Positions 1 through 48,494 of a stretch of DNA of 48,494 nucleotides are shown here, piece by piece. Positions within the stretch are counted from its first letter, which is position 1, and every line of letters begins with the position of its first letter. The DNA is from an uncultured Spirochaetaceae bacterium (lineage in GTDB: Bacteria > Spirochaetota > Spirochaetia > Treponematales > Treponemataceae): positions 1 through 48,494 of the forward strand of contig CADBSK010000042.1 in assembly GCA_902797305.1 (NCBI GenBank), read 5' to 3'. The notes below the pieces were generated by a model, which did no database searches, was not told the origin of the DNA, and saw only the letters and a list, made by a program, of their open reading frames with translations. The position numbers were made by a program, and so were the translations under genes.

Positions 1-863
1 ACCATTGCAAGAATGGAAAGCTCGTCAAAGCGGGCGTAAACTGCCCAGCCTGCCATGCAGTCTGCCCCGAAGCGATTTATGTAACGCTGCATGAAGGTGT
101 TGGAAAAGTTAAGGAGCAGGCTGGAGATTGCCCCAGGCAGTCCGATTTTAACTATGGAAAGCAGAGCAAAAGATGAAAAATGCGATTTTAATCTGGTGGC
201 AGGAGAAAATCTCTGTTCTTGAAGCTGGCGCATCAAAAGAATAAAGGCAAGCAGGGCGGAAAATGCCTCTGAAATTACTGTGGCAAAAGCTGCACCTTTT
301 AATCCCCTCTTAAAAATCAGGATGAAAATAAAATCCAGGACTATGTTCAGAGCTACGGAAAGCACAAGAATGTAAAAGGCCTTTTTTGAATCTCCCAGAG
401 CCCGTAAAAATCCTGCGCAAAGGTTATAAAACAAAATGAAAATTACCCCGGAAAAATAAATCCTCAGGTATAAGACTGCCTGAGTAAAAACCTGGTCGGG
501 TACGGCAATCATTTTAAGCATTAGGGGAGAAATTGTAATTCCAAAGGCGGTAAGGAGAAGTCCTAAAATTACAGATGAAAGCATGGCTGTTCGGACTGTG
601 GTCAAAAGCCTGTCCTTGTCTCTTGCTCCGTAGGCCTGGGAAATTACGACTCCAGCTCCGTTTGCAAGTCCGTTAAAAAATCCTGTCACCGTAAAAATTA
701 TGTTACCGCTTGCCCCTATTGCAGCCAGAGACAGACTTCCAAGGTAATTTCCCACGATAAAGCTGTCTGTCAGGCTGTAAAAAAGCTGAAAGAGGTTCCC
801 GAACAAAAGAGGAAGTGAGAATTTTATGAAAACCGGAATTATCCGGCCCTGAGTCATATCCAT
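1..863 (-). CDS. MATE family efflux transporter, partial (C-terminus beyond window)
   Basis: About 287 residues are visible, read from an ATG at 863 to the window edge without a stop or frameshift. The N-terminus (MDMTQGRIIPVFIKFSLPLL) and the segment around LFYSLTDSFIVGNYLG are typical of MATE/NorM-type sodium- or proton-driven exporters, with repeated hydrophobic segments throughout. Only 18 bp separate its start from the stop of the ABC ATPase upstream on the same strand, so it is probably the last gene of that ABC operon. If so, an exporter is expressed with the importer, perhaps to expel a by-product; that role is inference. A stop codon lies five codons before the chosen ATG, so the start cannot move far. 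Confidence 0.88.
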   Translation of the reverse strand, partial: MDMTQGRIIPVFIKFSLPLLFGNLFQLFYSLTDSFIVGNYLGSLSLAAIGASGNIIFTVTGFFNGLANGAGVVISQAYGARDKDRLLTTVRTAMLSSVILGLLLTAFGITISPLMLKMIAVPDQVFTQAVLYLRIYFSGVIFILFYNLCAGFLRALGDSKKAFYILVLSVALNIVLDFIFILIFKRGLKGAAFATVISEAFSALLAFILLMRQLQEQRFSPATRLKSHFSSFALLSIVKIGLPGAISSLLLNFSNTFMQRYINRFGADCMAGWAVYARFDELSILAM

Positions 864-881
864 TGCGGGAAAAAGGCCTTT

Positions 882-1664
882 CTAAATATTATACTCTGGT
901 TCCAGAGAAACAAAGCGGGAAAGAAAGAGACGGGTTCTTTCTTCTTTCGGATGGAAAAATATTTCTTCCGGGCTTCCTTCTTCCACTACGACGCCGCCAT
1001 CCATAAAGTAAACCTTGTCTGCTACTTCCCGGGCAAAACTCATTTCGTGAGTAACGATAATCATTGTGATGTTTTTTTCTGCAACCTTTTTTATAAGCTG
1101 AAGGATTTCCCCGACAAGCTCCGGATCAAGGGCACTTGTAGGTTCATCAAAAAGGATGATGTCGGGGTTTAAGGCAATGGCACGAGCAATTCCTGCCCGC
1201 TGCTGCTGACCGCCGGAAAGTTTACTCGGGTAATAATCCAGTCTGTCAGAAAGGTTTACCCAGTCCAGGGCTTCAAGGGCAATTTTTTCTGCTTCCCTTT
1301 TGTTAACGCGACGGGCGATTGTAAGACCCGCCATTACGTTTTCCAGAACTGTCATGTTGGAAAAGAGGTTGTAGTTTTGAAAAACAAAGGCAGTTTTTTT
1401 TGTCAGCTCAAGAACTGTTTTTTTTATAGGCCTTGCAGAGTCAACTCTTATTCCTCCAAGATTTACGATTCCGGAATCTGCTTTTTCCAGAAAATTGATG
1501 GTGCGTAAAAAGGTTGTTTTTCCGGAGCCGCTTGGGCCAAGAATTACGGCAACTTCTCCTTTTTTTACTTCAAGACTGACGCCTTTTAGAATCTCGTTCT
1601 GTCCGAATTTCTTTTTTATGTTTTCTACTTTAAGCAAAGGCTCTTTTTTATCTGATTTATTCAT
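882..1664 (-). CDS. Polar amino acid ABC transporter ATP-binding protein (importer 1)
   Basis: This is a 260-residue ATPase of the HisP/GlnQ class that powers uptake through the two permeases encoded just before it. Walker A is GPSGSGKT (about residues 43-50), the ABC signature is LSGGQQQR, and Walker B is IILFDEP followed by TSALDPE; the switch His is in [11 protein letters not shown]. Length and motif spacing are normal. It is the fourth gene of a minus-strand run of binding protein, permease, permease, ATPase, then MATE. The substrate cannot be read from the ATPase. Family membership is certain; an amino acid or amino-acid-like sulfur compound is the likely cargo by context. Confidence 0.93.
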
Positions 1665-1691
1665 ACCTGCTTCCTCATAATTTGTGCGATT

Positions 1692-2411
1692 TTATACAAT
1701 TTCCCTTCTGAATTTTTTGCTGTAGTTTTCATACCTGCGCAGGGCAAACTCCACAAAAATATTTATAATCCAGTAAATTACTGCGGCTGCAAGATAGGCT
1801 TCAAAAAACATGTATGTGGTTTCTGCAGGTTTTGTACAGCCAACCATAATGTCTACAACTCCTATTGCCACAACAACGGAAGAGTTTTTTATGCAGCCTA
1901 AGATTAGGTTTGTAAGGTGAGGCAGAGCCGCTGGTATCAGTTGGGGAATTATTACATGAAAGACAAGCTGATATTCCTTCATTCCTATGCTTTTTCCGGC
2001 TTCCCACTGACCTTTATCAATAGAAAGAAGGGAACTTCTCATTACCTCTTCCATTCCGCAGATTTGTCCCAGAGAAAGGGCAAAAACTGCAATCCACAAA
2101 ATATTTATGTCCTGAATGGAAGTCTTCCAGTGGAAAAACTTCTGCCAGCTTCCATAAAACAAAAGGAAAATCATATTATAAATAAGGAGTGCAACTACAA
2201 CCGGTATTCCACGATAAATTGTTACAAAGCCCGCAATAATCTGGCTTGCAATTTTTACTTTTTTAAATCTGATGTAAGCAAGAAAAGTTCCGATTATCAG
2301 GCCAGAAGCAAGGGGAATTAAAACAAGTCCCAGAGTGTTCGGGATGTAGATGATTCCGTTTTTGAAGCTGTCAATAAAGCATGCAAAATCTATTTCCATT
2401 GCTATCTCCAT
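1692..2411 (-). CDS. Polar amino acid ABC transporter permease (importer 1, second permease)
   Basis: A 239-residue inner-membrane permease of the HisM/GlnP type. The EAA loop that docks the ATPase is visible as GQWEAGKSIGMKEYQLVFHV followed by IIPQ. Hydrophobic segments occur near residues 25-45, 55-80, 100-120 and 205-225. The start ATG lies inside the end of the preceding permease gene (10-bp overlap), which suggests translational coupling. A second in-frame Met four codons later is an alternative start. Together with the neighbouring permease it would form a heterodimeric channel. Confidence 0.92.
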   Translation of the reverse strand: MEIAMEIDFACFIDSFKNGIIYIPNTLGLVLIPLASGLIIGTFLAYIRFKKVKIASQIIAGFVTIYRGIPVVVALLIYNMIFLLFYGSWQKFFHWKTSIQDINILWIAVFALSLGQICGMEEVMRSSLLSIDKGQWEAGKSIGMKEYQLVFHVIIPQLIPAALPHLTNLILGCIKNSSVVVAIGVVDIMVGCTKPAETTYMFFEAYLAAAVIYWIINIFVEFALRRYENYSKKFRREIV

Positions 2412-3085
2412 TTTTCCAGGGATTTTTCTACTTTTGAAAATAAAAAATTCAAGAGCAGACTTATAATCACATAAATTACAAGGGCTATCAGATAGGGCTC
2501 AATATAATGACCCGAAAAAGTTCCTACAGCCTTTGCCCGTCCCAGAACATCCATAATTCCTAAGAGGTAAACCAGGGAGGTTCCCTGAAATAGTCCAACA
2601 AAGTCATTTCCAAAGGCAGGAAGCACAATTCTTACCATCTGGGGAATAATTACATGAGTATAGGTTTGAAGCTTTCTGAATCCCAGGCTTCTGGCGGCTT
2701 CAATCTGTCCCGGAGGAATTGCTTCTATAGAGCTTCGAAACATTTCCCCTACAAAGGCGGCCTGATTCAAGCCGTAGGCTATGTAAGCAAAAACAAGCTT
2801 TGGCCAGCGGACGGCGTTTATCCCGAAAATCAGCAGGAGCCTTGGAACAAAATAGTAGGAAAGCATAAGCTGCACAATAAGAGGCGTTCCCCTCATAAAT
2901 GAAATAAAAACCGTTACAAACTGATATAAAAGCGGTGTTTTTTTCATTCTGACTTCGCTTATCAAAAGTCCAAGAATAATTCCTGCAAAATCAGAAATAA
3001 AAACAACCTTTACTGTCACCCATAGGCAGGGAAGAATCTGTATGACTGCACTGCCCATTCTCTGCCAGCTAAAATAATCGATCAT
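2402..3085 (-). CDS. Polar amino acid ABC transporter permease (importer 1, first permease)
   Basis: A 227-residue permease of the same family as its downstream neighbour, with the EAA loop GQIEAARSLGFRKLQTYTHV then IIPQ. It lies 23 bp after the binding-protein gene and overlaps the next permease by 10 bp. The motif FMRGTPLIVQL is typical of the polar amino acid permease family. Two different permeases in one operon imply a heterodimeric translocator, unlike importer 2 in this window, which has a single permease gene. Confidence 0.92.
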   Translation of the reverse strand: MIDYFSWQRMGSAVIQILPCLWVTVKVVFISDFAGIILGLLISEVRMKKTPLLYQFVTVFISFMRGTPLIVQLMLSYYFVPRLLLIFGINAVRWPKLVFAYIAYGLNQAAFVGEMFRSSIEAIPPGQIEAARSLGFRKLQTYTHVIIPQMVRIVLPAFGNDFVGLFQGTSLVYLLGIMDVLGRAKAVGTFSGHYIEPYLIALVIYVIISLLLNFLFSKVEKSLEKWR

Positions 3086-3108
3086 ATAGCTATTCCCTGC
3101 CCTAGATT

Positions 3109-3921
3109 TTATTCAGATTCTGTGTAGTCGCCGCCGATTACATCAATAGAAATCTGTCTGAGCTTTCCAGAAGATTTGAGCTGGCGGATTGCACTGTCAA
3201 ATGCGTCTCTTAGCTCAATGTTGCCCTTCTGGAAAAGAAAGTATGTGCTGGACTGCTGGATCGGCTTTCCTGTAATTTTCAGGTGTGCATTGTATTTTTC
3301 GTTTAATTCCTGAACGTCACGCTTTGTCCTTACGGCAAAATCCCATCTTCCGCTGTTCAAGCCCGCAACAGTTTCATCTGTAGAAACGCTGACAATGTCA
3401 ATTTTGATTTCTTTTCCCGGGTGTTTTTTATTAAAATCTTCCAGATACCAGATTCCGTTGTCTCCAGGAGGTTCAATGGCTGTTTTTCCCGACAGGTCTT
3501 CAAGAGATGAAACTCCCTGAATTCTTTCCGGCACTGTGATGTAGGTTACAAAAGTTGTGTATGTTTCCTTTGTAAACTCATATTTTGATGCACGGTCAGG
3601 ATTGTATTCAATCTGCTGGGCAATAACGTCGTATTTTTTCTGGGAAAGTGAAGAAAAAAGGCTTGCGAATTCAGTTGCTTCAAATTCAAACTCGTATTCA
3701 GGTAAAAGTTCGTCAATTGCCTTAAGTACTTCAAGCTCGTAACCTGCAGGCTTTCCTTTTTCATCAATGTAGCAGTATGGCTTGTAGGCGTTCCCCACAC
3801 CAACATAGAGCTTCTTTACCTTTGGCTTTGCATTCTTGTCTTTTTTTGCCGCAAATGCGCTGGAAACAAGGACTGCAGAAATCAGTAAAAGAAAAATAGA
3901 TTTTAAGAGATTTTTTTTCAT
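3109..3921 (-). CDS. Periplasmic substrate-binding protein, SBP_bac_3 family (importer 1)
   Basis: A 270-residue solute-binding protein. A signal peptide is clear: MKKN, a hydrophobic core, then cleavage near SSAFA-AKKDK. The mature part begins KKLYVGVGNAYKPYCYIDEK and has the family hallmark GYELEVLKAI. SQKKYDVIAQQIEYNPDRASKYEFT matches the D(V/A)I...PDRA..Y.F region of family 3 binding proteins. It is first in a binding protein-permease-permease-ATPase-MATE operon. Upstream is a copy of the ACCTA-N9-TAGGT inverted repeat, linking it to the Rrf2/NifB promoters elsewhere in the window. The ligand is unknown; the sulfur link is inferred from this shared site. Confidence 0.92.
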   Translation of the reverse strand: MKKNLLKSIFLLLISAVLVSSAFAAKKDKNAKPKVKKLYVGVGNAYKPYCYIDEKGKPAGYELEVLKAIDELLPEYEFEFEATEFASLFSSLSQKKYDVIAQQIEYNPDRASKYEFTKETYTTFVTYITVPERIQGVSSLEDLSGKTAIEPPGDNGIWYLEDFNKKHPGKEIKIDIVSVSTDETVAGLNSGRWDFAVRTKRDVQELNEKYNAHLKITGKPIQQSSTYFLFQKGNIELRDAFDSAIRQLKSSGKLRQISIDVIGGDYTESE

Positions 3922-3974
3922 ATAGCACCTCGAAGATTAAAATTTGCACTTAAAAAAGTGCATGGCAGGTAATT

Positions 3975-3993
3975 ACCTATCACGGTGCTAGGT
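3975..3993. promoter_or_regulatory. Putative Rrf2-family operator, site A (ABC importer 1)
   Basis: A perfect ACCTA-N9-TAGGT inverted repeat about 54 bp upstream of the binding-protein start. It overlaps a 12-bp palindrome AGGTAATTACCT on one side. On the minus strand a plausible promoter, TTAGAC-N16-TATATA, ends right at the operator, so a bound repressor would block initiation. The leader between operator and gene also has a 7-bp stem hairpin (TGCACTT/AAGTGCA, 3945-3962). The same 5-9-5 layout recurs at five other places in the window. Confidence 0.7.
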
Positions 3994-4097
3994 ATATAAT
4001 TTTTTTGAGTCTTAGTCTAATATAAAAATTTAATGGGGGTTATATTAAATTTCTATAACTGACAGGCGGAAGACTGCTGCATATAATCTGGATGGAT

Positions 4098-4706
4098 CTA
4101 AACCAAATCCCGGATTCTGTACTTTACGCCGATTTTTTCGCAAAGTTTGCGGCATTTTTCCTCATCATCCTTTGTGATTGTGGTAGAAACTGTGGTCATA
4201 GTAACTGAAGGTATGATTTTTGCTGCTTCTTCTGCAAAAAAAATCATTTCAGCATGGGCATTTTTGAATTTTGGGCGGACATTTTTTTCGTAGATCTCCG
4301 GATTGCTGGAGTTCAGGCTTATGCTTATTGCATCAATGAGACCTTTCAGGGAAGGAATGATGTCTTTTTTGTTAACGAGATTTCCAAGGCCGTTTGTATT
4401 GAGGCGGACAGGCTTATTGCATACTGATTTAATAAAGGCTGCGGTCTTTACAAGTACATCCAGGGCTTCTGTAGGCTCTCCGAATCCGCAGAAAACAAAT
4501 TCTGTAAAGGAATCAAGGTCTTTTGTAAGCAGGGCAGCCTTTACATCCTCAAAAGTCGGTTCGTGATCCAGCCATAGAGAATCTTTTGTGTAAAAATCAG
4601 GTTCCTTCTGGCGGATGCAGAAAGTACAGGCGCAGGGGCAGCGGTTTGTAAGGTTTATGTAAAGTCCTGTGTGAACAGGATAAAGTATGTTCATTTCTTT
4701 TTTCAT
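4098..4706 (-). CDS. Small radical SAM protein (TatD-associated type)
   Basis: A radical SAM protein of about 202 residues. The [4Fe-4S] motif is CPCACTFC (C-x3-C-x2-C) in LTNRCPCACTFCIRQKEP, followed by FCGFGEPTE (the GGE-like SAM motif). The overall pattern, including YPVHTGLYINLTNRC and LWLDHEPT, resembles the TatD-linked radical SAM family; no tatD gene is nearby. I chose the ATG at 4706 because AGGAG lies about ten bases before it; a TTG 24 bases upstream has no ribosome site. It is third in the operon RibD-like, NifK-like, radical SAM, some 50 bp after NifK. A role in maturing that NifK/NifD pair or its cofactor is possible but unproven. The substrate is unknown. Confidence 0.82.
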   Translation of the reverse strand: MKKEMNILYPVHTGLYINLTNRCPCACTFCIRQKEPDFYTKDSLWLDHEPTFEDVKAALLTKDLDSFTEFVFCGFGEPTEALDVLVKTAAFIKSVCNKPVRLNTNGLGNLVNKKDIIPSLKGLIDAISISLNSSNPEIYEKNVRPKFKNAHAEMIFFAEEAAKIIPSVTMTTVSTTITKDDEEKCRKLCEKIGVKYRIRDLV

Positions 4707-4756
4707 AAGAGGGATTCTCCTGCAAAACAAGGCTTTCTGTCAATAAAGGGAGTTTG

Positions 4757-6046
4757 TCAGTTGGAAGAATAAATGTCTTCTAAAAGCCTCAGGGCTCCTG
4801 AATACCCTGCTATACCGCTGTTTATAATTAAACGGCTTATAACGGGATACGAAACATTTACATAGCGACCTCCAATTTGCTTTGCTATCTCTTTTTCCCA
4901 GCTGCTTCCAATTACAAGTGGAATACCTTTAAAATCAAATTTTTTGATTTTATTGTGAATTTCGTCGCCGTCTATAGACCACTCTACATTCGCTTCTATT
5001 CCGTAATTCAGATTTCTGAACTCTGCTTCTATTTCTTTTCTGTATTTTTTTGGAGTATCATCTGTAATAAACTGAGTCAGAGGAAAGCTTCCCATGTCGT
5101 TTACAAGAAACTTTGTAATTGCAAGGGCATACTGAGCTTCGGAAACTACTGTAAATCTTTTTCCAAGGAGGTTTATTTCAAGAAATGTATCTGCAAAGCG
5201 CTCAAGATAGTAATAAAAGTCTCTTTCATTCTCTTCTATAACTTTTTCCACAAGGTTTTTGTCTGCCTGACAGAAATCCCCTACTTTTCTAAGAAATTTT
5301 CCGCTCTCACTGGCACCAATTGGAAGAATTGGATAGCGCAATAGCGGGATGGAAAATTCTTTTTCAAGATATTCAGCACTTTCACTTCCTGCCCAAGGCG
5401 AAACAAGGATTGTGTATTCTGCCTGGCGAACTTTTTTTATATTTTCTATTGAGCGACCAGGACCAAAAATCGTGTTTGGAGTAAGGCCAATTGACTGGAC
5501 TAATCTTTCAATCTCCCGAAGATTTCCAAGCCAAAATGGATCTTGCTGTGGAACTCCGGCAAATATATTTACTAGCCCCTTAATTTTTGGAGCCGGAGGA
5601 AGTTTTGTCAGATATTGTTGGAATATTGCACTTAAAATCCAGTCGTGTCCCTGATAGTTGTTTCCCTTAAAGCCTGGAGTTTTTGCCCATACAACATTTT
5701 TGCCTTGTTCTGCAAATTCTTCGGCTACTTCCTCAATGTCATCTCCTATAATTTCTGTTGTACAGCCAGAAAGAATTACAAAAAGCTCTGCGTCCATTAC
5801 CTTAAGAGCGTTTTCAACAGTATTGCGCAGCTTTTTAATGCCGCCGAATACGACTTCTTTCTCTCCCATAAGGGTACAAGGATAGACGTTTGCGGAATAA
5901 TGTCCGCCACTTCCGCTGTTATCGTTTAATTTGCTTGCACAACCGGGCCCTGAGTGCAGAATTGGAACTGCCCCCGGAATTGCTTGAACTGTCTGCATTG
6001 CTGTAAGAGCACATTTGAAGCGCGGCTGATCTATAATATTTAGCAT
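4757..6046 (-). CDS. Nitrogenase-like subunit, NifK type (second copy)
   Basis: A 429-residue member of the nitrogenase component 1 (NifD/NifK/NifE/NifN) superfamily. Three cysteines sit where the NifK P-cluster ligands do: C12 (FKCALTAMQTV), C36 (HSGPGCASKL) and C95 (LSGCTTEIIGDD), plus a further conserved C57 (VYPCT). It lines up nearly residue for residue at its N-terminus with the other NifK-like protein at 16716-18035. It is shorter than true NifK (about 520). It follows the RibD-like gene by 2 bp. Its likely partner, the second NifD-like subunit, is encoded divergently at the end of an ABC operon. It could be half of a second reductase or a NifEN-like scaffold for the other pair. Confidence 0.87.
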   Translation of the reverse strand: MLNIIDQPRFKCALTAMQTVQAIPGAVPILHSGPGCASKLNDNSGSGGHYSANVYPCTLMGEKEVVFGGIKKLRNTVENALKVMDAELFVILSGCTTEIIGDDIEEVAEEFAEQGKNVVWAKTPGFKGNNYQGHDWILSAIFQQYLTKLPPAPKIKGLVNIFAGVPQQDPFWLGNLREIERLVQSIGLTPNTIFGPGRSIENIKKVRQAEYTILVSPWAGSESAEYLEKEFSIPLLRYPILPIGASESGKFLRKVGDFCQADKNLVEKVIEENERDFYYYLERFADTFLEINLLGKRFTVVSEAQYALAITKFLVNDMGSFPLTQFITDDTPKKYRKEIEAEFRNLNYGIEANVEWSIDGDEIHNKIKKFDFKGIPLVIGSSWEKEIAKQIGGRYVNVSYPVISRLIINSGIAGYSGALRLLEDIYSSN

Positions 6047-6048
6047 TT

Positions 6049-6858
6049 TTACTTACCTCCATTAGTTTCATTATCTGCAGCAACAAAATCCTTTGGGCCT
6101 TTTCCGTATTTTTTTATCCATTCTTCCTTTTCCCATATTTTTTTCACTTTATAATGAAGCCATACTGCTCCTGATTTTTTATCTGCACGTACATCAATCA
6201 ATTCAAAAGAAACAGGAATATCTTCACTTAATCCTTCTTTTGCCATAAAAATTTGAGGACTAGTCGTAGAACCGTCTGCTCCAGCCGTAATGATGTAGCT
6301 TACTTCATCAACATATCCTTTACGAAGAAAAGTCCAGTTTAAACTTCCTCCGCCAGCAAGCTGCAATGTTTTAACCCCAAAAAGCCCTGTCATCTTTTCA
6401 AACATTATTTCAAAATCAACATCATCCTTTCCGCAAATTATGTAAGAAATTTTTTTTCGGCGAAGGAAATCTTTGTAAGCATTTGAGGCTTTTTCTGTAA
6501 TTACATCTACAATGTGGGAATGAACGTTAGCATAAAAAATTTCATTTTTCTCAAACCCAAGAATACCCTTACGGTCAAGAACAAAGCTGTAACGTTCTGC
6601 CTTTTCTACGGCAATATAATCGCCTTGAGGAACCTCGACTGCATTTAAGTCCAATTCAGGTTCCCTATGATATGTATAATCATTAAGAGCTGTGTTTGTT
6701 CCACTTAAATTTGCATCTGTTTTCCATACTTCGTTTGTAAATCCTATTTCTTTAAATAAGGGGGCCGCTGCGCTTTCTTCCGGCAGTTTGGTGAATTCTC
6801 CCCATATTTTTCCGTCCAGGCTTGTAAGCATGTGAATGTAAATAAATGGTCTTGCCAT
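6049..6858 (-). CDS. RibD C-terminal-domain (dihydrofolate reductase-like) reductase
   Basis: A 269-residue protein of the RibD C-terminal/pyrimidine reductase fold, which normally uses NADPH to reduce a sugar side chain in riboflavin synthesis. The N-terminal LTSLDGKI and the glycine-rich LQLAGGGSLNWTFL followed by YVDEVSYII are the family hallmarks. The deaminase domain of bifunctional RibD is absent and no other rib genes are near, so riboflavin synthesis is unlikely. It is first in the operon with the second NifK-like subunit, separated from it by 2 bp, which suggests coupled expression. AGGAGG precedes the ATG, and an Rrf2-type operator overlaps the start of the leader. It may feed electrons or process a substrate or product of the NifDK-like enzyme; that is inference. 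Confidence 0.82.
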   Translation of the reverse strand: MARPFIYIHMLTSLDGKIWGEFTKLPEESAAAPLFKEIGFTNEVWKTDANLSGTNTALNDYTYHREPELDLNAVEVPQGDYIAVEKAERYSFVLDRKGILGFEKNEIFYANVHSHIVDVITEKASNAYKDFLRRKKISYIICGKDDVDFEIMFEKMTGLFGVKTLQLAGGGSLNWTFLRKGYVDEVSYIITAGADGSTTSPQIFMAKEGLSEDIPVSFELIDVRADKKSGAVWLHYKVKKIWEKEEWIKKYGKGPKDFVAADNETNGGK

Positions 6859-6872
6859 CTTTTCCTCCTTTT

Positions 6873-6891
6873 ACCTATCGTTACAGTAGGT
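6873..6891. promoter_or_regulatory. Putative Rrf2-family operator, site B (RibD/NifK operon)
   Basis: A perfect ACCTA-N9-TAGGT inverted repeat lying between the predicted promoter at 6905-6934 and the AGGAGG ribosome site of the RibD-like gene. Its position just after the predicted transcription start suits a repressor. Confidence 0.72.
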
Positions 6892-6904
6892 AGTTGTATT
6901 GGCA

Positions 6905-6934
6905 AATATATATTTTTATCTTTTATTAAGTCAA
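6905..6934 (-). promoter_or_regulatory. Sigma-70-type promoter for the RibD/NifK/radical SAM operon
   Basis: On the minus strand the sequence reads TTGACT-N18-TATATT, close to the vegetative consensus. Operator site B lies about 14 bp beyond the -10 box. No alternative promoter of similar quality is visible before this gene. Confidence 0.5.
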
Positions 6935-6954
6935 TTCAATTTGGCTTTTTGGGC

Positions 6955-6980
6955 TATATGAGTTTTTTATAACTCATATA
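6955..6980. promoter_or_regulatory. Perfect 9-bp inverted repeat in the divergent intergenic region
   Basis: Arms TATATGAGT and ACTCATATA are separated by 8 bp. It sits upstream of a candidate rightward promoter (TTGGTC-N16-TATAAG, roughly 6993-7020), the usual place for an activator. A LysR regulator is encoded at the end of the other nitrogenase-like operon, so this is a reasonable candidate site for it. There is no run of T after a GC stem, so it is not a terminator. Confidence 0.45.
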
Positions 6981-7029
6981 AAAAAATTATATTGGTCAAA
7001 GAATAAAAAAACTTATAAGTTTTCACTGT

Positions 7030-7063
7030 CAGCGCTCAACCCTGGTTATCTGCCAGGTTGCTG
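7030..7063 (+). other. Stem-loop in the 5' leader of the second binding-protein gene
   Basis: The leader folds as CAG, a 4-nt bulge, CAACC, a bulged C, TGG, a 7-nt loop, then CCA GGTTG CTG. It lies about 33 bp before the start codon and downstream of the likely promoter. No T-run follows, so termination is unlikely. It may stabilise the transcript or be part of an RNA switch, but I could not match it to a known riboswitch class. Confidence 0.4.
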
Positions 7064-7096
7064 TAAATATTTCAATTAATTTTCATGGGGGTCTTT

Positions 7097-7897
7097 ATGA
7101 AAAAAATTTTATTCTTTTTACTATCTCTTACAGTTGTTGCATCCTCTGCTTTCTGTAAAGAGAAAAAAAATGCCAAAAATGAAGTTGTTCGTATTGCCAT
7201 TGAAGGTGGGTGGAAGCCTTACAACTTTGTAGATGAAAAAGGAAAAATAACAGGCTTTGATGTTGATGTTGTAAATGCAATTGCAGAAAGAATCGGTGGA
7301 TTGACCATTAAATTTGAACCTACTCCATGGGATGGAATGCTGGTTGCACTTTCTGCAGGCCGTTTTGATGCCGTAGCAAATGAAATTAAGAAAAATCCAG
7401 CCCGAGAAAAGCAGTATTTATATGCAAGTCAGCCTTACAACTACGACTATCCTGCTCTGATTTTTAAGAATACTACAAAAATCAAGTCAGCACAGGATCT
7501 TTTTGGTAAAACTGTAATTGTTGGTGGGGGGTCTTCTTATGCAGAATGGGTTGAAAAGTTCAACAAAGAAAACGGTAACAAAATTAACATTGTATATGCC
7601 GGCGACACAGCAACCGCAGCCATTTTTGCAGAAGTACTTTCTGGCCGTGCAGATGTAACAATTGATGGTCCCGTTGCCGCAGGTGTCTTTATCAACGAGC
7701 GTAAGGAACCTTTGTCTTACATTCCTGCAGATCCAGACCTTCTTAATCCTGCATACTTGATTTTTGCAAAAAATAAAAAAGGAGAAAGAATCAGAGCTCT
7801 CTTTGATCAGGGACTAGAAGAAATCCGCGCAGACGGAACCCTTTCTAAACTAGCAATTAAATGGTTTGGTAGCGATACCACAGTTAAAAGCAAATAG
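7097..7897 (+). CDS. Periplasmic substrate-binding protein, SBP_bac_3 family (importer 2)
   Basis: A 266-residue binding protein. The start at 7097 is preferred because GGGGG sits five bases before it; an upstream in-frame ATG at 7085 overlaps that ribosome site. The signal peptide is MKKILFFLLSLTVVASSAFC, then KEKKNAKNEV. Cys at the junction could be lipidated, although AFC is a poor lipobox. GFDVDVVNAIAERIG and SAGRFDAVANEIKKNPAREK match the family 3 pattern. It starts the operon binding protein-permease-ATPase-NifD-like, so a nitrogenase-like subunit is made with this importer. The ligand may therefore be the substrate of the enzyme, but nothing in the sequence names it. Confidence 0.92.
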   Translation: MKKILFFLLSLTVVASSAFCKEKKNAKNEVVRIAIEGGWKPYNFVDEKGKITGFDVDVVNAIAERIGGLTIKFEPTPWDGMLVALSAGRFDAVANEIKKNPAREKQYLYASQPYNYDYPALIFKNTTKIKSAQDLFGKTVIVGGGSSYAEWVEKFNKENGNKINIVYAGDTATAAIFAEVLSGRADVTIDGPVAAGVFINERKEPLSYIPADPDLLNPAYLIFAKNKKGERIRALFDQGLEEIRADGTLSKLAIKWFGSDTTVKSK

Positions 7898-7914
7898 AAG
7901 ATACGAGGAAAGAT

Positions 7915-8631
7915 ATGGAAAAATTGATTAACGACATCGGTTATATATTTTCAACAATTCCTGAGATAGTAACAAAATTACCAATCACTCTTTTTATTGC
8001 CTTTTCAGCTACTTTCAGCGGATTTTTACTGGGAATATTGATTGCCTTAATTCGATTTTTTCATATCAAAGTTCTATCTCAGCTGGCAACGGTTTTTATT
8101 TCCTTTATCCGCGGTACTCCAATGGTAATTCAGCTTTATCTTACCTACTACGGAATACCTCTTTTAATTTCAAGAATTGCTGAATCAACTGGAAATGAAT
8201 TTGATATGAATACCTTGCCAAGTACCCTCTTTGCAATAATTGCATTTGCATTGAATACCGGAGCCTACATGTCAGAGTCTTTCAGAAGTTCCCTGATGGC
8301 TGTAGAAGCCGGACAATTTGAAGCTTGTAAGAGTCTTCATTATTCAACATGGGATTCTTTGCGCACCGTCATTTTGCCCCAGGCCTTTGTCATTGCAATT
8401 CCGACCCTGACAAGCTCCCTTTTAGCTATGATAAAGAATACTTCTCTTGCTTTCTGTATTACGGTTGTAGATATCATGGCTCAAGCAAGAATTGTTGGGT
8501 CCCGCTCATTCCGTTATTTTGAAATTTACATTGCGGTTTCCCTTATTTACTGGCCAATCTGTGCCCTCCTGGAACGACTTTTGCTTTCACTAGAAAAGAA
8601 ACTTTCCAGATTCAGTAAAAAAGCGTTTTAG
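7915..8631 (+). CDS. Polar amino acid ABC transporter permease (importer 2)
   Basis: A 238-residue permease with the motif [20 protein letters not shown] and the EAA loop [20 protein letters not shown] followed by ILPQ. The glycine normally found in the EAA loop is replaced (SLHYS). It is the only permease in this operon, so it probably forms a homodimer. It lies 17 bp after the binding-protein gene and its stop is 11 bp before the ATPase start. Confidence 0.92.
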
Positions 8632-8642
8632 TGAGGCAAAAT

Positions 8643-9392
8643 ATGATAGAAATCAGAAACCTGAAAAAATCCTTTAATCAGAACGAAGTTTTACGAGGAA
8701 TAAACCTTTCAATAAAAGACAACGAGATTGTTTCAATAATCGGTTCCAGCGGAGGCGGAAAATCTACTCTGCTCCGCTGCCTGAATTTTCTTGAACATGC
8801 AGATTCTGGATTTATCAAAATCGGAGAAGTGAGCATTGATTGCTCAAATACAAATAAAAAAGACATTAGAAAAATAATTTCAAAAAGTACTATGGTTTTC
8901 CAGAATTTCAATCTTTTTAAAAACAAAACCGTTCTACAAAACATTACCGAGCCTTTAATCATAAATACTAAGGTTCCAAAGGATCAGGCCAGAGAAATTG
9001 CCCTTAAATATCTTGCAAAGGTGGGACTAGAAAGCAAAAAGGATGAGTATCCGTCAAAACTTTCCGGAGGTCAGCAGCAGAGGGTTGGAATTGCCAGAGC
9101 ACTGGTTCTTAATCCCCAGGTGATTTTATTTGATGAACCCACAAGTGCCCTGGATCCTGAGCTTGTAAGTGATGTCTTAAAGCTTATTAAAGAAGTTGCA
9201 GACGAAAAAAGAACAATGATTATTGTTACTCACGAAATGACCTTTGCCAGAGAAGTTTCTGACAAGGTTGTTTACATGGATAAGGGTGAAATTGTTGAAG
9301 TAGGCAGCCCCGATGAGATTTTTGTAAAACCAAAAGAAGAGAGAACCAGACAGTTCCTTGCAAGATATCTGCAGCCTGAATATATAATCTAA
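8643..9392 (+). CDS. Polar amino acid ABC transporter ATP-binding protein (importer 2)
   Basis: A 249-residue ATPase with Walker [10 protein letters not shown], signature [14 protein letters not shown], Walker [15 protein letters not shown] and [12 protein letters not shown] prefer the ATG at 8643 to an upstream GTG at 8631: GAGG lies six bases before the ATG, and the protein then begins [11 protein letters not shown] as is usual for the family. It is closely similar in motifs to the ATPase of importer 1. The next gene, 20 bp on, encodes the second NifD-like subunit. Confidence 0.93.
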
Positions 9393-9412
9393 CGTTTTTT
9401 ATGGAGAAGAAA

Positions 9413-10864
9413 ATGCCTTTTGATTTATCAAACTCTGAAATTTCCATGAGGGAAAGCCGCTTAAATTCTGTAGTTACCTACAATGGTGACATAAAATCTC
9501 TGATTTCAGATACAAAAAAGTGCTCCGTAAAAAACTGCGAGCGCTGCTTTACACAGAATAATACTTGTCTTTCCATAATGGTAATGGACCAAATAAGCAG
9601 CATAAGAAATATTACTATCGTCTACCACACTCCCGTTGGCTGCGGAGCCTTTATTCCTCGATGGACGGCTCTGTATAATTCTATTTGTGAGCGTACAGGA
9701 AGAAAATGGAATACAAAATACCTTAGCACAAATCTCAATGAAAGCGACACCGTTTTTGGAGCCGCAAATAAGTTGAGAAACACCGTTCAGGAAGCCTGGG
9801 ACCGATATCCTTCTGATGCAATCTTCATCTGTACAGGATGTGTGATAGGCATTATAGGTGAAGACATAGATTCTGTAGCTGAAGAGTTTTCAAAAAAACT
9901 TCCTGTGCCCGTAATTCCTGTCCACTGCGAAGGAATTAAAAGCAAAGTCTGGGCAACAGGCTTTGATATCAGCGATTACATAATTCTCAAGCACATTGTT
10001 AAGCCTCCCAAAGGAAAAAGACCTATAATCAATTTTAAGAATTTTGAAGAAAAAATCAGACCTTATATAACTAGAATATTTAAACGTTTTGAAGTAGAAC
10101 CACTTTTCCTATATGCAAACTCCACAATAGAAGAATTGTCCCATATGAGCGAAAGCCTGGCTACTGTTAGTTCATGCGGAGCCTTGAGTCCCTATCTCGG
10201 AAACGCCCTTGAGGAACTTTACGGCGTTCCTTATGTAAGAACAATCAATGGAAACGGAATGGAAGGCTTTGATACCTGGCTCCGTGACATTGCAAGAATT
10301 CTCCATAAAGAAGAGATTGCTGAGGAAATTATTCGCGAGGAAAGAGAAAAATATCTTCCAAAAATTGAGGAATTTAAAAAACAGTTTGAAGGAAAAACTG
10401 CGGTTGTTGCAGCCGGGCCTGGATTTACTTATGAGGCTGTCAGGGTTCTAAATGAAATTGGAATTAAGGTAATGACAGCCCTTTCATGGCATCACGATTC
10501 AAAATACGATGATCAGGTAATTCCTGAAACCCTTACATATCTTGAAAAATCTCAACCGGATTTAAAAGTTTCTATTATAGATTTGCAGAATCACGAACTT
10601 TTGAATATCATAAACAGGGAAAAGCCTGACCTCTACATAGTCCGCCATCCAGGAACAAGACCATTTGTAACTAAACTTGGGATTCCTGTAGTTCAGGTTA
10701 CAGACGAATATCAGATGTTCGGCTATGAAGGCCTATGTTCTTTTGCCCAGAACATTGCAGACTTATTCAACAACAAAAGTTTTACAGAAGGCTTAAAAAC
10801 CCACTCTTCAGTTCCATATACATCATGGTGGCTCGAACAGCCTGCAAATAAATTCTATTCCTGA
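9413..10864 (+). CDS. Nitrogenase-like subunit, NifD type (second copy)
   Basis: A 483-residue nitrogenase component 1 family protein. The ATG at 9413 has GGAGA six bases upstream and puts the cysteines in register with the other NifD-like protein; an ATG at 9401 lacks a ribosome site. P-cluster-type cysteines are C52 (NNTCLSI), C77 (TPVGCGAF) and C143 (CTGCVIGIIGED). C255 (SSCGALSPYLGNALEE) aligns with the FeMo-cofactor Cys of NifD. The cofactor His is absent: the region reads VQVTDEYQMFGY. Three extra N-terminal cysteines (C37, C42, C45) are shared with the other D subunit. It is the last gene of the importer 2 operon. It may pair with the NifK-like protein at 4757-6046 as a second reductase or as a NifEN-like scaffold. 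Confidence 0.88.
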   Translation: MPFDLSNSEISMRESRLNSVVTYNGDIKSLISDTKKCSVKNCERCFTQNNTCLSIMVMDQISSIRNITIVYHTPVGCGAFIPRWTALYNSICERTGRKWNTKYLSTNLNESDTVFGAANKLRNTVQEAWDRYPSDAIFICTGCVIGIIGEDIDSVAEEFSKKLPVPVIPVHCEGIKSKVWATGFDISDYIILKHIVKPPKGKRPIINFKNFEEKIRPYITRIFKRFEVEPLFLYANSTIEELSHMSESLATVSSCGALSPYLGNALEELYGVPYVRTINGNGMEGFDTWLRDIARILHKEEIAEEIIREEREKYLPKIEEFKKQFEGKTAVVAAGPGFTYEAVRVLNEIGIKVMTALSWHHDSKYDDQVIPETLTYLEKSQPDLKVSIIDLQNHELLNIINREKPDLYIVRHPGTRPFVTKLGIPVVQVTDEYQMFGYEGLCSFAQNIADLFNNKSFTEGLKTHSSVPYTSWWLEQPANKFYS

Positions 10865-10888
10865 GCCTAATCCAACGATGGTCTGAGT

Positions 10889-10957
10889 GGTGATAATACT
10901 GCTTGTAATATTCCTCGTGGATAGTGTTTTCACGCGGGTATATTTCGCATTATCACC
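10889..10957. repeat. 9-bp inverted repeat downstream of the second nifD-like gene
   Basis: GGTGATAAT at 10889-10897 is matched by ATTATCACC at 10949-10957, with a 51-bp spacer. The right arm falls inside the 149-bp dispersed repeat. It could mark an element end or act as a weak transcript end; no T-run follows. Confidence 0.35.
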
Positions 10958-11085
10958 ATTTTCTACAGGCGGTATCCGCTTGCTTACGCAAGCGGTCGCG
11001 CTTTGCGTGGTTCCGGCTTTCGCCTTCATTCCTACGCTGCGCTTCGGAACTCGCCATTCGGCGAGCCACTACAATCGCTTACCGA
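10937..11085. repeat. 149-bp dispersed GC-rich repeat, copy 1
   Basis: It matches 14396-14544 in the same orientation with six substitutions and no gap. It is GC-rich against AT-rich surroundings. It contains a perfect hairpin (CCGCTTGC, loop TTAC, GCAAGCGG; 10976-10995), GTTCCG/CGGAAC arms and a CGCCATTCGGCG palindrome. Short ORFs crossing it are not convincing genes. It looks like a non-autonomous dispersed repeat. It lies between the second nifD-like gene and the degraded island. Confidence 0.8.
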
Positions 11086-11120
11086 TTTATGAAACTTTTA
11101 AACAATTTTATTAATATTTC

Positions 11121-11615
11121 TTAAAGCATAAATCCTAGAGTATAGCTTGTTACTTTATGATTTTTCAATTTGAAAGATAAATTTAATGGAGCCGGTTCTG
11201 ATTTTAATATTGTATAACTAATAAAGTTCTCGTTTTTCTGCACTTCAACCTCAGGAGTAGTTGTTATAAGTGTAAGTATTTCTTCTTCTCTTTTGCCAAT
11301 AACTTTAATTCCATTTAATGTTATTAATGAATTAGAACATTCTAATTGAAAAAAATGATTATTTTCATCGTAATAAAATACATCATTATAAATAAATTTA
11401 AAATCTTTCCCTACAATTATTATTCCATTATACTCTTCTTTGCAATCAGACTTTATTTGATTAACATTGATTTGACTTTTATATTTTTCAACAACATTCT
11501 TATAATCTAGAAAATTATCAATTATAGATAAATCAAAACTAATTCTCTGATTATTTTTACATCCTAAAGCTAAAAGACTAAACATTATAATTGCAATTAT
11601 AAACCTATTCTTCAT
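11121..11615 (-). CDS. Hypothetical lipoprotein, possible immunity-type protein
   Basis: A 164-residue protein with a lipoprotein signal: MKNRFIIAIIMFSLLALGC, with a good lipobox (LALGC) and then KNNQRISF. The remainder is AT-rich-coded, with no recognisable domain. GGAGG and a further AGGA lie before the ATG. It follows another lipoprotein gene by 3 bp, which in turn follows a truncated Rhs tip. Small secreted or lipidated proteins directly behind Rhs tips are often immunity proteins; that is context only. Confidence 0.65.
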   Translation of the reverse strand: MKNRFIIAIIMFSLLALGCKNNQRISFDLSIIDNFLDYKNVVEKYKSQINVNQIKSDCKEEYNGIIIVGKDFKFIYNDVFYYDENNHFFQLECSNSLITLNGIKVIGKREEEILTLITTTPEVEVQKNENFISYTILKSEPAPLNLSFKLKNHKVTSYTLGFML

Positions 11616-11618
11616 TTC

Positions 11619-12257
11619 CTAATCCTCCACAACATTTACAGTAGACTTTCCACCTGACTTTAATGCTTTATCAGAAATTTCTGCAATTTTATTTATTTGT
11701 AGCTCCTCCAAATTTATCTCTAAAAGCTCACTGGATTGAAAATCATTTTGAAACTTGTAATAAAACTTTCCATCTTTGTAATAAACGATATCAACACTTA
11801 TAGAATCATCGCTAAATTCCGGAAATGTTTTTTCATATTTTTTAACCATATCTGGCAAAGTATAAACTTCTACAACTGGCATACCAACTTCTTTTGTCTT
11901 TCCATTATCCTGCACAAACAAATAGTTTAAATCTGGGTCAGCACAAATTTCTTGAGATTCTCCAGCAAATAACAATTTAGCGTTATTTTTCATACCATCA
12001 ATATACCAAACTTCGCAAATTAAGGTTCTATTTTTCAACCAATAATTACTTTCAAAAACTACTTTCGTATTATCGATATTTGTAAATAGCAATGGCTTTA
12101 TTATTTGACCTTTTATTTCAACGATTTTTTTATTGTTATTCTTTACGACTGTAGCCACGCCTTTATCTGTTTGATTTTTTTCATAATTAAAGACAACTTT
12201 ACCCTGTGTACAAGATGTGAAAAATAACATTAAAATCAACGCAATACTGTATTTCAT
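11619..12257 (-). CDS. Hypothetical lipoprotein behind the Rhs tip
   Basis: About 212 residues. The start at 12257 is chosen because AGGAG sits just before it and because it gives the signal MKYSIALILMLFFTSC with Cys in lipobox position. The mature part has alternating strands with a C-terminal SVDIVYYKDGKFYYKFQNDF segment, and no family I recognise. It starts 5 bp after the stop of the Rhs-tip ORF, so it is probably in the same transcript. A candidate immunity or accessory protein for the Rhs C-terminal domain. Confidence 0.62.
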   Translation of the reverse strand: MKYSIALILMLFFTSCTQGKVVFNYEKNQTDKGVATVVKNNNKKIVEIKGQIIKPLLFTNIDNTKVVFESNYWLKNRTLICEVWYIDGMKNNAKLLFAGESQEICADPDLNYLFVQDNGKTKEVGMPVVEVYTLPDMVKKYEKTFPEFSDDSISVDIVYYKDGKFYYKFQNDFQSSELLEINLEELQINKIAEISDKALKSGGKSTVNVVED

Positions 12258-12261
12258 ATAT

Positions 12262-13102
12262 TTACTCCTGTTTATTTGAATCAACAACAATAACTCTTTG
12301 AACTGCAGATAATTTTACATACATATTATTATCTTGTTCTTTCCAATTATTGTTATAATTTGCTCTAAATTTATTATCATTTTTTGAAGTAGGACCTACT
12401 TTAATCCAACTTTCTCCGTTTTCATCTTTATGAATGTCTCCATTTACATTAACCCAGTGTAATCCAGAATTCCCATCACTTAATGTATAAGGTACCTGTG
12501 CAACAGCATATGAATTTTTATTCGAATCATTCATTTCCAATAATTTATTTCGTCCGGACTGATCTTCAAATCCCGTAGCAGTTAGACTTCGGTTATTAGC
12601 ACAAGCAATGAAATTTAAGCAATCTTTTCCTTCTCCTGTAAAATTTATAACATTCATATTAATCATTGAAGGATCAACTTGTAAAAAGTCTCGCATACCT
12701 CCATTAATAAGATAATTCTCATTTGTAAAAATATTTGCCATGGCAGTTATAGCACAACCATAACTCTTCATTTTATCATTACTATTATTAATACGTTCAT
12801 TTTCCCATGGTCCAGAATTCATTAAGAAAACGGTTTGAATAGGAAGAATTTTATTGCCATCCGTATCCACATAATGTACCGGGTTATTCCCCGCATAAAG
12901 ATAAAGATTCAAATTAACCGAGTTATAAATTCCGCCTTCGCCTTCAGAAGTCTTACTTAAATATTCTCCCACCACCGGGATCCGTACTAATCCACCTGGA
13001 ATACTTCGGGTCCAGGTATCTTGATGCTTGTTCATATGTTTTTCGTTCTTGATTTTTAAGAATTGTATTCCATGTATTATGTAATTCTTCTATATCAATC
13101 AT
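12262..13102 (-). pseudogene. Rhs-type tip with C39-like C-terminal domain, frameshifted and truncated
   Basis: Two frames together give the end of an Rhs/YD-repeat core. The first frame, from an ATG at 13102, reads ...SRYLDPKYSRWISTDP, the classic Rhs junction. The second, from about 12979 down to 12262, continues GEYLSKTSEGEGG, then NLYLYAGNNPVHYVDTDGNK. One extra C in the run at 12977-12982 (GATCCC on the coding strand) separates the frames. After the core comes a 190-residue variable domain with KSYGCAITAMANIFT and SGLHWVNVNGD. These Cys and His motifs suggest a papain/C39-like peptidase fold. The long N-terminal Rhs shell is missing, so this is a displaced tip cassette. A frame could survive if the 258-residue distal part is translated from an ATG at 13035. 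Confidence 0.7.
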
Positions 13103-13196
13103 AACTACACAGTAACAAATTACATAAATTGAGAAAACCTGCGACTATGAAAAGTTAGTGAGTATTATTTATATAACTTGAGAATTCAATTTATTC

Positions 13197-14027
13197 ATGT
13201 TAATATCAGTTATGGATTCAATAGATTTGGCAAAAAAGCAGAAAATGATTGCCCGTCTTGAAGCATTTACTTTGATGGACGATGATTTTATGACACGCTT
13301 TTTTGAAGATAATAAAGAGTGTACACAATTTGTAATTCAGACAATTTTGGACAACAAAGAGATTGAGGTTATTGAAGAAGTTGCCCAAAAGGTTGTAAAA
13401 AGCCTAGAAGGTCGTTCTGTAAAACTTGATGTTTTTGCACGCGACAGTAAAGGAAAGCCGTACGATATAGAGATTCAGAGAGCTGATAAAGGAGCTGGTG
13501 CAAAACGAGCAAGACATAATGCAGCTCTTATGGATGCTGATGAAACAGTGCCAGGGATGGATCCGGAAAAACTTCCTGAAAGTTATGTCATATTCATTAC
13601 GGAACATGACATTTTCAAAAAAGGATTACCGGTTTATCATATAAATCGTATCGTTGAAGAATGTGGAACATTGTTTGACGATAAAATGCATATTATATAT
13701 GTGAACGGAAAATATAGGGGTGATGACCCGATTGGTAACCTTATGCATGATTTTAATTGCAGTAAGGCTAGTGATATGAAGAATAAACTTCTGGCAGAAA
13801 GAGCCAGATACCTCAAGGAAAACGACAAGGGGGTACAATATATGTGCAGAATCATGGAAGACTTCGCAAAGGAAGAAAGAAAAGAAGAAAGAGAAGAAAC
13901 AAGAATTGAAACAGCTGCTCAGCTTCTTGAACAGGGTAAAATGTCAGAAAAAGAAATTGCAGACTTTTTCAAATTTTCTGAAGAACAGATGAAGGCTGTA
14001 AAAGAAAAAGTTTCTGTACTTGCATAG
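13197..14027 (+). CDS. PD-(D/E)XK nuclease-family transposase-like protein (Rpn/PDDEXK_2 type)
   Basis: A 276-residue protein of the Rpn/PDDEXK_2 group common in spirochaetes and other gut bacteria. The catalytic core is SVKLDVFARDSKGKPYDIEIQR (D, then E-x-Q), with LPESYVIFITEHDIF downstream. The C-terminus is rich in Lys and Glu (KEERKEEREETRIE) and ends in a helical segment. Such proteins cleave DNA and can promote recombination. A later in-frame ATG at 13212 is an alternative start; neither has a strong ribosome site. It is the only plus-strand gene in this accessory island. Confidence 0.8.
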   Translation: MLISVMDSIDLAKKQKMIARLEAFTLMDDDFMTRFFEDNKECTQFVIQTILDNKEIEVIEEVAQKVVKSLEGRSVKLDVFARDSKGKPYDIEIQRADKGAGAKRARHNAALMDADETVPGMDPEKLPESYVIFITEHDIFKKGLPVYHINRIVEECGTLFDDKMHIIYVNGKYRGDDPIGNLMHDFNCSKASDMKNKLLAERARYLKENDKGVQYMCRIMEDFAKEERKEEREETRIETAAQLLEQGKMSEKEIADFFKFSEEQMKAVKEKVSVLA

Positions 14028-14045
14028 ATTATTATTTCATAAAAA

Positions 14046-14071
14046 ATGGCGAGAATTAAGATTCTCGCCAT
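14046..14071 (-). terminator. Rho-independent terminator (minus strand)
   Basis: A perfect 11-bp stem (ATGGCGAGAAT/ATTCTCGCCAT) with a 4-nt loop. Read on the minus strand it is followed by TTTTTT, as expected for a terminator of the small membrane-protein transcript. On the plus strand no T-run follows, although the hairpin lies just after the PD-(D/E)XK gene. Confidence 0.75.
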
Positions 14072-14121
14072 AACCTTCTAAACCTCCCATCAGAAGCAAA
14101 GAATTCTGTGGTGATTTTTAA

Positions 14122-14343
14122 TTATTTTATCTCAAATATTTCATATAATATAAAAAAGACTACGAATATAATAAAAACTATTGATGAAAGGAATATCTTT
14201 TTATCTTTTTTAATGTTTTTCCAATTACCTTCTTTAGAGATTTTTCCAGTTATAAAATTTGATACATGACTAATAAATGAAGTCGATATAAAAAATAAGA
14301 ATAAAACTAGATAATCTTTCCAATTATTAAACTGCTTATTCAT
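14122..14343 (-). CDS. Small membrane protein, hypothetical
   Basis: A 73-residue protein with two likely membrane segments (about 11-27 and 50-70) separated by a basic loop (GKISKEGNWKNIKKDKK). No family recognised. Its ATG overlaps by 8 bp the stop of a short remnant ORF, and a terminator follows at 14046-14071. It may be part of a degraded toxin/immunity cassette. Confidence 0.5.
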   Translation of the reverse strand: MNKQFNNWKDYLVLFLFFISTSFISHVSNFITGKISKEGNWKNIKKDKKIFLSSIVFIIFVVFFILYEIFEIK

Positions 14344-14407
14344 TATTATTTTCCATTAATTTATCAAATGACTCGAATTCTATTTCATAATCAAAGGTAT
14401 ATTTCAT
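14336..14407 (-). pseudogene. Remnant: C-terminal end of a gene cut off by the dispersed repeat
   Basis: A 23-residue acidic reading frame, MKYTFDYEIEFESFDKLMEN then NNE, ends in an ATGAATAA overlap with the next gene. Such coupling is typical of a real upstream gene. Its first codons lie inside the 149-bp repeat, suggesting that the repeat replaced or separated the 5' part. Confidence 0.35.
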
Positions 14408-14544
14408 ATTATCACCATTTTCTACTGGCGGTATCCGCTTGCTTACGCAAGCGGTCGCGCTTTTCGTGGTTCCGGCTTTCGCCTTCATTCCTTCGCTACG
14501 CTTCGGAACTCGCCATTCGGCGAGCCACTACAATCGCTTACCGA
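14396..14544. repeat. 149-bp dispersed GC-rich repeat, copy 2
   Basis: The second copy of the element at 10937-11085, in the same orientation, 143 of 149 positions identical. It keeps the CCGCTTGC/GCAAGCGG hairpin and the CGCCATTCGGCG palindrome. The pair brackets the Rhs tip, its lipoproteins and the PD-(D/E)XK gene as a roughly 3.4-kb segment. Confidence 0.8.
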
Positions 14545-14568
14545 ACAAAAGACATTAGTAGGAATAAA

Positions 14569-15546
14569 TTATTTTTTTTGATTACCTTTATCAAAATCTT
14601 TAATCACTAAAAAATCATAATCTTTCGAAAACTCTTTTTCAATTTTATCAAACTTAAATTCCAACACATCTTTCTGAACTCTTGGTTTATAGTGGTATCT
14701 TTTATAAATATGAAAAGAATTATTTGCTCTTATACCATCCTGATTAAACCAATAGTAAAAAGTTAGATATTTATAGAACATTTCATTTATCATTGGAAGT
14801 TTTGAAGTCATCATTACAATACCTTTATTTGAATATTTATTGAGAACTTCCTTAATTAAATCATCATTTTTCTCCAATAATCCTAAATACAATAATTTTG
14901 AATCTAAAAATTCTGAAGTCGTCTTGTCCATATACTCTGATTGTTCATTATTAAAACATGAATCTAGATATTCATTGTTTTGTCTAAAATTAATTTCTTT
15001 AACCCAAAGTTCTTCTTCAAGGCTTAAGTTTGAATATTCAGCAAAAGATTCAACACTAGAATAATTTATGTTATAAGAATTATTCACAAGTCTATTAAGC
15101 TCATTAATAACTTTTACCCAAAATAAAAAATCGCTTGATTCCTCAAAAGTCAAATATTTATTTTTTTGTGATTCCTTACATTTTAGAAAGAACTTTAAAG
15201 CTTTTTTATTTTCTCCAATATCAAAATAAAACTTTCCTAAATAAAAATTAATTTCATAGGATTTTGGTTCAAATTGATATGCAATTTTCATTAATTTTAG
15301 AGCTTCTCTAACATTCATCATATTAAGTTTATAAAGTGAAACTGCATAATCATAATAATACCAGTCAGTTTTTAAATTTGTAGGAATATCAGAATTATTT
15401 AGAAGATTTATAACCTCATTATAATTTGAATTCTCCATATTAGATTTTATTAAGTCATAACAAGATGGCAATTTTTTTTCGATTTTTAAATTACAACCAG
15501 AAAAAAGAATTACCAACAAGAAAGAAAAATATTTTAAATGTTTCAT
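14569..15546 (-). CDS. Hypothetical lipoprotein with TPR-like helices
   Basis: A 325-residue protein. The lipoprotein signal is MKHLKYFSFLLVILFSGC (lipobox LFSGC). The segment from about residue 60 to 135 (WYYYDYAVSLYKL, ALKLMKIAYQFEPKSYEINF, LGKFYFDIGENKKALKFFLK) has the A/Y/G spacing of TPR units. The rest is helical with no named family. Its ATG overlaps the stop of the remnant upstream in a TAATG junction. Coding is strongly AT-rich, like the rest of the island. Confidence 0.65.
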   Translation of the reverse strand: MKHLKYFSFLLVILFSGCNLKIEKKLPSCYDLIKSNMENSNYNEVINLLNNSDIPTNLKTDWYYYDYAVSLYKLNMMNVREALKLMKIAYQFEPKSYEINFYLGKFYFDIGENKKALKFFLKCKESQKNKYLTFEESSDFLFWVKVINELNRLVNNSYNINYSSVESFAEYSNLSLEEELWVKEINFRQNNEYLDSCFNNEQSEYMDKTTSEFLDSKLLYLGLLEKNDDLIKEVLNKYSNKGIVMMTSKLPMINEMFYKYLTFYYWFNQDGIRANNSFHIYKRYHYKPRVQKDVLEFKFDKIEKEFSKDYDFLVIKDFDKGNQKK

Positions 15547-15739
15547 TATTCGACATTCTCCAAAAGAAAATCAGGCGAAGAATAGTAATTATAAGTATCA
15601 ACATTTTTTTATTAAGTGATTCTTTCTGTCTATTCTTAATAGTACCACAAGGTCCTGATTGTACAACTGATTCATTATCACCACAAATAACATGAATATT
15701 TGGAAGATGATACTTTCCTCTTTTTTCAGTATACAACAT
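15546..15739 (-). pseudogene. Frameshifted small ORF upstream of the TPR-like lipoprotein
   Basis: The first frame starts at 15739 (MLYTEKRGKYHLPNIHVICG) and runs to a run of seven A on the coding strand at about 15605-15611. There another frame takes over, reading KNVDTYNYYSSPDFLLENVE and ending in TAATG, coupled to the lipoprotein start. The switch at a homopolymer suggests a slippage mutation or a read error. No family recognised. Confidence 0.35.
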
Positions 15740-15774
15740 ATTCTGTTAAAAAATAAATAATTCCGTTCCTGCTC

Positions 15775-16707
15775 CTAATCTATCTGATCAAGTTTCAGGA
15801 TTTTCTTTATGCAGGCAATGTAGTCTCTGGTAATTGAGTCAATTTTTCTTTCTTTTGTAATATAGCCAAGACTAAAGCTGTGAGACCATTCACTGTCTGC
15901 TTTTTTAAGGGGAATTGTTACAAACTCTTCCCCTTCATTATTTTTCTTTTCATAATTCTCTACTGAAACACCGGAAAGAAAAGTAAAACCTTTAAGGTTC
16001 TCTAATAAATTCAATTCTGTAGAACGGTCTGCTACGGTGATAGGCTGATTAAGACCATATTCATCAATTATTGCATCAGAAAAAAAAGATTTTACATCAT
16101 CTGTATCAAAAGTGATAAAGTGATAGGGACGCAAATCTTCTAAAGAAATCCAGTCCTTTTCTGCCAGGGGATGATCTTTATGTACATAGACAAAAGCTCC
16201 GCATTCTGTAAGAGGAGTAAAAACCAGTTTATTTGCAGCGAGTGCTTTTTCTATTTCTTCCTGATTAGTTTCGCTTATGTAAAGAAGACCAATGTGACTT
16301 TTTCCCCCTGCAACATCCTCAATTACATTTAAGGCACGCATTTCCCTAAAAGAAAAATCATACTGACTGCCAGAGTAAGCTTTTACAACATCTATAAAAG
16401 CACGTCGTGCAAATTCGTAGTATAAAGCAGAAACAGAAAATCTTTTCTTTTCGGGAGTAATGTATTTTGCAAGAATTTTTTCGTAAGTCTGAAAGAGAAA
16501 ACGGGCATCTAAGAGAAAATCATTACCTTTTTCTGTAAGACTTGTTCCTCTAGAAGTCCGTCTAAAAATTTCAAATCCCAGCTCTCTTTCCAGATCATGA
16601 ATACTTGCCGTAAGGGATGGCTGAGAAATATATAGTTTTTCTGAAGCCTTGTTAAAGGAGCCGCAGTCAGCGACTCCCAGACAATATCGGATCTGTTGAA
16701 TCGTCAT
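15775..16707 (-). CDS. LysR-family transcriptional regulator in the nitrogenase-like operon
   Basis: A 310-residue LysR regulator. The N-terminal helix-turn-helix is MTIQQIRYCLGVADCGSFNK followed by ASEKLYISQPSLTASIHDLE. The C-terminal effector-binding domain follows. It starts 8 bp after the NifK-like stop, so it is the distal gene of the long operon. LysR regulators with sulfur-related effectors (CysB, and the SalR type tied to methylthio-alkane reductase genes) are precedents. A candidate site is the perfect inverted repeat at 6955-6980 before importer 2. The effector is not visible in the sequence. Confidence 0.9.
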   Translation of the reverse strand: MTIQQIRYCLGVADCGSFNKASEKLYISQPSLTASIHDLERELGFEIFRRTSRGTSLTEKGNDFLLDARFLFQTYEKILAKYITPEKKRFSVSALYYEFARRAFIDVVKAYSGSQYDFSFREMRALNVIEDVAGGKSHIGLLYISETNQEEIEKALAANKLVFTPLTECGAFVYVHKDHPLAEKDWISLEDLRPYHFITFDTDDVKSFFSDAIIDEYGLNQPITVADRSTELNLLENLKGFTFLSGVSVENYEKKNNEGEEFVTIPLKKADSEWSHSFSLGYITKERKIDSITRDYIACIKKILKLDQID

Positions 16708-16715
16708 TTCAGAAC

Positions 16716-18035
16716 TTAATTAAACCTCTGAACTGCAACGGAATAAATGTCTTCAATAAGTTTAATACCGCCGCGATAGCCTGCGTAAGAAGTATCCATT
16801 ACAACCCTATCCTGGAAAGGCCATGAAATATTCAAAAAGTTTCCCTTAAGTTCATCGGTGAGTTCTTTGTCAAAGTAACTTCCAAGAACTAAAGGATATC
16901 CGTGATAGTCATGGTTACGTATTTCTTCGTGAATTACATAACTGTCTGTTGTAAAGACTGCTTCTGCCTCAATGCCATAGTTAAGTTTTTTAAACTCGTC
17001 TGCAATTAAAGCCTGATATTCTTTTGGTGTATCATCGGTTATAAACTGTTTAGCAGGAAAAAGTCCAAGATCATTTACAAGGAACTTTGTTACAGCCAGA
17101 GCATACTGGGCATCTGCTACCACAGAAAACTGTTTGTTTATTACGCGATTTTCAAGAAAGAGATCTGCATAGCGTTCAATAAGGTAGTAAAAGTATTTTT
17201 CATGCTCCGAAATTACAGCTTCTACCTTATCTGACTGCACGCCAGCTGCTTCTCCAACAGCCCTCAAAAACTTGCTGGTCTCTGTAGCTCCAACAGGTAA
17301 AACAGGATAATGAAGATATGGAGTTCCAAACTTCTTTTCAAGTTTCTGAACGTTCTTTAATCCGACCCAAGGAGAAACCAGAAGGTTCAAACTTGCCTTT
17401 GGAAGAAGGTCTATATTTTTAATTCCTCGGTCATAACCAAAGATTGTATTTGGAGTAAGTCCCAGTTCACGTACAAGATTTTCCAGTTCCCCAAGGTTTC
17501 CAAGCCAGAATAAATCCTGATAAGGAACATCTGCCCAGATGTTTACAAGGCCAGGAATCTTTTCAGTGTCTTTTCCATTAACTCCTTCAACTTTTGGAAG
17601 ATACTGCTCAATGATTGCATCAATCACCTGCTCGTGTCCCTTGTAGTTATTCCCCTTAAATCCTGCAGTGCTTGCATAGATTACAGGCTTAGAAGCATCC
17701 TCAAACTGGCTTACGATTTCACCAGAATCATCTCCTACAATTTCAGGAATACAGCCTGTAAGGACAACATAAAGGTCTGCATCAATTACCTTGAGGGCAT
17801 TTTCTATAGTGCTCTTAAGTTTTTTTGTTCCTCCAAAAACAACATCTTTTTCATTGATGCTGGTACAAGGGAAAATATTTGGAGAAAAATATCCTGAACT
17901 TCCAGTTGTGTCAGAAAGTTTCTGGGCACATCCAGGTCCTGAATGTAAAACCGGTATTGCCCTCGTTATTGCCTGTACTGTCTGCATAGAAGCAAGGGCA
18001 CATTTATATCTTTGTTTATCAAGTAACTTTGCCAT
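16716..18035 (-). CDS. Nitrogenase-like subunit, NifK type (first copy)
   Basis: A 439-residue nitrogenase component 1 protein. Cysteines C12 (YKCALASMQTV), C36 (HSGPGCAQKL) and C95 (LTGCIPEIVGDD) fit the three P-cluster ligands of NifK; C57 (IFPCT) is also shared with the second copy. It lacks the long N-terminal extension of NifK. It starts 24 bp after the NifD-like gene, as expected for a DK pair, with LysR directly after. Motifs such as GFKGNNYKGHE and LTPNTIFG recur in both K copies. It should form an alpha2-beta2 complex with the 18060-19529 product and receive electrons from the NifH-like protein. Confidence 0.9.
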   Translation of the reverse strand: MAKLLDKQRYKCALASMQTVQAITRAIPVLHSGPGCAQKLSDTTGSSGYFSPNIFPCTSINEKDVVFGGTKKLKSTIENALKVIDADLYVVLTGCIPEIVGDDSGEIVSQFEDASKPVIYASTAGFKGNNYKGHEQVIDAIIEQYLPKVEGVNGKDTEKIPGLVNIWADVPYQDLFWLGNLGELENLVRELGLTPNTIFGYDRGIKNIDLLPKASLNLLVSPWVGLKNVQKLEKKFGTPYLHYPVLPVGATETSKFLRAVGEAAGVQSDKVEAVISEHEKYFYYLIERYADLFLENRVINKQFSVVADAQYALAVTKFLVNDLGLFPAKQFITDDTPKEYQALIADEFKKLNYGIEAEAVFTTDSYVIHEEIRNHDYHGYPLVLGSYFDKELTDELKGNFLNISWPFQDRVVMDTSYAGYRGGIKLIEDIYSVAVQRFN

Positions 18036-18059
18036 AATAACCTCTGCTTAGGGGCTTTT

Positions 18060-19529
18060 TTATTTATTTGTCTTTTCAAAAAATTCGTCTACGTTCTGCT
18101 GGTACCACCAGTCGGTATACGGAAGCTTTACCCGGCTTGCAAGATTCTGTTCAAAACTTCTGTTGCGAATTGAATCTAGAATTGACTTTGCAAATTCCAG
18201 AGTATGTTTGTAGCCAAAAATCATGTATTCGTCGGCAACATAAACCGCACTGGTTCCATTTTTAATTGCCCATACAGTAGATCCCGGATGACGGGACAGA
18301 TACAAATCTGGCTTAAACTTATGAAGAATGTTCATAACTTCGTAGTTCTGCTGGTCAGAAACGCTTGCCTCAAAGTTAATGTTGTTCTCCAGAAGGTACT
18401 TCATACTTGGAGGTACATCACCGTTTTCATATTTTTTATCGTAGTGCCATGCAAGAGCCCATACTACTTCTATTCCAAGTTCGTTAAGGACGCGGCTTAC
18501 TTCAAATGTGTATCCAGGTCCCATTCCGATTACCGCACGAAGTCCCTTAAGTTCCTTTTTGATTTCTTCAATCTGAGGAAGGTAGATAGCCCGCTGCTCT
18601 GCAATGTATTTTTCTATTTTTTCAGATCTGCCTGTTACGCGGCCAATTTCGCGAAGCCAGCTTTCAAATCCCACTATTCCACACTGGTTAATCGAGCGAA
18701 CATATGGAACACCGTATTTTTCTTCAAGACCGTTTCCAAGATAGTTTCCCAAAGTTCCACAGATACAAGTTGTAGCAAGGGATTCTGAAATATGACTCAG
18801 TTCTTCCACCGTTGAATTACAGTAAAGGAATACAGGATCTAGGTCGAAGTTTTTAAAAATCTCAATAATTTCAGGTCTTGCGCTTTCATAAAAGTTCTTA
18901 AAGTTGATTTTATTTGATTTAATTCCTTCTCTAGGAGGCTGAACAATAGAACTTAAAACTGCATGATCTGCAATGTCAAAGCCGGTTGCCCATATTCTAG
19001 ACTTAAACCCTTCACAATGAACGGCAACAACAGGAACGTCTATTTCTTCCTTTACTTCGTCAACAACGCTATCAATATCTTCTCCAATAATACCTGTTGC
19101 ACATGAAGAAGAAACAAAAATTGCCTTTGGTGAATAGCGACGGTTTACTTCCAGAATGATTTTTCGTAAATCATTTGTAGAACCAAAAATCGTATCCTTT
19201 TCGTTCATGTCTGTTCCAACATAAACGGTGCTGGTTGTAACTCCCCTTTTTTTTGCCATTACCTTGTTAAGGTAGTAGTTTCCTGCCGTAGCAACGGAAC
19301 AACCTGCAGGGCCGTGGTGTATAATTGCCACATCCCTTATTGCCGCAAGCTGACTGAGTCCACAGGAAGAAAGACATGTACTAGACTGACTAAAGCATCT
19401 TGAACACCCTTTTAAGTTTCCGCATTCAGTCTGTTCCGCCAGATCTTTTAAGTTTCCAATGTAGCCAGTAATGGACCCAATTCTGTTTTCGCGGGTAGCT
19501 ACATTTGAAGAATTTGTATTAATTGCCAT
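18060..19529 (-). CDS. Nitrogenase-like subunit, NifD type (first copy)
   Basis: A 489-residue NifD-family catalytic subunit. P-cluster-type cysteines are C52 (SSTCLSS), C77 (HHGPAGC) and C143 (SSSCATGIIGED). C257 (CICGTLGNYLGNGLEEKYG) aligns with the FeMo-cofactor Cys, 12 residues before the EE pair as in NifD. The cofactor His is missing; the equivalent stretch reads VYVADEYMIFGY. An extra N-terminal C36-x5-C42-x2-C45 cluster is shared with the second copy. AGGAG lies five bases before the ATG. This pattern fits nitrogenase-like reductases outside N2 fixation, such as methylthio-alkane reductase, and argues against NifD proper. The substrate is inferred from context to be a sulfur compound. 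Confidence 0.9.
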   Translation of the reverse strand: MAINTNSSNVATRENRIGSITGYIGNLKDLAEQTECGNLKGCSRCFSQSSTCLSSCGLSQLAAIRDVAIIHHGPAGCSVATAGNYYLNKVMAKKRGVTTSTVYVGTDMNEKDTIFGSTNDLRKIILEVNRRYSPKAIFVSSSCATGIIGEDIDSVVDEVKEEIDVPVVAVHCEGFKSRIWATGFDIADHAVLSSIVQPPREGIKSNKINFKNFYESARPEIIEIFKNFDLDPVFLYCNSTVEELSHISESLATTCICGTLGNYLGNGLEEKYGVPYVRSINQCGIVGFESWLREIGRVTGRSEKIEKYIAEQRAIYLPQIEEIKKELKGLRAVIGMGPGYTFEVSRVLNELGIEVVWALAWHYDKKYENGDVPPSMKYLLENNINFEASVSDQQNYEVMNILHKFKPDLYLSRHPGSTVWAIKNGTSAVYVADEYMIFGYKHTLEFAKSILDSIRNRSFEQNLASRVKLPYTDWWYQQNVDEFFEKTNK

Positions 19530-19552
19530 GTTTGCTCCTATTTATAGAAGGA

Positions 19553-19618
19553 GGGGAAAGCCTTCCCCTGGCTCGCACTTCGTTGCTTGCCACCCCTTCG
19601 CCTAAGGGCTAAGCCCTT
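19553..19618 (-). other. Two intercistronic hairpins between cysK-like and nifD-like genes
   Basis: GGGGAA/TTCCCC with a 4-nt loop (19553-19568) and AAGGGCT-A-AGCCCTT (19604-19618, overlapping the upstream stop codon) flank a GC-rich stretch unlike its AT-rich neighbours. Neither has a T-run. Such hairpins can set transcript stability between an abundant upstream product and the DK genes. The stretch may also be a dispersed repeat of the genome. Confidence 0.5.
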
Positions 19619-20633
19619 AAAATCCTGCCTTACTTTCTACTTCAGGACGAATACGCTGCAAGTCTTCGCTTAAATAGCGTTCCCCGTTATCAGGTAAAAG
19701 AGGAACAATGAGTTTTCCCTTATTTTCTTCCCGTAAAGCCTGCTTAATTGCAATTGCAAGAGCAGCCCCACTAGAAGCTCCAATAAAGATTCCTTCATAG
19801 CGAGCAAGAAGATGAATGGCGCGCAAAGTTTCTGCATATGTTACAGTTTCATACTCATCCACATATTTTTCGTTAAAATTGGTTGGAGCCATAGGATTAA
19901 GCCCGTTTTCATCGTGAACTGCATGTATTCCATGGAAGCCGCCATCTTCTACGCCTTTTACAACAGGTTTTTCAACATCTTTAACATCTGGCTGGGCAAT
20001 TACAACCTTAATAGCATTATTTTTTTCTTTTAGAAATTTTCCAACTCCGTGAGTACTTCCACCAGTTCCTACTCCACCGACAAAAATGTCAATTTTGCCA
20101 TCTGTATCTTCCCAAATCTCAGGAGCGGTGTGCTTGTAGTGGGCTCCAGGATTATCAGGATTTGAAAGCTGCCAGGTAGACCATCCACCTTCTGTTGTTT
20201 CAATCATCCATTTATAAACATCTTTAAAAGCTTCAATTCCTTTTTCAAAAACGCCGGCAATAAGTTCTTCCGGAGGATTTACAAGTTCACTTCCATATGC
20301 TTCCATCAACTTTGAACGTTCTATCGAAACTCCATTCTGAACTCCCAGTTTAACCTTATAGCCTTTTGCCGCAGCCACAGAAGCAATTCCAATACCCATG
20401 TTACCGGAAGTAAATTCCACCAAAGTTGTTTTATCTGGACTGATTTCACCTCTCTTTTCTGCCTCTTCAATTATTTCTAGAGCTGCTCTGTCCTTGTGGC
20501 TTCCTGCAGGATTAAAGTATTCCAACTTACCTGCAATACGACCTTTTAAGCCAAGAGCTTTTTCAAGTCTGTGAAATTCTACGATTGGTGTATGTCCAAT
20601 AAGTTCTGTAATTGAATTGTATATATGTCCCAT
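19617..20633 (-). CDS. Cysteine-synthase-like PLP enzyme in the nitrogenase-like operon
   Basis: A 338-residue fold-type II PLP enzyme of the CysK/CBS family, which normally joins sulfide to O-acetylserine. The PLP lysine is K47 in NPAGSHKDRAA (usual SVKDR), the substrate loop is TSGNMGIG (75-82; usual TSGNTG), and the phosphate cup is GVGTGGSTHG near 187-196. The two changed residues near the active site may alter the thiol or acceptor used. It lies between the nifH-like and nifD-like genes, so it probably uses the thiol or sulfide released by the reductase to make cysteine or a related amino acid. CysK also partners the Rrf2 regulator CymR in Firmicutes. AGGAG within a repeated leader drives translation. 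Confidence 0.85.
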   Translation of the reverse strand: MGHIYNSITELIGHTPIVEFHRLEKALGLKGRIAGKLEYFNPAGSHKDRAALEIIEEAEKRGEISPDKTTLVEFTSGNMGIGIASVAAAKGYKVKLGVQNGVSIERSKLMEAYGSELVNPPEELIAGVFEKGIEAFKDVYKWMIETTEGGWSTWQLSNPDNPGAHYKHTAPEIWEDTDGKIDIFVGGVGTGGSTHGVGKFLKEKNNAIKVVIAQPDVKDVEKPVVKGVEDGGFHGIHAVHDENGLNPMAPTNFNEKYVDEYETVTYAETLRAIHLLARYEGIFIGASSGAALAIAIKQALREENKGKLIVPLLPDNGERYLSEDLQRIRPEVESKAGF

Positions 20634-20641
20634 ATAATAAT

Positions 20642-20685
20642 CTCCTGTGTAAGCCCGCCGGTCAGAGCGGGCGGTGTTCTATAGC
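20642..20685 (-). repeat. 44-bp leader repeat with hairpin and ribosome site, copy before cysK-like gene
   Basis: Identical over 44 bp to 21565-21608. On the coding strand it holds GCCCGC, 8-nt loop, GCGGGC, and ends in CACAGGAG, the ribosome site of the cysK-like gene. Two adjacent genes of one operon thus carry the same 5' element. Confidence 0.8.
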
Positions 20686-20704
20686 GAGGAATTATCCCCT
20701 AACC

Positions 20705-21608
<904 letters not shown>

Positions 21609-21644
21609 AAAGTAATCGAGTTTGCAACGCAAACGTCGCAGTTA

Positions 21645-21670
21645 AAAAAATTGCGATGCAGCAATTTTTT
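21645..21670 (-). terminator. Terminator or attenuator between nifX-like and nifH-like genes
   Basis: A perfect 10-bp inverted repeat AAAAAATTGC-N6-GCAATTTTTT. On the minus strand it reads as a hairpin ending in TTTTTTT. It would end or reduce transcription from the NifB/NifX promoter before the nifH-like gene. The GC part of the stem is short, so it may be partial. A weak -10 (TATAGA) follows it, so the H-cysK-DK part could also have its own promoter. Confidence 0.55.
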
Positions 21671-21714
21671 AGCTTTACCACTTATAAAAGCACTTTTTTC
21701 GCCGTAATTTATAT

Positions 21715-22083
21715 CTATTTGAACAAGTTCTGGATTCTGTTGTATTTCCAGACCTTTGTTACCGCATCATCTATGGAACCCGGAAGTTCCATGCAGGTTA
21801 TTCCCTTTACCACAAGATGCTGATTTGCTCCCGCTCCAATTTTTGCAGCAATTACATATTTGCAATCCGTAAATCTCACTGCACTTTTTTCCATATCAGA
21901 AATCATATGACTTCCGTCATGGCAAACCGGCTCAACCTTTCGTTCTTCAATCAGACTGTAACCTTCTTCATCATCAACAAGATAAATAAAAAACTTATCT
22001 GCCCTGCCGTAATGTCGATTTACTGTCTCACCATCAGAACTGGCAATTGCTATTCTGTACTTATAAGAATCTTCATCAGCCAT
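21715..22083 (-). CDS. NifX/NifB-C-type iron-molybdenum cofactor-binding domain protein
   Basis: A 122-residue protein of the Nitro_FeMo-Co (NifX/NafY/NifB C-terminal) family, which binds and carries nitrogenase cofactor precursors. Motifs are YRIAIASSDGETVNRHYGRA (the conserved HYGRA turn) and CKYVIAAKIGAGANQ. I set the start at 22083, an ATG overlapping the NifB stop by 8 bp (ATGGCTGA); a longer frame reading into nifB is a shadow. In many diazotrophs this domain is fused to NifB; here it is a separate, coupled gene. Confidence 0.88.
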   Translation of the reverse strand: MADEDSYKYRIAIASSDGETVNRHYGRADKFFIYLVDDEEGYSLIEERKVEPVCHDGSHMISDMEKSAVRFTDCKYVIAAKIGAGANQHLVVKGITCMELPGSIDDAVTKVWKYNRIQNLFK

Positions 22084-22948
22084 GAGAAAAATTCTCCTCA
22101 ATTCTAAAGTTTCTTGAATAAAGCAATTGACTAATCTCTTTCTTGCCGGGAATTCCAGCTGCATCTGCACGGCAATGATTACAGTGCAAGAACAAATCAA
22201 TATACTGTCCTGCTTCACGCCTTGCTTCTTCAATCTGCTGACAATCAGGTGCTTTAGCATCTTTTAGCTTGGCTGTAGGAATCAAAGGAATTATGTTATA
22301 CAACTGAGCTCCTGCTTCTGCCACTGCATAAGCAATTTCCTTTATATGATTTCCATTAATCTCCGGAACAAGAACTGTATTAACCTTTACAGTAATTCCT
22401 GCATCAGCTATCTTTTTAATTCCTGCTAACTGATTTTTGATTAGAATTTTTGCTCCTTCCACTCCTTCAATCTTTTTTCCGTGATAAATGATGTAGTCAT
22501 TCAATTTGGCTTCAATTTCCGGATCAATCGCATTTACAGTTACAGTAAGACTATCAATTCCGGCTGTAATAATTTCTTCTGCTCTTTCATCAAGCAAAAG
22601 CCCATTTGTACTCATACATTTAATCAGCTGCGGAAATTCTTTCTCAATCAACTTAAAGGTCTTAAAAGCATTATCGCTTGCAAGAGTGTCTCCCGGTCCT
22701 GCAATCCCTGCAACTTTAATCTCAGGGCTGATTGCAAGAGCCTTTTTTAGAATTTCAACTGACTCCTCAGGTTTAAGAACTTTAGAAGTAACTCCTGGTC
22801 TATTTTCTGTTAAATTAATTGAACGCTCACAAAAACGGCATGCCAGGTTACAGCCAGGACATACAGGAAGATGAATGCGACCTGCATCAGCTTTATGACC
22901 GCCAAAACATGGATGATTATTTTCTAATTCATTAAAACTTTTAGGCAC
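22076..22948 (-). CDS. NifB-like radical SAM cofactor-biosynthesis protein
   Basis: A 290-residue NifB-family radical SAM enzyme. NifB fuses two [4Fe-4S] clusters with an inserted carbide and sulfur to make NifB-co, the core of nitrogenase cofactors. It carries HPCFGGHKADAGRIHLPVCP, the C33-x3-C37-x2-C40 SAM motif (CNLACRFC), and NRPGVTSKVLKPEE. A C-terminal HCNHCRADAAGIPG matches the NifB CxxCRADAxG motif. The start is GTG with GAGGAGGAAG upstream. Its presence implies that at least one D/K pair carries a large NifB-co-derived cluster, not just [4Fe-4S]. It is the first enzyme gene after the Cys-codon leader. Confidence 0.93.
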   Translation of the reverse strand: MPKSFNELENNHPCFGGHKADAGRIHLPVCPGCNLACRFCERSINLTENRPGVTSKVLKPEESVEILKKALAISPEIKVAGIAGPGDTLASDNAFKTFKLIEKEFPQLIKCMSTNGLLLDERAEEIITAGIDSLTVTVNAIDPEIEAKLNDYIIYHGKKIEGVEGAKILIKNQLAGIKKIADAGITVKVNTVLVPEINGNHIKEIAYAVAEAGAQLYNIIPLIPTAKLKDAKAPDCQQIEEARREAGQYIDLFLHCNHCRADAAGIPGKKEISQLLYSRNFRIEENFSHG

Positions 22949-23069
22949 ACCTTCCTCCTCTAGAAATGAGCATAGTTTCCCCAGCTAAATCTTTTTAAAA
23001 GATTCTCTTATTTAGTGAAAAATTAAATCTATATTGAATTGATATTAGACGGCCTGGTAAATCCAGACT

Positions 23070-23147
23070 TTATAAGAATTGACGGCAGCAGCACATGACG
23101 CCGTTTCTATAGTTTTCGCGCACAAGTTTTTCAAAGTATGCTATCAT
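23070..23147 (-). CDS. Leader peptide with Cys-Cys-Cys run (25 aa)
   Basis: A short ORF with AGGAGG five bases before the ATG at 23147 (a tandem ATG lies at 23150). It starts MIAYFEKLVRENYRNG, then contains Met-Cys-Cys-Cys-Arg (three consecutive TGC codons, 23085-23093) and ends four codons later. It lies between a strong promoter and the nifB-like gene, about 120 bp before its start. Runs of regulatory codons in a short leader suggest sensing of charged tRNA-Cys by ribosome stalling. I see no clean terminator between leader and nifB, so control may act through an RNA fold near the nifB start. Alternatively it is a short thiol- or metal-binding peptide. Confidence 0.7.
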   Translation of the reverse strand: MIAYFEKLVRENYRNGVMCCCRQFL

Positions 23148-23164
23148 CATGTCCTCCTGTTATT

Positions 23165-23183
23165 TCCTACTAAACCGATAGGT
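23165..23183. promoter_or_regulatory. Putative Rrf2-family operator, site C (leader/NifB operon, proximal)
   Basis: TCCTA-N9-TAGGT, one mismatch from the shared repeat. It lies just after the predicted transcription start and about 8 bp before the ribosome site of the Cys leader peptide. Confidence 0.65.
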
Positions 23184-23197
23184 TAATTACATGTATA

Positions 23198-23226
23198 TTT
23201 ATACATCTTCTTACCTACCTTGTCAA
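23198..23226 (-). promoter_or_regulatory. Sigma-70-type promoter of the leader/NifB operon
   Basis: The minus strand reads TTGACA-N17-TATAAA, a near-perfect vegetative promoter. The -35 box lies inside operator site D, and operator site C lies just after the start point. Binding at either site would occlude polymerase. Confidence 0.72.
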
Positions 23227-23231
23227 TAGGT
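23213..23231. promoter_or_regulatory. Putative Rrf2-family operator, site D (leader/NifB operon, over -35)
   Basis: A perfect ACCTA-N9-TAGGT repeat that contains the -35 hexamer TTGACA of the leader/NifB promoter within its spacer. Confidence 0.72.
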
Positions 23232-23253
23232 TAAATATAATTTTCATTTTTTT

Positions 23254-23679
23254 TTAGATACAATACTCAAAACCTACTTCTTCCTGGTTTCTCAATAATA
23301 AAGACTCAAGAGTTATTCCATCTACAAAATTATTTATCAAGGCATCAAAATCTTTCCAGAATTCAGTATTTCCTGCATCACTAAAAAATGTTGAACTCAT
23401 TTCGCTATGGGAAGTCAGAGAACCTTCAACAGAACGCAATATTTCACCTACAGAATATTCACTAACCGGCTTACTAAGTCTGTAACCGCCACTGTTACCC
23501 CTAAGCCCGGTAACAAGCCCCGCTTTTCCAAGCTGTATAAGAATTTGTTCAAGATACTTAACCGAAAGATTGTGTTTGTGTGACAAAATTTTTAATGGTG
23601 TATATTTTTCAGAGTCCTGTTCAGCAAGAGTAGTCATTATTAAAAGAGCATATTGCCCACGGGTAGAAATCTTAATCAT
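23254..23679 (-). CDS. Rrf2-family transcriptional regulator (CymR-like, no Fe-S cysteines)
   Basis: A 141-residue Rrf2-family winged-helix regulator: MIKISTRGQYALLIMTTLAE, then NLSVKYLEQILIQLGKAGLV and TGLRGNSGGYRLSKP (the wing). The three clustered cysteines that hold Fe-S in IscR/NsrR are absent; the only Cys is near the C-terminus (YCI). That is the state of CymR, the cysteine-metabolism repressor that works with CysK. Two copies of the ACCTA-N9-TAGGT repeat flank its own promoter and copies occur at other promoters here, so it is the best candidate to bind that site and to be autoregulated. Whether it senses cysteine, O-acetylserine or another signal is not known. Confidence 0.9.
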   Translation of the reverse strand: MIKISTRGQYALLIMTTLAEQDSEKYTPLKILSHKHNLSVKYLEQILIQLGKAGLVTGLRGNSGGYRLSKPVSEYSVGEILRSVEGSLTSHSEMSSTFFSDAGNTEFWKDFDALINNFVDGITLESLLLRNQEEVGFEYCI

Positions 23680-23689
23680 ATATCCTCAT

Positions 23690-23708
23690 TCCTACCTAAT
23701 TAGTAGGT
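23690..23708. promoter_or_regulatory. Putative Rrf2-family operator, site E (rrf2 gene, proximal)
   Basis: TCCTA-N9-TAGGT, the same variant as site C, some 10 bp before the Rrf2 start codon. A nested CCTAC/GTAGG symmetry is also present. Confidence 0.62.
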
Positions 23709-23731
23709 AATATATATAATTACAGACTTTT

Positions 23732-23750
23732 ACCTATCATGTCAATAGGT
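23732..23750. promoter_or_regulatory. Putative Rrf2-family operator, site F (rrf2 gene, over -35)
   Basis: A perfect ACCTA-N9-TAGGT repeat enclosing TTGACA, with an imperfect -10 (TAATTA) 17 bp downstream on the minus strand. The arrangement copies the leader/NifB promoter: one operator over -35, one after the start. Confidence 0.7.
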
Positions 23751-23775
23751 AATACAATATTGAGAAATGCTTTTC

Positions 23776-26700
23776 TTATTTTTTCTTTCTTATGATTATC
23801 TTATCAAATGCCGCTAGAACTCCTGGCAAAACAAACATAATTAAGAGAACTGCGCTTAATGCTCCAATAGAGATAGTTCTAATAATCGATGAAACAGTTG
23901 GATCTCCAAAGAAATTCCCAACAATTGCAGTTACAAAGACTAAAATCAACCCTGAAGTTAAAATCGTATGATGAGAGCCTTCGTAGGCATCTTTAAGGGC
24001 ATCTTTTATAGGCATAGTTCTACGTGCCTCACAGTAGTAGTTTGTTAAAAGAATACCATAGTCGATTGTTGCTCCCATGAGGATACATTCTACGATTAAT
24101 AATGCCAGATATAACATTTCACCATAAATCAATCCGGTAAAACTTACAGTCATGTATACCCCACACTGCACAAGTAAAACAAGGATTGCAGGAATCGAGA
24201 AAGATTTAAAAGTAATACAAACGATTATAAATATCGCCGCAATTGTTAACAGGGTTATCAGTCCAAGTTCCTTGCGGAAAGTTTTTTGCATCTCATATCC
24301 CATTGCAGAATTTCCAATCAAGTGAATTTCTCCGTTAAACTCAGCTTCACAATAATCTTCTATACCTTTTAAGAAAGCAGAAGTTTCTTTTGATTCACAG
24401 GGATAATTGGAATTTATAATCAAACGGGAATGCTCTGCAGTTTTTAACATTTGCTTACCATCTTCCATCTGATTTTTTGCATCCAAAATCATTGAACGAG
24501 TTGATTCGTCTAACACAGAAGAAAAACGGCTTTGATAAATCAAATCTTTTGTAACATAGTCAAACAAATCAGTAACAGACATTTTGTAATCAGTAACCGG
24601 ATTCTGAGTACTTGAATAGAACAAGTACAGTAGCGCCATAATATTTTCGTTTAATTTATCAGAAAATCCCGACATAATACTGCTCATATCGTAAGCAGTA
24701 TAAGACCTTTTACTTATAACGCCGTTAATAACCTTTTGAGCAGACTTTAAAAGACCTGTAAAATTTGACGGAATGCTTTGACTATAAGTTTTATCAGTAA
24801 GAAGATTGTTTACAATAAAATCTACAAGCTGTTTGCAGGATATTTTCCAGTCCAGAGTTTCTGTTTCCTGAATCTTTTTTAGCAAAAGCAGTTGCCTTGC
24901 CTGCTTTGAAGACATTCCAGTTATTTCTGAAAGCTCTTTTGCGCTAAATGCCTTTTTACTTACAGCTCCGTTGATAATGGCCTTACCTGTAGACAACAAT
25001 TCCAGATTTTGTTTGTCGATTATATTTGTAAGAGATGTGCTATTATCTGCGAGAGTATTAATCAGGCTGTGCATAGAAACTTTCCAGTTTTTTCCTGACT
25101 CTTTAGAATCCTTTAGAGTAAACAAAAGTTTGGTATAAGTTTTGTCCATTGTTAATAAGTTTGCCATCTGGTCCCAGGACATGAGAGTATCGTTCATTGT
25201 GGCATTTACCATACCAAGAGCAGTATTTATCTGTGCTTTGTCTTCAGCTTTTAAAAAATTGTTTATCAAATTTGATGTAGAAACAAAATTTATAAGCTCC
25301 TGAACCGACATAGTTTTTGCATTAGAGTTCAATTTAAAAATCTGCTTTGCCTGTTTTTCTTCATAACCAAGAATTGAAGCAATTTCTTCTGCCGTATGTT
25401 GAGCAGAAAGTTTTTCTTTAGAACCGAAAATTTCCAGTTTTTGAGTCTGAGCCTTTGTCTCTTCATCCAGATACTGTGTAAATTCAGGTTTTGAAAGAAT
25501 CTCTTTTTGCAAAAACGCACTAAACTCTGCAAATGTCATTTCTTTAGGAGAATAATCACTGGATAGAGCCTTATAACAAACCACCATCATGGAACCAACT
25601 TCTTTATCCAGATCCATCATTGCTGCAATTTGAGAACCATCAAGCTCTTTAGTCATTTTTTCTGCGTCGCTAAAGGTTTTTAACTGACCAAGCTGCTCTT
25701 TGGTTTTCTGATCAAATATTGAATTGTACTTTGGATTAGTCGCAATATTATCAACAACAAAGTCTGCAAAATCTTTAATTGTGATGGATTCTGTTTTTAC
25801 ATCATCTTTTTCTGCATAATATAACGCATACAAACTCTTTAGATCTTCTTCCGGCATGGAGAATAACTGTGCAAGTTCCCTGGCAGTTTTAGCTTTTTGC
25901 AATTCCTCAGGATTAGATAAATCTTTTAATAATTTTTCTATATCTAATGAACTTAAATCAGCTTCAGCGGCAGAGGTCTTTTCCCCTTCTGCACTTGGCG
26001 CAAAAGATTCCGGAGTTATAAATTTACTGATTAAAGAATCTTTTAAAAGAGTATCAGAGAAGAAATTTAACATCTGACTTACCGTCATAGTGTTAACCTG
26101 CTTTCCGTTATTCTTTAAGTAGAATAAAAGATTGACAATTCCTTCACTCAAAGGTATTTCGTCAGAAAGAGCGGACAGGTTTTTTGCAATTTCCGATGCC
26201 GTATATTCTTTATCAAAGATTGCATACTCTCCCATCATGCTTGTAATATTTGGATCTAAATATAATTTGTCTACGAGAGAACGCAATTTTTCCTCGTCCT
26301 GATTTTCGTACAAAAGGACGAGTGTATTCTTTTCCGGGAATGTATCAAGAATTCTGTCTTTTTTTGTAAAAATATAAGTAATATTTGTCTGTTTTTGTAA
26401 AAAATAAGAACCAGCACAAAGCACAACAAAAAGAGCGGTAATTACCCAGCGGAGTTTATAACTTACTTTTGCAAGTCCCCCCATAGGAATTTTAAGACTT
26501 TTTTTACTTGTTAAACAAATTGCCTTGTCGGTTAAAAGAATGATTCCTGGTAACATCAGGAGTACACAAACCATGCTAAGAAAAACGCCTTTTGCAAGCA
26601 CAACGCCTAAATCGAGTCCGATTTTAAAACGCATAAAGACAAGCATAATAAGCCCGATTACAGTTGTTAATGCACTTGAAGCAACTGACGAAAATGCATG

Positions 26701-27453
26701 TGCCAAAGCAGCTTTCATAGCAAGATTTTTATTATCAAATCTGGATTTTTCCTGTCGATAGCGGTTCATTAAAATTATGGAATAATCCATAGACAAAACT
26801 AATTGAAGAATAGCAGAAATTGAATATGTAATATCCGAAACACTTGGCAAAAAGATGTTTGTTCCCATATTAATGAGAATTGCGCATCCAATTACCCCAA
26901 GGAATAAGAAAGGTTCTAACCAGGAGCCACTTGTAGAAAACAAAATCAGCATTAAAACAGCAACGGCAGACACAAATACCCAGATTGGAATATCAATCAT
27001 ACCGGTATTATCATTATTCCAAATCATAGAATAGTTCTGAAACTGTGTTTTAAGGGCCGTTTCTATGTTTTTTTCTTCTTTTGTTCCGTATTTATGATGA
27101 GACTGCAAGACATACAGGGTATGATTTTCTCTATTGTATTCTGAACTGTTCAGTACATAAGAAACTGTATCAACACCCGGTATGTCTTTTAATAACTGGC
27201 AAACCTGCTTTTTTTGTTCCTGGGTAAGGTCGTCAAACATTACCTTAAAGGTTGCATTGATTCCTGCATCAGGAAACTCTGCACTCATTATATCAAGGCC
27301 AATTTTCATGGAAGAATCTTCTGGAAGATACTTAGTCATATCTCCATTTACTTTTACATGAAACATTGAAACCAAACATGCAATGGTTAATGCTACCATT
27401 ACCCCTAAAAAAAAGAATTTTTTATCTACAATTAAAGAAGCCAGTTTTTTCAT
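23776..27453 (-). CDS. RND/MMPL-type exporter with large repeat-containing periplasmic domain
   Basis: A 1225-residue inner-membrane protein of the MMPL branch of the RND superfamily. It has membrane segments near 13-30, 155-175, 180-230, 255-310 and 335-352 and a second set from about 1070 to 1220. Transmembrane acidic residues occur in both halves (SMDYSIILMN near 221 and ATIDYGILLTNYY). Between the halves, residues 418-967 hold seven degenerate units of about 80 residues, each with a T/S-A-x-E-I/L helix start and ending in an S-V-x-E-L-I-x-F-V-like helix. It starts 8 bp after desulfoferrodoxin, so the two are co-transcribed. Substrate unknown; lipids or hydrophobic compounds are typical for the family. 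Confidence 0.87.
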   Translation of the reverse strand: MKKLASLIVDKKFFFLGVMVALTIACLVSMFHVKVNGDMTKYLPEDSSMKIGLDIMSAEFPDAGINATFKVMFDDLTQEQKKQVCQLLKDIPGVDTVSYVLNSSEYNRENHTLYVLQSHHKYGTKEEKNIETALKTQFQNYSMIWNNDNTGMIDIPIWVFVSAVAVLMLILFSTSGSWLEPFLFLGVIGCAILINMGTNIFLPSVSDITYSISAILQLVLSMDYSIILMNRYRQEKSRFDNKNLAMKAALAHAFSSVASSALTTVIGLIMLVFMRFKIGLDLGVVLAKGVFLSMVCVLLMLPGIILLTDKAICLTSKKSLKIPMGGLAKVSYKLRWVITALFVVLCAGSYFLQKQTNITYIFTKKDRILDTFPEKNTLVLLYENQDEEKLRSLVDKLYLDPNITSMMGEYAIFDKEYTASEIAKNLSALSDEIPLSEGIVNLLFYLKNNGKQVNTMTVSQMLNFFSDTLLKDSLISKFITPESFAPSAEGEKTSAAEADLSSLDIEKLLKDLSNPEELQKAKTARELAQLFSMPEEDLKSLYALYYAEKDDVKTESITIKDFADFVVDNIATNPKYNSIFDQKTKEQLGQLKTFSDAEKMTKELDGSQIAAMMDLDKEVGSMMVVCYKALSSDYSPKEMTFAEFSAFLQKEILSKPEFTQYLDEETKAQTQKLEIFGSKEKLSAQHTAEEIASILGYEEKQAKQIFKLNSNAKTMSVQELINFVSTSNLINNFLKAEDKAQINTALGMVNATMNDTLMSWDQMANLLTMDKTYTKLLFTLKDSKESGKNWKVSMHSLINTLADNSTSLTNIIDKQNLELLSTGKAIINGAVSKKAFSAKELSEITGMSSKQARQLLLLKKIQETETLDWKISCKQLVDFIVNNLLTDKTYSQSIPSNFTGLLKSAQKVINGVISKRSYTAYDMSSIMSGFSDKLNENIMALLYLFYSSTQNPVTDYKMSVTDLFDYVTKDLIYQSRFSSVLDESTRSMILDAKNQMEDGKQMLKTAEHSRLIINSNYPCESKETSAFLKGIEDYCEAEFNGEIHLIGNSAMGYEMQKTFRKELGLITLLTIAAIFIIVCITFKSFSIPAILVLLVQCGVYMTVSFTGLIYGEMLYLALLIVECILMGATIDYGILLTNYYCEARRTMPIKDALKDAYEGSHHTILTSGLILVFVTAIVGNFFGDPTVSSIIRTISIGALSAVLLIMFVLPGVLAAFDKIIIRKKK

Positions 27454-27461
27454 CGTTACAA

Positions 27462-27842
27462 TTACTTAGATGCCCAAAGTCCGTGTAAATTACAATAAGC
27501 AAATGCTACTTCTTCATTATCCCCAGGAAGCAATGCAAATTTTGCTTTTGGTTCCTGACCAGGTTTTAACTGGCAAAACTGGATTCCATTTTTTGTCTGT
27601 AAAGCAATCCATTCAATAAAATGTTTTTCTTCCATCGGATGAATTACAGAACCTACAGTTACATCAATAGTATTATCATTATTTACAGTAATAACAGGTA
27701 CGTGCTTTTCTACAGCAGCATCAGTTGTTCCCGCCTTTAATTCTACCATTGCCTGATCGCAACACATAGTTGGACATGCAGAGCCTTTTAGCATTGCAAA
27801 TACTTTGCCACATTTCTGGCACTTATAAAATTTCATTTCCAT
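27462..27842 (-). CDS. dfx: Desulfoferrodoxin (superoxide reductase)
   Basis: A 126-residue two-domain superoxide reductase. The N-terminal rubredoxin-like centre uses C8, C11 and the C27-C28 pair. The active His4-Cys iron site is complete: H47 (EKHVP), H68 (HPM), H74 (KHFIEW), C117 and H120 (CNLHGLW). It reduces superoxide to peroxide without making oxygen, which suits an anaerobe with many Fe-S proteins. It heads an operon with the MMPL exporter. A variant of the Rrf2-type repeat lies about 55 bp upstream, which would tie it to the same regulator; spacing differs, so this is weaker. Confidence 0.95.
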   Translation of the reverse strand: MEMKFYKCQKCGKVFAMLKGSACPTMCCDQAMVELKAGTTDAAVEKHVPVITVNNDNTIDVTVGSVIHPMEEKHFIEWIALQTKNGIQFCQLKPGQEPKAKFALLPGDNEEVAFAYCNLHGLWASK

Positions 27843-27896
27843 AAATAATAGCTCCTTAATATTATTTAAAAACGTTCTTTTATTTTACAATAATAT

Positions 27897-27913
27897 ACCT
27901 ATATTTAATAGGT
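27897..27913. promoter_or_regulatory. Variant Rrf2-type operator, site G (desulfoferrodoxin/MMPL)
   Basis: ACCTA-N7-TAGGT, with both arms perfect but the spacer two bases shorter than at sites A-F. It lies upstream of the dfx start and just after the phosphopantetheinyl transferase stop. The spacing change makes binding by the same protein uncertain. Confidence 0.45.
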
Positions 27914-27915
27914 AA

Positions 27916-28488
27916 TTATAAAAAATCTTTTAATGATAATGTCCAAATCTGGTCAGGCATTATTTCATTCTGAGAGCAAATGGTATATTTGTAACCATCA
28001 TTGAGCTCAACCTGCCTGAAAATAAACTTGGAATCAGGTATTTTTTTTCCGTCTAGCAGAGAAGAAAGTTCGATATCGGCAGCTTTTGCGTAACTCTCGA
28101 TTTTTGTCCATTGCTCAACATCTACTTCATTATCAGGAGTTATAAACTCTACATCACAGCCGATTCTTTCCATAGAAATTGCACACATCGCCCGTTCTTC
28201 CGAATGAGAAAGACAGAATTGAATTTCCGGCTCGTTCTTAAAATATGGTTTTCCGCTTGCGTGGTATGCCCACTCAAGTTCCTGTTCGTCAAATCCTGCC
28301 TTGTCCAGAGCGTAGGATAGAACAAGTCCAACTCCAAGAGAAAGCCTTTTATCTTTATCGTACTGATAAAAATCGATTTTCTTTTGTCTATATTCGGGAA
28401 CTGTTTTGTACAATTTATCAAAAACAGCTTTGTCAGAAAGAGATTTTGTGTCAAAAATATAGATCTGTGTTTCAAAAGGTTGTTCCAT
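27916..28488 (-). CDS. 4'-phosphopantetheinyl transferase, Sfp-like
   Basis: A 190-residue Sfp-superfamily enzyme that moves phosphopantetheine from CoA to a carrier protein. Motifs are SGKPYFKNEPEIQFCLSHSE, the Mg-binding GCDVEFI and WTKIESYAKA (the WxxKES/AxxK helix). It is shorter than Sfp (224). No carrier-protein or synthase gene is near, so its target is elsewhere. It has its own upstream region and a stop next to operator site G. Confidence 0.87.
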   Translation of the reverse strand: MEQPFETQIYIFDTKSLSDKAVFDKLYKTVPEYRQKKIDFYQYDKDKRLSLGVGLVLSYALDKAGFDEQELEWAYHASGKPYFKNEPEIQFCLSHSEERAMCAISMERIGCDVEFITPDNEVDVEQWTKIESYAKAADIELSSLLDGKKIPDSKFIFRQVELNDGYKYTICSQNEIMPDQIWTLSLKDFL

Positions 28489-28539
28489 AATACGCCCCCT
28501 TACTAATTGCTTTGTAACTAGTATAACACAGACTTTAAA

Positions 28540-31302
28540 TTAGACAATTTTAAGAAAACTTTTTCCGTCACCGCCTTTTTTTACGATAATTTTTCTGTCG
28601 ATTTTTTCTTCCAGCGCTTCAACGTGGCTGATTATTCCAACGAGTTTATCTCCCCTAGACAGTTCTTCAAGAGCCTTCATTGCCTTGTTAAGGGTTTCAG
28701 GATCTAAGGTTCCAAAGCCCTCATCTATAAACATGGAATCAAGACGAATTCCTCCACTGGAATTCTGAATCTCATCAGCCAGTCCCAGAGCCAGCGCAAG
28801 AGATGCCTGGAACTGTTCTCCTCCACTTAAACTTTCTACACCTCTCCGACGACCTGTATAAAAATCAATAACATCAAGATCAAGACCAAATTTTTTACTA
28901 TGATTTGTCGCATCCTGACGGCGTACCAGTTCGTACTGGCCTGCTGTCATAATTCTCAAGCGCATATTAGCGTAGTGAGTAATTCTGTCTAAAACTGCAC
29001 ACTGAACAAATATCTCAAGACTGATTTTCTCTTTTTCCTTTATAGAACCGCTTGTAGCCTCTGCCAGTGCATTGATTTTGGCAAAACGAGTAGAAATTTG
29101 TGCAAAAGTGGTAGACAGAATCTTTAACTGGTTGACAGAATTCTCGTTGATTCCCATTCTCTTATTTAATTCATCCCGTTCCTGGCTTAAATGAGCCAAA
29201 AGGTTTTCTTTTTCCTGCTTCTTTTGCGACAACTCTTCAAAATCTATCTCTGTTTTTTCTGCAAGATCTTTTTTCAGAAGGTTTATCTTTCCTTCAAAAC
29301 CAGAATTTTCTTTTTCAATTTCATTCTTTTTGGTTTGTAATGAAGACTGTAGTTTTTCTATATTTCTTATCTTTCCTTTTAAATCATCAAGTTTTTTATC
29401 AGCTTCATTTATGCTGTTAAAATCAAACTCCTTCTCCTGTTCCAAAAGCACCTTCTCTACCTGCTCCAATGTTGCTTTTAGAGAAGTTATTTCCTGTGTT
29501 GAGCTTTGTACTTGTTCTGTTAAAGTTTCTATTTCTTTTTCTAATTCAGGCTTTTTTTCTTCAAGAGACTGCTTTTGTTTTACGTCCCTTTCTTCCTTTT
29601 TAATATCATCTTCTTTCTGAGCTTTTAGCTTTTTCCTGGTTTCTATTTCAGAAAGCACACTTGTATCTGAATTATTTTTATCAAATTCACAAGAAAAAAT
29701 CTTTTTATAAATATTATTAACCAAACTAGTTAAGTTATTAATATCAGAGAATACACCACTTCTCTTTTCAGAAAGTAATTTTAGATCTTCATTGGCCTGA
29801 TTATATAACTCTTCTGCCTTGTTCAGTACCTCTTCTGAAGGAGCCTCTGTTGCCTTATGGGCAGGATTAGGGTGCGTTAATGAACCGCAAACCGGGCATG
29901 GTTCGTTTTCGACTAAGTCTTCAGCAAGAATACCTGCCTGCTCCCGTAAAAACAGCAATCTTTTATGCTTATAATCCTCGAACAGTTCGTTATATTTGCA
30001 TTCTGCATCGAGATAATCTCTTGTAACGTTTTTTTGAGTTTCTTCTAAATCCTTCAAATCTAATATTTTTTTGTTTAGATCTTGAAGATCCCTTAAAGTA
30101 GATTCTATATTTTGCAGTTCATTTTGAGCTTTTATTAAAATTTCGCCGCTCTTGTTCAAGCTTTCAAGAGAAACACTTATCTGAAACAGGTCTTTCTTTT
30201 TTTGTTCTAAATCCTGTTTGATTTGTATAAGCTTAGCATCTTTATTTTTTAATTCGATTTTATCTTTTTCAAGCTGTGCCTTATTATTATTCCAGTCTTT
30301 AAATTTACCTATAGAATCTTCTAATAAGCCTATTTCCTGTTGTAAAGAAGGTAATTTATCAAACTCCTTTTGATTTTCTTCAAGCTCAAGTTTTATTTCT
30401 TTTAACAGACCTTCATTTTTTAACAATTGGACTTCTGTGGCTTTTAACTCTTCTTCTTTTTCCTGCAAAGTTTTAACATTATTGTATTGTTCTGTAATTA
30501 TTTGCAGTTCTTTTTGCAATATGGAACTTTGTTCATTATTTTTCTTAAGTCTTTTATTTTCTTTTTTAAGATAATCCTCAAAAAATTTGATATCATCCGG
30601 CTGTATTATGCCAAGATTCTGAATTTCTTTTAGTTTTTCTCCATTTTCTTCATCAAATACAAGACTATTTAAATGCTGTTCGATGGATTTTTTTGTAGCT
30701 TGTATCTGGCTATTCAAATTAGAAACATCTTCTTTAAGGCGCTTTTGCAAAAGATCATATTTATCAGTATTAAACAGTTCTCTAAAAATCTTCTGTTTTT
30801 CTTCTGTAGATTCTAGTAAAAGCTTTTGAAAAGCCCCCTGTGCAATCATTGCAATACTGCAAAATTCCTTTTTTTTGAGCTTTAAGATACTTTCAATTTC
30901 TCTGGTTACGTATTCTTTTCCAGTAACAGGCGCTCTTGAGTCGCTAAAAATAAGAGTCGCATCCGCCTTTTTTATTGTTGTCCCTTCACCCTTGATTCTC
31001 TTTCGTTCGTATTCAGGATTCCTTATTACAGTATAAGTCTCACCTTGAGTTTCAAAAACTAATTCAACTTCCGTAGGAATTGTATCATCTGCAAAATGAG
31101 AGCGAAGCATAGCTTCACTTCGAGTCTGGCCGCTGGCTCCTCCGTAAAGTGCAAAAGTTATAGCATCAAAAATAGTTGTTTTTCCGGCGCCAGTTTCGCC
31201 GGTAATCAGATAGAGACCATTTGTACCAAGTTTTGTAAAATCTACAACTGTTTTATCACAGTAAGTTTCAAAACCGGTCATTGTTAACTTTATTGGTCTC
31301 AT
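28540..31302 (-). CDS. sbcC: Exonuclease SbcC (Rad50-like ATPase subunit)
   Basis: A SMC-like ATPase of about 920 residues that acts with SbcD on hairpins and DNA ends. Walker A is GETGAGKTT near residue 40. Two long coiled coils flank the zinc hook CPVCG (near 475). The C-terminal half carries SLSGGEQFQASLALALGLAD and the Walker B MFIDEGFGTLD. The start is the ATG at 31302, which overlaps the SbcD stop by 4 bp (ATGA); an upstream TTG is not needed. Confidence 0.95.
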   Translation of the reverse strand: MRPIKLTMTGFETYCDKTVVDFTKLGTNGLYLITGETGAGKTTIFDAITFALYGGASGQTRSEAMLRSHFADDTIPTEVELVFETQGETYTVIRNPEYERKRIKGEGTTIKKADATLIFSDSRAPVTGKEYVTREIESILKLKKKEFCSIAMIAQGAFQKLLLESTEEKQKIFRELFNTDKYDLLQKRLKEDVSNLNSQIQATKKSIEQHLNSLVFDEENGEKLKEIQNLGIIQPDDIKFFEDYLKKENKRLKKNNEQSSILQKELQIITEQYNNVKTLQEKEEELKATEVQLLKNEGLLKEIKLELEENQKEFDKLPSLQQEIGLLEDSIGKFKDWNNNKAQLEKDKIELKNKDAKLIQIKQDLEQKKKDLFQISVSLESLNKSGEILIKAQNELQNIESTLRDLQDLNKKILDLKDLEETQKNVTRDYLDAECKYNELFEDYKHKRLLFLREQAGILAEDLVENEPCPVCGSLTHPNPAHKATEAPSEEVLNKAEELYNQANEDLKLLSEKRSGVFSDINNLTSLVNNIYKKIFSCEFDKNNSDTSVLSEIETRKKLKAQKEDDIKKEERDVKQKQSLEEKKPELEKEIETLTEQVQSSTQEITSLKATLEQVEKVLLEQEKEFDFNSINEADKKLDDLKGKIRNIEKLQSSLQTKKNEIEKENSGFEGKINLLKKDLAEKTEIDFEELSQKKQEKENLLAHLSQERDELNKRMGINENSVNQLKILSTTFAQISTRFAKINALAEATSGSIKEKEKISLEIFVQCAVLDRITHYANMRLRIMTAGQYELVRRQDATNHSKKFGLDLDVIDFYTGRRRGVESLSGGEQFQASLALALGLADEIQNSSGGIRLDSMFIDEGFGTLDPETLNKAMKALEELSRGDKLVGIISHVEALEEKIDRKIIVKKGGDGKSFLKIV

Positions 31303-32432
31303 TCTTTTTCTCCCCAAATGTCTTGAATTACATCTTTTATGTATTCTTCCTGCTCGTTGTCTAGAGGAGTTCCTCGACGATTCTGGTAGAACTCCTTAAA
31401 AAGTTCAAAAGGATCTGCTTTAGAAAAAGAATCCAGTTGCTGAATATCCAGATTATTACGGGTGTTGTGATTGTCGTATGTAAGCTGAAGAATATTTGGA
31501 TAAATCTTTCTAAGGCTGTAGATAGCATCCAGAACTTCATCTTCGTCAGTAAGAATTACGTCAATAAAATCGTCTTTGTTGTTTTGATCTGTTTTTGAAA
31601 GAGAAAGTATCTGGTCAAATTTACCCTTAATCTGACGAATATCCCTTAAAGGTTTGAGAGGCTCGTAAGAAAGATTTACTGTTCCTTTTTGTTTTAACTC
31701 TATGATTGTAACAGTCTTTTGATTATTTAGCTCACTCACTGAGTATTTAAGAAGAGAACCACAGTAGCGGACATTTTTTCCAACTATCTGAGGTTTATGA
31801 ATGTGCCCCAGCGCGCTGTAATCAAACTGTTCATATAAAGCACTTGAAACACCATCTACTCCGCCAATAATAATTTCTTCAGAGTCAGACCGCTCTGCAT
31901 TCAAAATGTTTTGATGACTAACGATTATATTGCGTTCTTTTTGGTTTACTTGCATTTGAGAAATCGCCTTCTCTACTGCATCCTGATAATCTTTAATGGA
32001 ATCATCATCTAAGGCAGAACTAACAATCGAAGGTTTTATAAATGGAAAAAGATAAACATTTACCGGTCCATATTCATCCTGTAAAATAACAGGTTCAATA
32101 TTCCCGTCATATGGCTTTGAAAAATATAAGCCGTTCTGAATCATAAATTGAGTGCCAAAAGAAAGACGCTCTCCTGAATCATGATTTCCGCTTATTACAA
32201 AAACAAGAAGTTTTTGACAAACCGCCTGGTGTAAAAACCATTCAAAAAGTTTTATTCCTTCAATTGGTGCAACACTGTGATCAAAAACATCCCCGGCAAC
32301 AAGAATGGCCTGAACTTCTGCCTTTTTACATATTTCTAAAACCTGAGCCAGCGCATATTTTTGATCTTCAATAAGAGAAAAACCATGCAGAGTTTTACCA
32401 AGATGCAAATCAGATATGTGGGCAAATTTCAT
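31299..32432 (-). CDS. sbcD: Exonuclease SbcD (Mre11-like nuclease subunit)
   Basis: A 377-residue metallophosphoesterase nuclease. Metal-binding motifs are ISDLHLGKTLHG, AGDVFDH, ISGNHDSGERLSFG, VSHQN and LGHIHKPQIV, all in order and intact. It is coupled to sbcC through a 4-bp overlap. Housekeeping DNA repair; nothing unusual. Confidence 0.95.
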   Translation of the reverse strand: MKFAHISDLHLGKTLHGFSLIEDQKYALAQVLEICKKAEVQAILVAGDVFDHSVAPIEGIKLFEWFLHQAVCQKLLVFVISGNHDSGERLSFGTQFMIQNGLYFSKPYDGNIEPVILQDEYGPVNVYLFPFIKPSIVSSALDDDSIKDYQDAVEKAISQMQVNQKERNIIVSHQNILNAERSDSEEIIIGGVDGVSSALYEQFDYSALGHIHKPQIVGKNVRYCGSLLKYSVSELNNQKTVTIIELKQKGTVNLSYEPLKPLRDIRQIKGKFDQILSLSKTDQNNKDDFIDVILTDEDEVLDAIYSLRKIYPNILQLTYDNHNTRNNLDIQQLDSFSKADPFELFKEFYQNRRGTPLDNEQEEYIKDVIQDIWGEKE

Positions 32433-32454
32433 ACTAATAAATCTCTGAGAAATT

Positions 32455-33216
32455 CTACTCTACATCTGTGGAAAGCTTGCGCCATTCTTCCAGTTGAGCC
32501 TGAATAAGAGTACGGCTTTCTTCAAGTATCTGAACTTCTTCTTCTTTTGTTTTTGGGCAGTCAAAAACTTTTAGAACTTTTACGCGATAACAGCCGTTTT
32601 CAAGATTGTTCATAATACGAGTCATATCGCTAATCTGGTAGCCACCGTCCAAAGCGATGCAGGCAACCGGCAAATTTGTAGATTCATTCAATTTACGCAC
32701 TCCTGCATAGTAGAACTTGCCTACATTGCCATCACGGCTACGAGTTCCTTCCGGAAAGATTACAGGAATCTGATTATTCTGAATTACTCTTTTACCAAAT
32801 TTTTCGATTGTTTTCATCGCCATCATTGGACTTCCGCGGCGAGGAATCATACAATGCTGCTGTGTTCTTAGCATTTCTGAAACAAGAGGAATATGACGAG
32901 CCAAAAAATCCTTTGCAACAAATCTAAGTTCTTTTTCTCTAAAAAAGTTCATCAGAGCTGGAATATCTAAAAGGCTCTGATGATTACTGATTATTGTAAA
33001 CTGTTCAGGTAGCAGTTTTTTACTTTCTTTATATCCAAAAAAATGAAAATGACGATATGTATTCAAAATGGCAAAAAGTCTTGGAGCAAGAACTTTTACA
33101 ATATATTGAGAGATTACCCCACTCAATTTTTTGCTCACAGGATATGCAAGTATATTTAGAATTGCCGGTGGAATAACCATCGAAAACAAACAAATCAATG
33201 TTATAGCGCTATACAT
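32455..33216 (-). CDS. plsC: 1-acyl-sn-glycerol-3-phosphate acyltransferase (PlsC-like)
   Basis: A 253-residue membrane-anchored acyltransferase of phospholipid synthesis. The N-terminal hydrophobic segment is followed by the catalytic NHQSLLD (NHx4D) near 77, the IPRRGSPM region, and the substrate motif FPEGTRSRDGNVGKF. It acylates lysophosphatidate at position 2. It lies 22 bp before sbcD on the same strand with no sign of functional linkage. Confidence 0.88.
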   Translation of the reverse strand: MYSAITLICLFSMVIPPAILNILAYPVSKKLSGVISQYIVKVLAPRLFAILNTYRHFHFFGYKESKKLLPEQFTIISNHQSLLDIPALMNFFREKELRFVAKDFLARHIPLVSEMLRTQQHCMIPRRGSPMMAMKTIEKFGKRVIQNNQIPVIFPEGTRSRDGNVGKFYYAGVRKLNESTNLPVACIALDGGYQISDMTRIMNNLENGCYRVKVLKVFDCPKTKEEEVQILEESRTLIQAQLEEWRKLSTDVE

Positions 33217-33258
33217 AATAATAATTCTATAAATAAAAAACTAAGGTGTCAATAAAGT

Positions 33259-33441
33259 TTAATACTCGGACTCTACCTCTTTTATCCTGTTGATAAGAGT
33301 TTGCTCAAGCGCCTGTTCGTATCCAGTAAGAGCTGCAAACGGCAGAAAAATTTTTGCACGGCGATTTAAGTCCATCCGGGGGTGATTTACATCCTCTGTT
33401 TCTGGCGGCCACTTTGTATCGATTATATCATCATAGTCCAT
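33259..33441 (-). CDS. YolD-like small protein paired with the Y-family polymerase
   Basis: A 60-residue protein with NHPRMDLNRRAKIFLPFAAL followed by TGYEQAL, the conserved core of YolD-like proteins found beside UvrX/DinB2-type polymerases. It follows the polymerase gene by 27 bp. It probably modulates the polymerase in DNA damage tolerance, but its biochemical role is not settled. Confidence 0.72.
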   Translation of the reverse strand: MDYDDIIDTKWPPETEDVNHPRMDLNRRAKIFLPFAALTGYEQALEQTLINRIKEVESEY

Positions 33442-33468
33442 GCTGTTATTATATCACATCTTTGATTT

Positions 33469-34860
33469 TTATTTTTTGTGGCCGCCAATCTGCTGGTTTC
33501 GTTCGATTGTCATTGCACCTTCCTGTAGGTTAGTTCCTTTTAAAAGAGCATTTTTTCCGAATTTTTGAATGATTTTTAAGCGAGCCTGCTGAAGGTTTTC
33601 TTCTTTTGATTCCAAAGTATTTGTTTGTATATCATCAAACAAAGTTGGCTCCCGCATTTTTGTAGAAATTACATTGTTTGCACAAAGATTAACCCGTCGA
33701 ACCATAAGCTTTGGATTTACAATTCTATCGTAAAGATTAACAAAGGCATTTATAATTTCTGTGCTGGAATTTGTATCAGGCCCTACACCAATGGTTCCAT
33801 GGGATGGTTTGGGCACATATCTTCCGTAAAAATCCAGAACAATTTCTCCATCGTAGTCCAGAGGAATTCCTTCTATATCATATCCAATTTGCAGCGTAAG
33901 GGACGATGTAAGCAGTTTTTTCTGAAATAAATCCAGTGCCAAGAGTTCCGCCATTTCTCTTATGATAATGCGGGCTTTTTCAACAGAATAAGGACACTGT
34001 AAAACCTGACCGCTTCCCAGAGATTTAGCATCAGATTTATAGTTTTTAATATGGGACATTGTAACGCTTTCATATCCCCAGGCATGATCGATTAAAATCT
34101 CTGCATCGATACCAAATTCCCGGTAAAGCATTTCTTTATTTGTTAACGAAGTTCTTGCCAAATCTCCCATTGTGCTTATATTCATCTTTTTTAGGCGTTT
34201 TGCAATACCTTTTCCAATTCTCCAGAAATCTGTAATCGGTTTATGATTCCATAAAAGCTTTCTGTAGGAACTCTGGTCTAGAGATGCAATTCGAACCCCA
34301 TCTTTGTCAGCTTCTGTGTGTTTTGCAACTATATCCATGGCAATCTTACACAAATACATATTTGGAGCAATTCCTGCTGTTGCGGTAATGCCGGTTTCTT
34401 TTAATACCTGTTTTATTACCTTAACAGCAAGACTATGTGCATCTGTTTTGTACAATTCCAGATAAGAAGTTGCATCGATAAAAACTTCATCTATTGAGTA
34501 AACATGAATATCTTCTGGAGAAAAAAACTGTAAATAAACGTTGTAAATTCTAGTCGAATAATCAATGTATAAACCCATACGCGGAGTAGCAGTAATATAT
34601 TCTAAATCCTTTCCTGTCTGGCGTTTTATTTCTTTTGCTTTAGCTTCTACTTCGAATAAGCGGCTTCGGCCGGATAGTCCGTATTTTTTTAATGCTGGTG
34701 TTACGGCAAGACATATAGTTTTACTGGTTCGACTTGCATCTGCAACAACCAGTTTTGTAGTTAATGGATCTAAGCATCGTTCTCTGCATTCTACCGAAGC
34801 GTAAAATGACTTTAAATCAATCGCAATGTATGTTCGTTCTTTATAGGCATCTTGTGACAT
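33469..34860 (-). CDS. Y-family DNA polymerase (UvrX/DinB2-like)
   Basis: About 463 residues from the ATG at 34860 (MSQDAYKERTY); a longer frame reaches into the GGDEF gene and is not supported. The catalytic motifs are IDLKSFYASVECRER and YSIDEVFIDAT, with GIAPNMYLCKIAMD and the helix-hairpin region WRIGKGIAKRLKKMNISTMG. A little-finger domain follows. DLKSFYASVEC is the form seen in plasmid- and phage-type UvrX polymerases rather than in DinB. It acts in translesion synthesis. The small YolD-like gene follows. Confidence 0.85.
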   Translation of the reverse strand: MSQDAYKERTYIAIDLKSFYASVECRERCLDPLTTKLVVADASRTSKTICLAVTPALKKYGLSGRSRLFEVEAKAKEIKRQTGKDLEYITATPRMGLYIDYSTRIYNVYLQFFSPEDIHVYSIDEVFIDATSYLELYKTDAHSLAVKVIKQVLKETGITATAGIAPNMYLCKIAMDIVAKHTEADKDGVRIASLDQSSYRKLLWNHKPITDFWRIGKGIAKRLKKMNISTMGDLARTSLTNKEMLYREFGIDAEILIDHAWGYESVTMSHIKNYKSDAKSLGSGQVLQCPYSVEKARIIIREMAELLALDLFQKKLLTSSLTLQIGYDIEGIPLDYDGEIVLDFYGRYVPKPSHGTIGVGPDTNSSTEIINAFVNLYDRIVNPKLMVRRVNLCANNVISTKMREPTLFDDIQTNTLESKEENLQQARLKIIQKFGKNALLKGTNLQEGAMTIERNQQIGGHKK

Positions 34861-34864
34861 TTTA

Positions 34865-35764
34865 TTAGAGTCTGCGGTCGATTCCTTTTTGTTTATAATA
34901 ATTTGCTTTGCATTCGTACATTTTTTTGTCCGCAAGAATAGCCAGCTCGTGCATTGTCTTTTTTGGGTTGGAACTTCTGCGTACAAAACCACAGCTTATA
35001 GAAAGTGATTTTATTAGATTTCCATGCCAGTTGTCCAGGTATTCCATAAAGTCTTTTTTAAACTCATCGATACGATCTAAATCTTTTGTAATAATCGCTA
35101 CAAATTCGTCTCCACCGATTCTAAATAAATGCCCGTATTCCGAAAAAGATTCTGCAATACAATAAGCAGCACCTTTTAGTAACTCATCCCCTGCCTGATG
35201 CCCAAAACTGTCGTTTGCAGCTTTTAGACCGTTAACATCAAAAGAAATGTATATAAAATCCTGGTCGACAGAATGATAAAGAGTAGACATTTCCTCTTCG
35301 TAAGAATAGCGATTTAAGAAACCAGTAAGCATATCGGTATTTGCGCGATATGCCAGCAACTGATTCTGTCTTTTTTCATCTTCGATTACTTGAGTTACAA
35401 AGAATACACTGATAAGTTTTCCATTCTCATCTGTTTCGATTGGTATAAAAGAAGCTCTAAACCATCCGCTGTAGCGGCTTATCAATTCTCGAGAAATGAT
35501 TTTTTTACCTGCTAAACGATCTGCAACAGTTGTTAAATCTGTAAATTCAACACCTTCGGCTCTGCACTCTTCTGTACAAAACTCTTCTATTGTAATTCGC
35601 ATTTGAGAACTTGCTTCTTTTACATCCCCGATAAAATCATGAATCTCTTTTGTTGCAGAAAATTCTTCAAAGGTATTATCGCGTAAGTTCACTACATGTA
35701 GAGAGTTATAAATCTTAGATAAAGCCAAGAGACGATTGTGTTCCTGCAATTCGTAATCTTTCAT
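34865..35764 (-). CDS. Diguanylate cyclase with N-terminal PAS-like sensor
   Basis: A 299-residue cytoplasmic protein. Residues 1-125 look like a PAS-type fold (ending SVFFVTQVIEDEKRQ). The GGDEF domain follows, with FDVNGLKAANDSFGHQAGDE and RIGGDEFVAII, an intact active site for making c-di-GMP. No inhibitory RxxD site is obvious. No membrane segment. It stops 4 bp before the polymerase start. Confidence 0.87.
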   Translation of the reverse strand: MKDYELQEHNRLLALSKIYNSLHVVNLRDNTFEEFSATKEIHDFIGDVKEASSQMRITIEEFCTEECRAEGVEFTDLTTVADRLAGKKIISRELISRYSGWFRASFIPIETDENGKLISVFFVTQVIEDEKRQNQLLAYRANTDMLTGFLNRYSYEEEMSTLYHSVDQDFIYISFDVNGLKAANDSFGHQAGDELLKGAAYCIAESFSEYGHLFRIGGDEFVAIITKDLDRIDEFKKDFMEYLDNWHGNLIKSLSISCGFVRRSSNPKKTMHELAILADKKMYECKANYYKQKGIDRRL

Positions 35765-35801
35765 ACTAGTCTAATATTATAACATACTCTGTAAAAAATG
35801 G

Positions 35802-37046
35802 TTAATTAAATCGAGTATCCTCAATTCTCTTTGTTTTTTTCTCGCTTCTTGGAAGTTCACCTTCTCCAACAACCTTTACAATCGGAGTAAAATTGTACTT
35901 TTGCTTAAAATTATAAGCAAGTTCCAGAGCTACTTCACTGCGGTCAGTACCACCTTCTACTTCTACAGTAATTGTAATCTGATCCTTTCCTTCTACGTGT
36001 TCAATTAATGCTCTGTATTCGCTTGAAGTTCCAGGAACAGTCTTAATTACTTCTTCAATAGTGCTTGGGAAGATGATATTTCCCTTAATCTTAACCATAT
36101 CATCGCTGCGACCAAGAATTGGAGTAATACGAGGATATGAACGGCCACATTTACATGGTTCTGGAATAAACGCTGCAAGATCGTGAGTTCTAAAGCGGAA
36201 TAACGGAGCACCTTCTTTAACGAGGGTCGTAAGTGTAATTTCTCCAATCTGGCCATCCGGAACCGGCTTTCCTGTCTCAGGATCGAGGATTTCTATGTAC
36301 AGATAATCATCATAAATATGAATTCCTTCTGTCTGTTCTGTACAGTTTATACCGATACCAGGGCCGTAACATTCAGTCAATCCGTAGATATCATAGAGTT
36401 CAATTCCAAGAATTTTCTGTATTCGGTTGCGCATTTTTTCGCCCCATCGCTCCGAACCGATTATACCTTTTTTTAATTTTATATTCTTACCAAGGTCTCT
36501 CTTCTCTACCTGTTCAGCAAGCAATAAAGCGTAAGAAGAAGTTGCACAGATTACAGTTGCTTCTAAATCCTGCATCATCTGAAGCTGTTTTTCTGTATTA
36601 CCAGGTCCCATCGGAATAGCCATTGCACCAAGTTTTTCACATCCTGCCTGAAAACCAATTCCTGCTGTCCAAAGACCATATCCTGGAGTAATCTGAATTC
36701 TATCTTTGTTTGTAATACCAGCTAATTCGTATGAACGGGCAAACATTGTAGCCCAGTCTTCAACATCTTTTTTTGTATATGGAATAATTACAGGAGCACC
36801 TGTAGTACCGCTGGAAGAATGAATACGAACAATTTCTTCCTGTGGTACAGAAGAAAGGCCAAGTGGATATGCATCTCTTAAATCCTGTTTTGAGCAGAAT
36901 GGAACAAGGTTTTCAAAATCCTGCTGAGTTTTAATATCGTCTGGATTTACATTTTTAAAACGCTCTGTATAAAAAGGGTTTCCGCATGCTTTTACTCTTT
37001 TAATCTGAGCTTTAATCTGATCCAATTGTACCTGTGTCATCTTCAT
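35802..37046 (-). CDS. Phenylacetate-CoA ligase-like AMP-forming enzyme
   Basis: A 414-residue adenylate-forming enzyme of the PaaK family, which activates an aryl or small acid to its CoA ester. Motifs include SSSGTTGAPVIIPYTKKDV (P-loop), DIYGLTECYGPGIG, FRFRTHDLAAFI, GRSDDMVKIKGNIIFPSTIE and the C-terminal RSEKKTKR with the catalytic Lys. CKCGRSYPRI is the usual zinc-like Cys pair. It stands alone: no paa or indolepyruvate oxidoreductase genes are adjacent, so the acid is unknown. Confidence 0.88.
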   Translation of the reverse strand: MKMTQVQLDQIKAQIKRVKACGNPFYTERFKNVNPDDIKTQQDFENLVPFCSKQDLRDAYPLGLSSVPQEEIVRIHSSSGTTGAPVIIPYTKKDVEDWATMFARSYELAGITNKDRIQITPGYGLWTAGIGFQAGCEKLGAMAIPMGPGNTEKQLQMMQDLEATVICATSSYALLLAEQVEKRDLGKNIKLKKGIIGSERWGEKMRNRIQKILGIELYDIYGLTECYGPGIGINCTEQTEGIHIYDDYLYIEILDPETGKPVPDGQIGEITLTTLVKEGAPLFRFRTHDLAAFIPEPCKCGRSYPRITPILGRSDDMVKIKGNIIFPSTIEEVIKTVPGTSSEYRALIEHVEGKDQITITVEVEGGTDRSEVALELAYNFKQKYNFTPIVKVVGEGELPRSEKKTKRIEDTRFN

Positions 37047-37125
37047 ATTATTACCTGCTTACAGTTTTTCTTAAGTTTCTATTAATAGTAACACTAGACG
37101 GACTTTTAGTCAAATTTATTAAATA

Positions 37126-37179
37126 TATAAAAAAAGCCGCCCGCATATGAATTCTTATAAAAATTCAAAACGGACGGCT
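37126..37179 (-). terminator. Rho-independent terminator of the 37.2-kb lipoprotein gene
   Basis: On the minus strand AGCCGTCCG pairs with CGGGCGGCT (one G-U pair) across a long AT-rich loop, and is followed by TTTTTT. It lies 28 bp after the lipoprotein stop. Confidence 0.72.
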
Positions 37180-37206
37180 CATGTTCTATAAAACAGAACA
37201 AGTTAA

Positions 37207-38367
37207 TTAGTCATCTTCACCAAATGATGCAGTAAGTTCCATCAAAGAAGGAATAATTTCTGCTAAACCTTCGAAAGTATTAACATCATACAAGTCGAAG
37301 AGTTTAGTACCTTCTACATTGTATACTGAGAATGTGTAACTTATTTCTGCTAATTCTAGTTCATCAAGTTTAGTCAAAAGTTCAGTATAATCAGGCATTT
37401 GTTCAGTTTCCTGACTATCATCTGCTGAATTCATAAATTCTGTTAATGAACTAACCACAGGAGAAAGTTCATCTAAAATTTCTTTTGTGATTACTTTGTT
37501 GACATTAATCAAATAGTCAACTTTAGCAATACCGTTATAAGTAACACTTTCACCTTGTACAGGAACTTCAAAATAGAATGCTCCAGAATTACCCATGTAT
37601 AAAGCGATATTACCTGTTAATGTTTCAAGTGCAGAAAGATATCCAGTTATCATGCTTGTATAATCAATTTCAGCGGTATCTGCATCTCTAGTATTTCCTG
37701 AACCTGAATAAGATTCAAGTGCATTCAATACAGCAGCAGCATTAAGAGAACTATATCCAAGCAAATTAATCTTTGCTTTTTTAATTGGCAACTCAAAAGT
37801 ACCATCTTCTGCTTCTGTATATGCAAGACTTGCAGCAGCCTTTGCAGAACCAGAGGCACCAAGAGCATATTTAACTGTGTTTGCATCAAAGGTAGGGGTA
37901 TATTTTGCATCGATTTTTACACTCAAAGCATTGATAGATGCAGAAAGTCCTTTTACATTTGAACCAAAATCCAGTTCACCTGTAGGACATTCCCAGGAAC
38001 CTGCAAACGACATTGATCCAGTTGTCTGGTCGACATTTGATTTAAAAGATTCAGGAAATTTTGCAAATGCATTACTCAAATCAGTAAATGTAACTCCGCG
38101 TGTATTAGAACTTGGAACAGAAGAGTCTTTTACAGATGTAGCTAAGGTTGTTATTGAAGATGTGATAGAAGGAAGTACTGATTCCTCAAAAAGAGCTTTT
38201 CCGTCGTCACCTTCAGGTAAAGCCTGAGCATTTTCATTAGTTGTTTCAGGAACAACAGAAACTACTTCTACAGTCTCTACAGTTTCTTTTGCTGTTTCTG
38301 GATTACAAGCTGTAAATAATATAGCAAAAGCTGCAGCAGACGCTATAAAATAAGCAATTTTTTTCAT
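37207..38367 (-). CDS. Hypothetical lipoprotein
   Basis: A 386-residue protein with a lipoprotein signal MKKIAYFIASAAAFAILFTA followed by the lipidated Cys. The mature part starts with a low-complexity Glu/Thr/Val linker (ETAKETVETVEVV) and then a domain rich in Ser, Ala and Thr with strand-like stretches (FEVPVQGESVTYNGIAKVDY). No family recognised. It has its own terminator and stands between unrelated genes. Probably surface-exposed or periplasmic. Confidence 0.75.
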   Translation of the reverse strand: MKKIAYFIASAAAFAILFTACNPETAKETVETVEVVSVVPETTNENAQALPEGDDGKALFEESVLPSITSSITTLATSVKDSSVPSSNTRGVTFTDLSNAFAKFPESFKSNVDQTTGSMSFAGSWECPTGELDFGSNVKGLSASINALSVKIDAKYTPTFDANTVKYALGASGSAKAAASLAYTEAEDGTFELPIKKAKINLLGYSSLNAAAVLNALESYSGSGNTRDADTAEIDYTSMITGYLSALETLTGNIALYMGNSGAFYFEVPVQGESVTYNGIAKVDYLINVNKVITKEILDELSPVVSSLTEFMNSADDSQETEQMPDYTELLTKLDELELAEISYTFSVYNVEGTKLFDLYDVNTFEGLAEIIPSLMELTASFGEDD

Positions 38368-38454
38368 TTATAAACCTCCGTATGAAAAAATCGTTATTAT
38401 TTTACCCACACGAAGTTCGTAAGTCAACATTGAAAAAAACAAACTATTATTGTA

Positions 38455-38931
38455 ATGTTGAGTATGGACAATCAATTTTATAAAAGCGGACTTAACTTTG
38501 AATGCCAGAGATGCTCTTTTTGCTGCGGACATTCTCCTGGATTTGTGTACCTTTCATCACGGGATTTAACTGAACTATGTAAGTTTTTTTCCCTTTCGAT
38601 TAAGGATTTTGTTGACAAATACTGCCGATGGGCTGATTATTACTATGGTGAACAAGTTTTGGCACTTTTAGAAAAAAAGAACTACGACTGTATATTGTGG
38701 CAAAACGGATGTTCAGCATATACAGCTCGTCCAATTCAGTGTTCAACATATCCCTTCTGGTCCTGGATGATTAAAGACAAACATATGTGGGATGAATGTG
38801 CAAAAGAATGCCCGGGTATGAACAAAGGAAAAACCTGGTCTTTTGAACAAATCGAACAAAATCGCAAAATGTATGAGAATAATAAACCTCTAACTAGAGA
38901 ACAGGTTTTAAAATTAATTGAAGAGGAGTAA
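38455..38931 (+). CDS. YkgJ-family cysteine cluster protein
   Basis: A 158-residue protein of the YkgJ/CxxCxxCC family: FECQRCSFCCG, then NGCSAYTARPIQCSTYPFW and a further CAKECPGM. These cysteines probably bind zinc or an Fe-S cluster. Function is unknown in general. An internal ATG three codons in is an alternative start. The next gene begins 4 bp after its stop. Confidence 0.8.
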   Translation: MLSMDNQFYKSGLNFECQRCSFCCGHSPGFVYLSSRDLTELCKFFSLSIKDFVDKYCRWADYYYGEQVLALLEKKNYDCILWQNGCSAYTARPIQCSTYPFWSWMIKDKHMWDECAKECPGMNKGKTWSFEQIEQNRKMYENNKPLTREQVLKLIEEE

Positions 38932-38935
38932 GCCT

Positions 38936-39610
38936 ATGAAAAAACTACTTATTTCTGTACTTTTGTCCTTTACACTTTTTGGGATTCTCTATGCCCAGGA
39001 ACAGGTATTAACAACAGAAGAAAACAACACAACTATCACAGATGAGCAATTTCTTGAACTTGCAGAAGATGAAATCGTACATAAATATGATAAAAACATC
39101 CGTTTAGATATTACGGATTGTCTTTTTTACAACATACTTTCGTTCGGTAACGATACAAAGATTTCTTTTACTGCACAGTTTTTAAACAACGTTCTTGGCA
39201 TCGGCGCAGGTGTTAAAGTAGCCGAAGCACTTTATCTAGTCGATTTGGAAAACAATGTAAATCCATTTCATTTGATTCTTGCTCCATATATCAGCCTTGC
39301 TTTGTTTGACGGAGACTTGTACTTTGGACTTACCCCTATGATTACTCCTGCAAGCGAAAGTTCAAATGACCTTAAACTTTTACCATACTTTGGATTGCAG
39401 TACACCATTCCTCTAAACAAAGTTCAAAAAGAAGGCGTTACTAACAATGTTACAATGCGTTTTGGACTTGAGTGGTATGTAGACATACCTAACTTTGAAG
39501 AAACCTCTACCATGGGAGAGAGCCTGGGCGGTATTGCCGGAACCATTATGTCTACAATTATACCAAAAGTATTTTTAGGCTTCGGTTATCGCCTCGGATA
39601 CTACTATTAA
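38936..39610 (+). CDS. Hypothetical outer-membrane beta-barrel-like protein
   Basis: A protein of about 224 residues from the ATG at 38936, which has GAGGAG seven bases upstream; a frame from 38918 is longer but lacks this. Signal peptide MKKLLISVLLSFTLFGILYA, cut before QEQV. The rest alternates strands with many aromatic residues and ends GFGYRLGYYY, a C-terminal aromatic as in outer-membrane barrels. No named family. Confidence 0.65.
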   Translation: MKKLLISVLLSFTLFGILYAQEQVLTTEENNTTITDEQFLELAEDEIVHKYDKNIRLDITDCLFYNILSFGNDTKISFTAQFLNNVLGIGAGVKVAEALYLVDLENNVNPFHLILAPYISLALFDGDLYFGLTPMITPASESSNDLKLLPYFGLQYTIPLNKVQKEGVTNNVTMRFGLEWYVDIPNFEETSTMGESLGGIAGTIMSTIIPKVFLGFGYRLGYYY

Positions 39611-39627
39611 CAAGCCCTAAATCAGGA

Positions 39628-41844
39628 TTATTCATCCATAAGACTCTTAAGGTCTTTTGCAGAAGAATTAGTGCGGTTTACAATCTGCATTAATTCTTGT
39701 GCCTGCGAAGCAAGACTGGTACTTGATTCTTTAATCTGAGCAGAAGCTTCATTTACATCTTGAGATGCCTTCTGAAGTTTTTCCATATTTTCCATTACAT
39801 CTGACGCAAACTTGCTCTGGCTCTTAATCGACTGATTCATAGTTTTAGCACTGTCAACAAGAGAAATTGATTCACGAGAAATAATTTCTCCTGCTTCCTG
39901 CTGCTGTTCAATACCACGGGCAGCATTACCAACCTTTTCGGCACTCTCAGAAGCACCTTCGTTAATCTTAACAAGAGAATTATCTACTTTCTGACACAAA
40001 TCAACAGATTTTTTAATCTGATTGATAACGGTGGTTATGATTTCTCCAATACGGCTTGACCACTGACTTGTTTTTGCCGCCAAATCCTTGATTTCATGAG
40101 CAATTACTGCAAAACCCTTTCCGGCAGCTCCGGAATGAGCAGCTTCGATAGAAGCGTTCATAGATAAAAGGTCTGTCTGATGAGCAAAATCATCAAGAGT
40201 TGTAACTACTCCAAGGATTTCGTTGCTGGATTTTTGAACCTCGAGCATCACTTCCATGAGTTTTTTCATGTCTGCACTACCAGAACTGGTAAGAGAAGAA
40301 AGGCTGTTTGTAAAATTTGCCGCAGTTTTGATACCTTCACCCACAGACTGAATGCCTTCTATTACAGCTTTTGTACCTTCTGCAGTTTTATTAATCATCT
40401 GAAGTTCGTTCTCAAACTCCTGAGTCATATTTACAAGGAATTTTGCAAGTTCTTCTACGCGTACCTGAGTTTCTTCGCGGATTTTTGTCTGTACATCCAG
40501 AGCCTGATTAATTTCCTGAACTTGTGCCTTTGAACTTTCTGCAGCATCGGCTACCGCAGTCACAGAATCGCTTAAACTTGTTGCTACACTAACAGAATCT
40601 TCTGCCATATCCCGAGCCTTTGCAAAAACCGATTCGAGTTTTTCTTTCTGAGCATTTGTAGTTTTTGCAAGAACGACTACCTGCTTGTTTGCTGCCGAAG
40701 AACGCTGGAAAACTGTAATAAACAAAGCAAGTTCAATTAAGAAGAAGGCAAATCCCTGAAGCCAGATTACAGGAGTACGTCCCATTGCCTGGAATACAAC
40801 ATCGTGAATTGCAAGAAGGCTTGCCACTACAAGGGCAATAATAATCTGAGGAGCACCAAACAACTTTTGTTTTAACCCGATGATACTAACTCTCATACCG
40901 TAAACAACACAAACAAGAACAGTAACAAGGTTAACCAGGAAGAAGGTACTGACAGCTTCATCATTACCTCTACAGAATAATAAACAAATAGAAGCAGAAA
41001 TTACATCGTAAATCACTACTCCAATAAGCATTTGCTTTGTCTTTGGTCTCTTAAAGAAGGTATTAAAGAACAAAAGCAAAAAGTTCATTGCAATAGGTAG
41101 ACAAGATCTTGTAAATGCACGGTTAAAGTTATATGGCAAAAGTAATGTATCTGCACCTAAGTCATAAAAGTATATAGAAATAAACAACAGACCAAGGGAG
41201 AAGAACAAAAATTCTTTACAGTCCTTGTTCTGTACAAATTCTGCAAGGGAATAAAAGAAGAAGAAAAGACAGATAAAACAAATAACCAGGAACATCTTCT
41301 GGTCAAAGATGTGCGAGACTTCGTTTACAAAGTAAGCCCCTGCTCTATTATCCAGAGAAAAATTAAGGCCTTCTACATAAGTACCTGCACAGTAAACCCT
41401 GATTGCAAGACTAACTTTACCATCAACAATACAATTCTCAGGAATTAAAAAATCTTCCTGCTTTTCTGTACGAATATTAACATTTGGCGGAAAAGAACCT
41501 CTGTATCCAACAAGAATACCGTTTGCATATATCGCAGCGGCACTGTTACTTTTTCCGTAATTTAACCACAGGGTATCTCGAGTTAATTCCTGGGGTACAT
41601 CAACAACCTTTCTTACCCAAAAATAATGCCGATTATCCGGTACATGAAAAATACGCAATTCTTTTTGTGTTTGCCATGAAGAATCATCGTAGTCAACTTC
41701 TTTGAATTCTTCACGGTCGTCAAAGCTGTACTTCCAGTCTTGAGCTATACTGACCCTAATTTTACTGCTTTTTTCACATGAACTTAATAATGCTGTAAGC
41801 AGAACTAAAATAAAACAAAATACTTTTGCAGATGTTTTTTTCAT
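39628..41844 (-). CDS. Methyl-accepting chemotaxis protein with jelly-roll and 7TM sensor
   Basis: A 738-residue chemoreceptor. The N-terminus is a lipoprotein-like signal (LLTALLSSC), then a galactose-binding-type beta domain (DWKYSFDDRE, WLNYGKSNSAAAIYANGILV) of about 150 residues, then seven membrane segments (roughly 180-375) in the 7TMR-DISM arrangement. The cytoplasmic end has the MCP hairpin LSMNASIEAAHSGAAGKGFA then VIAHEIKDLAAKTS. It should bind a sugar-like or glycan ligand outside and signal to CheA; the ligand is inferred from fold only. The next gene upstream on the same strand is a GGDEF sensor. Confidence 0.87.
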   Translation of the reverse strand: MKKTSAKVFCFILVLLTALLSSCEKSSKIRVSIAQDWKYSFDDREEFKEVDYDDSSWQTQKELRIFHVPDNRHYFWVRKVVDVPQELTRDTLWLNYGKSNSAAAIYANGILVGYRGSFPPNVNIRTEKQEDFLIPENCIVDGKVSLAIRVYCAGTYVEGLNFSLDNRAGAYFVNEVSHIFDQKMFLVICFICLFFFFYSLAEFVQNKDCKEFLFFSLGLLFISIYFYDLGADTLLLPYNFNRAFTRSCLPIAMNFLLLFFNTFFKRPKTKQMLIGVVIYDVISASICLLFCRGNDEAVSTFFLVNLVTVLVCVVYGMRVSIIGLKQKLFGAPQIIIALVVASLLAIHDVVFQAMGRTPVIWLQGFAFFLIELALFITVFQRSSAANKQVVVLAKTTNAQKEKLESVFAKARDMAEDSVSVATSLSDSVTAVADAAESSKAQVQEINQALDVQTKIREETQVRVEELAKFLVNMTQEFENELQMINKTAEGTKAVIEGIQSVGEGIKTAANFTNSLSSLTSSGSADMKKLMEVMLEVQKSSNEILGVVTTLDDFAHQTDLLSMNASIEAAHSGAAGKGFAVIAHEIKDLAAKTSQWSSRIGEIITTVINQIKKSVDLCQKVDNSLVKINEGASESAEKVGNAARGIEQQQEAGEIISRESISLVDSAKTMNQSIKSQSKFASDVMENMEKLQKASQDVNEASAQIKESSTSLASQAQELMQIVNRTNSSAKDLKSLMDE

Positions 41845-41863
41845 AAAACAATCTCCTGAATTT

Positions 41864-44251
41864 TTACTGAAAGCTTATCGAACAGCCTTCTATAGATTTA
41901 CTTTTATATGTTAAAGCATCAGCTTTTTTGTACAAATCATCAAAAGAAAGCATCTGTTTCCCGTCATAGAACGAAGCTCCAGCGCTTACATTTATTTTTT
42001 TGTCTCCCATTTCAGGGATATATACATTAGAAAGAATGCTAAAGAACCTGTTGATAATTACCGTTGCAATTGCTTCAGTTGTTACACCGACTGCATAGGC
42101 GGCAAATTCGTCTCCTCCAAGTCGCAGTATTACATCCCTGTCTCTAAATGATTTTTTGAGGGAGTCTGCAATTGCACAAATTACTTTATCCCCTACCGCA
42201 TGACCGTAAGTATCGTTTATTGATTTGAACTTATCTGCATCCATCAAAAGGAACATTCCTTCTTTAGGGAGCTTCATTAGCTGCTGGATTTTTTCTTCTC
42301 CGGCACCACGATTTAAAATACCGGTTAACTGATCTGTTTCTGACAACTGGATCAGAGTTTTTTCGCGGATACGATGCTTTTCTTCATAGTAAGTACGCAT
42401 ACTAATCCACAAAACAATAAGGAACAAAACAACAACGATGGTACTTGTAATAATAAAGAATATAGAATTTTCTCTGACAATTTTTAGAATATTTACATCG
42501 TCTCGTTTACCTTCTAAAGTCAATTCTCGTAATGAATCAAGAACACCGTCTTCTTTTAAGGAATCGATTGCATAATTTACAGTCTCTAAAAGTATTTTAT
42601 TCTGCTTTGGAACAGCAACACAAATATGAGTTGTTAATAGTTCGTAAACAGAAGAAATTTCTTTGTAGTGATTCTTTTGAATAACTTTATCGCAAACCGA
42701 TTCTATACCTACAGCAAAATCAATTTCATCCCTGTATAAAGCGCTAAAAAGTTCTTCGTATGAATCAAAATAGAATTTATCTGCGCTGAAAAGATTAATA
42801 TCAGTTTCTATATCTGTTAGAACCGAGCCAACTTTTTTACCCTTAAGTTCTCCGAGGCCCTTGATTCGCTGTTTTGAATAGATCTTGTAGTAATCTTTGA
42901 CAAGAGTTTCTGAGATACTGTAGTTAGGATTGTTTTGTATGAACTCTTTTTTTACACCCAAAATCATATCAAATTTTTGAGCTTTAAGACTGTTTTCAAA
43001 ATTGTTTCCAGAAACAAAGTTTAAAATCAGATTTTTATGAATAGTATTACTTAATTTATCTGCAAAAGCTGTATTGAATCCGTCTTTAAGTCCTCTGTTA
43101 TTTACAAACGAATAAGGTTCTACATCAGATTCTACCAGAACCAAAAGATTTTCTTCGTATTCTGTTTTGGATTTAGCATAATTAGGAGATTTAAAAATTC
43201 CTGTTTTGGCACAAATAAAGGCAAACTGAATAAATATGATAGAAAAGACTGTAACGATGAACACAAGACCAAAGGTTGTTGTATTTGAAGCACGGCTTTC
43301 TTTGTTATCTCCCATTATAAGCTCAGTGTAGTTACGCTTAAAACATGTAAAGAACAGTATCATTCCCATGAGAACAAAAATTAAAAAATCAATTGTGAAC
43401 AAAAGATAAATAACTCTAGTGGTCTCACGGAACACTTCTCTTTTTGGTGCTACTACAGAAAACAACATATCGTTGTTCAAATGAACTGTTATCTCTTTAT
43501 AACCTTTTGGACACTCATAGTTTGCTCCAAAATCGACGAAAGGATGATAAACAACCAGCCCATTTTTTCCCTTTAGATAAGTAAATCCGGTCTGGTAAAT
43601 TTTCATTCCTGTAATAAGGGTATTAGCCGTATGATAGTCAACATCCATTCCAATTACACCAAGAAGTTCTCCTTTTATATAAATAGGAATAATGTAACTA
43701 ATCATGTAGACATCAATGTTAGAGTTGTAATAAGGCTCTGTCCAGGTGGCATAGCCAAGATTAGTAGGAAAATACCACCAGCCAACATGTTCTACATCAC
43801 TGGGATCATAAAGAGAAATATCTGTTGGCGGAATTGTGTTTATACTGCCCGATTCATCTTTTGTAAGAAATAAACCAGCTGTTGGAGAAGCGTAATCTGG
43901 ATTGTAGCGGACATAAACTGAATAAGCGTGTTTCTGATATTCAAGAGCTGTTTTTAAAAGATTTTTCTGGTTATTTTCAAGACTACGAACAAAGCGTGCA
44001 TCTTTTAACTGATTAACATCCTGAACACTTGATACAACTCCTGAATAAAGGAGACTTACCGTCTGTTCTATAGAATCAAAAAAATCATTAACAATGTGCG
44101 CTTTTTGCTCTGCAATTGAACTAAACTGTTCTTCAGTTTTTTTAGAGTCTATCCCTTTTATCATTAAAAAATTAGAAAATGCTATAAAGATTGTATATAC
44201 AAAGAGATACGCAACTAATCTTATGAGTTGTTTAGTAGATAGACGATTCAT
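41864..44251 (-). CDS. Diguanylate cyclase with dCache and solute-binding-protein sensor domains
   Basis: A 795-residue membrane protein. Order: membrane segment (10-30); a dCache-type extracytoplasmic domain (about 35-270, with YVRYNPDYASPTAGLFL and VGWWYFPTNLGYATWTEPYY); two membrane segments (about 275-295 and 325-350); an SBP_bac_3-like domain (about 370-585, LLVLVESDVEPYSFVNNRGL); another membrane segment (about 597-618); and a C-terminal GGDEF domain with RLGGDEFAAYAVG, intact. Two distinct ligand-binding modules feed one c-di-GMP output. It lies 19 bp before the chemoreceptor gene, so both may respond to related cues. Confidence 0.85.
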   Translation of the reverse strand: MNRLSTKQLIRLVAYLFVYTIFIAFSNFLMIKGIDSKKTEEQFSSIAEQKAHIVNDFFDSIEQTVSLLYSGVVSSVQDVNQLKDARFVRSLENNQKNLLKTALEYQKHAYSVYVRYNPDYASPTAGLFLTKDESGSINTIPPTDISLYDPSDVEHVGWWYFPTNLGYATWTEPYYNSNIDVYMISYIIPIYIKGELLGVIGMDVDYHTANTLITGMKIYQTGFTYLKGKNGLVVYHPFVDFGANYECPKGYKEITVHLNNDMLFSVVAPKREVFRETTRVIYLLFTIDFLIFVLMGMILFFTCFKRNYTELIMGDNKESRASNTTTFGLVFIVTVFSIIFIQFAFICAKTGIFKSPNYAKSKTEYEENLLVLVESDVEPYSFVNNRGLKDGFNTAFADKLSNTIHKNLILNFVSGNNFENSLKAQKFDMILGVKKEFIQNNPNYSISETLVKDYYKIYSKQRIKGLGELKGKKVGSVLTDIETDINLFSADKFYFDSYEELFSALYRDEIDFAVGIESVCDKVIQKNHYKEISSVYELLTTHICVAVPKQNKILLETVNYAIDSLKEDGVLDSLRELTLEGKRDDVNILKIVRENSIFFIITSTIVVVLFLIVLWISMRTYYEEKHRIREKTLIQLSETDQLTGILNRGAGEEKIQQLMKLPKEGMFLLMDADKFKSINDTYGHAVGDKVICAIADSLKKSFRDRDVILRLGGDEFAAYAVGVTTEAIATVIINRFFSILSNVYIPEMGDKKINVSAGASFYDGKQMLSFDDLYKKADALTYKSKSIEGCSISFQ

Positions 44252-44326
44252 AATTAAAGAAATTATATCATAACATTATATTTATTACCATTAAATATTA
44301 AAGGAAAGGTGGTTGTTAAAACAAAA

Positions 44327-44364
44327 ACGAGCTGCAATAAAGATAAAACTTTATAACAGCCCGC
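44327..44364 (-). terminator. Rho-independent terminator of the HU gene
   Basis: On the minus strand a long stem (GCGGGCTG...ATAAAG with CTTTAT...CAGCTCGT, two G-U pairs and one mismatch) is followed by TTTTTG and more T. It lies about 30 bp after the HU stop. Confidence 0.72.
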
Positions 44365-44394
44365 TTTTTCGTTTTTTTGCTTTTTTACTATAAA

Positions 44395-44670
44395 CTATTT
44401 GTTTACTCTGTCTTTTAAAGACTTACCAGCCTTAAACTTTGGAGATTTGCTTGCAGCAATTGTAATTGTTTCGCCTGTTTTTGGATTGCGTCCAGAACGA
44501 GCTGCTCTTTCTCCTACAGAGAATGTTCCGAAACCAGTTAATGCAACATCTTCTCCCTTTTCAAGAGATTTAGAAACAACTTCTACGAAAGCTTTTACAA
44601 AAGCATCTGTATCCTTTTTAGTAAGTTTTGTTTCTGCAGAGATTGCGTCTACCAATTCTGATTTTGTCAT
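44395..44670 (-). CDS. HU-family DNA-binding protein
   Basis: A 91-residue histone-like protein, [20 protein letters not shown] followed by TDAFVKAF, with the DNA-binding arm [20 protein letters not shown] and the end [16 protein letters not shown]. The ATG at 44670 is chosen because GGAGG lies five bases upstream; a GTG four codons earlier overlaps that site. Dimeric nucleoid protein; ordinary. Confidence 0.94.
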
Positions 44671-44778
44671 TTTTTCCTCCACTATTTATGTTAATTAATT
44701 ATTATATATAAAACTAAATAAAACAAGATATTTTAAAAAGATATTCATAATTATGAGAAAAACTGATAAATTAAGACG

Positions 44779-46125
44779 ATGAAAAAAGATTTAACCCAGG
44801 GCAGCATCATAAAAAACCTCACTGTTTTTTCGATTCCTTTTGTACTATCAACATTGTTACAGGTCTTATACGGACTGGCTGACCTTTTTATAATCGGGCA
44901 ATTTAACGGAGCTGATGTAATAACCGCAGTTTCTGTCGGAAGCCAGTTTATGCACATGGTAACCGTAATGATTGTAGGACTTGCGATGGGCAGCACCGTT
45001 ATGATAAGCCACAGCATCGGAGCAAAAGATAACCTTTTAACCGCAAAAAATATCGGAAATTCCTGCACCCTCTTTGGACTTCTATCGATTTGTGCAAGTA
45101 TTCTTTTTATTCTATTAATAAACCCGTTAACAAAAATCATTGCAGTTCCTCCTGAATCCCTTAACCAGACAAAGAGTTACATCCTGATTTGTTTTACAGG
45201 CATTCCGCTGATTACAGGATACAACGTTGTAAGTTCCATCTACCGTGGTATCGGCGACTCCAAAAGTCCAATGATTTTTGTTGCAATAGCCTGCGTAATA
45301 AACATTGCCGTTGACTACCTTTTAATTGGTGTATATAAAATGGGCGCAAAAGGTGCCGCTTTAGGAACGGTTATAGCCCAGGGCTTTAGCCTTTTACTTT
45401 CTGTACTGTTTATTGCTAAAAAAGGAATAGGTGTAAAACTAAAAAAAGACGATTTTATACCATCGTTAAAAACAGTAAAGGCAATATTTGCGGTAGGACT
45501 TCCTATTGCAATGCAGGATTCTTTTATTCAGATTTCGTTTCTAGTAATTACAGCCATCGCAAATACCCGAGGTATACAAATCGCCGCGGCAGTAGGTATT
45601 ATAGAAAAGATGATAGGAATCATGTTTATCGTTCCATCAAGCATGATGTCTTCGATCTCTGCGATAAGCGCACAAAATGCTGGAGCAAAGCTCAATCAGA
45701 GAGCAAAAAAGACCCTTTTATATGGAATAATGATTTCTTCTACAATAAGTGTAATTTTTATAATCATAACCGAGTTTAAGGCGGAAGAACTTACAGCACT
45801 TTTTACCAGAGAAGAAAAAGTTATTATTTATGGATCCCAATATTTAAGAGCCTATGTAATAGACTGCTTAATTGCGGGACTTCACTTTTGCTTTAGCGGA
45901 TTTTTTACAGCATACCAAAAATCAAAACTTTCTTTTATTCACAACATTATTTCTGTAATTACAACCAGAATCCCTCTGAGCTATCTTGCAACAGTTTTAT
46001 GGCCAGAAAACCTGTTCCCCATGGGACTTGCAGCACCGCTAGGTTCGCTTTTATCGGTAATAATCTGCCTGATTTTCTATGCCGTATACTTTAAGGGCGA
46101 AAAGATAAATAAGCTAACGGCGTAA
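44779..46125 (+). CDS. MATE family efflux transporter
   Basis: A 448-residue multidrug/toxin exporter with about twelve membrane segments. N-terminus MKKDLTQGSIIKNLTVFSIP, then LYGLADLFIIGQFNGADVI and the second-half signature GLPIAMQDSFIQISFLVIT. It is a separate MATE from the partial one at the window start. It has a weak ribosome site. It stands alone beside a LysR gene on the opposite strand. Confidence 0.9.
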   Translation: MKKDLTQGSIIKNLTVFSIPFVLSTLLQVLYGLADLFIIGQFNGADVITAVSVGSQFMHMVTVMIVGLAMGSTVMISHSIGAKDNLLTAKNIGNSCTLFGLLSICASILFILLINPLTKIIAVPPESLNQTKSYILICFTGIPLITGYNVVSSIYRGIGDSKSPMIFVAIACVINIAVDYLLIGVYKMGAKGAALGTVIAQGFSLLLSVLFIAKKGIGVKLKKDDFIPSLKTVKAIFAVGLPIAMQDSFIQISFLVITAIANTRGIQIAAAVGIIEKMIGIMFIVPSSMMSSISAISAQNAGAKLNQRAKKTLLYGIMISSTISVIFIIITEFKAEELTALFTREEKVIIYGSQYLRAYVIDCLIAGLHFCFSGFFTAYQKSKLSFIHNIISVITTRIPLSYLATVLWPENLFPMGLAAPLGSLLSVIICLIFYAVYFKGEKINKLTA

Positions 46126-46225
46126 CAGGTCAAATACCCACATCAACTAAATAAGAAAAATAGATATTTGGCCTCCATCTGTACACTTTTGCATACAACT
46201 TAATACCGTTTTTAATTAAATTACC

Positions 46226-47107
46226 CTAAAATTCCCCTTTCGCTGCGTGTTCAAAATAACTTTGCAGGAATTTATAAAAGGTTTCAGCCTTTGTATTATC
46301 AATTTTGTTCTTTTGATAGGTAATTATAATGTTACGGGTACATTCCGGTTCTACAATAGGAACCATTCTAACCTTTTCCTGTGTAATTCTTTCCCAGCTA
46401 AAAGCAGGCCAGAATCCTATACCCATATTTGCAGAAATCATATTTTTAACAGCAGCAGGACTATCGCTTTCAAAAATGATATTTGGTTTGATACCGGCAG
46501 CCTTACAATATTTATCACAAATCGCCCTAAACTGTTTTGCACCGCTCAAAGAAATAAACTGTTCATTTTCAAGCTCTTTTAAGCTTACAGATTTACGGTC
46601 AGAAAGCCGATGATTTATAGGAAGTGCAACATAGATTTTTTCTTCAATCTGATAAACATCCTGTTTAAATAAATCCGATGAATTGTGTAGAATATCTGTT
46701 GTAATACAAATATCATACAATTCGCTTCTCTCGTTCTGATCCAGCTGAATATGCAAACTGTCATCAATCTTTTGATACTCAATAATCGCCTGTGTCACCA
46801 GACTTGATGCAGCTAATACATTCAAGTGAATTGTGGAATTCTGAAGATTTGCCATCGCTCTAACCTGCTCCGGCAGTTCATATATTTGAGATAACAGAGG
46901 TTTAAGTTTCTGGTAAAAAAAATGTCCGTATTCCGTTAAAACTATATTCCTGCCCTTATTTGCAAAAAGAGGAACTTCAAGCTCACTTTCAAGGCGATGA
47001 ATAGTCTGCGTTAAAGCCGGCTGGGCAATATAAAGTTCATTTGCAGCCTTTGTAATGTGCTGTAACTCTGCAACTTTTAAAAAGTATCTCAACTGTGTTA
47101 ATTCCAT
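46226..47107 (-). CDS. LysR-family transcriptional regulator
   Basis: A 293-residue LysR regulator with the helix-turn-helix MELTQLRYFLKVAELQHITK followed by AANELYIAQPALTQTIHRLE, then an effector domain. It is divergent from the SemiSWEET gene across about 120 bp, the usual layout for a regulator and its target, and convergent with the MATE gene. A link to sugar export is inference from that layout. Confidence 0.9.
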   Translation of the reverse strand: MELTQLRYFLKVAELQHITKAANELYIAQPALTQTIHRLESELEVPLFANKGRNIVLTEYGHFFYQKLKPLLSQIYELPEQVRAMANLQNSTIHLNVLAASSLVTQAIIEYQKIDDSLHIQLDQNERSELYDICITTDILHNSSDLFKQDVYQIEEKIYVALPINHRLSDRKSVSLKELENEQFISLSGAKQFRAICDKYCKAAGIKPNIIFESDSPAAVKNMISANMGIGFWPAFSWERITQEKVRMVPIVEPECTRNIIITYQKNKIDNTKAETFYKFLQSYFEHAAKGEF

Positions 47108-47228
47108 AACTTGTACCTTATGATTTTAATATTAATTATATATTATACATAATGAATGTAAAGCAGTATAGTCTAATTACAAAACAAGAGCGGAATAAAA
47201 CTCTTGAATATTTTAAGGGAGCAATAAA

Positions 47229-47522
47229 ATGAGCGAACTTTTAGAAGCAACAATGCTTATCTGTTTTGGTCTTTCCTGGCCAATGAATCTTATCAAAAAC
47301 ATCAAAGCAAAATCGGCAAAGAACATGAGCTTGAGATTTATTTCTTTGATTATCATAGGATATATTGCAGGAATCACCGCCAAAGTCATTAACGGTGCCT
47401 TCAACTATGTTTTAGTTGTATACCTCTTAAATCTGGTTATCGTTTCTGGCAATGTTGTCGTATATTTCATAAATAAAAAATACGACAAACAGAGAGAAAA
47501 CAGTACTAAGATTGCGGCTTAA
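47229..47522 (+). CDS. SemiSWEET / PQ-loop family transporter
   Basis: A 97-residue protein with three membrane segments. The PQ-loop-type motif is LSWPMNLIKNIKAKSAKNMS followed by LRFISLIIIGYIAGITAK. SemiSWEETs dimerise and carry sugars passively. AAGGGAG precedes the ATG. It converges with the ZIP gene, with 11 bp between the stops. Confidence 0.88.
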   Translation: MSELLEATMLICFGLSWPMNLIKNIKAKSAKNMSLRFISLIIIGYIAGITAKVINGAFNYVLVVYLLNLVIVSGNVVVYFINKKYDKQRENSTKIAA

Positions 47523-47533
47523 GAGTGCGCGTT

Positions 47534-48316
47534 TTACCCGAGAGCTACATCCAGAATCATCATGAGCACAAAACCAAACATAAAAAACATTGTAGCCCAG
47601 TTTGAATGTTTCCCATCGCTCATTTCTGGAATAAGCTCTTCTACAACAACATAAATCATAGCACCGGCGGCAAAACTCAGCATGTAAGGCAAAATCGGAA
47701 CCAGAAGGCCGCTGAGAAGAATTGTTAAAACTCCTGCAACAGGTTCCACCACCCCGCTTAAAACCCCAGAAAGCATCGCCTTTGTCTTAGTCATACCATT
47801 AGAATGCAACGGCATGGAAATTATCGCCCCTTCCGGAAAATTTTGAATTGCAATACCAATAGAAAGTGCCAGAGCCCCTGTCACAGTTATATCCATATTT
47901 CCGCTTAGGAAACCTGCATAAACAACACCAACAGCCATTCCTTCTGGAATGTTATGAAGAACAACGGCAAAAACCATCATAGTAGTCTTTTTGAGATTTG
48001 TTTTAGGACCTTCAGATTCTTCTGAGTTTAGATGCAAGTGAGGAATTATCGTATCCAATAAAAGAAGGAATAACATTCCTGCACAAAAACCAACTGCAGC
48101 CGGCACAAAGGCAAATTTATCGAGGTTAGACGAATAATCAATCGAAGGTATCAAAAGACTCCATACAGAAGCCGCAACCATTACTCCGGCAGCAAAACCA
48201 GTCAAAACTCTCTGAACCATAGGATTCATCTGGTTTTTCATAAATACGACACAAACAGCACCAAGAGCTGTTCCTAAAAACGGAATTAATAATCCAACAG
48301 CAACAGAATTAATCAT
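47534..48316 (-). CDS. ZIP family divalent metal transporter
   Basis: A 260-residue ZupT-like metal importer. Metal-binding motifs are HNIPEGMAVG and NFPEGAIISMPL in the fourth and fifth membrane segments, with VVEELIPEMSDGKHSNW near the end. Eight hydrophobic segments are visible. GGAGG sits five bases before the ATG. Zinc is the usual cargo, but iron or manganese are possible. Confidence 0.9.
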   Translation of the reverse strand: MINSVAVGLLIPFLGTALGAVCVVFMKNQMNPMVQRVLTGFAAGVMVAASVWSLLIPSIDYSSNLDKFAFVPAAVGFCAGMLFLLLLDTIIPHLHLNSEESEGPKTNLKKTTMMVFAVVLHNIPEGMAVGVVYAGFLSGNMDITVTGALALSIGIAIQNFPEGAIISMPLHSNGMTKTKAMLSGVLSGVVEPVAGVLTILLSGLLVPILPYMLSFAAGAMIYVVVEELIPEMSDGKHSNWATMFFMFGFVLMMILDVALG

Positions 48317-48494
48317 AAAAACCTCCGTTAAAAGAGAATGAATACTTTTTCTTCTGTAAGTATTTTATTAAAAAGGACAAAATATGTATATAGTTATATA
48401 ACGCTAACTCAGGGCAAACGCATTATATTTGACTTTGTATCAAAAATGGCGCGAAGGAGCAAACTGGCTTACAAAAACACTCGTTTTGTGCTGC
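48317..48494. other. Upstream region of the ZIP gene, no gene seen
   Basis: It holds a 7-bp inverted repeat AATACTT-N10-AAGTATT (48341-48364) between the likely promoter and the ZIP ribosome site, a possible metal-regulator operator. It also has a TATATA-N2-TATATA palindrome further up. The last 50 bases are open on the plus strand (MARRSKLAYKNTRF...) but too short to judge. Confidence 0.4.

What the first reader, a model, noticed from the sequence alone, without database searches (positions are those of the whole stretch)
4098..23147. Two-part nitrogenase-like system in a spirochaete, tied to sulfur rather than nitrogen
Seen: one NifH, one NifB, one NifX and two D/K pairs, together with a cysteine-synthase-like enzyme, a RibD-type reductase, a small radical SAM protein, two amino-acid-type ABC importers, an Rrf2 and a LysR regulator. 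Known: the methylthio-alkane reductase (Mar) system uses NifB/H/D/K homologues to release sulfur from thioethers. Inference: this cluster imports a sulfur compound, cleaves its C-S bond and feeds the thiol to the CysK-like enzyme. The RibD-like gene, the ABC-operon NifD and two D/K pairs make it unlike a simple marBHDK set.
Basis: partly seen in the sequence, partly recalled or inferred. Interest (0 to 1): 0.95.

Follow-up and report, generated by a model that had tools for sequence, protein, structure and literature searches.

The report
Modular sulfur-scavenging relatives of nitrogenase
The draft genome of a rumen-type spirochaete encodes three relatives of the nitrogen-fixing enzyme but only one reductase and one cofactor-maker gene for all of them, and these genes, which likely cut carbon-sulfur bonds to obtain sulfur rather than fix nitrogen, carry the same predicted DNA switch as its cysteine synthase gene.

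Summary
The window (a rumen-type Treponema contig) holds one NifH, one NifB, one NifX-like protein and two D/K pairs. A third pair lies on another contig of the same genome, with a sulfonate-type importer but no H or B. In a supported tree D1 and D2 form a clade sister to methylthio-alkane reductase (Mar), outside NifD/NifE. They keep the cluster ligands of MarD (Cys270, Arg428-His429, P-cluster Cys) and lack nitrogenase Gln191, His195 and His442. Two residues near the Mar active site differ, so the substrate probably does too. Importers are cystine-type by best match, below cut-off. A palindrome, ACCTA-N9-TAGGT, precedes both importers, K1, NifB, the Rrf2 regulator, the third pair and a cysK elsewhere (with one mismatch also metY); a genome without a D match has it before cysK. 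So the sulfur link has evidence beyond neighbourhood. Of 14 near-complete multi-pair genomes, the 13 without a nif-type cluster each have one NifH above cut-off and one NifB: likely shared parts serving exchangeable catalytic modules. Substrates, activity and repressor binding are untested. New variant of a known kind.

The parts
882..3921 (-). ABC importer A (ATPase 882-1664, permeases 1692-2411 and 2402-3085, SBP family 3 3109-3921); cystine-type by best match; by synteny the importer of the D2/K2 module
   Evidence: Pfam; NCBIfam best equivalogs TcyN 312 bits (cut-off 406) and PRK11260 92.6 bits (cut-off 312); a like importer adjacent to LysR-K2-D2-CysK in G004, G063, G112, G104
3975..3993 (.). 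predicted operator ACCTA-N9-TAGGT, 54 bp upstream of importer A
   Evidence: exact
4098..4730 (-). small radical SAM protein, TIGR04100/TIGR04038-like, role unknown
4757..6046 (-). K1, likely partner of D1; best PDB match MarK
   Evidence: 9d9u_C E 8.7e-98; next 5.7e-22; three P-cluster Cys
6049..6858 (-). RibD_C/DHFR-fold reductase; in 6 of 7 genomes with D1
6873..6891 (.). predicted operator in the divergent promoter of module 1
   Evidence: exact; exact also in L063, L067, L068; only a half-site visible in L064-L066
7085..9392 (+). ABC importer B (SBP 7085-7897, permease 7915-8631, ATPase 8631-9392), cystine-type by best match
   Evidence: TcyN 334 bits (cut-off 406), PRK11260 131 bits (cut-off 312)
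9401..10864 (+). D1, Mar-type catalytic subunit (predicted)
15775..16707 (-). LysR-family regulator, 8 bp downstream of K2
   Evidence: same place in G004, G024, G063, G104, G112
16716..18035 (-). K2, likely partner of D2
   Evidence: 9d9u_C E 1.8e-109; next 2e-25
18060..19529 (-). D2, Mar-type catalytic subunit (predicted)
19617..20633 (-). divergent cysteine-synthase-like PLP enzyme
   Evidence: PF00291 202 bits; TIGR01136 272 bits, below cut-off 344
20705..21556 (-). NifH, the only one in the genome assembly
   Evidence: TIGR01287 460 bits, cut-off 394
21715..22083 (-). NifX-like protein (start inferred; ORF begins 22260)
   Evidence: PF02579 64.7 bits; 125-126 aa orthologues
22076..22948 (-). 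NifB without the NifX domain
   Evidence: TIGR01290 251 bits, cut-off 344; 7bi7 E 3.5e-84
23165..23231 (.). two predicted operators (23165-23183 one mismatch, 23213-23231 exact) upstream of NifB
23254..23679 (-). Rrf2-family regulator, nearest named equivalog CymR
   Evidence: TIGR00738 over cut-off (98.9 against 73.3); CymR 95.5 bits, below cut-off 195
23690..23750 (.). two predicted operators (23690-23708 one mismatch, 23732-23750 exact) upstream of the Rrf2 gene itself

Best explanation
The window encodes one NifH, one NifB and two D/K pairs of a clade sister to methylthio-alkane reductase, which are predicted to cut carbon-sulfur bonds of imported, likely amino-acid-type, sulfur compounds on a carbide iron-sulfur cofactor, and its modules carry a DNA palindrome shared with a cysteine synthase gene of the same genome. 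Inferred course: NifB makes the [Fe8S9C] precursor, which is placed in each D subunit between Cys (MarD 270) and His (MarD 429); the single NifH feeds electrons with ATP through the P-cluster; the released thiol or sulfide is joined to an O-acetylated amino acid by the CysK-like enzyme or by other regulon members (cysK, metY). Shown: the genes, the conserved ligand residues, the tree, the palindrome, and one NifH and NifB for several pairs. Inferred: the cofactor, the reaction, the substrates, sharing of NifH/NifB, and that the Rrf2 protein reads the palindrome when cysteine is plentiful.
Against: No activity or expression data. MarD His194 and Cys73 are not kept (Val/Ile; Asp/Ser), so the Mar reaction itself cannot be assumed. 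The D3 clade lacks the Arg428-His429 loop (27 of 27 rows). Importer, CymR and CysK-like assignments are all below curated cut-offs. The NifB lacks the third K1-cluster Cys in the usual place. The palindrome at module 1 is exact in 4 of 7 D1 genomes only, and none lies directly before H, CysK-like or D2 in the window. With up to one mismatch the palindrome is not enriched genome-wide (47 against 117 for the reversed control). The cysK site lies in a divergent promoter shared with another gene. Sulfite reductase is rare in the whole genus sample (12 of 146), so its absence here is weak by itself. The genome is 87% complete; a second NifH could be missing.
Confidence: 0.66

Rival explanations
1. 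A group IV nitrogenase of the Nfa type (as reported for Endomicrobium proavitum) that fixes N2 without NifEN; the sulfur genes are neighbours only.
For: Group IV NfaDK is credited with N2 fixation in E. proavitum, and one NifH with several NflDK is described in Heliophilum fasciatum (PMC9147875, section 10 part 1 read). NifH passes the nifH cut-off.
Against: Gln191, His195 and His442 of NifD are Trp, Phe and Thr/Ala here. No NifE/NifN among the six PF00148 genes of the assembly: none falls with Nif. The operator is shared with cysK and, with a mismatch, metY. NfaD sequences themselves could not be placed in my tree.
Confidence: 0.05
2. One of the pairs is not an enzyme but a scaffold that matures the cofactor for another, as NifEN does for NifDK.
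For: Several D/K pairs with one NifB and NifX-like proteins resemble nif plus NifEN; a NifX-like gene also sits beside D3/K3.
Against: Six genomes over 90% complete have a single pair plus one NifH and one NifB (G009, G015, G052, G075, G102, G135), so a second pair is not required. D1 and D2 keep both cofactor ligands of the Mar active site, and each module has an importer.
Confidence: 0.1
3. A sulfonate reductase like IsrBHDK that releases sulfite.
For: Isr is reported in spirochaetes and uses NifH/D/K-like proteins (PMC11423573). The third pair has a sulfonate-type importer, below cut-off.
Against: IsrD keeps one P-cluster Cys and no Cys275 (PMC11423573); D1, D2 and D3 keep all three and the Cys275 equivalent. 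Isr-like proteins of this genus are a separate branch. All 5 genomes with an Isr-like cluster (3 checked by residues, G071 and G143 by identity alone) also have a sulfite reductase, against 1 of the 59 other genomes with a D1 match.
Confidence: 0.06
4. D1/D2 are plain methylthio-alkane reductases for volatile thioethers (dimethyl sulfide, 2-methylthioethanol), and the amino-acid importers serve something else.
For: All cofactor ligands and Trp195, Phe199, His375 are conserved.
Against: Sister clade, not inside Mar; four Treponema D proteins sit with MarD in a separate, supported Mar branch. His194 and Cys73 differ (His194 differs in that Treponema Mar branch too). Importers are conserved next to D1 and near D2 in the relatives mapped, and volatile thioethers should need none (inference).
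Confidence: 0.16

Closest known systems
Methylthio-alkane reductase MarBHDK of Rhodospirillum rubrum (PMC12552129; PDB 9fmg, 9d9u)
   Same: D and K best matches; P-cluster Cys, Cys270, Arg428-His429, Trp195, Phe199, His375; NifB and NifH homologues
   Different: Sister clade, 35% identity; His194 and Cys73 replaced; D1 and K1 on opposite strands; several pairs per NifH/NifB; amino-acid-type importers; Rrf2/LysR and palindrome
Isethionate reductase IsrBHDK of Rhodobacter capsulatus (PMC11423573)
   Same: Nitrogenase-like enzyme for sulfur assimilation beside an importer
   Different: Isr lacks Cys275 and two P-cluster Cys of D; its B resembles NifB only in the radical SAM motif; releases sulfite
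NflDK1-5 of Heliophilum fasciatum (PMC9147875)
   Same: Several D/K pairs with single nifB, nifH and nifX; cross-use of one NifH suggested there
   Different: There one pair is predicted to fix N2; no importer modules or operator described in the part read
Cysteine-synthase-linked NFLs (PMC3464626) and the nifDK-cysteine synthase operon of a termite spirochaete (PMC13067680)
   Same: Association of Cys275-bearing NFLs with cysteine synthase, sulfur role suggested
   Different: No His/Arg ligand, regulon or one-NifH count in the passages read
CymR of Bacillus/Staphylococcus (PMC2869319 passage)
   Same: Rrf2 family; cysteine genes in the regulon; a CysK-like gene beside it
   Different: 95.5 bits, below the CymR cut-off of 195; binding not tested

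Membership tests
Methylthio-alkane reductase (Mar) | D subunit inside the MarD clade | tested here: not met
   D1/D2 clade (100/99) is sister to the Mar clade (100/99), joined at 99/95
Methylthio-alkane reductase (Mar) | [Fe8S9C] ligands Cys270 and His429, with Arg428 (proposed hallmark) | tested here: met
   9 of 9 D1, 88 of 88 D2, 11 of 11 Mar-family rows; 240 of 240; D3 family 0 of 27 for 428/429
Methylthio-alkane reductase (Mar) | Six P-cluster Cys in D and K (placed by alignment with NifD/NifK) | tested here: met
   D; K1, K2, K3:
Methylthio-alkane reductase (Mar) | Active-site residues Trp195, Phe199, His375 | tested here: met
   His375 is Asn in 1 of 240 homologues
Methylthio-alkane reductase (Mar) | Active-site residues Cys73 and His194 | tested here: not met
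   Asp/Ser and Val/Ile
Methylthio-alkane reductase (Mar) | Reduction of methylthio-alkanes to methanethiol and hydrocarbon | not testable with these tools
   needs protein or growth tests
Nitrogenase (Nif/Vnf/Anf) | Gln191, His195 and His442 of NifD | tested here: not met
   Trp, Phe, Thr/Ala (D3: Cys, Phe, Leu)
Nitrogenase (Nif/Vnf/Anf) | D and K in the Nif clade, NifEN present | tested here: not met
   (no Vnf or Anf row in the tree)
Group IV-A NfaDK (N2-fixing, Endomicrobium) | D in the NfaD clade | not tested
   No named NfaD sequence was fetched
Isethionate reductase (Isr) | Single P-cluster Cys in D, no Cys275 | tested here: not met
   rule from PMC11423573
NifB | Curated NifB model score | tested here: not met
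   251 bits against 344; the NifX-like domain is a separate gene here
NifB | SAM-cluster Cys and K1-cluster Cys/His ligands | tested here: inconclusive
   three SAM Cys and the Cys30, Cys129 and His43 equivalents kept; the Cys63 equivalent absent, as in 43 of 51 rows scored (4 further rows did not fit the motif)
CymR | Curated CymR model score | tested here: not met
   95.5 against 195 bits
CymR | Regulon holding cysteine genes | tested here: inconclusive
   Palindrome before cysK and, with one mismatch, metY, but which protein binds it is inferred
Cysteine synthase (CysK/CysM) | Curated model score | tested here: not met
   271.8 against 344

The most novel reading that the evidence does not exclude
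A plug-in platform for anaerobic sulfur scavenging: one ATP-driven reductase (NifH) and one cofactor factory (NifB/NifX) power up to three or more exchangeable D/K catalytic cores, each with its own importer and thiol-fixing enzyme, all under one cysteine-type Rrf2 repressor. D1K1 and D2K2 would be new enzymes that reductively break sulfur amino acids, and the D3 clade would hold the same cofactor by a ligand used in no known nitrogenase relative (invariant His423 of D3, two columns from the His442 position).
Probability: 0.35. Interest if true: 0.9.

Novelty: new variant of a known kind. Interest (0 to 1): 0.78.

Why it matters
Among the papers I saw, only Mar and Isr are shown to be nitrogenase-like enzymes for sulfur. 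This clade keeps the nitrogenase-type cofactor ligands, occurs in many rumen and gut Treponema, Butyrivibrio, Ruminococcus and Fibrobacter records, and would let anaerobes free sulfur from stable C-S bonds. It would show that the nitrogenase chassis is used as a modular C-S reductase, give an enzymology target with altered pocket residues around an unaltered cofactor site, and bear on sulfide, thiol and possibly hydrocarbon release in the rumen. The palindrome makes the sulfur role directly testable in cultured species.

Tried and rejected
N2 fixation, NifEN-like scaffold, Isr-like sulfonate reduction and plain Mar were each considered and are kept as rivals with reasons.

RibD-type protein: the listed homologues are DHFR/RibD-family reductases of Treponema and clostridia and PDB matches are weak; it is absent from one of seven D1 genomes, so I give it no role. 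Rfam (gathering threshold) found nothing in the window, ARAGORN no tRNA.

A column test for the K1-cluster Cys of NifB was misleading, because true NifB proteins shift it by two residues; I replaced it with a motif test (55 rows including the MtNifB reference, 4 without the motif, 43 without and 8 with a Cys). A first look at His442 used the wrong His; one search corrects it.

Palindrome with one mismatch: not enriched genome-wide against the reversed control, so I rely on exact sites and on paired sites near genes. In six near-complete genomes exact sites against control were G077 11/4, G104 9/0, G112 3/6, G015 10/2, G018 5/2, G021 0/2. In L064-L066 the module 1 promoter shows only a half-site. 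Loci from clostridia mostly lack it.

The quick tree included two long branches (L153), dropped with the duplicate row L012_14499 for the careful tree. Tree rows were 80%-identity representatives: 37 of 145 D sequences, of which 34 went into; K proteins entered only as eight outgroup rows, so no full K tree was made, and there are no Vnf, Anf, Bch, Cfb or Nfa rows. In one search one site is counted twice (L150:1366 is L055:17366), and L147 and L149 are near-identical relatives; the spacing contrast does not depend on them. The 32 stretches were chosen around D, H or B genes, so the control there is other spacings and permuted half-sites, not the rest of the genomes.

Literature: what I saw was the outline and sections 8 and 12 plus passages of PMC12552129; outline with abstract and sections 5, 9, 12 part 1 and 17 of PMC11423573; section 10 part 1 and passages of PMC9147875; passages only of PMC3464626, PMC13067680, PMC7145814, PMC2869319, PMC8399215. 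'Not in print' rests over open-licence PMC papers only; North et al. 2020 and Zheng et al. 2016 were not read.


Full report
WHAT IS THERE. Rrf2, NifB, NifX-like, NifH, CysK-like, D2, K2 and LysR run leftward from 23679 to 15775. A second unit is divergent: RibD-type and K1 (and a small radical SAM gene) leftward from 6858, importer B and D1 rightward from 7085. D and K of one likely enzyme thus lie on opposite strands; the same layout is found in all seven genomes in which I saw a D1-type gene (window plus L063-L068; RibD absent in Treponema sp. JC4). A third D/K pair is on contig C83 of the same genome with a NifX-like protein, a sulfonate-type importer (SsuA family 66 bits, cut-off 163), a Cys/Met PLP enzyme and a PatB-type C-S lyase (432 bits, cut-off 340), but no NifH or NifB on the stretch read. 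In relatives G004 and G024 all three modules and the NifB-NifX-NifH set lie within about 35-41 kb of one contig.

ONE REDUCTASE, ONE COFACTOR MAKER. Of 146 genomes drawn from the genus, 64 match D1. Of the 23 of these that are at least 90% complete, 14 have four or more PF00148 genes; leaving out G121, which also has a nif-type cluster, 13 of 13 have exactly one NifH over the NCBIfam cut-off and one NifB match. Three of the 13 (G048, G066, G090) have a second, weaker NifH-like hit of 336-345 bits. Six of the 23 have one pair with one NifH and one NifB, so no second pair is needed as a scaffold; of the remaining three, G017 has no PF00148 gene at 1e-20 and G020 and G038 have only an Isr-like pair. 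In cultured T. saccharophilum a stretch of plasmid pTS2 carries one NifB-NifX-NifH set and two D/K pairs with an ABC importer between them. That one NifH serves several D/K pairs was suggested for Heliophilum (PMC9147875); that modules bring their own importers is what these maps add.

THE SULFUR LINK. (1) Both importers match cystine systems best in ATPase and SBP, all below cut-off. (2) The alignment of module 1 promoters led to a palindrome, ACCTA-N9-TAGGT. The window has four exact and two one-mismatch sites (0.93 expected, 0 of 100 shuffles): before importer A, in the module 1 divergent promoter, twice before NifB, twice before the Rrf2 gene. The assembly has seven exact sites: four here, one before NifX-D3-K3, one before a true cysK (456 bits, cut-off 351; a divergent promoter shared with another gene), one before an SsuA-like importer and PorCDAB-type operon; two one-mismatch sites precede metY (647 bits, cut-off 495). 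In 552 kb from 32 stretches of relatives there are 67 exact sites, 0-2 at any other spacing from 3 to 15, at most 2 for any of 29 permuted half-sites, and 66 of 67 are intergenic. In G077, G104, G112 and G015 (99% complete) 8 of 11, 7 of 9, 3 of 3 and 5 of 10 exact sites lie in the stretch with the nitrogenase-like genes. In G018, which has no D1 match, two of five sites precede cysK (453 bits, cut-off 351), two lie between a MetQ/NlpA-type lipoprotein and an M20 peptidase, and one was not examined; G021, also without a match, has none. (3) Sulfite reductase is absent from the assembly. In the genus all 5 genomes with an Isr-like cluster have one, in G020 and G038 beside the cluster, but only 1 of the 59 other genomes with a D1 match does (hypergeometric 8e-7). 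Since it is also rare in genomes without a match (6 of 82), this speaks mainly for a different product from Isr, namely thiol or sulfide, and not for dependence.

HOW IT LIKELY WORKS. Low cysteine would release the Rrf2 repressor; CymR, its nearest named equivalog, acts in complex with CysK (PMC2869319 passage), and a CysK-like gene lies in this operon, which makes a similar sensor plausible but untested. Importers would bring in sulfur amino acids or related compounds. NifB would make the carbide cluster, D/K pairs take it up, NifH drive electrons with ATP, and the C-S bond be cut. Thiol or sulfide would go to cysteine or methionine through CysK-like, CysK or MetY enzymes. Genes, conserved ligand residues and palindrome are shown; each step is inferred.

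NOVELTY. Sulfur-linked NFLs beside cysteine synthase were noted in 2012 (PMC3464626) and in a termite spirochaete in 2026 (PMC13067680); Mar and Isr are characterised. New here, as far as can tell: the Mar-type ligand set in a distinct clade, exchangeable importer modules with one NifH/NifB, the split D1/K1, and the palindrome joining them to cysteine genes. I file it as a new variant of a known kind, not as Mar: clade membership and two pocket residues fail.

Noticed in passing
window 22076-22948: The NifB lacks the third Cys of the K1 cluster (MaNifB Cys63), as do 43 of 51 NifB-like rows scored; it may use another ligand or differ in cluster fusion.
   Followed up: partly
window 11121-15546: A stretch of low GC (30% over 12001-16000) with hypothetical proteins and a PDDEXK_2 transposase-like gene lies between D1 and LysR; in G024 D1 and LysR are neighbours, so it looks like an insertion.
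   Followed up: partly
window 12262-13035: Protein with an RHS-like core end (YNSVNLNLYLYAGNNPVHYVDTDGN, motif recalled, no Pfam match) followed by two small lipoprotein-like genes; looks like the end of an Rhs-type element.
   Followed up: no
L178:2675-9405 (G000 contig C83): Operator followed by an SsuA-like importer, an amidohydrolase and PorCDAB-type oxidoreductase genes, then a PaaK-like ligase, MalY-like and CysK genes: possibly another organosulfur pathway and a ferredoxin source.
   Followed up: partly
L147, L149, L146: Isr-like HDK clusters in Treponema relatives; in L147 and L149 a sulfite reductase lies beside it, and the same palindrome precedes a Cys/Met PLP gene between them.
   Followed up: partly
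L145 (T. saccharophilum plasmid pTS2): A nitrogenase-like sulfur island with two D/K pairs sits on a 382 kb plasmid next to a type I-C CRISPR system, with an IS30 transposase gene inside it, so it may spread horizontally.
   Followed up: no
P0121-P0240: D2 is 85-93% identical to the listed homologues, the named ones being Butyrivibrio, Ruminococcus and Lachnospira, a different phylum, which suggests recent exchange between rumen bacteria.
   Followed up: no
L148, L157: Two Treponema relatives (G121, G115) carry nif-type clusters with NifD- and NifE-like genes besides other PF00148 genes.
   Followed up: partly
window 23776-28488: MMPL-family transporter, desulfoferrodoxin and phosphopantetheinyl-transferase-like genes lie upstream of Rrf2 on the same strand; no palindrome was found before them.
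   Followed up: no
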